Source: Owenia fusiformis
Lineage: Eukaryota > Annelida > Polychaeta > Sabellida > Oweniidae
NCBI GenBank assembly: GCA_903813345.2
Contig: CAIIXF020000004.1
Span: forward strand, 25,795,985 to 25,859,984
DNA: 64,000 nucleotides
Direction: 5' to 3'
A program made the translations under genes and the position numbers. This document shows, piece after piece, positions 1 through 64,000 of the stretch (position 1 is the first letter of the stretch; every line of letters begins with the position of its first letter). The notes below the pieces were generated by a model. It did no database searches. It was not told the DNA's origin and saw nothing but the letters and a program-made list of their open reading frames with translations.

Positions 1-410
1 ATCGCTTCTAAAGGACCAGGGTTAATCATATTTTACCATAATAACTTTCAAGTTTTGTAATATATGTATCTCAAATTAGCTCTAGATGGTGCATATAGTC
101 CTGTTTAATCATAATACCTCCAATAAGATGTAGAAAATGCTTGGACATTTCTTAAAATCTGAAATTTTCATTTTAGCTTATGATGGCTTGGGGGGGGGGG
201 GTATTTAACCTTAAAATTTTCATAATTATGAGACGCATGCATCTCAAATGAGCTTAAAATTGTGTAATATACTCTTGTCTTGTCATATTATTCCTTAGGA
301 GATTAAAAAATAATGGAAATTTAAAAAATGACATTTTCATATTAGCTTTTGACAGGTCAGGGGTGATTTTATCATATTTTACCACGATAAGGTAGAACCA
401 AGAGATGGAG
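1..410 (-). repeat. AT-rich satellite, about 180-bp units
   Basis: Two or more diverged units recur. Each has a block of the type 'CTCAAAT(T/G)AGCT', a 'TTTTACC(A/T)' run and a poly-G stretch at 190-200. Read on the minus strand they match the units at 4490-5060, so the family occurs here in both orientations. No coding potential is seen. Confidence 0.6.
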
Positions 411-2169
411 TGAGTTTAGCAGCCCCGTCCCCACGAACAATGCCATTGGCAGCTTGGGTTATAAAGCATTTCACACCAACCATGCTGACCTATCTCAACC
501 AATCAGCGAGCTTGAAGGAACAAGTGCTAAATGCATGCACAATAATGATATCCTCAGAGAAAATGACCATATAGGAAGCTGTCCTTATTTCGACAACAAA
601 CTCTGATTAGCGCGGTGAGTTCAGAGATTTATTGAAAACTGAAAGAGCGAAGACGAAGCTCTCTTTTGAGAAGGAAAGTCGAATGAATGCAAAGGGTACT
701 GTAAGTCCAGTCCCAGCTGGGAGCTACCGGATTAACAAAGATGATGATTAGGTAGTTATTTGGCCAATGCCATACCAGAGGCAGACACTTATGTTTGATT
801 GACATACAAAAACAAATACAAAAACAGATACAGTACAGTGAATAATATAATATATAATAGGTATAACTGCACAACCATAAGTCAGAGTTGGATAGGAGAA
901 TGACCAGTACAGCTTTGATCCAAGCAAGGGATGTACACCACCGCACCCATGGCCTAGACCTAACCAAAAATTTTCCCTTGCACAAGATATCGGTAATATC
1001 ATATTTGCATAATCACCAAATTCTCTTTATATTTCACTGTTAGCATGTTTAACTATACGTGCCCTGTCTATTATTTTGGGATCTACTTATGTTGCTTAGT
1101 CATTCAACTTTGATGTTAATGAGCATAGATACAAGCAGCACAAAACTGGAACAGTGAGGAAAGTATATCCTACTTATTTTCTTCTGTGGAATTGGCAACA
1201 TTTCCTAAGATAGTTGGAATAAGAGGGAGCTGTTTTCCTTCCAGACATCAAAACTGAAACCCTGGAGGAAGATGGCAAGAAGATAGTGACCTCACAATGA
1301 GGTAATGAAATATCTTAGCCTGATAGTGAAGTAACTGCCATCACCTTTCAGTCGTACATGTATGAAGAAGCATGCCAAAGACTGCTTCCATCATGACCTA
1401 ATAACAATCATAGTCAATACAGTTGTTTTTGATGTGGTTTAAACTGGCAGTAACTTGCTGAAAATGTCAATTTGGATTGCATATGACCTATGGTGATGGG
1501 AAATTCCTACAGTATGTACGACCTGCCTTAGATATTTCAAGGCCACTTGGCCATAACCAAAGTTTAGCCCTTAACATTTTTTTATACAATCACTAGATGC
1601 ATTCTGCTACTACTCTTACGTCAACTGATTTTCAGGAATAGAAGGTGTACCCAGAGGTTATGCAAGTATTCTTAAGCTTTAAATCTTTTTTGATACCCTA
1701 AACGTAAAAGACATTGCAGTCCTGGAGTCCTTATTCATTCTGATGCATTTTTACCCACAGTTTCTATCACCACATGAATGTGGCTGGACTACTCCCACTG
1801 CTGATAGTACTGAGGCCACAACATAAAATGTAGGTGATGAGATAGATACCTGTGTCGAGAGAACAGATGCAAATGTTTGAAAGCCGATCTGATTTGCTCT
1901 GAGCAATGTAGCTGTATTGGAGCCTGTCAGAACCCATAAATTGTGACCCCTTTGATTAGGTTTTATAGATTTGGATTATATTCTCAAATGACTTTAAACA
2001 GAATCTTAACAACGCTACTACTGGTACAAGTATAAACTGGACTTATCAAACATTTTCCTATCTTAGAAAATGTTCCATAAAACTACGTGTAGAGAGTATT
2101 ACCATTAGTACTACAAAGGAATAAATGGATGTTGAGGTTCATTTTTTTTATAATTGTAAATCATTATTG
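411..2169. other. No recognisable gene; possible decayed LTR-like segment
   Basis: The minus strand has overlapping short frames at 629-1002, but their translations are low-complexity (runs of Phe/Val/Cys/Tyr) with no recognisable domain. On the minus strand an AATAAA lies near 630, after a pyrimidine-rich stretch, which could be the R/U5 part of an old LTR. This is inference only. The rest (1000-2169) is unremarkable AT-rich sequence. Confidence 0.3.
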
Positions 2170-2663
2170 TACAGGGTGGTCCAAAAATGGGACACTCGTA
2201 TTTCAAAAATAAATTAGCCTGGCAATAGGAAAACCGGTCTTATCACAAAAATAAGAATTGTGCTACAGAGCCAAAACTGTGCCAAAGATTTAGAGGAAAA
2301 TGTGCTAAATTCAAATCCGACTTTTTGGTCCATTTATGTAAGGCAAAATTGTTAAGACATAAGCCATGGCTCATTTTAAAGGTCTCTATGCTTTCTAAGA
2401 TAAACAAAAAATCAGAATATTGAAAAAATCTGTGATAAGACCCCTTTTCCCGTGGCCTGGCTCGAATATTGATTTTCTTGACGAAAACATTTCATATTAT
2501 ATACCAATGGATAGGGAATTTACTCATCTTTAATTTGGTATATCATAAGTTCAAATTTATTATAATGTCTGTCAACCAGCGTCCATAATATGAATGACGT
2601 CATTTTCGTTTCAAAACGGGTTTTCCAAAACTTGCAAAAACCAAGTTTTATTGTGAACTTCAT

Positions 2664-2885
2664 TTACATAAACAGACGTTCAATATGTCCACCATTTTGA
2701 TAAATTGTAGCCCTCGATTTTGGCCTAAACTGGTCAATAGCATCATTGATATGCTGTTGAGACAATGAATTTCACTTCTCAACAATTCTATCCTTAGTAA
2801 GGGACTGAGTAGGTGTAAGGGGTTCATGATAAACCAATTCTGTTAGTTCTCCCAATATGTGGTTGTCGCAGACGTTGATATCGGA
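2664..2885 (-). pseudogene. Mariner-like transposase C-terminus, left-arm copy
   Basis: Read on the minus strand this encodes a decayed transposase tail. It has 'CDNHILGEL', then a region with one internal stop, then 'INDAIDQFRPK', and ends in 'GGHIERLFM' plus a stop codon. The right arm (2905-3275, plus strand) encodes the same tail, which shows that the element is an inverted duplication. The C-terminal 'GGHIE..' type of ending is common in mariner-family transposases. It is non-functional: no N-terminal DNA-binding region and an in-frame stop. Confidence 0.65.
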
Positions 2886-2904
2886 TGATCCAATTATGTT
2901 GTTT

Positions 2905-3275
2905 TTGGACCATTCTGATATGAGCTCATTTTTGAATCATTACATTTTCCAACAAGATGGGGCTCTAAGCAATAGATCCCACAAGATTGTCAAATGTTTA
3001 AAAGAAAATGTGCCTAGATTCACCCCCCCCCCTTATCACTGGCTCCCCAGATCACCCAATCACCCAACGTCTGCGACTACCATGTATGGAGAGAACTAAC
3101 AGTATTAGTGAACCATAAATCCTTTACATCTATTCAGTCCCCGAAGGACAGAATTATTGAGAAGTGAAATTCATTGTCTTAACAGCATATTAATGATGCT
3201 ATTGACCAGTTTAGGCCAAAATTAAGGGGTTCAATTGATCAAAATGGTCGGCATATTGAACGTCTGTTTATGTAA
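2905..3275 (+). pseudogene. Mariner-like transposase fragment (DDE region plus C-terminus), right-arm copy
   Basis: The plus-strand translation shows 'FQQDGA' and 'ENVPRF', then 'YHWLPRSP', and after a frame change near 3060 'CDYHVWREL'. This is the FQQDGA...SPDLNP-CDYxxWxEL signature of IS630/Tc1/mariner transposases, covering the second and third catalytic acidic positions. A poly-C run (3023-3031) lies within it and a frameshift follows. The tail ends in 'GRHIERLFM' and a stop. Only the C-terminal half of a ~340-residue family is present, so it is dead. Confidence 0.7.
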
Positions 3276-3519
3276 ATCAAGTTGACAATAAAAATTGGTT
3301 TTTGCAAGTTTTGGAAAACCCGTTTTGAAACGAAAATGACATCATTTATATTATGGACACTGGTTGACAGACATTATAATAAATTTGAACTTTTGATATA
3401 CCAAGTTAAAGATGAGTAAATTCCCTATCTATTGGTATATAATAAGACATGTTTTCATCAAGAAAATCATTATTTATTTTTCAAATATGAGTGTCCCGTT
3501 TTTTGGACCACCCTGTATA

Positions 3520-3650
3520 TCTCAGTTGGAAAAATATGACAAAACTAGACTATATTCACTATTTTGAGCTCATTTGAGTAGACAATATGATATATCATTA
3601 TCTAAATTTTTACGGTAAAATCTCTCACACATCATAAACTGCACTACCAA
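3520..3650 (+). repeat. Single diverged AT-rich satellite unit
   Basis: It shares 'ATGACAAAACTAGACTAT' and 'TTTTGAGCTCATTTGAG' with the tandem units at 4490-5060. The palindromic transposon at 2172-3515 abuts it, which suggests insertion into or next to satellite DNA. Confidence 0.45.
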
Positions 3651-3659
3651 TCTCAAACC

Positions 3660-3780
3660 GCATCAAACAGCATGGTTTCATAAACAGCGCTGTAAAAACA
3701 GTACTGTAAACAGCTGTTTTCTAAAACAGTACTGAGCTGTAAAACAGTACTGTACTAAGCTGTTCAAAACAGATGGTGTT
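3660..3780. repeat. Cluster of short palindromic words (CAGTACTGT / CAGCGCTG)
   Basis: Self-complementary words such as AACAGTACTGT, CAGCGCTGT and ACAGCTGTTTT recur at short intervals. A weaker cluster with the same words lies at 4395-4480 (CAGTGCAGTACT, TACAGCGCTG). The two clusters may be ends of one decayed element, but this is not proven. Between them (3781-4394) I see no gene. Confidence 0.4.
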
Positions 3781-4489
3781 AGAATAGCATAATGACTGTC
3801 TCCCCATCAACCACCAATCCTAAATAGCATACCCCAATATGTTATACATCATATGAAAGCTTGTTCAGTTCTGGACTTATTGAAACAACTTCGATTAAGC
3901 TCAACAGTTTTTACAACTTGTTACATTTCACTGCAAAAGGTACCCATTTTACCTTTAGGATAGAACCTGAAAGCTACATTTTTCCAAAATAATCCATGTG
4001 CCCTGCAAACAGTTATGACTATCACGCCTCAATACACTATTAGCTATAGTAATGTACAACTTCTATCATTTGGTGAATGCTGAGGATATATTTATTATAT
4101 TTGAAAGACAAAAGTATTGAATATTTCAAAGAAATGCCCAGAGAGCACTAGATGATACAACTGAGTATAGCGATCGGCTCCTCTCTTTAAATCTACCAGG
4201 AATAGTAGCCAGAAATAATGCAAATTGAGGGGATAGTGACTATCAAATATAATTTCATAAATTATGTTCCCAAAGGCCAGGCATGCTAATATTTGGCATA
4301 TAAGTCCAGAATTGAATTAGCTTTATTATGGTACATAACTTATGGGGCCATGGGATCTGGGATTGACTGTGGATGGGGGGACCGTCATTATGAAACACCC
4401 TGTACATTGCTATACAGTGCAGTACTCTGACTGCACTGTTCAGTAATGATTACAGCGATTTACAGCGCTGCAAGAAGGTGTTGCGGATT

Positions 4490-5060
4490 GGGGGTGTAAT
4501 ATGAAATGATGTAAAATTTCCAATCATTTTTTCACTCCTTGGGAATGATGTGATAAAACATGACTAAATATACCATTTTAAGCTCATTTGAGGTGAATAT
4601 GTCTCATATTCAGAAAATTATTAAGCTAAAATAAGGTTATCTCAGGGCCATCAAAAGCTTAGGTGAAACTTTGATTTTTTAGATATATCCGATCATTTCT
4701 CTACATCTTATTGGAAAAAGTATGATAAAACAGAACTGAATGCACCATCTTGAGCTAATTTGAGATGCATATACTACATATCTGGGAAATTATTAGGGTA
4801 AAATATGGTTACCCCTGGCCCTTTAGAACTGAAAATGAAAATTTAATTTTTTTTTATTTTTAATAATTTTTTTACATCTAATTAGGAATAATATGACAAA
4901 ACATGACTTAATGCAACATTCTGAATTCATATGAGACCCAAACATTGCATATCTTAAAAATTATTAAGGTAAAATAAGGCTACCCTTCGGCCGCAAGGGC
5001 TTAAAAATCCAAATTTCGATAATTTATTTCTCAAAAAATACATGAGCTACACAAGCCATA
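4490..5060 (+). repeat. AT-rich satellite, three tandem units of about 170-180 bp
   Basis: Blocks of the form 'TGATAAAACATGACTAAAT...TTGAG' begin near 4548, 4730 and 4898. Each is followed by 'AAATTATTAAGCTAAAATA' and a 'GGCC' stretch, so spacing is 170-180 bp. This is the same family as 1-410 in the opposite orientation. Confidence 0.65.
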
Positions 5061-5504
5061 TATCATATGAGTGATTAACACCTTTACTTCCATTAGTATG
5101 ATTCTTTTCAGGATGATCAGACATCACATTCTTGAAATACAGTACTTAATGTCCCATATTTGACCCTTTGAAAGATGAATTCACGCTAGATAATTGGATT
5201 TAAATGTATTTTTTCCTAAACACCACTTCTAAAATAGTTTTTTTTCAATTTCAAGGCTCAAAGCAATCACCAAATAAAGTAATTGAAAGAAATATACTTT
5301 AAAACTATTTTTATTTATTTTATTATAATGCACCCCCTCCCCGCCTGTTAGGGGTGGGGGTCGGAGGCTTAAAATCCATGAAGACCAACCCGGATCACTT
5401 GCCCCGAAATCATTTTTCATTCAGATCATATGTTTCTACAACTGTGCCAAGTTTGTTGCTTTCTTGAAAAAGATGAACTATCAAAGGGACATCTGACTGC
5501 GCTA
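5061..5504. other. No gene seen
   Basis: AT-rich sequence with a short G/C-rich run at 5333-5365. The two short open frames here have no recognisable content. Confidence 0.4.
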
Positions 5505-5954
5505 ACACCCCAGTCACATTTCCTACGGCGACCTTGCGGTCTATCATTTCTGCGGCTAGTAACATTTCTACGCTCGCCGTGGAATTTCTGCACTCTCATA
5601 CTTTTGCAGTCACATTTCCCACGGCAGCCGCACTGTGAATTTTAAATTTCTGTTGATAAATAATACTTTTTTCATTTTATTTACATCGGGACAATTCATA
5701 AATGTTATTCATAGTGCTAGGATGTAATATCAATGAAAAGAGATCGTGAAACATGGACAAATTATGATTCAATCTTGTTAAGCCAGTTGATTTCTACGGG
5801 GACCTCAGAAATGAACAAATATTATAACTCCGAGTTAAAATTTCTACGCCTTCCCTGCGGCCTGTAGTTTTTCTACGCTCGCCGCAGAAATTCACCGATT
5901 TAATTGATCTGCGGTCGACTTGCGGCCGCCGTGCGACAAATGTGACTGGGGTGT
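5505..5954. mobile_element. MITE with ACACCCCAGTCACATTT termini
   Basis: The left end ACACCCCAGTCACATTTC is mirrored by AAATGTGACTGGGGTGT at the right end. Flanking bases allow a TA or TAA target duplication. Internal GC-rich blocks (CTACGG, GCGGTC, GCTCGCCG) form extended inverted repeats, giving a fold-back structure with an AT-rich core. Related ends lie at 18007-19842 and 50360-50747. No transposase. Confidence 0.75.
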
Positions 5955-5956
5955 AA

Positions 5957-8690
5957 TACCCATTATAAAACTTACGTAACCCAATGCGCCAAAAACACAT
6001 AACAACCAGATTCAACCAGACAAAGAACCACAATTCCGACTGCGATGTCAAACTGCTACAACACAATCGAGCACAACCCAATTATAAACCAACACAATAC
6101 AGCCAACAAGATAAACACAACTAGGCTTAACCAAATACTCAATTAATTATACTCGATTAAATCAAACAATCAAAACACAATCTATGAAACTGTGATATCA
6201 GTATATCCAATTAAGCTTCTCTAAATAGAGACAACGATCAACCGGGCAACCACACAACACAATCGTTGACCACCCGAAATATACTCCCCCCCTTCCCGAT
6301 CAGCATAAGGTTTCTGCTGAACATATCCTGGACCACCAACAATGAGGAACGATATAGAAGTACAGATTCTAACCGTTTTTGAAGTTCCGTCTACTTCATT
6401 AAAGTAAGGTCGTCTGAACTATTTGTTCGTTAATATGTTTATTTTCTGAAATATATTAGTTATGATCACTCAATCACTCGATTAAAGGTATGCTATGAAA
6501 ACTATTTTTAATGTTTTTAACTGATGCATTCACTGCATTATTTTCTTGCACTTTGGAGATATTTTCAGATTCTTTCGAAATTGCGTCTTGGAATATCTGC
6601 TTGAGAGATGTTTCTCTGTAAACACAAATTTCTATCAACAATTCACAAACTCTGGTGGTACATTGTATTCTCGAATAACATATCGTTAAGAATGTTCGAG
6701 CTTTGTGACGGACCCGATGCAGAAAACGTTATCCTTCATTTTAAGGGGGGTTTTTACCACACATGGCGCAGGAACACTGCCGAGCACTCACAACTAATCC
6801 CATGAAAGACATGCTTCGAAATCTGTCCTTAATTGTACAATGCCCCACTTTATTAATTTGAACTAAAAATGATGAGATCTGATTACGTGCGATCGTTTCT
6901 TTATGTCATTTGATTTAATCCTGGCTGCCTGTGTTATTCCGCCAAGGTTAAAAAGCGAGGGACTAAATGAATAAATTGTATACAGCTTCATTCAAACCAA
7001 AAATCCAAACCAGAGGCGTTTTTAAATCCCGACTAGATTATGTTCCTTGGTACAAAATTATCATATGAAGCTTAACGTATGACATTCAGGACACCTGTTT
7101 AAAATAGAAAACATCTTACAGAATGAGAAAAGCCTACATAATCTATTTCGTAACATTACGTCAAAGTAACTATAGAAATAGTTGTGAAACAATAAATACA
7201 AGTGTTTAATTTCAGTAGCACATTCGCCTGCGCAAAAGCAACCTTTAGCCCCTTCTATTGGGCTACGTGGTAACGCCTTTCATGTTTGAATTGTAAAGAG
7301 AAAAAAATATTTCTAGGGCTGCAGATGTCCAATTCCTCACTTTTCTAAGTTTTGCCATTTACAATAAGTAGGAAATTGCAACAAATCATGTAAAGTACAG
7401 AATATGCATCCATCCGAAGTTCTAACAAAAATATAAGTTAATAAATAGAAAATTGAATTTAACTTTATTGAACACAAAATTGGTATCTTCTTCGAAAATA
7501 TTGGGACAGTTCGTAGGTGCAGAAAATAAAGGAACCCGTTTTGGAGTTGAGGCTGCCAAACATATAGAGGGATGTATGATATTGGAAAATAATGTATCCT
7601 TTTAAAAACAAATGTTAAAATAAATTATAGAAAAGGTGTCCATTCGCCAGTACTTTTTTCAAAATACCCGTTCATTTGTAATTGTCTGTCTTTCATCGGT
7701 TTGCCCCTCTTGATTTTATCAGGACCGCCCGCGTCAGTGGGTTATCTTCACTGGAACCAGACTATATTCTTGTCCGACGCATGAGAAAAATGATAATATC
7801 AATACTTTTGCAAATGCGGCGTTCCCCTTTTGCTTTTGCAAATGTTGAAAATTGAATGTGAATTGTAACCCCGGGAGTGTAACATTGCTCAGAGGGACTC
7901 GATCCCTTAAAACAATTGGACCACAATTTCATTCGTACCTTATTCGCAGAATCGATGGTACAGCTGTAGTAACACCAAGTAGTAACACTATGTTATTTCT
8001 AAATGATAAATGTCAAATATTACATTGCTTTTGCGAGACCTCTTCGGGGACCTCATCAACTTTGAATAAATGTTTCATTTTTCCCCCTTGGAGCCCCTGG
8101 GTTTGATACCAATCAGAATACATTGTACATCTTCTAAATTACCGCTAGTGACAAATTGAATGATTGTATTTTGATTTTCACTTTACAAATGTAACATACA
8201 ATCCTGAGGTTACAATAAAGACATATAAAACTGTTTTATATTTCTGTACACAAAGACAATGGGATATGATGTAGTTTCGTGTTACCAGGTTTATCAATCC
8301 TATAGTCACTTCATATATAAAAACGTATTTCTCATTTATCAATCGCCAAACTATTGCTGGGGTGTACATATAATTTTGATTGCTGTTAGCTAACCGCGGG
8401 ACGCACAAATTAGCTCGATCACAATTTCTTTGATAATGAATTCAGCTGTATGTCAAAACTAATTAGGTGCTTTCCCAAGTAGAAATTCACCAATCCGAAA
8501 ACGTACATATTTGAAGAAAGATATGCATGATGGGATTGAAAAGGATGCCGTTTGTTGATTAAACTACTCACCTATAGTAACATTCCCGGGGAAAATCCTC
8601 CCGGGGACAGATTAATGTTCCCTCTATTGACCAAACTTGGTACTATACTCCACTCCACCTTTTGTAAATAAGGTCCACATATATATATAT
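5957..8690 (+). mobile_element. CCCGGGG-family large TIR element, copy I (right arm only)
   Basis: From about 6000 rightward this matches the right arm of copy II (20450-23236) and the inverted right arm of copy III (31603-37805). Shared landmarks are 'GATATCAGTATATCC' near 6195, the stretch around 6760-6830, and the terminus 8563-8685. The terminus carries two CCCGGGG boxes (8585 and 8601), 'TCTATTGACCAAACTTGG' and 'CTCCACCTTTTG'. The left arm is absent, cut off near the MITE at 5505-5954. Short frames inside (for example 6608-6805 and 7852-8106) do not resemble known proteins and are not conserved as frames between copies. The element therefore looks non-autonomous. Confidence 0.6.
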
Positions 8691-9254
8691 TATAAAAGCA
8701 TAACTTCTAAATTATATAACATAATATTACATAATATGACGTAGCAATGGTTGTGATTACGTAATAAAAATTACCTTGATGGTAATTAATCTTTATAAGG
8801 CAGTTATGAAAGCGGTTGGGAACAAACTAAAGTTGCTGTATAAGTTTGGCTGAAAACTTATATTAAAAGCTCTCTCACATCACATTTTCGATGTAACCAT
8901 GGTCTTGATGTAGACAGTATTCAATAGATTGTATAGCACTTGCCTGTATCATGTGATAGATACTTTGCGAAACCTTACGAAAAGATAACTCTATAAGAAG
9001 TATGAAAACTATGAGGGTATATTCTTCATGGTATATACAAGATAAACAATAACTTCATTTGTATACAATACCTACTTAAATAAGATAAGAAATAAAGATA
9101 TTAGTACTACTATATTAATCACACACTTCAAAATCACAAAATACATCACACGAATGTACACCAAAGTTAATGAATAAATGAGAAATAACTTAATCAATTA
9201 TTCTAAAGGAACAACTCGAAAGGTAGATACTTCTCAAGCAGATATTCAAGGAAC
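8691..9254. promoter_or_regulatory. 5' flank of the secreted propeller gene, promoter not resolved
   Basis: This AT-rich segment separates the terminus of copy I from the start codon at 9255. Several TATA-like runs occur (for example near 9020-9045), but none is convincingly placed. No reading frame is present. If the gene is active, its core promoter must lie here or inside the transposon end. Confidence 0.3.
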
Positions 9255-11054
9255 ATGAACAAAATGAAGACGATTTTTTGCATATTCGTTTGCATTACTG
9301 CATTCAATGCATCTGTTTATGCTTCATCGGTTAAAGTGCTAAGAGTACCAGATGCAAACAATGTATATGATAGAGTTGATCCAATGACGTCAAAAGGCTC
9401 GGTGCATTATTTAGGGACTTTTAACACAACGGAAGAGTGTGAAAAAGAATGTATTAAACAGGCAGAAAGATGTTGGTCATATACTTATTACTCTCTAAAG
9501 TTTACAGGTATGGTTTGAACTGTATTTTTCACTTTGGTACGAGTTAATCTGATTTAATTTGAGACTTTTGGAAGGTGTAATATATACATGTAGCATCCCT
9601 TTTAAATCACAGAATTTACGAAATTAAAGGTTACAACATTTGGTTTTACAACCTTAGAGTGGAACAAACACTTCAAAGTATGCAAATAAATAAAATTCTT
9701 TGAAAAGGTCATGTTTATTATAACTGTTAAATTGATATTCACATATTTTATCAATGCAATATGTACACTATTTTAATTATTATGGTTCTTACATGTAAGT
9801 ATAAGGAATATTCGAAATTAATTTAATTTCGTATATATATACTTTTTTAGAAATCACTTTAGATTGAGTTGACTAGGGACCAAGGGTTTAGCAATACTAT
9901 AATGTTTTCTAGGATACAATGGACAATGCTTTGGGAGAATGGAAGACCTCCAGTGGTCACCTATGAAGCAAGAAGATATCGACTCGGGACGAATCCTATG
10001 GCCGTGTAGAAGCAACATGGACTGTAGTCTGAATGGTGAATGCCTGGATGGGATGTGTAAGTGTGACCCGGCATGGATGTTACATAACTGTGATGTGTTA
10101 AATCTACTCCCAGCAAATAAAAACACGGGGTACAAACAAATGGATGATGGTGCTCCGACTTCAAGCTGGGGCGGTCCTGTCGTACGTGATCCTGTTGATG
10201 GTACATATCACATGTTTCCTGCCGAAATGACTAGACATTGTGGTATAAATTCTTGGATAGTGAACAGTCGTATTGTACATGCTATGTCTGAAACGCCGAC
10301 GGGGAAATATAAACGCATTGAAGAGCAGCAACCACCCTTTGCTCATGAGCCAGATGTCATCAATGGGCCCAGAGGAGAGGCGATCATGTACTGGTCTGCT
10401 ATGAAGCATAAGAACAATGATACACTTTGTAACTGTTCTGATGGATCTACCCCTCCCAGTTGTCAACCCGGAGTGATTACCTTCACAACGTACATGAGCA
10501 TGGCTCCACGCCCTAGGGGACCCTGGTCTAAGCCTGTTGTGATCTTTCCTACAGCTCCAGGTGATAACAACCTTGCGATGGTTATCCTCAAAAATGGAAC
10601 TCTGGTTGGGTTTAGCAGAACATGGGGGCCGAGAGGATCTAGGATACACCTGTTAAGGGCTGAAAGCTATCTTGATCCAAGCACTTACAAGCAAAATCCT
10701 GAAGAGCTCTGGCCTTTCCTTCCAGCTCCAGGGACCGAAGACCCATTTGTGTACATTGACAAAAGGGGAAATTTCCATGCGATATTTCACAACAAGTATC
10801 CAAGTAACGTACAGGAAAGTGTTGGAGGACATGCTTTTAGCCCTGATGGTATAAACTGGCAATATGGTGGTAGGGCTTTTGGAAATAAGGTCCAGTTTAC
10901 GGATGGCACTGAATTTGAATTCACGCGTCGTGAACGCCCACATTTTGTATTTGATAAAGATGGGGTCACTCCACTTGCTTTAACAAGTGGAGCCCAATAT
11001 GGGGGCAAATATAATGATGCCTGTTACACTCTTTTACAACCAGTAAACCACTAA
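9255..11054 (+). CDS. Secreted PAN/apple + EGF-like + five-bladed beta-propeller protein (glycosyl-hydrolase-43-like fold), two exons
   Basis: Exons 9255-9507 and 9913-11054 join in frame (donor CAG|GTATGG, acceptor TTTTCTAG|G, phase 1) to give 464 aa. Residues 1-24 are a signal peptide (basic start, then IFCIFVCITAF). Residues ~30-105 form a PAN/apple-like module with Cys in 'TEECEKECIKQAERCW' and, across the splice, 'GQCFGRMEDLQW'. Residues ~116-146 are EGF-like, with six Cys between 'CRSNMDC' and 'HNCDVL'. From ~155 to the end, repeated blade signatures ('GPVVRDPVDGTYHMF', 'AHEPDV', 'TEDPFVYIDKRG', 'RPHFVFDKDG') suggest a five-bladed propeller as in GH43/GH32/GH117-like proteins. The catalytic acids cannot be assigned with certainty. 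The inferred role is extracellular binding or hydrolysis of glycans. Both ends of the frame are complete, with stop TAA at 11052-11054. A candidate AATAAA lies at 11521-11526. The gene stands alone between inward-facing transposon termini. I am confident it is a real gene but not of its substrate. Confidence 0.82.
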
Positions 11055-11654
11055 TAATGTGTTAGTGTTTGTAAAAAGATATATTAATTGAATATTATCC
11101 TCCAATTGCAAGGCTATGGAACACATTCATCCTTCACGAGGGTATGAGATAGAAAATATTCTGGATCTTGGACCCCTGCTATTAAAGGATCGGTTTAATG
11201 TGAATGACTGGTTTAATATAGTATAGTATATAATTATATATAGTAGTATATATGTATTTTTGCAAAACGTTTTTTAACAATGCACTAATTTATATATAAA
11301 GCTATCTGAAATTGTCAGGTACTTGAGTATAACTGCAAAAAGATACCCGCTATGTAAGGCAAACAGAAACTTAAAAAAATCATATCATTGTTTTAACAAT
11401 AAGAGCAATTGAGAATTATCTACCATTAATGTCATATTGATAAAATGTAGGCCCTTTCAATAGCTCGATTCCAGTTTTTTACACTAATACATTGTAGTGT
11501 ATATATAAATAAGAGATAATAATAAACAATGCCTTATCAAAGGAGTGGTATCGATATGGTAAACTTTTTGAACACGCGTTTCTCTTAAACCAGCCATCAA
11601 AACATTCTGAAGATTTAATGATTATTTTTTGGATGGTAACATTATAATTTGAAT
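11055..11654. other. 3' flank of the propeller gene
   Basis: AT-rich, no coding frame. AATAAA at 11521-11526 is the only well-formed polyadenylation hexamer I noted, 467 bp past the stop codon. The segment ends in an (AT)n run that abuts the left terminus of transposon copy II. Confidence 0.35.
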
Positions 11655-11980
11655 TATATATATATATATATGAGTTAGTTATTTTCAAAAGGTGGAGTGG
11701 AGTAGTAGTACCTGGTTTAGTCAATAGAGGGAATAGTTATCTGTCCCCGGGAAAATTTCCCCGGGAATTGTTACTCCAACTGAGTAATTCAGTCACTAAA
11801 TTGGCTTACACTATGAAACAATTTCAATCCCAGCATTTTTTTGTATTATGCATGCGTTCTATGTGCAGCATTGGATAGTTTATACCAACACGTGTCACTC
11901 GTCGGGAGGCGTGTACGTTGATAAGTTGCACTTTCAATGTTGCAATTATTTGTCCTTTTTAAATTAACAACGTTGACGAC

Positions 11981-12166
11981 ACTGGCGGATCCAGATGAAA
12001 ATTTACGGCCCGTGTTTTGAACATTTGACCTAAAAAGGCCAAATTATGGCCAACATGCCCATTTTTGAGGCCTTATGTAATTTTTGAGCAAAACAAATTT
12101 GGGGCCCTACAATTTTTTTCTTGGCCCAGGAAGAGGGGGGGGGGTATTGGTCTGGATCCGCCAGTG
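11981..12166. mobile_element. Short MITE with CACTGGCGGATCCAG termini
   Basis: It begins CACTGGCGGATCCAGA and ends TCTGGATCCGCCAGTG, giving perfect ~16-bp inverted termini around ~155 bp containing 'AAAAAGGCCAAATTATGGCC'. A relative lies at the equivalent place in copy III (39993-40173), so it probably entered an ancestor of both copies. Confidence 0.7.
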
Positions 12167-14450
12167 GACCATGCATGATTTCAAAAATGCTAAATTATAG
12201 CTAAATACGATCATCATGATAAACCATGACATCTAATTTCTTCTCAGAGTTGTTTCAGGTGAAATAGAAAGATGCTATGAGTATCAGAATGAAATACGAT
12301 GAACAATCGTAGAACTCCAGCTATGCCGTTAATTTCATGATTTACGCATACAGCATTTAAGTTCAATAAGTGCGCTATGAACGCATTCGTTTCTCGAAAA
12401 TATCGTCAAATACGATTCGCGGATTGACGATTTTTGTTCTCTACGATGTTGTCCACGATTTTCCAAATTGCGTTCCTCGAAGCACCTCGTCAATGAAATC
12501 GTAGTCGAAGACTTTTTGCCATGTACTTCGTGGCAGTTGCCTAGCAATATAACAAATATAGTTTTATTAGCGCAATCTTTGATTTTGATTAGTTTTACTG
12601 AAGAGATCATAGAGAAGGTGAAATAAGGGTTGATATTGTGTTGTTATTGTGTTGTCTTTTTTCAAATTGTATTGTATAACATGCCACGACAGTCTGGCAT
12701 CGCAAATCGGTAGAAGAAAGTTGAAATTAACATTCTTACTAAATGTGTTCTACAAGTGAAGGTAAAGTTGCACTTTCGACTAAGAAGGCCCCTGTCTTGG
12801 TCGCAGACGCATTTAGCGTCAAAATAAATATGGAGACAATATTTTCCAAATGCGGTTCTTTTAATTCAGAACATAGATTATGTTAGGCAATTTCTTTACA
12901 AAATAGTGTCTTCGGGACACCTAGGAAAACTCCGTCTAACACTACATAGACCTTATTCATCAGCTAAGTCGTGATCGACACAACCTTCTCTCTCGAGCGT
13001 TAGATAAAGAATCACCCCCTATGATCGCATAGAATGAACGGAGGAAGTGATGCCGGAATTTCTGCAAAATTCAACAAATCTGGAAGATTTATTTTTAAGG
13101 AATGTTTACGATTGAATTGCAAAATGAATAGGCGCACGGTGTAGTAAAATGTGCTAGGTATTCTAGGATTTTTTGTTTGAAATGATACGCTTCTGAGATA
13201 TGAGATATAAAAGGGCATATATCGTTACCAACGTGTAAAAGTCAATGTTTTTGCTATAAATCACACAACAATGGTCTACACGACCTGTAATAAATAATTG
13301 TAAGGAACGTTATTTTCACAAAACTTAAATGTCATTTGTGAATACGGTGGTATGATCTTCCATTGTGTGTTTAATTTCATATGGAGAGCACGCCCCCCCC
13401 CATCTTGCTTCAGCAAGCTTCGGACCTACATGTATCCTCACGTAGTGATTGAGCGTGCGAACCGACGATACGCGCCCCCCCCGTCCTTAACATTTCGAAG
13501 CCCAATACTCGAAAACCCATGATTAGTGTGAAACCGAATTCTACGGAACACAATACTCTAGAAAGATAAATCAATTAAACTTTGTGAGAATGACGTATAC
13601 AGTTTACATAGCGTCCCTAAGGCGGGGATGGAGAAGGAGTGGCTTTCCACGGCAGGAAAGGACAATTTTACAATGGCGATTCCTAATGAAGTAACACAGC
13701 GCATATTAATTAATTTTGTTTATTTTCCTTAAGTTAAAGTACTCAAAAACAGTTAAAAGATCAGTAAAGCATGTAGTGAAAATAAGAAAGAAAGAAAATA
13801 TACATTTACGCGGAACTTCAATCTCCTTTATGGCATAGTTTAATGAAACATTTAGAAACTAAAAAAACAAGTCTAACGTATAGAACTTTAAAAAGAAATC
13901 ACGAAATATTTTCCTCAGACATACAGTTTGGACAATTTGAAATAGATAGCAACATAATACAGCGCATCATTGAGAAAGTATACCGTCCTCTTTCTTGTTC
14001 ATACGAGATTTGAATCAGACGTTTGGATAGCGATATTCATTGAACTGACATGACAGATAGATGATTTTACGGACGCTTTCATGATTTTAATTTAGCTACA
14101 CATACAGCAAACATTTGTTTAAAATAAGATTTAAGAAAAAGGATGGACAAGCCTTCTAATGGTGTCTTGATAATGTGGTCAACTATTTTATAGAATAACA
14201 AAAAATCTACTAAATGTTGTCAATCTGCGAAAATATTGCTAAAGGTTTGTTTTAGTTCTGGTAAAATGTAGATAAAGGTATTTCTAATAATTAGCTTAAT
14301 TTCTTAGAGAATGCCTACTAAGTTTCGGATTAATGGATGGACCCCATTAATCTGTCTTTTTAGAAAAATAAAGTTTACATTTTAATAATCTGCCAAGATT
14401 TATTGAAAGTCCCAATATATCTGTTAATAATTATGACCATCGAAGGGTAT
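12167..14450. other. Left arm of copy II, no gene
   Basis: No supported coding region. Parts match copy III inverted, for example 13550-13680 against 39580-39680, sharing 'GAGAATGACGTATACAGTTT' and the 'CTTTCCACGGCAGG' type stretch. About 1 kb (roughly 12390-13370) has no counterpart in copy III and may be a further insertion, or a deletion there. Poly-C runs occur at 13393 and 13477. Confidence 0.4.
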
Positions 14451-14499
14451 GCTTTGATCAAAACTGGTCTTTCTGAGTTCATTTTAAAAACTTTTACCA

Positions 14500-14970
14500 A
14501 ATACAGAACACAATCAGACACTACCAACCATCTCATCCGACTAGGCACAATCTGTTACTCAACCAACACTACATGATAACAACAGAACACAGCCCATGAT
14601 AGAATTAACATAACGCAACGGGGCACAATCTGACACGAAACCAATACCAGACAAAAAACACATAGGGATAACGACTGTCAAACTGATACAACACAATCAG
14701 GCATAACCAATAAAATACAACCAATTCTCATCGAACAAATTTGAGATAACACCAGTCACATAGTGGACACAGTCAAATACCTTACCGGACTGGGCACAAC
14801 CTGCCACCCGATCAATATAATACAATCACAACACAACCCATTATAAAACTTACGTTTCACGAACCAAAACCTCAACCTATCATTTAACTAAATCATTTGG
14901 GCACTACCTGACACAAACCTACCACAACATAACCAAGATCAACCAAATACTAAATTTATTATACTCGATT
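14500..14970. repeat. Central 'ACACAATC' region of the CCCGGGG family
   Basis: Words of the form AACACAATCAGGCACAACC recur many times. Similar sequence lies at 6000-6190 (copy I) and 16255-16330. It is low in G on the plus strand and has no open frame. Confidence 0.45.
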
Positions 14971-15822
14971 AAACTAGAAAATGGCAACTCCACGGAGTAG
15001 CAAATCCAAACGAACACTATATAAATGATCAATCTATACAGTCACAATGTAATATTTACCATCTACTCCTTTCCTTCAATAAAATATTTTAGATCATTGT
15101 AGTAAAATGTAACCATACTTTCAAGATAACTCTAAGTAATGGCGAATTTCTGCTCTAGTCAGCCATTTTGATTTTCAGAGGCACAAATCAAGAAAACAAT
15201 GCCATGATTGTGATCTACTCTGAAATTCCTTCAATTTGAGTATAATAAAGCCATACTTTTAAGAGATCAGAAAATAATTGCGAAATCCCGCAATAAAGCG
15301 GCCATTTTGAATTTTTTTGAGGCCCGAATCAGAAAAACGCTACAATATTTGCAATCTACTCTAAATTGCCTTTCATTTGAGTATAATAAAGCTATACTTC
15401 AAAAACATCTCAAAATTAATGCAAATTCCTGTTTTCCCAACCCCCCATTTACGGCCCCTAGGGTCGGGTAAAAAACGGGATATATGTGAAATATATAGAT
15501 GTTAATATACTACCAAAATTTCAAATAATATTATTTATTCCATAGTTAGCATGATATTCATTGGATAACATGTGAAAATAAAAACGATATTTTTCTAATC
15601 AGTGGTAAAATATGATATTTTTGACAAATTTTCACTTAACCATAGCATACGGTTTTTTAGCCATGACATACGACGTCGTATGCGATGGTTAATGGATTTT
15701 TGCTACTTCAGACTCAAAACGAGGCTAAGTGTCAACATCGCCGGATCGTTTTGAAAATTCGAATTAAATGACTTAGTTTCCGACAATTCTGATGATGACT
15801 TAAACTATGGAATAAAAAGAAC

Positions 15823-15957
15823 ATCCTATGATTTACTCGTGATATGATTTTAATCCACTCATGGATATTGATATCTGCACTCTCTCGCTACGCTCGCTCG
15901 TGCAGATATCATATCCATTCGTGGATAAAAATCATATCACTCATAAATCATAGGATA
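15823..15957. mobile_element. Hairpin (fold-back) element, ~135 bp
   Basis: ATCCTATGATTTACTCGTGA at the left folds onto TCATAAATCATAGGAT at the right. The inner arms contain 'CCACTCATGGATAT' and the loop 'CTCGCTACGCTCGC'. A related hairpin is at 22054-22175. It is flanked by TTTTAT/ATTTA-type sequence. Confidence 0.65.
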
Positions 15958-16139
15958 TCCTCTATTTATTATTTTGGTTTAAAATGAAAAACATAAGATT
16001 TTTGTGCAAAATTCGTACCATCTTAAAACTGGCGGCCATCTTGAAAAAATTGTTTTGCGTAAAACTATTCACCTAAACTATTCACCAATATACATCTTTC
16101 CACCAAATGGGCGAAAATCTGTTGACTAGTATCCGAGTT

Positions 16140-16216
16140 ATCTTCCGGACAGACGGACGGACGGACAGACAGACGGACGAACTGACTGACTGACTGCCGG
16201 ACTGACGGACGAAGGG
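16140..16216. repeat. Low-complexity (ACGG)n/(ACTG)n tract
   Basis: Successive CAGACGGACGGACGGACAGA, then ACTGACTGACTG units. The minus-strand frame over it is only a reading of the repeat. Confidence 0.7.
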
Positions 16217-16439
16217 CTTCACTGTATCCATACTGAACTTCGTCCGTGGGGATAATCAAACAATCAAAACACAATCAGGCACAACCAATGAAACATTACG
16301 AAACGGTGATATCAGTATATCCAACTAACATTCACCATAAAGCTCCTGATGAACATATCCTAGACCACAACCAATGCAATGAATGAGCTACACTCCCCTC
16401 CATAAGTTTGGCAACCTTAGCCCCCCCCCCTATTGAAGT

Positions 16440-17084
16440 ACGTGTCAAAGCCTCTTTACGTTTGAATTTTTATTCACTTAACCTGCGTTAAAATAACTTA
16501 ATATAATAATATAATATTGATCGAAACGTAACTTGACTTTATTTTCAATACCCTCAAATTTTCCTTATTTTTTCCTCGATTACAATATGTCGAAAATTGA
16601 TGATAAAGATGAATTTTTGAAAATCGTCATTCCGATGTAAACCAATGGGAAATGGTAGGTTCGGGGCAAATCAGAAATTAGGATCTATTCAGTAAAAGAT
16701 TCAGCAAAAATATTCTTATATAGAAAATTGAATTGTCTAACTTTTTTTGTACACTAAGTGTTTAGCTTACATAATGAATACTAAAGTAACAGAGCTTCAA
16801 AGTCAAATTTTTTGAAAATCATTTTTCGCCTTCTGTGTTATTTCAATGGGAGTGTTTTTTTGAAAAATAATTTTGACTTAAAAGATTATAAGTTTGCTGA
16901 TCCTGAAGAAAGGTATCAATTTTTTGTTAAATAAAGTTAGCAAATTCAATTGGCTACCTAACTTGTATTTTTTCAAGGACTCGCATCGGAAGTGATGTAT
17001 ATTTTGTCATATGACCTGCGGCAAACCTACCATTTTCCATTGGTGAACATGGGAATGTCGATTTTCTAGACGAGTTTCTCAATC
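16440..17084. other. Inserted or diverged segment, no gene
   Basis: AT-rich, with several 'TTTTGAAAAT' words and 'ACCAATGGGAAATGGTAG' near 16640, partly mirrored at 17030-17043 ('CTACCATTTTCCATTGGTG'). This suggests a fold-back arm, but no coding frame. Confidence 0.35.
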
Positions 17085-18006
17085 ATCGTATATACGTGCA
17101 ATTAAGACACGATCGATAATGTTAAAAATGTTCTTAGTTTAGATCTAGCATCATCAAGAAGCGAGAAATTCACGGGTTTAGTTCCTCGCTTTTGATGCAA
17201 AAACACCACACCCAAGCTGCAAAAATACTTTTCCATATTATGTCCAGTGATGCAAAAATACCAATTAATGGCAGATTGTTGAACCCCATTATGGGCATTT
17301 ACAGACTATAAATTTATCAATTGTATAATTTCAAAGAACATAAATCCTTAGGAACAGATTTGAAACGCTATTGTTAACTAGGGCAACCCAGTCAATAAAT
17401 ATCATTTAACACCTTTCAGGCGATCATGATTCGGAGGACATGAGATTTCTGAGAAGGATACTAGATGAAAAGATGGGGAGCTTTATATAAATCACACCAC
17501 TTGGTCTGAAATGTTCGCGCCTCATTGAGAAAAAATGAGGACCGGGGTAACAGGAATGACGGTCCCCTACTCTAGGGATGATTTCCCCCCGAACCCTATC
17601 CCCCAGGAACGCCACTCCTACGCACGAATATACATATTATTGAGACCGGAGTTTCTAAGGGTATTGGTCCAGGGGAGACAATAATTGTCAAAACACAGTT
17701 CAGAGGAGCCATATTTATTACTTCTAAGGGGTTAAAATATAGATAAATCCCCAAAAAACATTGTTCATTGTTTTCGACTTATTGCGTCCAATTCTGACAG
17801 TTGGTTGTTCTGTTGGTTGTCCTGTTGATTTCTTCAATATATTGGTGAAATTGTGCTTTTCATTTGGCCTCCAGATATATCTAAGGTACATATGATGTTT
17901 TATGAGCAATTATATTTCGACAGTACTGATTAACCAGAATAGAAATCTGGACGACTGGATCTCTTTAACAGAATGTGAGATATTTTCAAAATATTGTACC
18001 GCTTAA

Positions 18007-19842
18007 CCTTGGTCGCACATTTTATACGGCTAGCCTGTATGTAATCTACGGTCGGATTACGGTATCCGTATATCATATCCAGTAACTTACAGCCTGTAGA
18101 GTCGCCGTACCGCAAAAATTATAACTCGGACTTATAAATGTATTAATTTCTATGATTATCGTAGAAGTGAAAACGCCGTAGCCGTACGTTTTGCCAATGG
18201 TTTTATGACTGCCCTGGGGTTTTATGAGTTACAATTGACAATTACAGTGACGTGTCGCAAAAAGGTCGCGCACGCATTGTTACTCATTTTCGCTTTTTAA
18301 CACCACAGAATGTGACGTTTTTTGAGAAAAATGTACACATATGGAAATCCTTTCGTCCTCCACATTTGCCTCTATATCTCAAAATATTTAAGGCGAATAA
18401 CTCTGATATCGTATATGTATTAAGAATGGGATAGGAGCATCATAAAACACGAATCAATTGATATTTTAGGTGAAATAAATATACGTGTTGCTGTGCTTGA
18501 AAATAGGCGAATGGCGTAAATTAGCCCTATTTTAATGAATTTTGAAAACCTTTTCGTCCTCCACTTTTCCTCATACAACAGAAAACACATACTTTTGCGA
18601 AAAAAAATCAACTATTTATTTATAAATTAGTGTTTAAGAGCAAAATAATCATGTATGATTTATTAAAAATTGATCTTGTATTTTTTGTTTAATGTACACC
18701 TGAAAAGTTGAAGGTAACAAAAAATGAGCAAAAAAAGGTCGCTGTCAACAGATTCTATTTTTCAAACTTTATGACGTCACAATATGGGACGCTTACTTAA
18801 ATTCATCCTTTGAAAAAAAACTTCCATCTACCTTCATCAAGACGAAAAATAAGTATGATAGTCATATATTATTTGAGTTATGAGCGTTTAAAGACGAAAA
18901 ATAATTCAAAATGTAACGTGTCAACAGGGGATATTTGCCAGGTGTTTTGGTAAAAAACTCGTTTTTAAAAAGAACGCGCAAGAATCGTGAACGGAGTGTA
19001 GTTGACCTAAAAACTTCATCGAAACAGCTTTAAAATGATATGTAACTTTAATTAGAATATTATATTATAATCCGGGGAATCAAAGTTACATTCACGCGAT
19101 ACCCTTAAAAAACAAATGCGCCACCTTTTTGCGACACGTCAGTAGTATCGCCATACGTGCCCCCCTCGGCCGCCTTGTGTTTGCCTTGGCATTTGTCAAG
19201 AACGACGCCCGCTGCGAAGACGCCCTATGGTGACTGTCAGTCATAATTTAAAAGGTCGTACAGCACCCATAAATTTTCTATTTTCACAAAAACAAAATAC
19301 GACTTTCCAAGCAAATGTGACTGTTAAAATATCTGAACATAAAATTTTCACGGCAGACGTACATGTATAATGGCTATTGGGCGTAAAAGGTAAAACCGTG
19401 CGGTCGCCGTTGCAAATGTGACTACGGTAGTTTTACGGTTTATGTATGGTGTATCAAGATTTTAAAGGCCGTAGAGTCCCCGTAGAAAGTCAGAGTTAAC
19501 CTTTTCTATTCACTGTACAAATAAACAAGCCGCTGACGGACCGTGGAAAGGTCCCGTGGTGGCCGTTGGGCCTAGAGTCGACTTGCGGCTTATCCTAGAG
19601 TTTATGGTTTACCCCCGCGACCGCCTTAATTGTACAATGTTTTTTGTCAAGAAAAACTACGCCCTCCATTAAGACGCCCTTCACTGATGGTGCATTACCA
19701 TTCAAAGGCCATGCGAAATCAAAATACTCCGCATGGCTACAGTAGCAAAACTGCAGTAGGAGTAATTGCTAAAGTATATGCCCGCATAAATTCCAAGGCG
19801 ACCATAGGAATGTACGGTCACCGTAGAAAATATGACCTAGGC
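18007..19842. mobile_element. TIR element related to the 5505-5954 MITE, interrupted
   Basis: The left end CCTTGGTCGCACATTTTATA mirrors the right end TATGACCTAGG preceded by CCGTAGAAAA. Internal GCCGTACGG/CTACGG words and 'CAAATGTGACT' stretches (19314, 19414) link it to the ACACCCCAGTCACATTT MITE family. The 892-bp element at 18249-19140 is inserted inside it. Without that insertion it is about 940 bp. The short frame 19630-19857 looks incidental. Confidence 0.5.
18249..19140. mobile_element. TIR element with GACGTGTCGCAAAAAGG ends and 3-bp target duplication
   Basis: The left end GACGTGTCGCAAAAAGGTCG is mirrored by CCTTTTTGCGACACGTC at the right. The trinucleotide AGT flanks it on both sides (18246-18248 and 19141-19143), the likely target-site duplication. 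It is 892 bp with no transposase frame. A truncated relative in the opposite orientation lies at 37807-38413. It sits inside the older element 18007-19842. Confidence 0.75.
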
Positions 19843-21681
19843 CTTAAAAATGCTTAAACTTTGAAGATAATTTCCTAGGGCCCTCAATGTAATTAATTTG
19901 CTGGCTATGATTTGTACTTCGAATATTTTCTTGCATGGTGGATTTTCAATTTCAAAACAGGGCATCTCTACTACTGGACCATTTTGATATTTGGTTAGTC
20001 TACGGCCATTTTGATACAAATACATTTAAAAGCGGACAAGATGCATTTCATTCATGGGCCACTGAATCGTGCGTTTCATTCATGCACCACTAACACATGT
20101 AAACATGAATATATGTTTCTAATGAAATTAATTAATACATCATATTGGCGTTTTTGCATCAGCTCATTGGTGTTTTTGTATCATTGATAATAAACAGAGT
20201 GGTGTATTTGCATCAAAAGCGAGGAACTAAAACAGTGAATTGTTCGCTTCTTAATGATGCTAAACCAATATTAAGAACTTTTTTTAAAAATCATAGATCG
20301 TGTCTTAAGTGCACGTACATATGATTATTTAGAGACTCGTCCAAGAAATGGGTTCAAATGGGGAAAACAAAATATCTTCGAAAATCCATCACCGGAAGCT
20401 TGGACATCTTGATGCCAAAACACGGTGTTTTTGCATCACGTTTCTCCTCAGTGATTATGTTGTTGTCTGAAGTATTTTTCGTTAATATGTTCATTTTCTT
20501 GAATATATGATACTGACATGCGTTTATGATAAAATGTCGCAGGAATTATACCTACGAGTGAAATAAGGGAAAAGGAAAACCATACCTTCTAGATCTAGGT
20601 TAGAACATTTTGTAACCAGCGTAAATGAATGGATCATCAGTGATATAGGTTCTTCAAAAAATAAATGACTGATAAACTTTATACAGCTTATACTTATCGA
20701 CTCTAAAACATGATAGATATGATAAATCGGTCATCTCTGGGTTCTGTTTGTATTTGGTCACTACCGGCAATCACTCGATTACGGTATGAATTGAAAACTG
20801 TTTATATGGTATTTAACTGATGCATTCACTGCATTGTGCAATGCCTCACTTTATTGATTTCAACTAAAGATGATGAGATCTGATTGCGTACGATCGTTTC
20901 TTTTTGTCATTTGATTTATCCTGGATGCCTGTGTTATTCCACCAAGGTTAAAAGCGAGGGACAAAATGAATAAATTACAGCTTATTTTAAACCAAAAAAT
21001 TCCACACCGGAGACTTTTTAAAGCCGGCTCGACTAGATTGTGTTACTTGGTACAAAATTATAATATGTAACTTAACGTAAATGACATTCAGAACGTGTGT
21101 TTAAATAAGGAGGAAACATCTTACAGGACGAGAACAGCCAACCTCCTCTATTTCATAACATTAAGTAAAATAGTTGTGAAAGCATTTAAATTCAATAGTA
21201 CACTCGTCCCCGCAAGTGTAGCAACATTTAGCCCCTTCTACGAGCGTATTTGACTACATGTTTAGTCTTTGAATTGAGTTTGAATTGTAGAGAAAAAAAC
21301 ATGTGTAGGGCTGAAGAGTTCAAATCCCTCCCTTTTCTGAATTTTCATCATTAACAATAGGTGGGTAATTTCCACGATTCATGTAACGAATATCCATCAA
21401 TCCGAAGTTCTAACAAACATATAAATTAATAAATAGAAAATTGAATTTAACTTTAGTGAACACAAAATTGATGTTTAAGCTCCTTCTTCGAAAATATTGT
21501 GACAATTCGGAGGCGCAAAAAATAAAAAAAAACTGTTGGCAGTTAAGTCTGTCAAACCTTTAAAGGGATGTATGATATTGAAAAATAATTTATCCCATGG
21601 TTACAAGGATATAGATCGAACATCACGTGAAGATATAATTGATACGTGGATGAAAATATCATATTTTCGCAAACAATTCCC

Positions 21682-21792
21682 AAACCATCGAATATCACTT
21701 TTGAAACCATCGAATATCACTTTTTGAAAGGTGATATTCGATGGTTTTAAAAGTGATATTCGATGGTTTAAAAAGTGATATTCGATGGTTTT
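21682..21792. repeat. Five copies of a GATATTCGATGGTTT word, two inverted and three direct
   Basis: AAACCATCGAATATCACTTT occurs twice, followed by three copies of its complement AAGTGATATTCGATGGTTT, so the block can fold into a hairpin. Spacing is 21-25 bp. No coding function. Confidence 0.75.
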
Positions 21793-22053
21793 GATTTTTT
21801 CAATTTTTTTTATTAATTCAGCAAAACGTTTCTTTATACTTCTATTTATTTTTTGGCTCTAGTTTTTACGGCGTTCGCATTAAATACAAACCACCCTGTT
21901 ACGTCACGTTTATGACATTCGTTGAATTATTGCATATGAAATGGAACTTCCATTGGAAGGCGTACATGTATTAATGTTAAACTAAATCTTGTTGAAATTT
22001 ATCTGACTATTTGATGTTCGCTGGATAATAATTCCCCATTGGATAAACGGACA

Positions 22054-22175
22054 ATCCTATGGTTTTTCAAAAATATCACTTATATCCACTCATGGATATC
22101 AGTATTTTCACTCATTCGCTGCGCTCACTTGCGAAGATATCAATATATAAGTGATATTTTTTCAAAGCCATAGGA
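22054..22175. mobile_element. Hairpin (fold-back) element, ~122 bp, relative of 15823-15957
   Basis: ATCCTATGG at the left folds onto CCATAGGAT at the right. The inner arms 'AATATCACTTATATCCACTC' and 'ATATAAGTGATATTTTTTC' pair, and the loop has 'CATTCGCTGCGCTCAC'. Terminal words and loop type match the hairpin at 15823-15957. Confidence 0.65.
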
Positions 22176-23304
22176 TATATAATATCCTTTTTAAAACAAA
22201 TGTTATCTAAGAATATAAATTGTAGAAAAAAGTGTCCATCCGTTCATTTGTAATTGTCTGTTCGGCTAATCAGATGATCGGATCTAGTACAGAAGCCAAT
22301 AATTTTCTTCAGCGGTTTGCCCCTCTTGATTTTTATCACAACCGCCCCCGTAGATTATAAGCAAGTAGGACATCTTCACTGGAACCAGACCATATTCTTG
22401 TCTGACACGCGAGAGAAATCATAATATCAATAATGTTTCAAATGCAGGGTTCCCTTCGTGCCTTTGCAAATGTTGAAAATTGTATGATATTGTAACCCCG
22501 GGAGTGCAACATTGCCAAGAGAAACTCGATCCCTAAAATAATCGGACCACTATTCCATTCGTACTCTATTCACAGAATCGATGGTACAGTTAGTAGTAAC
22601 ACTACGTTATTTTTGAAGGATAAATGTCAAACATTGCATTTTTTGCAAGACCTCATCGTGGACCTCATTAACTTTCAATAAATATTTCATTTTCCCCCTT
22701 GGAGCCCCTAGGTCTGAGATCAATCATTATGCATCTTCTAAATTACCGCGCGCTAGTGACAATTTAAATGATTGTATTTTAATTTTCACTTTGCAAATAT
22801 TACATACATTCCTTACTTTACAAATGACAATGGAATTTGATGTAGGACGGTTTCTTGATACCAGGTTGATCGATCCTATTATAGTCACATATAAAAACCT
22901 ATTTCTCATTTATCAATCAACCAAAATATTGCTGGCGTGTACGTATAATTACAAATTAGCTCGATTACCATTTCTTTCATATCAAATTGAGCTTCATGCC
23001 AAAACTAATAAGGTGCATTCCCAAGTGGAAATTCACCAATCAGAAAACGTACTTATTTGAAGTAAGACATGCATGATGGGATTGAAAAGGGTGCCGTTTG
23101 TTGATTACACTACTCACCTAAAGTGAAATTCCCGGGGAAAATCCTCCCGGGGACAGATTAATGTTCCCTCTATTGACCAAACTAGGTACTAGTACTTCAC
23201 TCCACCTTTTGAAAATAACCTCCACATATCTTATTAAAGCCAATTAGATTCCAAATCTTGGAATCTTACACATAGTTCATTTTCGTGATCTTCAGCATTT
23301 TTCA

Positions 23305-23385
23305 GAATGATGCAAAGTGTCCCATTTTTATTGCCAAGCCTATATATATATTGGGTTTCCCAAAAATGAGACACTTTTTGACAAC
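23305..23385. mobile_element. Facing mariner-like TIR remnants
   Basis: AAAGTGTCCCATTTTTATTG and GGGTTTCCCAAAAATGAGAC face each other across an (AT) run. They resemble the ACACTC...GGACCACCCTG-type ends at 2172-3515. No internal sequence remains, so this is either a solo remnant or two adjacent ends. Confidence 0.35.
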
Positions 23386-23689
23386 TATTTTCTCAGCAAC
23401 TAATGGACCAAATTTACCAAACATTCCTACATAGTAGGCAAAGAGTATCGTCACTAAGGTGCGAAAATATGAAAAGATCTCAGATAAATGTTATGTGAGT
23501 ACTGAGGAATTTAAGATATGCAGTCCGGCAGACTATACATGTATTTCCTTGGGATAATAGGGCTAGATTTACTTTTACAGCGGAATAAAATTATGGAACA
23601 GTATTCGCTTCCAACACGTTTGATATCATTTAAGTATAAAACAATTCTTTGTCACGATAATCGTATAGGTAAGGTGAAGAAACAAAATA

Positions 23690-24008
23690 GAAAAGTGATT
23701 ACGGTCTAAACATGTAGCTTTCATCGTTGGGTCATCCACTAAAACCCCTCCCGAGGCTATCCTCCACACTGGGACGACATCTATAGGGCTCATAGCAATA
23801 CTAGAAACTAATGCGAAAACACTGGTGTCCCCAATATTTGCACCAACATTCCAGCGTATCCTATCTCTAGCGATATAATACATGTATCTTTCGGCATCAT
23901 CCTTTTTATAAGTCGGTCTTCCATCGTACAGGTCCATGGTTTTTGAGTAAGTGCCTTCCACAAATGATAAACCAGACGTAAGTTGTATTGACTCGCAGAA
24001 TGCACTAC
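23690..24008 (-). CDS. Orphan exon-like segment of an unidentified extracellular-type protein
   Basis: On the minus strand a good acceptor (TTTAATTTTCCAG|G) at 24008 opens a frame that reads about 100 residues, starting 'SAFCESIQLTSGLSFVEGTY'. The pattern then follows 'LYDGRPTYKK...YMYYIARDRIRWNVG...PVWR...DDPTMKATCLD', with a Cys near each end. The alternation of Gly/Tyr/Trp and the bounding cysteines look like a small extracellular domain of the 'N-G-x-Y...L-x-G-R-P-x-Y...W.I' type seen in invertebrate secreted proteins. I do not recognise it with certainty. The downstream donor is unclear (possibly GT near 23701-23705). No partner exons are visible, and 5' of it lie satellite and a retrotransposon. 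It may therefore be a stranded or pseudogenic exon. Confidence 0.4.
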
Positions 24009-24045
24009 CTGGAAAATTAAATAATGGTTGAAAATTTTCATGGTC

Positions 24046-24213
24046 AAATTTGAACTTTTGAGGACTTGTAGATGATTTTGAAAAAAAATTGGTCAATTTG
24101 AAACAAGTTGAGAAAATACCTTGTTAACATTCTTAACCACTTTTTAACCTTGAGTATGTCATTGAAGGTCAAATCTTAAATCTAAAGTCAGATTTGACAT
24201 TCCGAGATATGTA
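24046..24213. repeat. 'GGTCA' satellite, left part of the unit split by the retrotransposon
   Basis: It contains 'ACTTGTAGATGATTTTGAAA', 'TTGGTCAATTTGAAACAAG' and 'CATTGAAGGTCAAATC', the same words as at 29860-30480 and in the array at 59744-62760. It ends at 'GTAGATGC', where the non-LTR element begins. The matching 'ATTTTGAAAACAAATTTGG' resumes at 29860. Confidence 0.75.
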
Positions 24214-24470
24214 GATGCTTTTATTTATTTATTTATGTTTATTTTATCCACCAGACTTGGTGTGTTTACATGTGTTATATAAAGTATTACATAAGGGGTT
24301 GAGATTATTATGTTACATACAATAATAAAAAAAACAATTAAAATGTTTATGTACAACCAATCCCTGGTGATGACGGACGTCAGGCTACCGCGTTGACGCC
24401 GTCAAGTTACTACTATCTGTTACATGCAATAAGAAAAACAAGTTCTCCACCTAAAATTATGGTTAACTAA

Positions 24471-27400
24471 TCAAAAATCTACATTTGGTCTTGCCTCATA
24501 CATTCCATAAATTGACAGAGCTATCTTAATATATTGATCCTCTGTCAGTACATTATTTTCGCCAAATAAAATCGGTAATAACACGTCATTCGGTGGGAGA
24601 GGGGTATCAAGGTACATCTGAATAAGAATATTCTCAATATCCTTTCGTTTTGCCTTATGCCCCGGACATTCTAGTACCATATGAACTAAATTCTCAATAG
24701 CTTCGCCACATACCAAGCATAGATCATTTATCTTGCCACCCGACCACCGTTTACAGTTAACCATGAGATTTCCTTCACCCGTTAATAATTTAACCATGGT
24801 TCTACATGGTTTAAGTAGCATGGGATTACATTTTGCTAGGGTCCACCATACAAGGGGATTTATCTCTTTTTGAACCATTCTGAATAAAGACAACTTTTCA
24901 AACAAAATACACTGTACTCTCCAATTGCTTAATTCCCGTTCATACACAACATTTTTCACACGTCTTTTCCATTGCAATTTTGGAATAGTTCCAACATTAA
25001 GCATTTCATATACATCACCCAGAAGTCCAAACGATCTAGCTATCTTAAGACAATCTCCAATTGGGGACAGTTTATGAAGGTTATAGTGCGTTGCAAAGGT
25101 TAATCTTACTATGACCAGTTTCTTATACACATTTGTGATAGGAAGTGCTAACAGCTGCCAAAGTAGCATCAGTTTACTAATGAAAATTCTACTTGATATT
25201 GAGTGCCACCCTAGTGTTGCTGTGCACGCGGGATTACAAGTTTTTGCTGAAATTCCTTGAATCTTTTTAGCAATTTCTCTATGCCCTCCTTCCAGTTTAC
25301 TCAATGCTTGCTCGTTCACAGAAATTAGTTCCAGGCCATATGTTAGAGATGGCATACATATCGACCAGTACAATCTTGAGGCAGTTAAGGGGTTCGTGGG
25401 GTTGTTGATCGTTGATGTCACACCAATATAGGCATTCATAGTACGCCTTCCTTTAGAGACGGCATTGTCTACATAGCTTAAATCTGATTTTGGTGTAAGG
25501 TGTAATCCTACATGCTGCATTGAATCAACTACCTGTAACTGTTTCCCCCCGAGTAGTAAGTGGGGTTTAGGCGGATCCCTTTGATTACTAAAAACGACTG
25601 TTTGGCATTTGTCTGGGTGATATTGGAATCTCCATTTAACACTGTATCGATACACCTTATCTAATAGTTGCTGCATTGATTTGGCATGATATGCAATTAA
25701 GACAGTATCATCTGCAAATGTGGGGCTTGTTGAGTTAATACAACATATAGTGCTACCAATGTTACATTTTTGTATTTCATTTAGTAATTCATTTGTAAAT
25801 CTGGCATACAATTCCATAGAATAAATTCCGCCCTGGTGGACCCCCTTTTCAACAACAAAAGGTTCAGACATGGGACAGTTTGGAGAAGCCTTAATTGTAC
25901 ATCTGTAGCCATTATATGATAATTTGATTAACCTCCATAACTTGCCATTAATACCTTGATTGTATAATTTATATAATAGACCATCGTGCCACACACTATC
26001 GAAGGCTTTTTTAATATCTAGTGACGTCACGATGACGTCATTGCCTAACTCAAGTCCATGGGATATAGCCTCTCTGGCTAGAAGTGACGTGTGTATGCTT
26101 GAGCATTTTGGAAGACCAACACCTTGCATTTCAGACTTGGGTTCAAGACAATTGCATTGTTCACTTCTTATCATCATTAACCGTTCCATTATTTTCATGT
26201 ATGACGTCATCAGTGTGATGCCCCTGTGGTGATCCTTATTTAAGGGATCTTTTACACCGCCTTTAAATAACGGAATCAAGACACCCAATTTGAAATTCTC
26301 AGGGATATGTTCCAAAGATATTATACAATTAAATAATTCTACAAGTACGTTTAAAACGATTGTACCTCCTTTGATTAAATGTTCTGAGCATATTTGGTCC
26401 CAACCAGGGGCTTTATTTTTTGAAAGCTTGGAAATAACCTTTTCAATTTCTGCTACAGAAACAGGTTGTTCGAATGCTAGATCATTGTTTAGAAAGCTTT
26501 CATGCTCCATTCTGGCGATATCATTATTAACATTTTGAAAAAACATATTATCATAGTCATCTTGATCACTTCCATGAGCAGACACCAATTTCATAAAATA
26601 AGATCTCCATTCATTTGTGACGTCGTTATCATCAGTCAATATAACTCCATCATCTGTTTTGATTGCAATATTCGGAGCTGATCGTGGCTTCCGTTTTTTA
26701 ACCAGATGCCAGAATTGGTTTAAAGATATTTCTTCTAGCTCGTCAATCTCCTTCTGACATCGGATTTCATAGTTTTGCTCACATTTTCTCAATTCCCGCC
26801 TAAAACATCTTTTTGCATCCTTATATGCTTCCCATTGAACATTTCCCGGAGAGCGCGGTTTTCCATGCATAATCCATTGATTCCACGTGGATTTCTTTTG
26901 AATTACTAGAGCTTTCAATGATTGATTCCAGTACGGTTTTAAATGTTTACAGTATTTGGTTTTAGGGAGAGTTTTATTTGCTGCCTCGTGAAATATCGAA
27001 GTTAGCAGATTAAAACAGTCGTCGATAAACCTTTTATCACGTAACTCACTCGATCTAGCTAGCACAGGCATAAGGCGCTCTTCTACTAAGCGATGAACTT
27101 CATTGGAATAATCATTTAAATGTTCTAAGGATGATTTTTTCCACGAGACTCGTTCTGTTTCATTCTTTTTAGCAGGTTTGTTTTTGAAAAAGACTTCTTG
27201 CTTTTGACAAACGGTTAATTTAATCGGGAGGTGGTCAGATAGGTTTAACATTTCATTATCAATAACATTCACGTTAACACATTGACCTATTGCATGTTCG
27301 GGTACTAAAAAATGGTCTATGTAGGATTGACCAGTGTAGTCTCGAAAAAATGTATAAACTGGTCCTGTACATTGTGGGAACATATCAATGGGAACGAGAT

Positions 27401-28031
27401 TTGTCCTTGTGCACATGTTGAGCAAATGAGTGCCATTTTGTGTGATTTCACCCGACCCTCTTGTTCCCACTGTATTCCCAAAATCTGCGTTAAAATCACC
27501 AGTGATAATTACATCGCCATCATTCTGCAATTCCTCGGTTATTATTTCAAGTCTATCTAAGACTTCTAGGAAATTTGCATTTTTACAATTTGCGTGAGGC
27601 ATATAAACACTAATTATGTGTAAGTCGCGACAGCCAGGCTGCAGAACCTTAATGACTATGTATCTATCACATCTGAATTTCTTTACATTTACAATATTCA
27701 AGTCTGGCGATTGTCTCCAGAAAATAGCAATTCCTCCATTCCCAATAATGTGACCTTGGTTTAAGGGATCAAGAGAGTTGCTACTTTCAGCAATGCATAC
27801 GAAATCTGGATGGGCTTTATTTAATACATTTAAGGCACCAGGGTAGAGCCAATGTTCACTCAAACATAGTATATCAGATTTGCACAGTAGGTTAAAAAGG
27901 TATGGGCTCGAGGCATTGAGCCCATTTGCATTCCAAGACGTTATAACAATGTTACGTGTTTCTGGCCCTGCCATGAACATAGGCCGTAACAACCGTGTTA
28001 CAAGGAACAGTACTAAAGTGACAAAAAGCAT
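24471..28031 (-). CDS. Retrotransposon ORF2: AP-type endonuclease and reverse transcriptase
   Basis: The product nicks target DNA and copies element RNA there (target-primed reverse transcription). The frame is open to 28265, but its first 78 codons overlap ORF1, so the first Met after the ORF1 stop (28031) is chosen; a second candidate is at 27974. The N-terminus has a hydrophobic stretch 'MLFVTLVLFLVT'. The endonuclease follows with 'SWNANGLN', 'LCLSEHW', 'GDFNADFG', 'YIDHFLVP' and 'LSDHLPI', that is, all the usual catalytic positions. The reverse transcriptase has 'PLFKGGVKDP', motif A 'TSLDIKKAFDSVWHD', motif B 'GVHQGGIYS' (Gly-Gly in place of the usual Gly-Cys) and motif C 'FADDTVL'. Near the C-terminus 'CLVCGEAIENLVHMVLECP' is a Cys-Cys-His-Cys motif. 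The stop lies at 24471-24473. No internal stops or frameshifts. Confidence 0.9.
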   Translation of the reverse strand: MLFVTLVLFLVTRLLRPMFMAGPETRNIVITSWNANGLNASSPYLFNLLCKSDILCLSEHWLYPGALNVLNKAHPDFVCIAESSNSLDPLNQGHIIGNGGIAIFWRQSPDLNIVNVKKFRCDRYIVIKVLQPGCRDLHIISVYMPHANCKNANFLEVLDRLEIITEELQNDGDVIITGDFNADFGNTVGTRGSGEITQNGTHLLNMCTRTNLVPIDMFPQCTGPVYTFFRDYTGQSYIDHFLVPEHAIGQCVNVNVIDNEMLNLSDHLPIKLTVCQKQEVFFKNKPAKKNETERVSWKKSSLEHLNDYSNEVHRLVEERLMPVLARSSELRDKRFIDDCFNLLTSIFHEAANKTLPKTKYCKHLKPYWNQSLKALVIQKKSTWNQWIMHGKPRSPGNVQWEAYKDAKRCFRRELRKCEQNYEIRCQKEIDELEEISLNQFWHLVKKRKPRSAPNIAIKTDDGVILTDDNDVTNEWRSYFMKLVSAHGSDQDDYDNMFFQNVNNDIARMEHESFLNNDLAFEQPVSVAEIEKVISKLSKNKAPGWDQICSEHLIKGGTIVLNVLVELFNCIISLEHIPENFKLGVLIPLFKGGVKDPLNKDHHRGITLMTSYMKIMERLMMIRSEQCNCLEPKSEMQGVGLPKCSSIHTSLLAREAISHGLELGNDVIVTSLDIKKAFDSVWHDGLLYKLYNQGINGKLWRLIKLSYNGYRCTIKASPNCPMSEPFVVEKGVHQGGIYSMELYARFTNELLNEIQKCNIGSTICCINSTSPTFADDTVLIAYHAKSMQQLLDKVYRYSVKWRFQYHPDKCQTVVFSNQRDPPKPHLLLGGKQLQVVDSMQHVGLHLTPKSDLSYVDNAVSKGRRTMNAYIGVTSTINNPTNPLTASRLYWSICMPSLTYGLELISVNEQALSKLEGGHREIAKKIQGISAKTCNPACTATLGWHSISSRIFISKLMLLWQLLALPITNVYKKLVIVRLTFATHYNLHKLSPIGDCLKIARSFGLLGDVYEMLNVGTIPKLQWKRRVKNVVYERELSNWRVQCILFEKLSLFRMVQKEINPLVWWTLAKCNPMLLKPCRTMVKLLTGEGNLMVNCKRWSGGKINDLCLVCGEAIENLVHMVLECPGHKAKRKDIENILIQMYLDTPLPPNDVLLPILFGENNVLTEDQYIKIALSIYGMYEARPNVDF

Positions 28032-28062
28032 CACAAATGTTACCTGACTTGAGTTGTAAAAA

Positions 28063-29619
28063 TTAATATGAACAGTTATTCTCTGTTGCTCGCAGAGAGT
28101 ATTTATGTAATCGTGACTCGTAATTTTTAGTAGAGTCGCGTATGTCACTATAGTAGGCATCGTCGTTGTTAATGTAATCTTCATCATATGCATATGAGCT
28201 TGGGTCCTGTTCGTCACGATATCTGTTTGACCTGTATGTGATGTGGGGAGGGATGCGTTTTCCACGTGAGCTCGGTTTATATTCCCACGGACGGCACGTT
28301 ACAGGATGTGGCCATGCATCAGATTCTATCGCCTTGTTGGCTGCAGATTGGGGAACTATGAGTTTTATCCCTACGCGAATCGTCGAATATTTATTTCGCA
28401 CAACATACATTTTCGTGACGTTTATGCCAATGTTTGATTTGATGTGTTCCCTAACGAGGTCTTCAATTTCACTATCCGTGTCACCATATTCAACCCCTAC
28501 ATTTTCCAAATATAGGGTCTGAGTTTTTTCATACGCGATTCCTTTAAGTGTGCGAGTTTTGGATGTGATGAGCGTTTTAGCGTTAGATGTGCTTCTTTGT
28601 TTCAAATGCCCTAAGGATTGAAGATTAACTTGTCGCCTTTCACCAAATCTTGTAACAGAGTCTTTCCGGTTCCGTCCTCGTTCTACGAGCGTGAACCCTT
28701 CATCATCATTGGGAACCGTGTCATTGGGTACTTGAGCAGGTTTATGGGTTTCATTAACAGATGACTTTGAAGAGGAAATAGGACCTATGGGTTTGTCATT
28801 TTTTGAACACTCTGTATTTGAGCCAGTTTCATTGTTATTGTTTTTTTCGGGTTTGTTATTGTTTGTTTCAAGTGCAGTTTCTCTTCCAGCTGATTTCTTT
28901 GTTATTACATTAGCATACGTCTGGACGGGCTCGGAATTGGCTCTAGGTCGCGTATTTGACTGTGAGAGTGGCTTATTACCCGAAACAGAGTCCAAACTAA
29001 TTGGCATTTTTCCGTACCGTGGGCTTAGGGACATACATGTGTGTTGACCCAATTCAATTTTTAACTTGTTTACCGTTATATTCAGTCTATCAATTTCCAC
29101 TTGATGATCCCTTTTTATCTCTTTTAACTGCTTGCGCATTTCAACCACTTCAGCAGTTAATTCAATAACCTTAAGATTCGTGCCCATTTCAAGCGCATTT
29201 GGCGGGGGTTGAGCTTTTCTCTTTAACTCTGGAATATGGCTTGCTTGAGAGGTGACGTTCCTGGGAAACGATTCAGTATAATCCATTTTATAGCAATAGA
29301 GGTCATAAATGTCATTTGCTAAACTAACATTTTTTCTTTCACCGGTGCGTTTTCTAGGTTTAACCTCTTCAATTTGATCATAGCCTCTTGCGGCAATTGG
29401 CCCGTATTCTTTCGTGCATTGTAACGACAGCTTCAACTTCGCAAGATCAAACAACAAATTCCTGGATTCATTTAACAAAGTTTCATCAATATCTAGCACT
29501 AGTTGTTCCGTAACCTCATGTCTTGGCATACAGTCAGTATTAGACAAGATACGAACCACGCAAATATCTAAGTCACTTATTGCTTCATGGGATACGTGGG
29601 CTCCATTTACGGACGCCAT
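28063..29619 (-). CDS. Retrotransposon ORF1: RNA-binding protein with coiled coil
   Basis: 518 aa. Residues ~150-190 ('VIELTAEVVEMRKQLKEIK', 'IDRLNITVNKLKIEL') have heptad spacing and predict a trimer- or dimer-forming coiled coil. The middle is rich in Asn, Ser, Thr and Lys and probably disordered. Residues ~360-440 ('TQTLYLENVGVEYGDTDSEI', 'GINVTKMYVVRNKYSTIRVG', 'DAWPHPVTCRPWEYK') resemble the RRM-like domain of invertebrate LINE ORF1 proteins. The C-terminus is rich in Arg, Tyr and Asp. No CCHC knuckle is seen. ORF1 proteins bind element RNA and act as nucleic-acid chaperones. ORF1 ends 32 bp before the proposed ORF2 start, so ORF2 is probably translated by reinitiation or a similar mechanism. 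Confidence 0.8.
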   Translation of the reverse strand: MASVNGAHVSHEAISDLDICVVRILSNTDCMPRHEVTEQLVLDIDETLLNESRNLLFDLAKLKLSLQCTKEYGPIAARGYDQIEEVKPRKRTGERKNVSLANDIYDLYCYKMDYTESFPRNVTSQASHIPELKRKAQPPPNALEMGTNLKVIELTAEVVEMRKQLKEIKRDHQVEIDRLNITVNKLKIELGQHTCMSLSPRYGKMPISLDSVSGNKPLSQSNTRPRANSEPVQTYANVITKKSAGRETALETNNNKPEKNNNNETGSNTECSKNDKPIGPISSSKSSVNETHKPAQVPNDTVPNDDEGFTLVERGRNRKDSVTRFGERRQVNLQSLGHLKQRSTSNAKTLITSKTRTLKGIAYEKTQTLYLENVGVEYGDTDSEIEDLVREHIKSNIGINVTKMYVVRNKYSTIRVGIKLIVPQSAANKAIESDAWPHPVTCRPWEYKPSSRGKRIPPHITYRSNRYRDEQDPSSYAYDEDYINNDDAYYSDIRDSTKNYESRLHKYSLRATENNCSY

Positions 29620-29833
29620 CTTGTTTTCAAGAGTAAAGGATAACTTACAGTTTTATCACCTTCGAAAAACGACGATAATCCATGTTTTGTCATAAGATAT
29701 CGGTAGTCCTGTTAATCCATGGATGTTCATGAATAAGTACATTCATACAAAAGACGTTTACATGTCCACGTTATTTAGATAATCGACTTTTTTGTGGGAG
29801 CCTTTGTTATAAAAAACAACAATATCAACTGCC

Positions 29834-29859
29834 ATCTATCTATCTATCTATCTATCTAT
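29834..29859. repeat. (CTAT)6 microsatellite at the 5' junction of the retrotransposon
   Basis: Six uninterrupted CTAT units lie between the element 5' end and the satellite flank. Confidence 0.9.
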
Positions 29860-30480
29860 TTTGAAAACAAATTTGGTCAATTTTGAGCAAGTTGAAAATA
29901 TACCTTTTTTTTTACCTTGAGAAGGTCATTGAAAATCAAATCTTTCTTGACCTTGAGAAGGTTATTGAAGAACAAACCTCAAATCTAAAGACAGATTTGA
30001 ACTTTTGAGAAGTTGCAAATTATTTTGAAAAAATTGGTCAATTTGAGGCAAATTGAAAAAGATCCCTTGACCTTTTTACATGATTAGGAAAAAAGATTGG
30101 TCAATTTGAAGCAAGATGAAAAATACCTTTTTGAGCTTTTCTGACCTTGAGAAGGTCATTGGAGGTCCAATCGTTTTTGACTTTGGGAGCAGAAAGTTGA
30201 GAAAATACCTTCTGACCTTTTAAATGATTTTCTAAATTAAGGAAGGCATTGAATGTCAAATCTAAAATCTAGAGTCAGATTAGACATTCTGAAAAAATTG
30301 TAGCTATTTTTGATAAAAAATTGGTTGATTCTAAGCAAGTTGAAAAATGACCTTTTTGACCTTTTTTCACATTGAGAAGGTCTTTGAAGGTAAAATCTTA
30401 AGTCTTAGTTAGATTTCAACTTCTGAAAACTTGTAGATGATTTTGAAAAAAAATTAAGTCCGTTTAAACAGTATTTGTTG
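29860..30480. repeat. 'GGTCA' satellite, degenerate units
   Basis: Diverged copies of 'TTGACCTTGAGAAGGTCATT', 'TTGGTCAATTTGAAGCAAG' and 'CAAATCTAAAATCTAGAGTC' repeat at irregular spacing. It continues the unit split at 24213, and is related to the regular array at 59744-62760. Confidence 0.75.
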
Positions 30481-30775
30481 TTATTTACAGACGCCGATCG
30501 CCAATCGCCACCCGTCAATCGCCAATCGCAGTCATAAATAATTGAGACCATAACAATATGTCACCACCTTTTTGTTAGTGGTGACATAATAACTGCATTG
30601 CATTATATAGCCAATAACTCACCCAAGGTCTTCCTTAAATAGTTGTCATCTTTACTCTACAGATTGAAATTGACCCTTGCAAAAAGTTTCACTAAAATGT
30701 TATTTTGGTGATTTCGTATCTTTAGGTGATTTTATTGAAAATTGCAAAGCATGGAAACAATTTAAACCTAAAGTA
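30481..30775. other. No gene; short CGCCAATCGC repeats
   Basis: The word CCAATCGC(C/A) occurs three times at 30500-30530. The rest is AT-rich, without features. Confidence 0.4.
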
Positions 30776-31065
30776 GCGGTCACACTAGCCGTGTAGGCTC
30801 ACCGTTCGCCACCGTTTGGCTAATTATGGCCAGACGGCGACGGCCGCATTGTTTTTATACATTTTTGACCGGGACTATACCGTTCTATTCCGGGTCTGTA
30901 CCGGCTTCTCATCGGCCTAGTACCGGACTTACCGTGATTCAGAATTCTTGCTTACCGTTCTCGCCGTGTTCTCAACTGGCGCATACCATCCCCTCACCAG
31001 GTTTTCACCGGCCGGAACGCCTGGATATCGGCCGAACCGCCTTGATGGCGTCATGCAAACGCTCA
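30776..31065. repeat. GC-rich fold-back-like segment
   Basis: It starts AGCGGTCACACTAGCCGTGT and is rich in CCG/CGG words (ACCGTT, CCGGAC, CCGGCCGG), a style shared with the GC-rich TIR elements at 5505-5954 and 18007-19842. A right terminus is not clear. The open frame 30826-31122 spans it, but its translation has no recognisable domain. Confidence 0.35.
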
Positions 31066-31154
31066 CAATATTTAACTCACTTTTTGGTATGTATGCTCAA
31101 CCATCCACGTGTTCAAAGCTAAATGATTGATATAATTAATTTGCTTATACTCCA

Positions 31155-31305
31155 GGCCCGTAGCCAGGATTTGCCAAGGGGGGGTTCATTTTTCAAAAAT
31201 TTCCAGGGGGGTTCACATTTGACAATTTTGGCCCAAATATGGCTAAAATCACTTGAGAAGTGCTCAAAATGATGAAAAACTGCATGATTTTAAAAGAATT
31301 TTTGG
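31155..31305. mobile_element. MITE fragment with GGCCCGTAGCCAGGA end
   Basis: The left end GGCCCGTAGCCAGGATTTGC is followed by G-rich and 'TTCAAAAATTTCCAGGGGGG' stretches and 'GAAAAACTGCATGATTTTAA'. The same order is seen in the complete copy at 56205-56405. The right end is lost where the CCCGGGG arm fragment begins (31310). Confidence 0.6.
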
Positions 31306-31309
31306 TAAC

Positions 31310-31600
31310 ACTACGTTATTTCTAAAGGATAAATGTCAAATATTACATTTGTTTTTGCGAGACCTCATCGGGGACCTCATCAACTTTGAATAAATGTTTC
31401 ATCTTTCCCCTTGGAGCCCCTGGGTTTGAGACCAATCATAATACATTGTACATCTGCTAAATTACCGCTAGTGACAAATCGAATGATTGTATTTTAATTT
31501 TCACTTTACAAATATTACATAGTACATTCCTCGTGTTACAACAAAGACATATAAAACTGTTTTATATGTCTGGTTACAAAGACAATGGAGTATGATGCAC
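31310..31600 (+). mobile_element. Plus-strand fragment of the CCCGGGG right arm
   Basis: It matches copy I at about 7980-8270, with 'GAGACCTCATCGGGGACCTC' and 'CTTGGAGCCCCTGGGTTTGA'. It is joined head-on to the inverted copy III end at 31603, and the same sequence reappears inverted at 32020-32310. The two therefore form a large imperfect palindrome. Confidence 0.65.
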
Positions 31601-33044
31601 ATATGTGGACCTTATTTACAAAAGGTGGAGTGGAGTGTAGTACCAAGTCTGGTCAATAGAGGGAACATTAATCTGTCCCCGGGAGGATTTTCCCCGGGAA
31701 TGTTACTATAGGTGAGTAGTGTAATCAACAAACGGCGCCCTTTTCAATCCCATCATGCATGTCTTACTTCAAATATATACGTTTTCTGATTGGTGAATTT
31801 CTACTTGGGAATGCACCTAATTAGTTTTGGCATGCAGCTCAATTCGATATCAAGGAAATTGTAATCGAGCTAATTTGTGCGTCCCTCGGTTAGCTAACAG
31901 CAATCAAGACCATCTGTACACCCCAGCAATATTTTGGTTGATGGATAAATGAGAAATACGTTTTTATATGTGAAGTGACTATAGGATTGATAAACCTGGT
32001 AACATGAAACTGCATCATATTCAATTGTCTTTGTAACCAGACATATAAAACAGTTTTATATGTCTTTGTTGTAACATGAGGAATGTATGTAATATTTGTA
32101 AAGTGAAAATTAAAATACAATCATTCAATTTGTCACTCGCGGTAATTTAGAAGATGTACAATGTATTATGATTGGTCTCAAACCCAGGGGCTCCAAGGGG
32201 GAAAATGAAACTTTTATTCAAAGTTGATGAGGTCCCCGATGAGGTCTCGCAAAAACAATGTAATATTTGACATTTATCCTTTAGAAATAACGTAGTGTCA
32301 CTACTTGGTGTTACTATAGCTGTACCATCGATTCTGTGAATAAGGTACGAATGAAATTGTGGTCCAATGCATTATTTTAAGGGATTGAGTACCTCTGAGC
32401 AATGTTACACTCCCAGGGTTGCAATCGCATTCAATTTTCAACATTTGCAAAAGCAAAAAGGGAACGCCGCATATGATATATCTCATGCGTCGGACAAGAA
32501 TATCGTCTGGTTCCAGTGAAGATGACCCATTGACGTATAATCTACGGGGCGGTCCAGATAAAATCAAGAGGGGCAAACCGATGAAAAAAATTATTGGCCT
32601 CTGTACTAGATCCGATCATTGGGTTATTAGCCGAACGGACAATTACAAATGAACGGGTATTTTGAAAAAAGTACAGGCGAATGGACACCTTTTCTATAAT
32701 TTATTTTAACATTTGTTTTTAAAAAGGATACATTATTTTTCAATATCATACATCCCTCTATAGGTTTGACAGCCTTAACTCCCCAACGTTTTTTTTTATT
32801 TTCTGCACCTCCGAACTGTCCCAATATTCTCGAAGAAGATATCAATTTTGTGTTCCATAAAGTTAAATTCAATTTTCTCTTTATTAACTTATATTTTGTT
32901 AGAACTTCGGATGGATGCATATTCTGTAGGTTACATGATTTGTGGCAATTTCCCACTTATTGTAAATGGCGAAAACTTAGAAAAGTGAGGAATTGGACAT
33001 CTGCAGCCCTACATATATTTTTTTCTCTTCACAATTCAAACATG

Positions 33045-34220
33045 TGTAGCGACCCTGGGTTGGCTACCCTTGCAAATGCCAACCTTATTCCCAGTCTCGC
33101 TACTTCCCTTCCGCTCCAGAGCGCGAATACTTCCGCTGCAGGGTCAGGGTAATAGTTGCTTGAGCTATATAGTTTTTGTATCGGGACAACTATTTTGCAA
33201 GGGTTTTTTAATGTAAAGCATTTTGTGAGGTAACTACTTTTTGTAAGGGTTTATCTCGCGAGAAGTTTCGCGAGAAGAGAGTTGGCGCCATATTTTTCCC
33301 CACGAGGAAGTTTTGATTTAAATTGCGATGTTTTAGATTCGTTTTTCGACACTTGATCGGGCCTGATCAATCGTCATGGCAGCCAGGGAGATGGAGAGAG
33401 TGGCCGCAAGATTGAGGTTGTATTTTTATATTTGAACTCCACTGCAGTGCTGAGCATACTTGTAGAAATATTGTGAATCATTTTCAGTTTATTTTGTCTT
33501 TGACTTTTGAGAGTCATCTGAGTTTGACATTGGATTTGATTGGGTTATTTGTAACAGTTGATCTACTGTGATTGATTTTCTTTGAGAGAATTATGTAATT
33601 TTTGGCTGGAAGATCTGGCCTAGTTTTGATATGCTCAGCGCGCAGGTGAGATTTTTCACAGCGCCACCTTTTGACTATCGCTTTACTTAAAGCTCGATGT
33701 TGTTTTAATTGTAAGCGCTCATATAGCCGCCATCTTACTTAAGTCATTTGTAATCTTTCTGCCATGTAATTTCCTATGATTTCATTTGATAGATAAAACT
33801 GATGTAAAACCAAATCTCATTATTTATTTACAATTAAACTTTAAAACTTTACTTGATTTGTTGTGTTAATTGTTTGTAGTCATTGATTGATGGTTTAGAT
33901 GGAATAACAGTAAAATGGCCCTATAATTAACTTCTGATATCTTCCTAACTTCATTCATATTTGTTCAATTAGTGTTTCCAACTTTTGTGTCTATTCATAG
34001 ATGGCAGCACTTTACAGATAGTCAAGCAATCAATCTCTTTCAGCTCAAATCCGATTCACTACGTGCTTTGACCGGTCAGCTTACCACGCTACCATTTGTT
34101 TGCTCGTTCGGTCCAGTTTGTTTGTTTGTTTGTACGGGTTGCTTTGTTGTAGGATTGGTTAATTGATTGATTGGGCAGCCCGTACGTGGCAGTTTCGGGA
34201 TTAAGACCGGAGCTGTTACA
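33045..34220 (+). repeat. 5' LTR (1176 bp)
   Basis: It starts TGTAGCGACC and ends CTGTTACA. It contains the inverted word CTCGCGAGAAGTTTCGCGAG at ~33253 and a short initiating frame at 33375 (ATGGCAGCCAGGGAG...) with a possible splice donor (GAG|GTTGTA) near 33417. The 64-codon frame at 33972-34166 recurs identically in the other LTR and is not a gene. Confidence 0.9.
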
Positions 34221-35696
34221 TTGGTTAGTCGCGGCGGGATTTTTGAGTTGTTTGTTTGATTGATTGATTGTTGTTTAAGTATTTGTGAAATTCTGCAGCA
34301 AGTTTCTCGTGCGCGGTTGAGATTTGATGACCTACTCTAGTCCAGTCCTGGTAGTAATTGACTGTGATAGACTGATACTACTGATAGTGAGCTTTACTGA
34401 TTGTGCTAGAGGAGCTGGCGACTTGTCATCGAGCGCCACGTCTGACGTTTGCTCCCTTTCAAGACATGGCATATTTCTCTGAAATTATGCAGAAACACCA
34501 GATTATGAATTCACTCACTGATATGACAACTGATACTGCGTTTTGTTTTCCAGGTTGACATGAAGGCCCTACTGTGGTTGAACCGGCTCGTATTACTACA
34601 CAGGCCCCGAGTTCCTGCGTTGCAGTAAGCCAGACTGCGGCAGCTTATCATGTTGTGACATCTACTTGGCAGGTCCTGGCCGGGCCTCAGGATGGTTGTG
34701 ATCTCGATGCGCCTGTCAGCAGTTGTGATTATGGCGGCAAACAGATTAGGCCTACTTGGAGTCTGCAATGATTCACACCTGAGTGCGCCTGCCAGGAATG
34801 GCGCAAAGCAGCATGTAGACACGACTTATGACTCCCTCGATTGTGACAATATATTATTCCAGCCAGTGACTTTTACTGATCGTGTCCTATTACCGATTAT
34901 ATGAATTATGAATACTGATTAGAAGAGACTACCGAGGAATAGACTTATACTACTACCGAAATATTACATGGATCATGCTAATGATGAACCTTATGCTGAT
35001 TATCCCGATAAAATGGACTGTGTTCCATTGGATTAATCGTCAACGTGATATATTCCGAAAAATGGATTTTCGTTTCCATTGAATTATCATTGTGGTCATT
35101 AGTGGTAGCTGATCTATATGTTCCTGACAAAATAATTGAGCCAGATTGGGCCATTGGCTTATGATTAATATACATTGTGAAGGACAGTGAATGTTACTTG
35201 CACTGCCTCTATTTATTTGTACCTGTGCATCATAGCTGCATATAGCCATATAGCTGTAAAGGTATGGTTTATGAGCTCTGATTGGGCATCCATGGCTGAA
35301 TATCTACTACATTTATATCTGTGCTTCAACATCAAGACAGTATTGTGTTTGACTGATTTGAGCTGTTCCGGGATGGAGTGCACGCCTCCCAGGATTTGAA
35401 CTGTAGAACGGGACTTCACCACTGTCAGCATGTGATATTTTAATGTTATGAACACTGAGTTTGAGAATTGTATATTTTATGCTGAGAAAAAGACATTGTA
35501 AATGTTGAATTTTCTAGGTTATTTTTGAATGAAACTTTGTACAATGGTTTGTTATTGGTCTGGGCGGTCCTCATATTCAGCATTTGGTGGTATTTGATTT
35601 TGGAGAATATGCCGTCCAGGCCAAGCAGATGACCATTTTTGAGGGTGAATAATTTTGTACATTTTGAGGTTAAAGGCTTTTCTCAGAGGGGAGGTA
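34221..35696 (+). other. Interior of the LTR element, non-coding
   Basis: It holds the putative primer-binding site (34222-34239) and polypurine tract (35685-35696). The short frames between (all under about 105 codons, on both strands) overlap one another and have no capsid, protease or polymerase motif. Confidence 0.75.
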
Positions 35697-36872
35697 TGTA
35701 GCGACCCTGGGTTGGCTACCCTTGCAAATGCCAACCTTATTCCCAGTCTCGCTACTTCCCTTCCGCTCCAGAGCGCGAATACTTCCGCTGCAGGGTCAGG
35801 GTAATAGTTGCTTGAGCTATATAGTTTTTGTATCGGGACAACTATTTTGCAAGGGTTTTTTAATGTAAAGCATTTTGTGAGGTAACTACTTTTTGTAAGG
35901 GTTTATCTCGCGAGAAGTTTCGCGAGAAGAGAGTTGGCGCCATATTTTTCCCCACGAGGAAGTTTTGATTTAAATTGCGATGTTTTAGATTCGTTTTTCG
36001 ACACTTGATCGGGCCTGATCAATCGTCATGGCAGCCAGGGAGATGGAGAGAGTGGCCGCAAGATTGAGGTTGTATTTTTATATTTGAACTCCACTGCAGT
36101 GCTGAGCATACTTGTAGAAATATTGTGAATCATTTTCAGTTTATTTTGTCTTTGACTTTTGAGAGTCATCTGAGTTTGACATTGGATTTGATTGGGTTAT
36201 TTGTAACAGTTGATCTACTGTGATTGATTTTCTTTGAGAGAATTATGTAATTTTTGGCTGGAAGATCTGGCCTAGTTTTGATATGCTCAGCGCGCAGGTG
36301 AGATTTTTCACAGCGCCACCTTTTGACTATCGCTTTACTTAAAGCTCGATGTTGTTTTAATTGTAAGCGCTCATATAGCCGCCATCTTACTTAAGTCATT
36401 TGTAATCTTTCTGCCATGTAATTTCCTATGATTTCATTTGATAGATAAAACTGATGTAAAACCAAATCTCATTATTTATTTACAATTAAACTTTAAAACT
36501 TTACTTGATTTGTTGTGTTGATTGTTTGTAGTCATTGATTGATGGTTTAGATGGAATAACAGTAAAATGGCCCTATAATTAACTTCTGATATCTTCCTAA
36601 CTTCATTCATATTTGTTCAATTAGTGTTTCCAACTTTTGTGTCTATTCATAGATGGCAGCACTTTACAGATAGTCAAGCAATCAATCTCTTTCAGCTCAA
36701 ATCCGATTCACTACGTGCTTTGACCGGTCAGCTTACCACGCTACCATTTGTTTGCTCGTTCGGTCCAGTTTGTTTGTTTGTTTGTACGGGTTGCTTTGTT
36801 GTAGGATTGGTTAATTGATTGATTGGGCAGCCCGTACGTGGCAGTTTCGGGATTAAGACCGGAGCTGTTACA
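35697..36872 (+). repeat. 3' LTR (1176 bp)
   Basis: Same length and termini as the 5' LTR; one substitution noticed (36520). It is followed by the CATG target duplication. Confidence 0.9.
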
Positions 36873-37806
36873 CATGGAAGGCTTTAACACGTAGTCCAAT
36901 AGAAGGGGCTAAAGGTTGCTAATTTTACTGAAATGAAACGCCCGTATTTATTGTTTCACAACTATTTGTAGTTACTTTGACGTAATGTTACGAAATAGAG
37001 GAGGTTGGCTATTCTCATTCTGTAAGATGTTTTCTATTTTTAAACACATGTCATGAATGTCATACGTTAAGTTGCATATTATAATTATGTACCAAGGAAC
37101 ACAATCTAGTCGGAATTTAAAAATGCCTCTGGTTTGTAATTTTTGGTTTGAATGAAGCTGTAATTTATTCATTTAGTCCCTCGCTTTTTAACCTTGGCGG
37201 ATAACACCCACAGGCAGCCATGATTAAATCAAATGACAAAACGAAATGATCGTGCGTAATCAGATTTCGACGCATGTCTTTCATGGGAGTAGTTGTGAGT
37301 GTTCGGCAGTGTTCGTCATGTGTGGTAAAAACTCCCTTTAAAATGGAGGATAACGTTTTCTGCATCGGGTCCGTCACAAAGCTCGAACATTTTCAGCGAT
37401 GTGTTATTCGAGAATACAATGTACCATCAGATTTTGTGAATTGTTGATAGAAATTTGTGTTTACAGAGAAACACCTCTCCAGCAGAAATTCCAAGACGCA
37501 ATTTCGCAAGAAAATATTTTTAAAATGCAAGAAAAAGTTAAAAAACATTAAAAATAGTTTTCATAGCATACCGTTAATCCAGTGATTGAGTGATCATAAC
37601 TAATATATTTAAGAAAATCAACATATTAACGAACAAAGAGTTCAGACGACCTTACTTGTTAAGTAGACAGAACTTCAAAAAACCGTTATAATCTGTACTT
37701 CTAAAACGTTCCGTGGGAGGAGTATGTATCGGTTGGTCCACGATTGTGTTTGTGGTTGCCCGGTTGTGGTTGTCTCTATTTAGAGAAGCTTATAGTTGGA
37801 TATACT

Positions 37807-38413
37807 GACACGTCGCAAAAAGCTGGCACACTTGTGTTTTTAGGGTATCGCATGAATGTAACTTTAATTCTTCGGAATATAAGATAATATTCTAATCAAA
37901 ATTATATATCATTTTAAAGCTGCTTTAATGAAGTTTTCAAATGAAGTACACTTCTTTCACAATTCTTGCGCGTTCTTTTTTTTAAAAAAGAGTTTTTTAC
38001 CCGAAAATCTTCCAAATATCCGCTGTCGACACGTTACATTTTGAATACTTTTTCGTTTTAAAACGCGCATAACTCAAACAATATTTGACTATTATACTTT
38101 ATTTTCATCTTGATAAAGGTAGATGGAAGTGTTATTTCAAAGGATGAATTCTACTTAGCGTCCCATATTGTGACGTCATATAGTTTGAAAAATAGAATCT
38201 GTTGACAGCGACCTTCTTTGCTCATTTTTTGTTACCTTCAACTTTTCAAGTGTACATTAAACAAAAAATACGAGACCACTTTGTTATATATCATACATGA
38301 TTATTTTGCTCAAAAAATCTAGTTTATTGATAAATAGCTGATTTTGTTCGCAAACGTATGTGTTTTCTGTTGTATGTGGAAAAGTGGAGGACGAAAGGTT
38401 TTCAAAATTCATT
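37807..38413 (-). mobile_element. Truncated relative of the 18249-19140 TIR element
   Basis: It begins GACACGTCGCAAAAAGCTGG and follows the complement of 19140 back to about 18535. Shared landmarks are the 'AATTCTTGCGCGTTC' stretch, 'CATATTGTGACGTCATA' and 'AAAAGTGGAGGACGAAAGGT'. The far end is missing. It interrupts copy III beside the 'GGATATACTG' word. Confidence 0.65.
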
Positions 38414-38900
38414 CATGACTCTGCACGCAGGGTAATTCGTAAACGTAATGAAATACGAATACGGGTACGTTTTAGCACCCAAGAGGAGAACCCCAAGAGC
38501 TTAGACGATACCAGACATAATTGCGTCTTGCCACCTTCGTATGACATTGTTTAAATTCTCCAGAAATGAACATAATATTATTCGAATCATACAAACATTC
38601 TGAGGCCGCCATTTTTTGTGGATTTTGACCATCAGAAACAAATTTACATGATAATCGTATGTCATCTCTGAACTCTGGGATTATCCCCGGGGGTTTCACT
38701 CCAATATCCCCCTCTTTAGCTAACCACTTGTGCGAAACCTCTCCATTATATCTATGATTCTCGTTCATATGCCGGGACTCCTTAAGAGTCGGTGGCGATT
38801 TAAATATCGCGGCTATTACCAGGTTACTCAGAAGAACTAAGAAAGACTATTTTGATGAACGCATGTCCTTTAAATGACATAGATTTCGAAGCTATTTAGA
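38414..38900. other. Unassigned segment inside copy III
   Basis: The minus-strand frame 38472-38768 (98 codons, begins 'MNENHRYNGEVSHKW') has ordinary amino-acid composition but no recognisable domain, and I find no splice context that supports it. The sequence is not seen in the other copies. Confidence 0.3.
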
Positions 38901-39992
38901 AACTCCTCTAACCCCTAGGCTGTGTTAATGGATTCGTTCTGATTCGGCGGCGTTTTAAATTACGCGGTTATTACCAGGTTACTTAGATGTAGAACTACAA
39001 CTAAGAACGATCAGTTTTGATGAACGCAGATATTTGCTATATTGGAACTTTTAATAAATCTTGGCAGGTTATTATTTAATGTCACTTTTTGTAATGAACA
39101 AAATGCTTGCTGAATGCGTAGCTATTTAAAATCATGAAAGCGTCCTTAGTATTCATATATCGCATATATCACTTCCCAAACGACTGATTCAAATCTGGTA
39201 TGAACAAGATTAAAGAGGACGGTACGTTTTCCAATATGATGCGCTGTAAGTTGCTGTATATATTTCATATTGTCCAAACTGTATGTTGTTAGTCTGGGGA
39301 AAACATTTCGTCATTGTCTTTTAGAGTTCCATATACGTTACACTTAGTTTTTTAGTTTCTAAATGTATCATTCAACTATGCCATAAAGGAGATTGAAGAT
39401 CCGTGTAAATGTATATTTCCTAAATGTATTTTCATTGCATGTTTTACAGATCTTTCACCGTGGATCTTTTAACTGTTTTTGAATATTTTTAACTTAATGA
39501 AAATATATACGGTAACAAAATTAATTAAATACGCGCTGTGTTTTGAACTTTTTTTGTAAAATTGTCCTTCCCTGCCGTGGGAAGCCACGCCTTCTCCATC
39601 TCCACCTCCGGGACGCTAAACAAACTGTATACGTCATTCTCATAAAGTTTAATTGATTTATCTTTCTAGAGTATTGGATTCCGTATTATTTGATTTCGGT
39701 GTAATAATGGGTTTTCGAGTATTGGGGTTCGAACAAGGGCAGCAATACTTCATATTATATTATGTTGAGGACGGGGGTTCTTCCAGATGAAACACACAAT
39801 GGAAGAGCATACTGCCGTATTCTGCATTAACCTATATATATATGTGCTTGAACTCTGCTCCAAGTCAAATAAACGAATGCGTTCATAGCGTACTAATTGT
39901 ACTTATATACGTAAATCATGAAATTAACGGGCATATCAGGAGTTCTACGATTGTTCACCGTATTTAAGTATACGCCTATTTTTGTTATCATC

Positions 39993-40173
39993 CCACTGGT
40001 GGATCCAGATCCATCTTGCGCCCCCCCCCGCCCCCTTTTTTGTAGGAGCCCAAAAATCGTTTTGCTCGAAAGTTAAGTATGGCCTCAAAAATGATTCTAT
40101 TTGGGCATGATTTGGCATTTTAGGCCAAATTTTCCAAAAATGGGGTTTAAATTTTCATCTGGATCCGCCAGTG
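39993..40173. mobile_element. Short MITE, relative of 11981-12166
   Basis: It begins CCCACTGGTGGATCCAGATC, has a poly-C run, and ends CATCTGGATCCGCCAGTG. It occupies the equivalent position in copy III, in the orientation expected from the inversion. Confidence 0.65.
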
Positions 40174-40536
40174 TTGTCAAAGTTGTTAAATTCAAAAAGG
40201 CCAAATAATTGCGATATTGAATGTGCAACTTATCACAGTACACCTCTCCCGACGAGTGACACGTGTTGTTAACTGAATTACTCAGTTGGAGTAACAATTC
40301 CCGGGGAAACCTTCCCGGGAACAGATAACTATTCCCTCTATTGACTAAACTAGGTACTATAGTTCACTCCACCTTTTGAAAATAACTAACTCATATATAT
40401 ACAGGGTGACCGGAAAAAAGGAGACCATTGAAATAGACTAGTGACATCAATGAAATTTTGCATACATCAGGACAGTTCTATGGAAATTTGTTCCTGAAAG
40501 TGTCAAGCAGTCAACTGGTTCAGGAGCTATGATCAT

Positions 40537-40760
40537 TTACATAACATGCTCCAAATAGGCGCAATTGAGACCAACGCAGAGCTGGATACATTTGGCAAAT
40601 ACCCTTACATATTCCGACCTTGTTATGGCATTACATTTAGCATTTATTGCCACCTTTAGGTCAGCAATTGTCTCAGGATTGTTTTGGTATACATTGTCTT
40701 TCAAATTGCCCCACAAAAAGAAATCAGGTGGATTCAAATTTGAGGTGTATGGAGACGAAG
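40537..40760 (-). pseudogene. Transposase C-terminus, left-arm copy
   Basis: The minus-strand frame reads 'NPPDFFLWGNLKDNVYQNNP' and continues 'ETIADLKVAINAKCNAI'. This is the SPDLNPxDFFLWGxLK signature around the third catalytic Asp of mariner-type transposases. It encodes only the tail and is non-functional. It closely matches the right-arm frame at 40975-41124. Confidence 0.7.
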
Positions 40761-40974
40761 CTTATCTGACCTATGGCTTCTGACTCAGTGGTCCCACTCA
40801 GTTACAGTATCATCCTAAGGAGGTTTTGGGCAGCCCTTGGTTTCCATATGGGATTTAATTGTGCCATATAGTGGTTTTAGTAACATGGCACTATGCTCAA
40901 TACCTGAAGTGACTCTTAAGATTGCGTAAATCAGCACTTTGGCAACAGGATGATGAACCACATGTCAGATAACC

Positions 40975-41124
40975 CTTCATTGCCATTACAGCCTAGACTT
41001 GAATCCTGCTGATTTCTTTTTGTATGGATATTTGAAAGACAATCTATACCAAAACAATCCTCAGACTATTGTTGACCTAAAGAAGGCAATCACTGCTATA
41101 TGTAATGCCATAATAATGCCATAG
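40975..41124 (+). pseudogene. Transposase C-terminus, right-arm copy
   Basis: The plus strand reads 'LDLNPADFFLYGYLKDNLYQ' then 'NNPQTIVDLKKAITAICNAI' and stops at 41122-41124. It mirrors the left-arm copy 40537-40760 and has no N-terminal domain. Confidence 0.7.
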
Positions 41125-41370
41125 AGGGCAGAACATGTAAGGGTAGTTTGCCATATGAATCCAACTCTGCGTTGGTCTCAATTGTGCCTATTTGGAGCAT
41201 GTTATGTAAATGATCATAGCTCCTGAACCAGTTGAATGCTTGTATTGAAACCTTCAGTAACAAATTTCCATATAACTGTTCCAGTGTATGCAAAATTTCA
41301 TTGATGGCACTTGTCTAGTTTAGGAGAAATTGATTACTTCAATGGTCTCCTTTTTTCCGGTCACCCTGTA

Positions 41371-41634
41371 TATATATATCTTAGTGAAGCTCCGATTGTA
41401 GTGCAGTGTGATTGACTTCTGATTATAATAATTGTTATCCATAGGATATAAATTGTGCCAGGAATACTGCTGTGTGATACCAACATCCTTGACCATTATT
41501 GTATTATTCGCCAACCTGGAAATAAAATAAAATATTTGATAATAGTGATAAATAAATCTGCACATTCTGAATAATGTGCTTATATATAATAATCAAAAAT
41601 GCTAATTTTAATACTGTAATCAAAGTGATATAAT
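41371..41634. other. Upstream flank of the gag ORF
   Basis: AT-rich. No LTR matching 43928-45492 was found here, and no clear primer-binding site. The 5' LTR of the gag unit is therefore missing, or lies beyond the transposon at 40402-41368 in a form I cannot recognise. Confidence 0.35.
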
Positions 41635-43260
41635 ATGGATAATTCAATGGATGATAGCCCTACAAAAACCATTAAAATGGATGAAGTACATGATCTTAGA
41701 AGGGAGGATAAACCGATTGAATCTTTAAAATCTATGGAAAAAGCCCTGGATTATTCACTAAAAAGCAAATCTACGGTTGTACCAGACATTCGATTTACTG
41801 ATACGCAAGACGAACATCTACTTGGCGCTGTAGGTGGTGAAAAACGTCAAGATGATGATAAACAGGATACACTTTCAATATCAACAGGCGATTTGAGTTG
41901 GGACTATAACAAAGAGGAAAAACTACTTCAACAACAAAAACTCATTACTACACTTCTTGATCGTGAACATGATTTTGAAAAACAAATACATGCCCTACAA
42001 ACTCTAATGAAAGACCAAAGAGACATGTTCGAATTAGATATGAAAACAAAATTAGAGGTTTTAAGCAGACATAATGATATTCGGGAAGAAAACGTAAGAA
42101 AAGACATGCAATATATGCGAAAACAAATGAACAATATGTTACAACAAGAAATTCAAAAAGTGAAAACCTTAACTAAAGAAAATTCTATGTTACAGTCCGA
42201 GATAGGGAACATAAGAAGAAATAAGAGACATATTTCTAGGAAAACCTGTTCTCAAAGAACACAGCCCGTTGGACTATTACAAGAAATTAATCTTGATAGC
42301 GACAGTGACAGTGATTGCAATGAAGATTCGAATGATCCGATTGAAGAACCTATTATGGAGGAATTCGCTGAACTTCCTAAATATAAGCCCCAACATGCTT
42401 CCACTCCAAAACTGGACATTACATCGATTGGTCTGTCGAAAAGGACTCGCAAACCGGCAGTTTATGATGGATCGTCCAGCTGGTTAGACTATAAAGTACA
42501 TTTCAATATGGTTGCTGAAACAAATGGATGGGATAACAAAACAAAGGCCATGGAGTTAGCAATAGCTCTAAGGAAAGATGCCTTGGCGATCCTAACAGAT
42601 TTGTCATCCGAGGACCGCCTCAACTATCGAACTCTCACTTCACATCTACAAGAGAGGTTCGAACCTGATAATATGGTGGATATCCATAAAACTCAACTTT
42701 CAATGAAGGTACGCAAACCTGGTGAATCGTTACCAGAGTTCGGTCAGGAGATTAAGCGCCTTACGAATAAAGCCTGGCCTGAAGCAACACACCAAATGAG
42801 ATGTCAAATGGCCTATGACAACTTCATGAATGGACTCCAAGATATGGAGATAAAATGGTCTATCAAGCAGGGGTACCCAAAGAATATTGACGAAGCGATC
42901 AGACTTGCAGTGGAATATGAAGCGTTTCAGAAAAGTCAGGAAAAACCAAAAATAATTCGTTATCAGAAAATCAAAAACACACCAGATACACCTTTGAGTC
43001 GCATGGAAGGCCTTTTAACGAAATTTCTCGAGAAGGTTGAATCTCAGGACAAACCACGTCCACATGGGGGTCAATTCAACCAGACTGATGAAAGACCTCT
43101 TGAACAAAATACCAGATTTAAGAAACATCGTGTAAGGACCTGCTATGGTTGCCGTGAACCTGGACATTTTATAGCCGATTGTAAGAATCAACAATATGGA
43201 TTTAGGGATACAGACTCGAGGATTCTTACCCCACCACCAGCTGAGAACTGGGACATTTAG
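41635..43260 (+). CDS. Retrotransposon-type Gag polyprotein, complete, without pol
   Basis: 541 aa. The N-terminal ~100 residues are acidic and polar. Residues ~100-195 are Lys/Gln/Glu-rich with heptads ('LLQQQKLITTLLDREHDFEK', 'DMQYMRKQMNNMLQQEIQK') and predict a long coiled coil. After a Ser-Asp run, residues ~275-430 ('YDGSSSWLDYKVHFNMVAET', 'HLQERFEPDNM', 'RKPGESLPEFGQEIKRLT', 'EAIRLAVEYEAFQK') match the Retrotrans_gag capsid pattern of Ty3/gypsy-like elements. Near the end 'CYGCREPGHFIADC' is a CX2CX4HX4C zinc knuckle (nucleocapsid) that binds RNA. Only 12 bp of AT-rich sequence precede the ATG as local context, and the frame is unbroken to TAG (43258-43260). No protease, reverse transcriptase or integrase follows in any frame. 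It could be a gag-only non-autonomous element or a co-opted capsid gene. Confidence 0.85.
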   Translation: MDNSMDDSPTKTIKMDEVHDLRREDKPIESLKSMEKALDYSLKSKSTVVPDIRFTDTQDEHLLGAVGGEKRQDDDKQDTLSISTGDLSWDYNKEEKLLQQQKLITTLLDREHDFEKQIHALQTLMKDQRDMFELDMKTKLEVLSRHNDIREENVRKDMQYMRKQMNNMLQQEIQKVKTLTKENSMLQSEIGNIRRNKRHISRKTCSQRTQPVGLLQEINLDSDSDSDCNEDSNDPIEEPIMEEFAELPKYKPQHASTPKLDITSIGLSKRTRKPAVYDGSSSWLDYKVHFNMVAETNGWDNKTKAMELAIALRKDALAILTDLSSEDRLNYRTLTSHLQERFEPDNMVDIHKTQLSMKVRKPGESLPEFGQEIKRLTNKAWPEATHQMRCQMAYDNFMNGLQDMEIKWSIKQGYPKNIDEAIRLAVEYEAFQKSQEKPKIIRYQKIKNTPDTPLSRMEGLLTKFLEKVESQDKPRPHGGQFNQTDERPLEQNTRFKKHRVRTCYGCREPGHFIADCKNQQYGFRDTDSRILTPPPAENWDI

Positions 43261-43927
43261 GAATGCTGAGAATTATTAAAAATGAAACTTTTTCGAATTT
43301 TCGCCTTCATATTGAAGGAACTGGTATCAGTGTCCCAAATATGGAGATTGGTACATAAAGGTACTGTGTGTGCCAAAGATTGATATTAATTACTGTGTGC
43401 TGACCTACAATTATTTGTGAATAACTATATGTTAGTTATATGTAGGTAAACCATATTCAAATAATGCATTATTGAACCTTTGTGGAATAAGGAATTATCA
43501 CAGGGGAAGACTGATTCTTTAATTCAAACATACTGGTAACTGTGTGGACTACAGCATAATTTTTGGTGAAAACCAGAATTAATTCTGTGTGGGCTGTAGC
43601 ATAAACATATTATTGAACATACCTATGTGACATTCTGCCTCATTCTTGGTGGAAAACTGTTTAATTCACACACTTGACATAATGTTTCCTGTTGAGGTTG
43701 AAACATAAGTAGTGAATACAACATATTGGATATAGTAGGCATCAAATGCGAATGATTGCAATGTTTCAGGATCCAGATAAGATATTTCTGAAAACAAAAT
43801 AGTATTGGTGTTGATCTTGACATATTTAAAAAACATGTTTAACTGTATTATATAATGTATTTGTATATTAATCAAAATACATCATGGATTTACAGAAGTA
43901 AGTTCATGGTTTTACCCGGGCCCGGGG
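43261..43927. other. Non-coding segment between gag and the LTR
   Basis: No pol remnant. Imperfect internal duplication: 'ACTGTGTGGACTACAGCATA' and 'CTGTGTGGGCTGTAGCATAA', each followed by 'ATT(T/A)TTG'-type sequence. It ends in CCCGGGCCCGGGG directly before the LTR, not a normal polypurine tract. Confidence 0.45.
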
Positions 43928-45149
43928 TGTTATATCGGAAAGATATACATTTATATATCATTCTGGTAGGAAATATATTCAAATATATGTATTGAACATT
44001 GTACATGAAATTAAGATCTGCTCATTTAATTAGGAAAATGTGTGTTACATCATTAAAAGAATAACAAGATGGTGGATACTAAAAAAAGTTGTTATTCTTT
44101 GCGTGCCTTTGATTTACTATTGACTATTTATCTATTAACTGTATACAAATTAGATCAAATCCGGTTGAGTCAACAAAGTGTCATAGTCACAAGTTTTAAG
44201 AAAGCAATAGGTATATCAAAATGATCAAACATTCTGTGTTCAAATAGTACATAATTAGCTATGGAGTCATGTGGACTCATTGTTCCGTGATGAAGATACC
44301 ATGTATCTAAAAAAAAATATTTCAGAAGGCGAATTCCATTAATCTTACTTCATAATGAGTAAGTTATAACAATATTAATCTGTAAATAAGACAAATATAC
44401 TTACTTTTCAATGGATTAAAGTGAATATATCCTTCGCCTGCAATGATGCTAAGTAATGCATAAATTATGTGAGACTGTGCAGGTCATGCGAAAATCTGTC
44501 TAGAAACAATCTGTTGTATGCTGTTGAAACTGTTATACACCCTGGACATTGTATTCCCTCAAGACTGTTTCGGTTAGAGTGATATGCATAATAATTGTTC
44601 TAATACTAAAGTATATAAACTATTATTCAAAACAAATTAAAAATCTCAATGAAATAGGGAATGTGTTTAAAACAGGTTGCATTTCGTGGATGGCCTATAG
44701 TCACATATAGTGATCTCCAAACAAGGCAAATTGGGGAGGATATAAATGCAGGTTGTTCAAAATACATTTTATATACATAAATGGTATAATTTTTATATTT
44801 GATACCTGTGGTGGTAAATTATTACATCACAAACGTTTGATCATTAGAATAGAGTGATTAGTGTGCCACTGGTATCCTGATTTGGAAAATTGCTAGAATC
44901 ATTGTTTATTCTTATATAAACTAACTTTACTTAAGCCAAAACATTTGTTAAAAGTCAAGCCGAACTATCAATTTAGGCTGAGGAGAGTGTAGAATACATT
45001 GCATGCATTCTTTTACATTGGTTTTCATATTTCATAAACTTAATATGTTTCTTTTAAAGCACAACATATGTTTCAAAATACATATATATTTCTCTAACAT
45101 TGAGATCTGAGCTATTGCGCAGTATAGTAATCTATTTTTAGACTAGCTT

Positions 45150-45292
45150 GTTGTTCTGAATTTGAGATCAGCGAGGTGAGATCTCAACGACCTTTCTTAG
45201 GATCAACAAGGTGAGACCTCAATGATCTCTGATTCTTGGATCAACTGCTAGACCTATATGATCTCTGATTTTAATGGCCTCTGATCTCGAGG
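45150..45292. repeat. Degenerate tandem 'GAGATC/GATCTC' repeats upstream of the TATA box
   Basis: 'GAGATCAGCGAGGTGAGATC', 'GGATCAACAAGGTGAGACCT', 'ATGATCTCTGATTCTTGGAT' and 'TATGATCTCTGATTTTAATG' recur at roughly 40-45 bp spacing, the layout of LTR U3 enhancers. Confidence 0.55.
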
Positions 45293-45297
45293 TTAGG

Positions 45298-45304
45298 TAT
45301 AAAA
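45298..45304 (+). promoter_or_regulatory. TATA box in the probable LTR
   Basis: TATAAAA, with the 'GATCTC' repeats 10-150 bp upstream and AATAAA 114 bp downstream. Confidence 0.6.
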
Positions 45305-45492
45305 GCGAATGTTTCAAGAATTGCGCAGTTTTGATAGAAGTTTTAAGAGAAGAATTAAATTGAGTTTTGAAACAGTAAGATATATTGTGGATATTGTAGT
45401 TATTAAGAGATTGAAGAAATAAAATATATTTTAATACGCCTCTGAAGAGAAAGTATTTTGTGTTTGAATTAAACAACCAAAAATACGTAACA

Positions 45493-46372
45493 ATACATTT
45501 CTGAACACAATACTCAATCGGCCGGGCGCCGTAGTGAAAATTGGAGCAAATGTGACCAAGACATAAACAATTGAATAATACTGTATCAGTTTCACATTTA
45601 CAGCGGTCAAAAGCATTTACAAAAAAACGCCAGAGTTGGCAATCATATAAAATGAAACCAATCCCGCTGTGATTCATAGAAATAACTAATTTACTGCATT
45701 GAGTTCAATGTTATAACCATGTCGATTTACATGAGTGTCCGATTCATTGTACCAAATTTAAACCTTGACTGTTCTCCAGAAAGCAATAAGCTGACATATA
45801 TCATATTTTACATTTTAATACAACTGAAAAGATAATAAATGGTTTAATATAAATTGACGTAGTTATAAATGTTTTCAGCGTAAAATCAAAGTACAACCAT
45901 ATAATTAAAAAAAATACGCTGGGATTCCAACTGGATACAACTGACGAGTTGTATTTAAGGTGGCCTAAAGGGCTGCTTATTTTTTCGTGAAGCCACTCAG
46001 TAAAATTACGATTTCTCTGCACCCTGATGTTCAATCAACATCATTCGACATTCGACATGTCGAGTATCTATATGTTCCTGACACGTTCGGGCATCCGGTT
46101 ATGACAACGTCTACCCAATGTTTGCACGAGAAATTGACGTAATTCATGACTGAAATCGGGAAGACAAAAATATGTGATATTCTTTCAGAATTGTTTATAA
46201 TAACTATTTTCAAAAACGTTCCCGAGACACAATCCATTTAGGTAGGGTTTGTTTTAAAGTCGAAAAGCCCCAATAAGACAATACAAACCCAGATTAAACC
46301 CAGAAGAATGCAGATTTCATGTAATGATTTACGTTCATGTAAACAAGTAAAGTACATATACAAGGTGGGTAT
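45493..46372. other. No gene seen
   Basis: Several minus-strand short frames (for example 45219-45677 and 46031-46237) run across here, without recognisable domains. The word CTGGATACAACTGACGAGT at 45932 recurs at 48193, followed by TATTTAAG in both, so a small repeat is shared on both sides of the 46373-47671 element. Confidence 0.35.
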
Positions 46373-47671
46373 AGGTAACGCGGCGCAGTCAAGCATATCT
46401 GTTCAAAACGAGGCTGCAACGCGGTAAAGACACAAAATGGAGGCAACTCCAATTATCGGAGGCACTTCGTCCTCTGTTTCCTCGAAACATAGGTAAGTTT
46501 TTGAAAACTCATGCTTCACACTCGGTGATCAACCCCTTAAGGTATGTAAAGCTATAAGAATTTCTGTTCAGGCATTGACCAGAGTAAAGAAATAGTCAAC
46601 GCAGATATGATTTCCCGATCCTATTTCTCTTGACCTATCTTCTTATTCCAATTAAGGAGGTATTTCGCCACTCATGAGCAAATTTAACATTGACATTCAA
46701 TAGCCTGATACTTATAGAATGTACAATACAAATTAAGATTGAAACTTTTGTTTATTTTCATCGCAATCTGCTTACAAAATTGAACTAGCCGGAAACGCGG
46801 CGCAGTCATTTTCAGCAATTATGGCAACGCGTCGACAGCATAGATTAAATTGTATGGCAACGCAGTGCAGGCATAAACTTTCTCTGTATTGTAAAGTACA
46901 AAGAAGTTTTGCATTATGCTTTTCTGTCGAGGATTTTAATTTAATAAGGCATGTGACTTTTTTTCAGAAAAAGATTAAGCAATACCAATCCATCCCTATA
47001 CAGAACGAAGAGACGAAGAATAGGGAGCAATTCTACAATAAACATAAATGTCGAGGGGAATAAACGGAAATTCATATCACCAGATAGGGGGAGGAGGCCA
47101 ACAACCCCATTTCCCGAGGTCCGCTGGGCACTTTGATAATGTAATTATCGTACACGATAGAACATCAGCTGCATTGCTGTCACTGCGTTTCCAGTTTTGT
47201 CAAATATGTATGATGTCTGAACCCGCGTTGCCGAAGTGTCTGAACTGCGTTTCCAAAATATACCTGGTTTTCCACCCAGAATCGGTTAACAAAAGGCAAA
47301 CAGTGATGAAACTTTGAAGAAATAGAGATTACCGTGGTATATACGTGATGTAATAGATATGTGTCAAGTGACAAAGTCAAAAACATAGAACTTAAGCTAG
47401 AAAAATGCCACAATTGTCAAATTTCAGTAAGTGATTGACTTTGATTGACTTGGAATGTATTTCCCTGATTGACTAAATTTCAAGAAGCTTCACATAGACC
47501 TATCTGTGAAGTTCTCCACCGAATGGTATATGCTATTATAACTGTAGCAGACTCAAACTAGTGTATGAAGCTTATGAATAAACTTACCGCCCTTTCGACC
47601 TTCCACTGAGTGGCCATTTTAGCGTTGCAGTCTCGTTTTGAACAGATATGCTTGACTGCGCCGCGTTACCT
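46373..47671 (+). mobile_element. DNA transposon with ~48-bp TIRs (GGTAACGCGGCGCAGTCAAG)
   Basis: The left end GGTAACGCGGCGCAGTCAAG continues through 'CATATCTGTTCAAAACGAG'. The right end is the complement with one visible mismatch over about 48 bp. No clean target duplication was found. Subterminal copies of the tip recur inside: 'AACGCGGCGCAGTC' (46793), 'GGCAACGCGTCGACAGC' (46822) and 'GGCAACGCAGTGCAGGC' (46856). These are candidate transposase-binding sites. At 1.3 kb it is probably a deletion derivative of an autonomous element. Confidence 0.75.
46437..47136 (+). CDS. Possible two-exon small basic protein inside the TIR transposon
   Basis: The start ATG at 46437 is followed by 18 codons ('MEATPIIGGTSSSVSSKH') and a consensus donor AG|GTAAGT. 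A pyrimidine-rich acceptor (CTTTTTTTCAG) at 46967 restores the frame, and exon 46968-47136 ends in TGA. The joined product would be 74 aa, strongly basic in its middle (an 'RTKRRRIG' stretch). No named domain is recognised. It could be the retained 5' end of a transposase gene. The overlapping single-exon frames at 46821-47063 and 47048-47317 have less support. Confidence is low because transcription is not shown. Confidence 0.35.
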
Positions 47672-48124
47672 CTGACCACGGTGATATAATCCCCATATAA
47701 AACACTGGCCTACGTGACATGTAAACACAGGTTCAAATTGAAATATAGAAAATTTTCAACATAGCATTTGGTTCCGTGTTCTGTATGCCCCTCTACCTGC
47801 TTAATAAGGCAATTTATCTTCAAATAAAACCTTAGCCAAGTAGATAAGGGTCTCTGGAACACTTTTGTATATAGTTTTCACAAGCAAACGTGTCAGGAAC
47901 ACATATATATTTGAATGATCTTGATTGGACATCAGGTTGCAGAGAAATCGTATTTTTACTGAGTGGATTATTGAATTTCATAGATCTAGAGGCCCTTCAG
48001 GAGTGGAAAACCTTAAATTATCAGAGATTAATGTTTCCAAACTGTTTTGAAACAAACCAACGTCTTGTTTTCAACCTACACCTTGCTCCTTTCTGTCGTA
48101 TTTAATAAAACAAAAATAGTATAT
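47672..48124. other. No gene seen
   Basis: The 71-codon frame at 47890-48105 has no recognisable content. Confidence 0.3.
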
Positions 48125-48192
48125 CACGGAGGGATACGAACCACTCACCCGGGACTTGGTTATTCACTAGTGCCATAGGCGTTCTACTATTC
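48125..48192 (-). ncRNA. tRNA-like SINE head or tRNA pseudogene
   Basis: The minus strand reads a D-arm-like 'AGTAGAACGCCTATGGCAC', then 'AACCAAGTCCCGGGTG' and a B-box-like GGTTCGTATCCC, in tRNA order and spacing. The cloverleaf is imperfect and no acceptor stem is clear, so a functional tRNA is unlikely. Confidence 0.45.
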
Positions 48193-48292
48193 TGGATACA
48201 ACTGACGAGTCTTATTTAAGTGGAGACAAAAGTGAGGATCATTTTGAATTGGCGCTCGGTATAAATATATAATACTTTTGTTCTTTCATATC

Positions 48293-48362
48293 GGTAGCTC
48301 GTTGGCCTCATGGTTAGCGTGCCTGGCTTCCATTGTCTAAGTTAGTTGATCGAGACCCGTTC
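48293..48362 (+). ncRNA. tRNA-like SINE head
   Basis: 'TAGCTCGTTGGCCTCATGGT' and 'TAGCGTGCCTGGCTTC' resemble a tRNA 5' half with an A box. 'TTGATCGAGACCCG' fits a B box (GWTCRANNC). The stems are poor, so it is probably SINE-derived. Confidence 0.45.
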
Positions 48363-48424
48363 ATGTCGAATTTTTTGATTTACTCGTTGTCAAGATATAA
48401 TAAGTAGGGCAAAATCCAGAAAAA

Positions 48425-48670
48425 GTAGATCAAAAATACTCCAATGGAGTATAAAATTGTCACCAGGATTCCGGAATGAGACGAATGTTAACTCGTGAAA
48501 TCTCGGTAGATAAAGTAGGTCAGAAAATCCGGATTAATCCGAACAAGGTTCGGGAATTTCCGTCATAAGAAGTAGGTCAAAAATACTCCAATGGAGTATA
48601 AAATTGTCACCAGGATTCCGAAATACGACGAATCGGATCGGCAAACTTCGGTACAATAATGAAGTGCATA
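48425..48670. repeat. Partial tandem duplication, period 147 bp
   Basis: 'GTAGATCAAAAATACTCCAA' (48425) and 'GTAGGTCAAAAATACTCCAA' (48572) each continue 'TGGAGTATAAAATTGTCACC' and 'AGGATTCCG', then differ after ~60 bp. Confidence 0.75.
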
Positions 48671-48954
48671 AAAACCGAAATGATCCGTTGTTCGGATAAA
48701 ATCGTGAAACAGGTGTCAGGGGCTTCCCCTCATCTTTCCATACATGGTTCTAAAAGCCTTATATGGATCTATCACGTGACATTCAAAATGACGTTCCTAT
48801 ATGGTTCTATAAAACCGAAATGATCCGAACAACGTTCGGATAAAATCGTGAAACAGATGTCAGGGGCTTCCCCTCATCTTTCCATACATGGTTCTAAAAG
48901 CCTTATATGGATATATCACGTGACATTCAAAATGACGTTCCTATATGGTTCTAT
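48671..48954. repeat. Tandem duplication, 140/144-bp units
   Basis: Both units begin AAAACCGAAATGATCCG and include 'GTCAGGGGCTTCCCCTCATC' and 'TATCACGTGACATTCAAAAT', ending 'CCTATATGGTTCTAT'. They differ by a 4-bp insertion and a few substitutions. Each contains a CACGTG E-box palindrome. The frame 48848-49063 falls inside unit 2 and is incidental. Confidence 0.85.
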
Positions 48955-50350
48955 GGGCCTTATATGGATCTTTCGAACACGTGACCTAATACCAAATCAA
49001 TCATTTTCCTTGACCATTGGATGGGATTTCATAGAAAATATCAAAGAAAACATATTCTCATGATCCTTAAATCACTTAAATTCGATCACTTTATCTTCAC
49101 CCCTTGATGGAATTTTATGAAAGAAGTTATGAAAACACATCATCATGTAAGGGTTTTCACCTAAATTAGCTCGTTTTATCTTGACCCTTCAATTGAATTT
49201 CATTGAAAAATGTTTCATGAAAAATATCATCGTGTTATGATTTGTATTTAGATAAGACCGTTTCATCTAAATACTTGCTGGATAATATTTCATAAAAAAA
49301 TGCACTTTAAAAATATTTCAGGATTTGCCTTAATTTATCAATGTAATGTAAGTATTAGATTGACTCTCAAATAGGGTTCTATTTTAACTTTTTTATTGAA
49401 ATTAATACTAGGCAGGACTCACTCTCTAAATAGCTAATAAAAATTCAACCCTTGGATGTGATTTCGTTGAAAAAAAATATGACAAGTCCAGAATCAAATG
49501 ATTTGTCCAGAACCTCTTAAGATCCTGTTAATGATAGACACACATTTTTATGAACAGTATTTCAAAACCTTTCATCATCCAGTAACTATCTAGCCTTGCC
49601 TGTATGAAGTTAATAAGTATTCCATGTTAAAATCTACTCAATGGCAGAATGTCCGGTAACATAACCCCCCTCCCCCCCTTCAAACATGGTTGCATGACCA
49701 TGGGTTATATACTAAACAATTAGTGCTCAATCCTTGATTTCTGTTTTCATGAGTTAAAATGAAAATAGTTACATCATATAATAAAATGTATTTAAATTCA
49801 TGATGGTCTTAATTAAGGATAATTTAGTCAAAATAGACTTTTGAATATAACCTTTTTACAAATTGTATATCGTTTAATATTAGGATTTACTGTAATAACA
49901 AATAATTTTTTTCTCTCAAAATATTTAAGACAGAAGCCTTTTATTCTAACACCATCCCAAACATGTATCAAGTCATATCTATGAATAATGTGAGATCACA
50001 ATTACGCTTTGTTCAAATTTTATGCCTTCAAAACATAGTGACCCCTTAGAATATATGTGATATCAGTGGGGATAAATGACCAGTACTCTGTAAATATGAG
50101 ATTTTAGGTAAGGAAAAAATAGACATGCTATTAAGGATATAAAACAGGTTATACTAGGTGGCTTGAGTTAAAGACTCTGCTCAAGATCATTTAAAAAAAT
50201 TCCTTAATTAAAAGGGTATTTCATAGGGGGCGCCACCTATACAAGGCTGTAAAAAAATTTGCCAACCAGTGCCAAACCGGCACAGTTCTGATTTTGAAAG
50301 TCAACAACATATAGATGAAGAAAATACAAAGACATAGCATACATCCTAGA
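48955..50350. other. No gene seen
   Basis: AT-rich, with repeated 'TTTCATAAAA' / 'TTTCATTGAAAA' words (49020-49310) that suggest old tandem structure. Poly-C run at 49663-49680. No supported frame. Confidence 0.4.
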
Positions 50351-50359
50351 AAGGTTCTG

Positions 50360-50747
50360 CTCGCCTCAGAAATTCACTGATTTAATTGATCTGCGGTCGA
50401 CTTACGGCCGTCGTGCGACAAATGTGACTGGGGTGTTAGGTGACTGATACCACAGCAACTCATAGTCATATTTTACTTGCACTTTTTATTCGATACTATA
50501 TTCTAACACTACAAACAACATCAATAATTATATTACAATATTACAGATTGTACTGATGTAGATAAAAATAAAAAGAAGAATTAACGTTAAATCAACAGAA
50601 ATTCAAAAACTCGCCGTGCGGCTGCCGTAGGAAATGAGACTGCAAAAGTATCCGACCGCAGAAATTCCACGCCGAGCGTAGAAATGTTACTGACCGCAGA
50701 AATGATAGACCGCACGATCGCCGTAGGAAATGTGATTGGGGTGTAAA
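50360..50747. mobile_element. Two same-direction ends of the ACACCCCAGTCACATTT MITE family
   Basis: 50360-50438 matches the right end of 5505-5954 (ends AAATGTGACTGGGGTGTT). 50598-50747 matches the complement of its left end (ends AAATGTGATTGGGGTGT). Both tips point the same way, so this is a rearranged pair rather than one simple element. Between them is unrelated AT-rich DNA. Confidence 0.65.
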
Positions 50748-51597
50748 TGGACTTGCTTTGTAAATATCATATTTTGATAATTCTCATCTGCGGATCAATT
50801 TTAAATATACTGTTGCAATGTGGTCATTTGATTGCTTATTGTTTAGATTCAAAGTTGTTTACGGAATTATGAAGCTGGCTGTAGAGAGCACACCCCCGCC
50901 ACCCCCGGGATTTACTACAAAAATTTCTGCTTCACAATATTTCTACTTCTGTATTCATGTATGATATTTAACAAATGCTGAATAATGATTTTTCATGTTA
51001 CGAAGATTATGTCGTCTGTCAATGGGGGTGGTGGTATGATTAAATCAAATATGATAAGCTTGAAAATTACAGAACAGAGGTTAAATCAAGATCGGTGCAT
51101 ATTATGAAAGTTAGAGTATATTTCACTTTATTATTACACCTTCCCGGGCTAGTTCTAGTGGTTTTATTGCTAGTTTAGAAGGCATTCATTTTACTATATC
51201 GACCTGAGCAATATGTGACGTCATAGTGGCGGTCCATATTGCCGGTCAAGTATACAATTAATGACCGGCAATTTTTTCCGAGAAATAAGATATCGTTCAG
51301 TGGGTAAGATTTTCTTGCTATTTCAGTCCTGGTCATCAATGGTGGTAATAATACTAATAATGTCATTTCCGCGGGCAATATCGTGAAATATTTTACTGTA
51401 TTACATACCTAGCGAAGCATTTGTATGGAAGTCAATGGGAAATTTAGCGAGCTATATCCACCGATATTGCCCGATTACCCCGATATAGCCCGCTTACCTC
51501 GTTTTGATATTAGATTTCTTTAATAACCATGATAATATCATGACGTCACGTCATTGATACAAAGTAACCATGGGAACAAAGGCATGTAATACATCAG
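50748..51597. other. No gene seen
   Basis: Contains TGACGTCA-type words (51217, 51541) and 'GGCAATATCG'/'CGATATTGCC' inverted words. The 67-codon minus frame 51175-51378 is unsupported. Confidence 0.35.
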
Positions 51598-51708
51598 TTA
51601 TGTCACTATGACGTGAAATATGCCTTCGTTCTTGCCCAAATATAGAGCCTCCCAAGGTCGGCCTATATTGGGAGAACTCAGGCATATTTCACGTCATAGT
51701 GACATAAC
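51598..51708. repeat. Hairpin with 29-bp stems
   Basis: GTTATGTCACTATGACGTGA (51598 on) pairs with TCACGTCATAGTGACATAAC (ending 51708) over 29 bp, with a second inner pairing of 'CCCAAATATAG' and 'CCTATATTGGG'. A fold-back element or transcript hairpin is possible. Confidence 0.75.
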
Positions 51709-51752
51709 CTCTAAATATTGCCCGCAGAAATGGCGTTTTTGTACTATTTATT

Positions 51753-53001
51753 GGACACCCTGTATATTAATATAATTAGCCTTCTTATTAACTAACGTTA
51801 TAATTCCACAATAGGGAGACGTGATATGATCTATGGAACGTTGCACACTAAGCTTCCAAAAATGAAAAAACACTTGTCTATTACAGTCATAGTATTTACG
51901 TTTTTATGTATCCCTTTAAACAGTTTCCTTTTTAAACAGTCGATTATAATTCCAAGGAATTCAAATTTATCCTGACTTTTATCAGTCTTTTTCCATTATA
52001 TTAATGCCATCAGCAAAACAAAGATGCTTAAAGAATACAATTATTGTAGATGTATACATCTGCTGGATATTCTTAATTACATCGTTTAAAGTGCACTTTT
52101 AGCGTTTTTTCTGGTGTAATTCCAGCAAGTAAAAGGATGAATCTCAAAATTACGCAATTGTTCATTGTGACATAGAACCAATTTTACCTAGGATTCAAAT
52201 CTAAAGATAAAACTCCAGTCCAAAAGTTCATCGATTTCATTTTTTATTTCAGTCTTATTCATGAAATTATACAGTTCAACTAGCAAACAATAAGGTTTTT
52301 AATGTTGAAACTGGAAAATACACTTTCATAACACTCTAAAGGCATCAATATTTCAAAATTATAGAAATAGAATATGCAAAGTATCCAATCAATCATCGAT
52401 TTTATGTTGGTACTAAGCTTATTGTTAACGAGATTAAATTTAAAATTAAACATTATATAGCTTGGTATTGATCGGTTCGTAAATGCAAATTGTTGCCTCT
52501 GTAAAGCCTGGTGTAATTAGGGTGTAGCTTATAACATATGTCTGACATAACATTACATGTGAAGTATGGCCAGATACCGCATTGTCTTGAGCTTCATGTT
52601 GTCTGTGAGTCAGACACTGGAAAGTTTAAGCTATATAATCGAAACGGCAATGTATACGTATATATCGCTTACGTTTTAATACGCCATTGGTAGTTCTATA
52701 TCTGTTTTAGATACATATTTTAATCAAGCTCGTTTTGAAAGATAGTCTAAAACATGCATGATCTTCTTCAGAATTCTACTTTATATCGAAATCAAAATTA
52801 CCAGGATACTATGACAATGCAATAGACACGAGTATAATGATTCCCCTTTATACCAACGTAAAATTTGGAATTTAGCGTTCTAAACACGAACTCTGAAGCT
52901 GAACGGGTATCTGAAGAAGACTAATCACATATGCGCTTGTTTTGAATGCGCTGTCGATTTCAAAAGTTTTAGTTTTCATCAAATTAAACTTCTTCATTCT
53001 T
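51753..53001. other. Orphan TIR-like end, then no gene
   Basis: ATTGGACACCCTGTATA (51752-51768) resembles the right TIR of the mariner-like elements (ACCACCCTGTA, CACCCTGTATA), but no partner end was found. 51770-53001 is AT-rich and without supported frames. Confidence 0.35.
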
Positions 53002-53498
53002 GACGTTATGCTTTGATATTTGAACTAAATGAGGCTAATATGACATGGAAACTCTGGAGTGTGATTATTTGTTCATATACCATACGTAGGCACCTGAGTT
53101 GAACGATATCTAACACTGCTTAGGGAAGGTGACTGGGATTTTGGTCTACAGATCATAAGATAACTGATATACGTTGATAAGGTAACGTTATGAGAGTTTA
53201 TAATGGAGAGCCAAACTGTCCAATGACCGCATCATATTGACATAACATGACCTGGGGATTATGGTCCCCTTTCTTAAAGGCCCTTACTGGCCCTGATTGT
53301 GGATACGATAATAAGGGAGAGTAATATTTAGGTCACCATATAAATCAATGGAAAGTAGGACCATAATTTGATAGGACCTTCTACCCTTTTACACCGGTAC
53401 CGTATCATACATTTCCAGTTACCTTCCTTTAGGCAGTGGAAGGTATCGTTCCCATGTCATATATGCCTGATTTGGTTCAAATATCAAAGCATAACGTC
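53002..53498. mobile_element. MITE with GACGTTATGCTTTGATATTT termini
   Basis: GACGTTATGCTTTGATATTT at the left is mirrored at the right (AAATATCAAAGCATAACGTC). The inversion extends inward with 'GGGAAGGTGACTGG' against 'CCAGTTACCTTCC' and 'ATATGACATGG' against 'CCATGTCATAT'. No frame. It is immediately followed by the retroelement pseudogene. Confidence 0.75.
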
Positions 53499-53540
53499 TA
53501 TTATAAACATGGACTTCAAATGTAATTAGAAGTCCATGCT

Positions 53541-54640
53541 ATGAAGTCGTTTAATTCGATGAAAACATATCGAAATCGACAGTTGCCTTTGCCGTCCGCA
53601 ATCTTTGATACGAAGGTTACGGCCGTTACCTTCGGATTTACTGATGTAGGCTCTCCGTTCACGGACGTTGTGAAAAACATAGATAGCTTAAACTCTCCAT
53701 TATCGACCATTCTGTGTAGCCTCTGTAATGACGTCCTCGAATTTCGATTGTTCTATCTCGTGGGAAACCTCCATCCCTTCCTTCCATGGGACAGTCAGTT
53801 CAACCAAGATAACACACCTCATGTTCTCTGATGTAATTACAACGTCTGATCTAAATGTAGTGGTAGCTATCTCTTTTGGAAATACTAAACTCTTGCCCAA
53901 ATCCCCAATCAGTTGCAGTCACAAGGACTCCTGGTAACTTGGTTGGCTTCTGTTGTTTGGGTCCTTTACTCTGACCTTCTCTAAGGAAAGATATCAACCG
54001 TGCTGATTCCTTTGCTTGTGGGCTAGGTTTGCAAGCAATAATGATGTCTATTTGTCTGACTGTTGTTTCCCTTAAACCCTGGTCATGTCTCAGATGTTCT
54101 CCTAGTGCAACATAACAAGAGTTCAGGGTGTGCATTAGAGAAGCTGTTTACTCTTTGCAAAGAGCATTCATCGGGTCATCGATCTTACCCCAGAATGAAA
54201 TATTACATGGTGTAGGAAGTGTGTCACTGAGGGATTTAAGGAGAAAGGCTAGAGATGTCTCAGATGTCTGCAACAGATCTTTCCCAGTTAGCCTTCTGCC
54301 CTCTACCGCTTCCCAGTTGAGCCATGCTCCCTGCTTGGACATCACCGTGACCTTGACTAATCTCGCCTCCTCCTTAGTTTTTCTTATGTCACTATAGTGA
54401 TCATCTTCCATTTTTCTCTTGTGATTGCTTTTGACCATGAGACTCTCCCATAACTTCCAAGTCCTCTGTTTATACAATGTCGCTCGACCTGAGTCTGCCT
54501 TCTGTATTAGTGATAGCTGTCTCGGCAGACCATTTCCTCGCTCTTGTTGTTGTAACTTCAGTTGATTTAACTGTTAGATTGTTAAAATCTCCAAGAAGCA
54601 TTGCTATTTACACCTTTGTCACTTTAACATCTTCAACTAT
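53541..54640 (-). pseudogene. Decayed retroelement-type ORF, C-terminal region of a reverse-transcriptase-domain protein
   Basis: Minus-strand fragments in order but in different frames: 'RKWSAETAITNTEGRLRSSD' (near 54540), 'MSKQGAWLNWEAVEGRRLTG' followed by 'SLAFLLKSLSDTLPTPCNIS' (54477-54148), 'NSCYVALGEHLRHDQ' (54135-53851), 'LGKSLVFPKE' and 'VVITSENMRCVILVELTVPW' (53900-53700). The pattern (RKW, W-x-x-EGRRL, HDQ, LELTVPWE) is that of the C-terminal part of long reverse-transcriptase-domain proteins abundant in cnidarian, mollusc and amphioxus genomes. Two or more frameshifts and a stop separate the parts, so it is dead. The plus-strand frames over it are shadows. Confidence 0.6.
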
Positions 54641-55476
54641 GGAGGAGGTGGAGATTGCAGCTGGAGATGAAGTGCTATAAAGGATGACTGAGCTAAATGA
54701 CTTAAAGACTTCTAACGATTTCCGAGGCAATTTTCTGGCGGTCCTTTCTAAGCTTCAATTTCAGTCATTGAAAAGTCATACATTGTTAATGACCAAGTTA
54801 ACCTTGGAATGACTCCCGTATTGGATGCACCGTCTTACACTTTCCACGTAATGAAGTCTTGTCGATAATTTTTATCCAGGTTGTAAGTTGGTATAATGTT
54901 TAACTATGTTTCGAATATAAATATGATGTCCAGACTGTGTTTTTCGGAAAATAATCGTATCGTACTGGTCAACCATATCCAGCAGCCTGGGATATTTAAG
55001 TCATTGAAACAATTAAATATTTACTAACAAAAGGAATTAGTATGATCTACCTTTATGTCACTGTAGTCAAACTGATTCATTTGTGCGCATGTGTCATGAC
55101 GACCGTCTATCAGTATGTTTATTCCCCCCCCCCTTTTGCATTAAAGTTTATTTCTGCACTTTTTATTCTGATTGTTACCCACTCAATTTCAATTGAAATC
55201 CATTGTAATTCTCACAATACCATATTAATATTTCCATATATGGAATTCTTCTATCGAACGATTATTTTAACGTAGTTAATTTTAGTTTTGTATCTAGCCA
55301 TTCGGTGAATGCGTGATTTTGAATAGTTCATAGGTGAAAGCATCCACATCTGTTGTTTCTCTACAACTAAAATAGAACTTGAAGTATTATTATTTAATAT
55401 TGTGTCAATAAGCCCCGTCTGATAGGAGTTTTAATTCCCAGCATTCCTTGACTATTTTCTAACTAATGTGGAACAC
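54641..55476. other. No gene seen
   Basis: The plus frame 55042-55275 crosses a poly-C tract and has no domain. The rest is AT-rich. Confidence 0.35.
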
Positions 55477-55562
55477 TTTGGTAATAATATTACTATAATG
55501 TTCATCTCCGGAACAAATACTGAACCAGGAGATGAACATAATGGTAATATTAGTACCAAATT
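55477..55562. repeat. Hairpin, ~86 bp
   Basis: TTGGTAATAATATTACTATA and 'ATGTTCATCTCC' pair with 'GGAGATGAACATAATGG' and 'TAATATTAGTACCAA' around a 17-base loop. Confidence 0.7.
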
Positions 55563-55959
55563 GGTAAATTCCAGTCAAAGGAAGATCGGGAAGGGACTTT
55601 TGTCTTCGATTTTTGTTCGATCTGTGAACTCGTACGATTGCGTTTTGATTGGTCCACAATTAATCCCCAAGAACGTAATTTCACAACTGATTGGTCTGAA
55701 ATCACGCATTGGTTCCATGTTCTGGAGTTATATTCTATAGCAACATAAGGATAGAATAGGCATTCGCTTCATCACAAATGGCTGACAAAAAGTTTTCGAT
55801 ATCGTCTTTTTGATTACACCAGAGACCTTAACCAAGTAAAATTAGAAAGAAATAGTTTTTCTCATTTTCAAAAATCTCCGAAATTGAAGTTACTTAAATA
55901 AAACAGCATGTTTCAGGAAGAAAGAAACTTAAAAGTTCAAGACGTATATCTACAAGTAA

Positions 55960-56445
55960 AATTACAATTACATGGTAACCATGGGAACCAACAAGGGGAT
56001 GCCCACATTTCAGGTCACCCCCAGATCCGCATGTGCATGGACTGGTACGTGTGGATACGCTCTATGCTCCGTTCTGTGTACTTCAAGAAGTTCATCAGGG
56101 CGGGGTCTTTTGTATGTTAATGTACCAACTATATAATGCTGATTTAATCCTAGAATTGCAATCGTTAAATTTGGGTGCATTAGTTGGTGGGCTGGATATC
56201 ACATGCTTCCCCGTAGCCAGCTTTTACCAGGAGGGGGAGCTTTTTTCCAGGGGGGAGCTTTTTCACAATTTTGGCTGAAAATCAAGCGACAAATTCTCAG
56301 AATGGTGAAAAACTGCATGATTTTGAAAGAATTTCTGGCCAGGGGGGATCCGGAGCTTCTCCTCCCCCAGCCCCCCCCCCCCCCCTCCTCTGGCTACGGG
56401 CCTGACCTGACATGTCCAGTTTACGCCGATGATCTGCTGTAATTC
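55960..56445 (+). pseudogene. Decayed reverse-transcriptase fragment split by a MITE
   Basis: The plus strand reads 'VRVDTLYAPFCVLQEVHQGG' then 'VFCMLMYQLYNADLILELQS', which fits RT motif B. The MITE at 56205-56405 follows, and then 'CPVYADDLL' (about 56415-56441), motif C with the catalytic Asp pair. Motif B has the same HQGG variant as the intact ORF2 at 24471-28031, so the fragment likely belongs to a related clade. Upstream (55908-56030) there is little recognisable similarity. It ends in a stop, TAA, directly after 'DDLL'. Confidence 0.6.
56205..56405. mobile_element. MITE with CCCGTAGCCAG termini
   Basis: The left end CCCCGTAGCCAGC is mirrored by 'CTGGCTACGGGCC' on the right. It contains 'GAAAAACTGCATGATTTTGA' as in the fragment at 31155-31305, and poly-C/poly-G tracts. 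It splits the RT fragment between its B and C motifs. Confidence 0.7.
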
Positions 56446-56678
56446 CATAGATGCGGAAAGAGTTGCACTTCTCAATTTATTTAGAATTGGTAATGATGAC
56501 ATTATATTTCAAACTTTCAAATCAGACAATGATGAGGCAATGATTTTAAAAGTCAAGGCTGTATTCCTAATGTATGCAAAGCGTGATATGCTTATGCAAA
56601 TGTAATTTTGTGTAAATGTGTTAATGCAAAACAAAAATTGTAAATGTACTCACAATATACACGTGTGGTTATGAAAGA

Positions 56679-56724
56679 TACAATACAATACAATACAATA
56701 CAATACAATACAATACAATACAAT
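56679..56724. repeat. (CAATA)n microsatellite
   Basis: Nine near-perfect CAATA units ending in CAATG. Confidence 0.9.
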
Positions 56725-57448
56725 GCAGTTCTCATCCTCCATAATCTTAACCTTATTTTCCAAAATTATATGTATTTAATTACGTTTTCAATTATAATCG
56801 AAAATAAATCATTTACCTGAAACTTCTATATATTGTGAAAAGACTAGTCTCGGTGTGGAGAACGAAGTTCATCAGTCTACTGCACGTTATGCTTGCTTTG
56901 GACAATTTTGATATTTTTACATATTGTAAATTTAAATGTCCTCTTTTGAATATCCATAATTTAATTTGGATGTTATTTCTACATTTCGTAAATCAAAACT
57001 GACTGTCAAACCACGTGTACACATCTTATCGAGTGAATTTTGTTTTCCCTGACCATTTTGATAATAAAAGCAAACATCATAAGTTCCTACGCATACAGAT
57101 ACCCATGTCACCGATCAATTTCCCCCACCCCACCCTATGGCTACGCCTATGCATGTGTTTGCAACTTACATGATATATAGATCTGCATTTGCATATTTGA
57201 TTATTTCAATACCGGAAGCTCCTCCATTTTGTTACAGAAACAATTTGTCATTGTAACACGTTTATTCTGAGTAATATTTTTTCTATCTTGACACATGTTT
57301 TAAAAAAACAAAATCTGAAGTTTCATTTCATCGCGCAATCAACTTCAGTCTACGGACTTCAGTCAGCGGGTACGGTTGGTTGAGGTTACAAAGAATATCT
57401 AGCAATTTCTAAGATCACATATTCTGATCACAAGCTGACAAAAGCACG
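56725..57448. other. 5' flank of the secreted-proprotein exon
   Basis: AT-rich, no frame. 57120-57156 has a C-rich stretch and 'ATGGCTACGCCTATGC', resembling a decayed end of the GTAGCCAG MITE family. No clear TATA box near 57400. Confidence 0.35.
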
Positions 57449-57923
57449 ATGAAGTTTTCACTTCAAGTGCGTTTCGTTCAGTTGCTAGTTTGTTTATCTC
57501 CGATCTTTTGTACATCGGAGCGGGTGGACAGAGCACTGGATGCGCTAGAAAATTCGAGTCCTTTGGTTGAAGACGATCCATACGCTTACTTAAGCGATGA
57601 AGATTTGGAGGAGGTTCTTGAAAAACTAAAACTGTCGGAAGGGAAAACAATCGGGGACATCGAACTATCACATGAAGATATGTTAAATATAATTATTTTG
57701 ACGAACATCAATCAAAATGCTCCTCGTGTAAATGACACCGCCGATAAATATGGTCACGTTATGGAACCGAAAATCAGAGGACCAAGCGTTGAAGAAGTCA
57801 TGAAGCAGTTAACAACAAGAGGGAGAAAAAGAAGAGGGACCAAGTCTTTGAAGAGATTTCGACGCAAACTTAAAAATTCCGATAAATGGTCATTTCCAGT
57901 TTCATTCTTCATTGACGCTTCAT
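57449..57923 (+). CDS. First exon of a secreted proprotein (possible metalloprotease-type propeptide)
   Basis: The frame starts MKFSLQVRFVQLLVCLSPIF, a signal peptide likely cleaved near residue 22-24. An acidic, Leu-rich region follows (~25-75, 'DDPYAYLSDEDLEEVLEKLK'), helical in pattern. At ~123-140 is a very basic stretch with furin-type sites ('TTRGRKRRGTKSLKR'), after which 'KWSFPVSFFIDAS' ends the exon at a consensus donor (CAT|GTAAGTG, 57923/57924, phase 1). A propeptide, a basic cleavage site and then 'W.xxP.xxxID.S' is the layout at the start of the astacin (M12A) catalytic domain. I infer that family only weakly, because no HExxH motif or later exon is visible. Without splicing the frame reads on to 57946. 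It could instead be another secreted pro-factor. Confidence 0.55.
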
Positions 57924-58213
57924 GTAAGTGTTTTCAATATAAGTGATATTGGTTTCATGACCGAGATTCCATCTGTGAATCTTGTCTTTGTATATTTAAT
58001 AAGAAGCGAAAGTCAAATAAGACCATTCATTTTCCTCGGAATTTAATCTTCTTAATTTAGTTTTACAATAGTTGTTATAATTAAATCTTTGAGAGAAATG
58101 TCGACAAGACCTTGAAAAGCGAATATTTCTTTATATTATGTTTTGCCGTAATTTCTCAAACAAATTAAAATTTGATTAATTGTAACTTTGGAAATAATAG
58201 AGAATTTTCGTTA
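57924..58213. other. Presumed intron 1 of the secreted proprotein
   Basis: AT-rich, no frame. The next exon is not found in the window, so the intron either continues over the following transposons or the gene is broken. Confidence 0.35.
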
Positions 58214-58714
58214 TACGTAATTGGCTCATTTATAGAGAGGTTTCGCAAAACGTTTCTCAGCTGAACGGATCCGATTTATGCGTAGTTAGTTCAATTTATA
58301 CGTGAAGCGAAACGGAAAACACGAAAAATGGGGCTTTTGTACGTTGGTCATTTACGTTTCACATTTTATCCTTCGATTATATTGTTTTTAGTTCTGACGG
58401 TGACACTATATGACAAGCACAGTGTGTATGATTTGACTTTGGTGACATAAATTGAGTTATTCAAATGGTATGTTCAATATATTTTACACTGTATTGAATG
58501 GTATTGCAATAATTACAGTGTACATGTTTCGCACAGTGTACATGTTTCATGCCTTGCGCTCTCTATTCGTAAAATGTGTATGTGTAGTCTTACTAATGTG
58601 TATGTGAAGTCTTATTAATGTGTATGTGTAGTCTTACTAATAGAGAGTGCAAAGTATGATGACGTATTGCAAATAATGTAAAGTAGGGAATCTTATAAGT
58701 GAGCCAATTACGTA
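58214..58714. mobile_element. MITE with TACGTAATTGGCTCA termini
   Basis: TACGTAATTGGCTCATTTATA is mirrored at the right by 'TATAAGTGAGCCAATTACGTA'-type sequence (58694-58714). Internally, three copies of a ~23-bp unit ATGTGTATGTGTAGTCTTAC occupy 58574-58640, flanked by inverted 'GCGCTCTCTATT' and 'AATAGAGAGTGC'. Confidence 0.7.
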
Positions 58715-58832
58715 TATTTTTTTAATTTTATTTTAATTTTATTATAGACATTAGACATTAAACACTGAAATTTACTCTCTTCATTTAAATTCATGAAACC
58801 AGTTACAATAGTAGAAACGTTTGCATACAAGT

Positions 58833-59095
58833 CTATACGGATGGCTCATAACGAGAACAGTTCAAGATTACATGTCTTTCATTTTCAATTGCATCATTAC
58901 ATAAAGGACACACTGGCTGCCTTTCATAACGACCAGTTTCTATTCTTATTGGTGCTACACCACATCTTATTGAGGCAAATGCCTTTCTTTGAGAGATAGA
59001 AAGCGTTGATGTAACATATCTTTCTGTATTTATGTCATGTTTATAGGTTCTACAAGTTCTGAGTTTGTTTCCTTGACCTTGTTGACGCTTTGTAT
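58833..59095 (-). pseudogene. Non-LTR retroelement C-terminal fragment
   Basis: On the minus strand the frame 'NKLRTCRTYKHDINTERYVT', 'SQRKAFASIRCGVAPIRIET', 'CPLCNDAIENERHVILNCS' ends in a stop at 58833-58835. This Arg/Cys-rich block with 'LRIETGRY'-like and CPxCxxxxExExHxxxxC motifs is the usual C-terminus downstream of the RT domain in many invertebrate non-LTR elements. The upstream part is frameshifted (59030-59236 continues in another frame). No RT domain is nearby. Confidence 0.65.
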
Positions 59096-59315
59096 TGTCC
59101 CAGAGTATAACGAAAATTCTCTATTTACTCCCTGATTTGGTACTTTCGCAAATGCTGCTATTATTTGTTGGTATAGGAACAGCCTTGAACAAAAGATATG
59201 TTTCATCAAAGTAAAAAATGTATTCAGAGAACACATTCAATTCAATATTGAAAAAATCGCATTTCCTTATTCCCCTCAAAATGATCACCTGTTAATGCAA
59301 ATATTGAAGTATAAT

Positions 59316-59397
59316 TCATCGTATGTTTAGTTCATCTCGAATCCCTTGTTGAACTATTTCATCGTATGTTTAGTTCATCTCGAATCCCTTGTCGAAC
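59316..59397. repeat. Tandem duplication, ~43 bp
   Basis: TTCATCGTATGTTTAGTTCA (59315) and its copy (59358) continue 'TCTCGAATCCCTTGT' then T or C and 'GAAC'. Confidence 0.85.
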
Positions 59398-59743
59398 AGG
59401 ACAACTACTCTTCCGAAAAAAAGATTCAAAATTAGAGACTAAAAATAGATCACAGGTGTATGACTCATCAGATTTGTTCACAAAAACAGGATATCGTTAT
59501 GACATTAGGACCTAAGCTTGAAGCCTCTTACAAACAACACGCCCAGTATTAATATAATGAATACAAATAAACGTTAAGGTAGATATCATAGAATACAAAT
59601 GTAACCGATGGTAGGATCAACATATGGTAACTCTGAACTGTATTTGATTTTTATTATATATTGTCTAAATAACCCTAAAACATAGATAAAAACTAGAGAT
59701 CGAACGATCTAAGATTGCAAGCAATCTTACGGAGGCCCTATAT
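59398..59743. other. No gene seen
   Basis: AT-rich. The sequence just before the array (59690-59745) has 'GATCGAACGATC' and 'GATTGCAAGCAATC' inverted words. Confidence 0.4.
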
Positions 59744-62700
59744 TCGTTTCTGAACATTCAAAGGCCAGCCAAAGGTCAAATCTCTAATACAAGGTCATAT
59801 ATGAACTTCAGACAACTTGTAGATGATTTTTAAAAAAGGTTTGGTCGAAATAATGCAAGTTGAAATTTGACCTTGAAAAATTCTGAAATTTGACCTTTTT
59901 TCAGTTTTTGAGCTATAATATCTCAAAACTGGAGCCAAATTTTAATAGATAATCAATTGCTAATATGTGTAGAACCTTTAGTAGAGGAATATATAATCTG
60001 ACTTTCATTTCAAAATATTGATTTGTAGACTCCAATTTTGAGAAACTTAGAAAATACAGTTTGTGATTTCGTTTGATGACCTTGACCTTTGAACTTGCAA
60101 ATTTTACCTTTTTAGACCTCAGAAGGTCTTTTGTGAATAAATATACCTAAATTTGAATCCAGAAAATCGATTTGAAAAATCAACTTTTTTGACCTTTCGG
60201 AGGTCACTGAAGGTCAACCAAAGGTCTAAGTTCAAAAGTAAGGTTAGATCTGGAATCCTGAGAACTTGTAGATGGGTTTTAAAAAAAAAATTGGTCAATT
60301 TGAAGCAAGTTGAAATTTAGTCTTGAAAAGTTTCGAAATTTGACCTTTTTTCAGTTTTTGAGTTCCAATATCTCAAAACTGGTACACAATTTTAATAAAT
60401 AGTCAATTGCTAATATGTGTAGAACCTATAGAGGAATATATATCCTGACTTTCATGAAAAAATATTGATTTGTAGTCTCCAATTTTGAGAAACTTAGAAA
60501 ACACAGTTTGTGATTTAGTTTGATGACCTTGACCTTTGACCTTGCAAATTTTACTTTTTTGGACCTCTTTTGTGATTAAATACACCTGAATTTGAATCCA
60601 GAAAATCGATTTGAAAAATCAACTTTTTGACCTTTCGGAGGTCACTAAAGGTCAACTAAAGGTCAACAAAAGGTCAAAGTAAGGTAAGATTTGGAATCCT
60701 AAGAACTTGTAGATGAGTTTTAAAAAAAGTTTGGTCAATTTAGATCAAGTTGAAATTTGACCTTGACAATTTTCGAAATGTTGACCTTTTTCAGTTTTTG
60801 AGCTCTTATATCTCAAAACTGGTGCAAAATTTTAATAGATAATCAAATGCTAATATGTGAAGAAAAAGTGGAGGGATATATATTTAGACTTTCATTAAAC
60901 TATATTGATTTGTAGTAACCAATTTTGAGAAACTTGGAAAACACAGTTTGTGATTTAATTCAATGACCTTGACCCTTGACCTTGCAAAATTTACTTTTTT
61001 GGACCTCTTCGGGTCTTTTGTGATTAAATGCACTTAAATTTGAATCCAGAAAATCGATTTGAAAAATCAACTTTTTTGACCTTTCGGAGGTCACTGAAGG
61101 TCAACAAAAGGCCAAGGGTCAAAAGTACGGTAAGATTTGGAATCCTGAGAACTTGTAGATGAGTTTTAAAAAAAAGTTTGGTCAATTTAGATCAAGTTGA
61201 AATTTGACCTTGAAAATTTTCGAAATTTGAACTTTTTCAGTTTTTGAGCTCTAATATCTTAAAACTGGTGCAAAATTTTAAAAGATAATCAATTGCTAAT
61301 ATGTGTAGAACCTTTAGAGGAATATATATTCAGACTTTCATCAAAAAATATTGATTTGTAGTCACCAATTTTGAGAAACTTGAAAAACACAGTTTGTGAT
61401 TTAATTCAATGACCTTGACCTTTGACCTTGCAAATTTTACTTTTTTGGATCCTTGGGGTCGTTTGTGATTAAATGCACCTAAATTTGAATCCAGAAAATT
61501 GATTTGAAAAATCAACTTTTTTGACCTTTCGGAGGTCACTGAAGGTCAACAAAAGGTCAAAAGTAAGGTAAGATTTGGAATCCTGAGAATTTGTAGATGA
61601 GTTTTAAAAAAAAGTTTGTTGAATTTAGATCAAGTTAAAATTTGACCTTGAAAATTTTCGAAATTCGACCTTTTTCAGTTTTTGAGCTCTGATATCTCAA
61701 AACTGGTGCAAAATTTTAATAGATAATCAATTGCTAATATGTGTAGAACCTTTAGATGAATATATATTCAGTCTTTCATGGAAAAATATTGATTTATAGT
61801 CACAAACTTTGAGAAACTTAGAAAACACAGTTTGTGATCTTGTTTGATGACCTTGAACTTTGACCTTGAAAATTTTACTTTTTTAGGCCTCCGTATATCT
61901 TTTCTGATTGAATTAACCTAAATTTGAATCCAGAAAATCAATTTGAAAAATCAACTTTTTTGACCTTTCGAATGTCACTGAAGGTCAACTTAAGGTCATA
62001 GGTCAAAAATCAGGTCAGATTTGAGTCCCTGAGATCTTGTAGATGCTTTTTAAAAAAAAGTTTGGTCAATTTAGAGCAAGTTGAAATTTGACCTTGAAAA
62101 ATTTCGAAATTTGACCTTTTTTCAGTTTTTGAGTTCTAATATCTCAAAACTGGAGCAAAATCTTAATAAATAGTCAATTGCTAATATGTGTAGAACCTTT
62201 AGAGGAATATATATTCTGACTTTCAGTAAAACAAATTGATTTGTAGTCTCCAATTTTGAGAAACCTAGAAAACACAGTTTGTGATTTCGTTTGATGACCT
62301 TGACCTTTGACCTTGCAAATTTTACTTTCTTAGACCTCAGAAGGTTTTTTGTGAATAAATATACCTAAATTTGAATCCAGAAAATTGATTTGAAAAATCA
62401 ACTTTTTTGACCTTTCGGAGGTCACTGAAGGTCAACCAAAGGTCAAAGGTCAAAAGTAAGGTCAGATTTGGAATCCTGAGAACTTGTAGATGAGTTTTAA
62501 AAAAAAATTTGGTCAATTTGAAGCAAGTTGAAAAAAGACCTTTTTTGACCTTTTTTTGACCTTCAATATCTCAAAATCTAGGCAAAATTTCCCTAGACGG
62601 CAAAAGGCTTAGACTAATAGAATACTAATATCTATCTGTATGCAAAAATTCAGCCAAAAATATTGAAGTGTAGTGTCAGGATTTGAGAAACTTGAAAAAA

Positions 62701-62760
62701 ACTTAGATTTGACCTAGATTTTGACCTTTGACCTAGACCTAGATATTAACTAATTTCCCG
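59744..62760. repeat. Tandem satellite, ~444-bp units, about 6.7 copies, rich in AGGTCA
   Basis: The landmark '(A/C)TTGTAGATG' recurs near 59815, 60263, 60702, 61148, 61588, 62034 and 62480, giving periods of ~439-448 bp. Every unit has 'TTTTTGAGCTC', 'CAATATCTCAAAACTGG', 'GATTTGTAGTC', a TGACCT-rich block such as TGACCTTTGACCT, and 'CGGAGGTCACTGAAGGTCAA'. The units differ by scattered substitutions and small indels, so they are not very recent. The same words occur in degenerate form at 24046-24213 and 29860-30480. Short frames here (for example 61330-61539) are by-products. Confidence 0.9.
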
Positions 62761-62847
62761 ACAAGTCCAGCCCAGGTCCCTAATAAGATTATATATGAGA
62801 TAAGTCAAAGCTAGCTGGAAGTTGGATCTTACTACATCTAATACACA

Positions 62848-63904
62848 CGAGGGTTGTCCCAGAAGTAATGCACTATTTGCTCTAACTTTATCAATATTTG
62901 ATGTTTTTCCATGAAATTTTCAGAGAATAATCTTTGGAGATATTTTGATTATTCTACAATATTCCTTATAGATCGATAATAATCCAATGATGCTATAATA
63001 AAATCAAGTTGGTAAGTTTTGGGTAGGGAGGGACAGGTTTTTGTCACGTCAAAAGAAATAACAAATAATTTAATCAACAAAAATCATTTTGTTTTGCTTT
63101 GATAAGTACGCTCAAAAATAAATTTCAAGTGACTAAATTAGTATGAGCACATCCTAGATTTAATTGATGTATTATTGCAGTGTCCCATTACATTTTTTCT
63201 CAAAATACCGAACTTTTACAAGTAACACACTTCTGATGCCTTTTCCCGAGTTCTACTGTGGTCCTCTGAAGTCCTCGTGTGTCAGACTAGCAAAATGATT
63301 TGACACTGCATATTTCAAGTCATCAAAGTCATTTTAAAATCTCTTCTGCCACCTCATAATTGTAGTTCTATCTGGTATACACTCCTTATATATTTCTTCA
63401 TAGTTACATGTACTTGAGTGTCTGTGGCTGTGAATCAAAGTGAAGTATGAAATTTGGCCACTGAATTCAATGTTTTCTTTTCAGCTTTGAGAATTTCAGC
63501 CATTTTTGTAATTTCTTGATTGTGACCGTTTTTCCATTTGTTGGTATTGAATTGTGGCATTGTGCCATCACAGTACAAGTGCTAAATATCATTATTTGTG
63601 CTCGGTGAACATCATTCAGAATAAATTTAACAATTTCCTAAACATTTTGATCATTTACAAAAAAGAAATACTAACTGAATAACACTTAAGAGCTTTTCAT
63701 GATTAGAAATTGATACATGCCCCGCCCTTCCCTACCCCGCGGTGCTAGAGTAACTATTTCAAGACTTAACATTAACGCATGATGGTTAAATTTCGGGATA
63801 TAATAGATAACACTTCAATTGCAATATACGAAAAAAATTAGCTGAATTGAAGAATACAAAAGAAAGTTAGAGCATATAGTGCATTACTTCTGGGACAATC
63901 CTCG
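62848..63904 (-). mobile_element. Decayed mariner-like element with ~40-bp TIRs
   Basis: The left end CGAGGGTTGTCCCAGAAGTA and following 'ATGCACTATTTGCTCTAACT' are mirrored at the right ('AGTTAGAGCATATAGTGCAT', 'TACTTCTGGGACAATCCTCG'). TA follows the right end (63905-63906); the left flank is CA, perhaps a mutated TA. The element is 1057 bp. The transposase remnant runs on the minus strand from 63560. Confidence 0.8.
63230..63560 (-). pseudogene. Mariner-like transposase N-terminal remnant
   Basis: The minus strand starts ATG at 63560 and reads about 40 codons ('NQEITKMAEILKAEKKTLNS') before a stop, then resumes in other frames with 'RWQKRF' and 'FDDLKYAVSNHF'. This is the helix-turn-helix pattern of the N-terminal DNA-binding domain. 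No DDE region survives. Confidence 0.5.
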
Positions 63905-64000
63905 TATATTTATTTTTATTTATTTATTGGAAACGCTTTTATTACAGCGGAACACAAATGGTTCTTCCAGACATTGGCAAAACATTTAAAAGCATATATC
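63905..64000 (-). mobile_element. 3' tail of a non-LTR retrotransposon, truncated by the window
   Basis: On the minus strand the sequence ends in an (AATAAA)n/(AATAAATA)n tail (complement of 63905-63928) preceded by 'GCTGTAATAAAAGCG'. The tail matches that of the element at 24214-29836 in type, although the preceding sequence differs. The element body lies past the right edge. Confidence 0.5.

What the first reader, a model, noticed from the sequence alone, without database searches (positions are those of the whole stretch)
5957..40400. Large 'CCCGGGG' TIR element family with no visible transposase
Three multi-kilobase copies share ~110-bp termini that contain paired CCCGGGG boxes, 'CTCCACCTTTTG' and 'TCTATTGAC', with a left-specific and a right-specific tip. 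The copies extend for about 5 kb or more without insertions, yet contain no transposase, integrase or polymerase frame. The palindromic SmaI-like boxes next to each tip could be protein-binding sites. I cannot place this family in a known superfamily.
Basis: partly seen in the sequence, partly recalled or inferred. Interest (0 to 1): 0.75.

Follow-up and report, generated by a model that had tools for sequence, protein, structure and literature searches.

The report
Gene-carrying pair of non-coding jumping elements
These are large DNA transposons that seem to encode no protein of their own and insert at ATAT sites, and in this window two of them sit either side of a complete host gene and share one insertion site with it, which suggests that the pair carried the gene to a new chromosome.

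Summary
The repeat family is real: 103 TIR ends in the 498-Mb genome form 43 inward pairs 4.1-17.0 kb apart. Ends are of A and B type with ~110-bp TIRs. A 4-bp AWWT site (36 ATAT, 1 AAAT) abuts both tips in 37 of 38 intact-tip elements checked, and a rebuilt empty site matches 40 of 40 listed places, so this is no segmental duplication. Six frames of two cores hold no credible domain; 21 of 43 elements were read in full and none shows a transposase. The AWWT site fits Sola2 (PMC3627910), untested by any transposase.

The surprise: copy 1, a 2,993-bp segment with an intact two-exon gene, and copy 2 occupy one site. The segment matches a contig C6 locus at 99.5%, identity ending within 4 bp of the element tips, with no element in the 4.6 kb read there. 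Copy 1's left outer flank joined to copy 2's right outer flank rebuilds an old repeat, contiguous in 25 of 43 listed rows. Best reading: a composite transposon that carried a whole gene between chromosomes; repair-templated fill-in is the main rival.

The parts
1..8678 (+). Copy 1 (subfamily I), part inside the window; B end at C4:25792584 (outside the window), A end at 8678
8580..8678 (-). A-type TIR of copy 1 with two CCCGGG boxes; tip GTGGACCTTATTTACAAAAGGTGGAG, abutted by ATAT
8679..11671 (+). Gene segment between the two elements; window 8679-11675 is 99.53% identical over 2,997 bp to C6:37537644-37540635 (L087 745-3736); the match starts at the A tip and ends 4 bp into the B tip
9255..9507 (+). 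Exon 1 of the carried gene: signal-peptide-like start (by eye) and PAN-like domain; GT donor at 9508 (by eye)
   Evidence: (PAN_1, 21.8 bits against a cut-off of 21.4)
9913..11054 (+). Exon 2: EGF-like piece (below cut-off) and an unassigned C-terminal region; 100% amino-acid identity at C6:37538866, 88% in a paralogue at C4:21931198
11672..23225 (+). Copy 2 (subfamily II), B end at 11672, A end at 23225
11672..11790 (+). B-type TIR of copy 2 (tip GAGTTAGTTATTTTCAAAAGGTGGAG)
23127..23225 (-). A-type TIR of copy 2; followed by ATAT and then the right half of an old dispersed repeat
23226..23355 (+). Right half of the old repeat that received the composite (query stretch used); its left half lies at C4:25792450-25792583, outside copy 1
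   Evidence: 25 of 43 rows span the junction
31605..40392 (-). Copy 3 (subfamily I), A end at 31605, B end at 40392
33045..36872 (.). LTR-type insertion nested in copy 3: 1,176-bp direct repeats TGTAGC...GTTACA, 99.9% identical

Best explanation
These are non-autonomous cut-and-paste DNA transposons, most likely moved by a Sola2-type DDE transposase. SHOWN: two end types, ~110-bp TIRs with paired CCCGGG boxes, a 4-bp ATAT/AAAT site at the tips, insertion mostly into (TA)n, no recognised transposase in the elements read. INFERRED: the enzyme is supplied in trans and binds the TIRs. In this window two elements act together as a composite transposon. SHOWN: copy 1, gene segment and copy 2 sit in one site of one old repeat; the segment is 99.5% identical to a C6 locus where no element was found; its edges are the element tips, to within 4 bp. 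INFERRED: copies 1 and 2 had landed in the (TA)n arrays either side of the gene on an unsampled C6 haplotype, and transposase then used the outer B end of copy 1 and the outer A end of copy 2 to move the ~26.6-kb block, gene included, to C4.
For: Ends pair inward in 43 places. The 4-mers abutting both tips are equal in 37 of 38 intact-tip elements; the one AAAT copy has AAAT on both sides. Composite empty site: 25 of 43 rows span the join by about 10 bases or more on each side at 68-74%. Informal control: a MITE end joined to the same right flank gave 0 of 40 rows reaching past base 139 of 216 (the MITE may have crowded the list). Gene segment: 2,997 bp at 99.53%. No TIR is listed near C6:37.54 Mb (searches scored 40 candidates only, and one search lists 100 of 104) and none is in the 4.6 kb read there. 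The outer flanks match neither the gene segment nor the C6 locus. Sola2 TSDs are AWWT, including ATAT and AAAT (PMC3627910, passages).
Against: No transposase and no C6 haplotype carrying the two elements was seen. ATAT is at nearly every tip (mispaired flanks agree in 92%), so equal 4-mers at the composite's outer ends say little. Four tip-to-tip pairs exist without a gene between them, which leaves room for later gene fill-in. The Sola2 TIRs described in PMC3627910 are 12-21 bp, far shorter than these. Of the 43 rows, 9 match only the right half, 7 of them beginning near the join. One intact-tip element (C102) has unlike 4-mers.
Confidence: 0.55

Rival explanations
1. Copies 1 and 2 first formed a tip-to-tip tandem in the old repeat at C4. 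A break at the shared (TA)n, perhaps made by transposase, was repaired by copying the (TA)n-flanked gene segment from C6. The gene was filled in by templated repair, not carried.
For: Four tip-to-tip pairs are listed (C3:13136046/13136081; C10:2601690/2601787; C10:5728998/5729020; C11:1109515/1109592). The C6 segment has (TA)n on both sides. The one-site result fits equally well.
Against: It needs strand invasion from TA-repeat homology alone at both ends; the four tip-to-tip pairs listed contain no fill-in.
Confidence: 0.3
2. Ectopic gene conversion: a break inside one element at C4 was repaired from a locus where two elements flank the gene, using element homology and not transposition.
For: Copies 1 and 2 have the TIR variants of different subfamilies, and a mosaic copy was read (C2:30635075).
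Against: It needs a gene flanked by elements at C6 as well, so it is less economical than direct composite transposition.
Confidence: 0.1
3. Same element biology, but the transposase belongs to a superfamily other than Sola2, possibly undescribed. (This concerns the enzyme only and is compatible with either route for the gene.)
For: No transposase was found; the ~110-bp TIRs are longer than the Sola2 TIRs in PMC3627910; other superfamilies also make 4-bp TSDs (recalled).
Against: The AWWT site matches what is published for Sola2.
Confidence: 0.45
4. Segmental duplication with variable ends, not a mobile element.
For: Clustering: four elements within 86 kb on C4.
Against: Constant ends, a constant 4-bp site, rebuilt empty sites, and 43 pairs spread over 11 of the 12 large contigs (none on C8) and one small one.
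Confidence: 0.01

Closest known systems
Sola2 DNA transposons (Repbase superfamily Sola; PMC3627910, passages)
   Same: 4-bp AT-rich AWWT target (ATAT, AAAT); multi-kb elements; TIRs.
   Different: No transposase seen here; ~110-bp TIRs with CCCGGG pairs against the 12-21 bp given for the Dictyostelium/Polysphondylium families; terminal letters could not be compared.
Ac/Ds macrotransposons of maize (PMC9910405, passages)
   Same: Outer ends of two nearby elements move the DNA between them (10.3 kb and 28 kb there) as one unit.
   Different: A plant hAT family with 8-bp TSD; here a 4-bp ATAT site, a genome that I take for an animal's from its PAN/EGF-type genes (inference), and a whole gene between two large contigs.
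Drosophila foldback-flanked mobile segments (mentioned in PMC6431247, passage)
   Same: Host DNA between two DNA transposons is mobilised.
   Different: Foldback elements have another end structure (recalled); segments there are cytologically visible.
KolobokP (PMC9587614, passages)
   Same: Composite-like DNA transposons in invertebrates; tandem copies.
   Different: Kolobok uses TTAA; KolobokP has long terminal direct repeats and encodes a transposase. None of these is seen here.

Membership tests
Sola2 | 4-bp AWWT target-site duplication | tested here: met
   37 of 38 intact-tip elements have equal 4-mers on both sides, 36 ATAT and 1 AAAT. ATAT being nearly universal, the AAAT copy is the most telling.
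Sola2 | Sola2 DDE transposase in autonomous members | not testable with these tools
   None recognised in the 21 of 43 elements read in full; no Sola2 profile or sequence was at hand.
Sola2 | First 11 terminal bases align with a known family (Repbase rule, PMC4455052, passage) | not testable with these tools
   Repbase is not held here.
piggyBac / Kolobok | TTAA target | tested here: not met
   0 of 38 elements have TTAA at a tip.
Tc1/mariner | TA duplication abutting the tips, transposase | tested here: not met
   The AAAT copy has no TA abutting its tips; no DDE domain in two cores.
Polinton/Maverick | 6-bp TSD, DNA polymerase B and integrase (recalled) | tested here: not met
   Ten elements share no more than 4 bp; no such domain in six frames of two cores.
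Composite (macro) transposon | Two same-family elements flank non-element DNA | tested here: met
   Copies 1 and 2 around window 8679-11671.
Composite (macro) transposon | Block occupies a single insertion site | tested here: met
   Joined outer flanks contiguous in 25 of 43 rows.
Composite (macro) transposon | Moved by transposase acting on the outer ends | tested here: inconclusive
   ATAT at both outer tips fits but is nearly universal; fill-in is not excluded.

The most novel reading that the evidence does not exclude
An animal-type genome holds a working equivalent of bacterial composite transposons: non-coding, (TA)n-targeting modules with cores of about 8 kb that cluster, land tip to tip and, in pairs, carry complete genes between chromosomes, powered by a transposase encoded elsewhere and not yet described for such elements.
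Probability: 0.4. Interest if true: 0.75.

Novelty: new variant of a known kind. Interest (0 to 1): 0.6.

Why it matters
Full-length host-gene capture is called exceptionally rare for Helitrons and Pack-MULEs (PMC6431247, passage). Here a complete two-exon gene, with its intron and flanks, appears to have moved between chromosome-sized contigs so recently (0.5% difference) that the event may still be polymorphic. That makes composite transposition as a route to gene duplication directly testable, and it gives a concrete search target: a transposase for ~110-bp TIRs and ATAT sites.

Tried and rejected
Polinton, piggyBac/Kolobok and mariner readings were rejected on target-site length or letters and on lack of domains; Helitron and LTR readings on the TIRs and the constant 4-bp site. 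A tyrosine-recombinase-like ORF near a TIR-like match at C10:31964746 (L023) was first taken for an autonomous partner: Pfam gave Phage_integrase and DUF3504 below their cut-offs; it lies outside the 1.3-kb inverted-repeat unit there, which has only its own two ends as genome matches, and was dropped. One search, which brought that match, also had 3 hits in its reversed control among 93 forward and reverse hits, so its two odd hits alone prove nothing; the other one (C9:14521140) is backed by 76% identity over about 110 bp of TIR. Diverged or single TIRs at C9:14521140, C4:17460856, C8:24039799, C10:24644732, C1:33412568 and C1:4164475 were read for 7-10 kb; no transposase was recognised by eye. 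Larger copies (C5 17 kb, C11 12.3 kb, C2 11.4 kb) appear to owe their size to nested insertions or mosaic structure. One search seemed to show perfectly inverted flanks for one copy; that came from reading the same tip twice, and one search corrected it. Rfam on four elements and the window, and tRNA scans of five loci: 0 matches. Two broader paper searches gave 0 and 1 papers. A guess at the host species was not pursued.

Full report
Observation. The window is C4:25795985-25859984 of an unnamed 498-Mb genome in 525 contigs. CCCGGGG occurs 15 times against 0.94 expected, and CTCCACCTTTTG occurs exactly in five termini. Self-comparison shows three copies of one family. Each has a B end (tip GAGTTAGTTATTTTC) and an A end (tip GTGGACC... 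or GTGGAGG...), with shared sequence inside. True limits: copy 1 from C4:25792584 to window 8678, copy 2 11672-23225, copy 3 31605-40392 reversed.

Genome-wide. Pattern CAAAAGGTGGAGTGN{12,30}TCAATAGA: 94 hits, reversed control 0. A relaxed pattern gave 93 hits with 3 in its control and brought two odd matches. A third pattern, with up to 3 mismatches, gave 104 hits and 0 in the control; 100 are listed. From 103 ends (94 plus 9) 43 inward pairs arise, 4,108-16,989 bp between the pattern positions, with 17 ends unpaired. Of the 43, I read 21 in full (window) and 22 at their tips only. Subfamilies differ by TIR variant; the closest long matches reach 98% (L016/L017 98.4% over 8.2 kb; L001/L003 98.3% over 4.15 kb), so activity is recent. 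Six gaps between neighbouring elements are under 60 kb among the 42 pairs on the 12 large contigs, against a mean of 0.25 and a maximum of 3 in 5,000 random placements.

Target. 40 of the 43 pairs entered the tip count; I left out C5:27009711 (B tip not found by the script's motif), C10:5715928 (A tip cut at its tip-to-tip neighbour) and C10:5729020 (outer flank too short). Of the 40, 38 have standard tips, and 37 of these have the same 4-mer on both sides, 36 ATAT and 1 AAAT. Mispaired flanks agree at 92% because ATAT is so common, so the weight rests on the AAAT copy (III C1a) and on the ten copies, III C1a among them, where agreement stops at 4. The exceptions: C102 (AATA on the right), III C12e (altered tip) and copy 1, whose B tip is split by a 517-bp MITE flanked by TTA; its true tip with ATAT was found. 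For copy C9a the joined flanks match 40 of 40 listed places contiguously at 83-90%, among 1,889 first-look candidates: a clean insertion into the (TA)n of a common repeat.

Coding content. Six-frame Pfam scans of subfamily I (L005) and III (L016) gave only hits below the curated cut-offs, E 0.05-0.2. In the 15 loci no frame exceeds 140 aa. The longest frames look like nested retroelement DNA (by eye, not by a library). A 450-bp probe from three subfamily cores has a listed match in 37 of 43 pairs (40 of 96 candidates scored). Of the six without, four were read in full (copy 1, C5:27009711, C2:30635075, C11:20380800) and show no transposase; C3:19281382 and C7:10290736 were not read. A core match does not exclude coding DNA elsewhere in an unread element, so an autonomous copy is not excluded.

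The gene between copies 1 and 2. Window 8679-11675 matches C6 (L087 745-3736) at 99.53% over 2,997 bp, with 9 mismatches and 1 gap; the match starts at the A tip of copy 1 and ends 4 bp into the B tip of copy 2. At C6 the segment has (TA)n on both sides, unrelated flanks, and no TIR in the 4.6 kb read. The gene has two exons (splice sites read by eye), a PAN-like piece just above its cut-off and EGF-like matches below theirs, 100% amino-acid identity for exon 2 at C6 and a paralogue at 88%. Solved structures gave nothing convincing.

One site. Joining copy 1's left outer flank (130 bp and ATAT) to copy 2's right outer flank gives 43 rows (40 of 62 candidates scored): 25 span the join by about 10 bases or more on each side; 2 are the site's own halves; 6 are three places split around the join; 1 ends just past the join; 9 match the right side only, 7 of these starting near the join. 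Neither outer flank matches the gene segment or the C6 locus. So copy 1 + gene + copy 2 fill one site of one old repeat, and the gene at C4 is the derived copy. An informal control, the same right flank joined to the MITE end, gave 0 of 40 rows beyond base 139, although the abundant MITE may have crowded that list.

Mechanism and standing. Composite transposition explains all of this with known chemistry (maize macrotransposons, PMC9910405, passages). Templated repair between tip-to-tip elements also fits and is kept as the main rival. The AWWT site is that of Sola2 (PMC3627910, passages); family membership stays open because transposase and terminal letters could not be tested. Paper searches listed nothing that I recognised as this family; only listings and the named passages were seen.

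Noticed in passing
C4:25792590-25793106 (L088/L015): A 517-bp MITE with TIRs and TTA on both sides sits in copy 1's B tip; abundant and young (393 first-look candidates, over half of the 40 listed at 100%).
   Followed up: partly
window 33045-36872: LTR-type element with 1,176-bp repeats 99.9% identical and only ~1.5 kb inside, no frame over 116 aa listed: looks like a young non-autonomous LTR element.
   Followed up: partly
window 40402-41368: Mariner-like element (by eye; ends CAGGGTGACCGG, TA on both sides) next to copy 3's B tip.
   Followed up: no
window 31305-31599 and 32011-32301: Inverted copy of copy 3's own subterminal DNA lies just outside its A tip (95% identity).
   Followed up: no
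window 24471-29652: Non-LTR retrotransposon-like element (by eye) with frames of 1,275 and 529 aa between copies 2 and 3.
   Followed up: no
window 41629-43260: 543-aa frame with a CCHC knuckle, gag-like by eye.
   Followed up: no
window 59814-62533: Tandem array, 447-bp period, 6.1 copies; parts recur at 24042, 29859 and 30252.
   Followed up: no
L023 5289-6450 (C10): Tyrosine-recombinase-like frames (Phage_integrase and DUF3504, below cut-off): a possible Crypton-type element.
   Followed up: partly
L082 3-4287 (C11): Long frames of 528, 398 and 383 aa, non-LTR type by eye, nested in a family I element.
   Followed up: no
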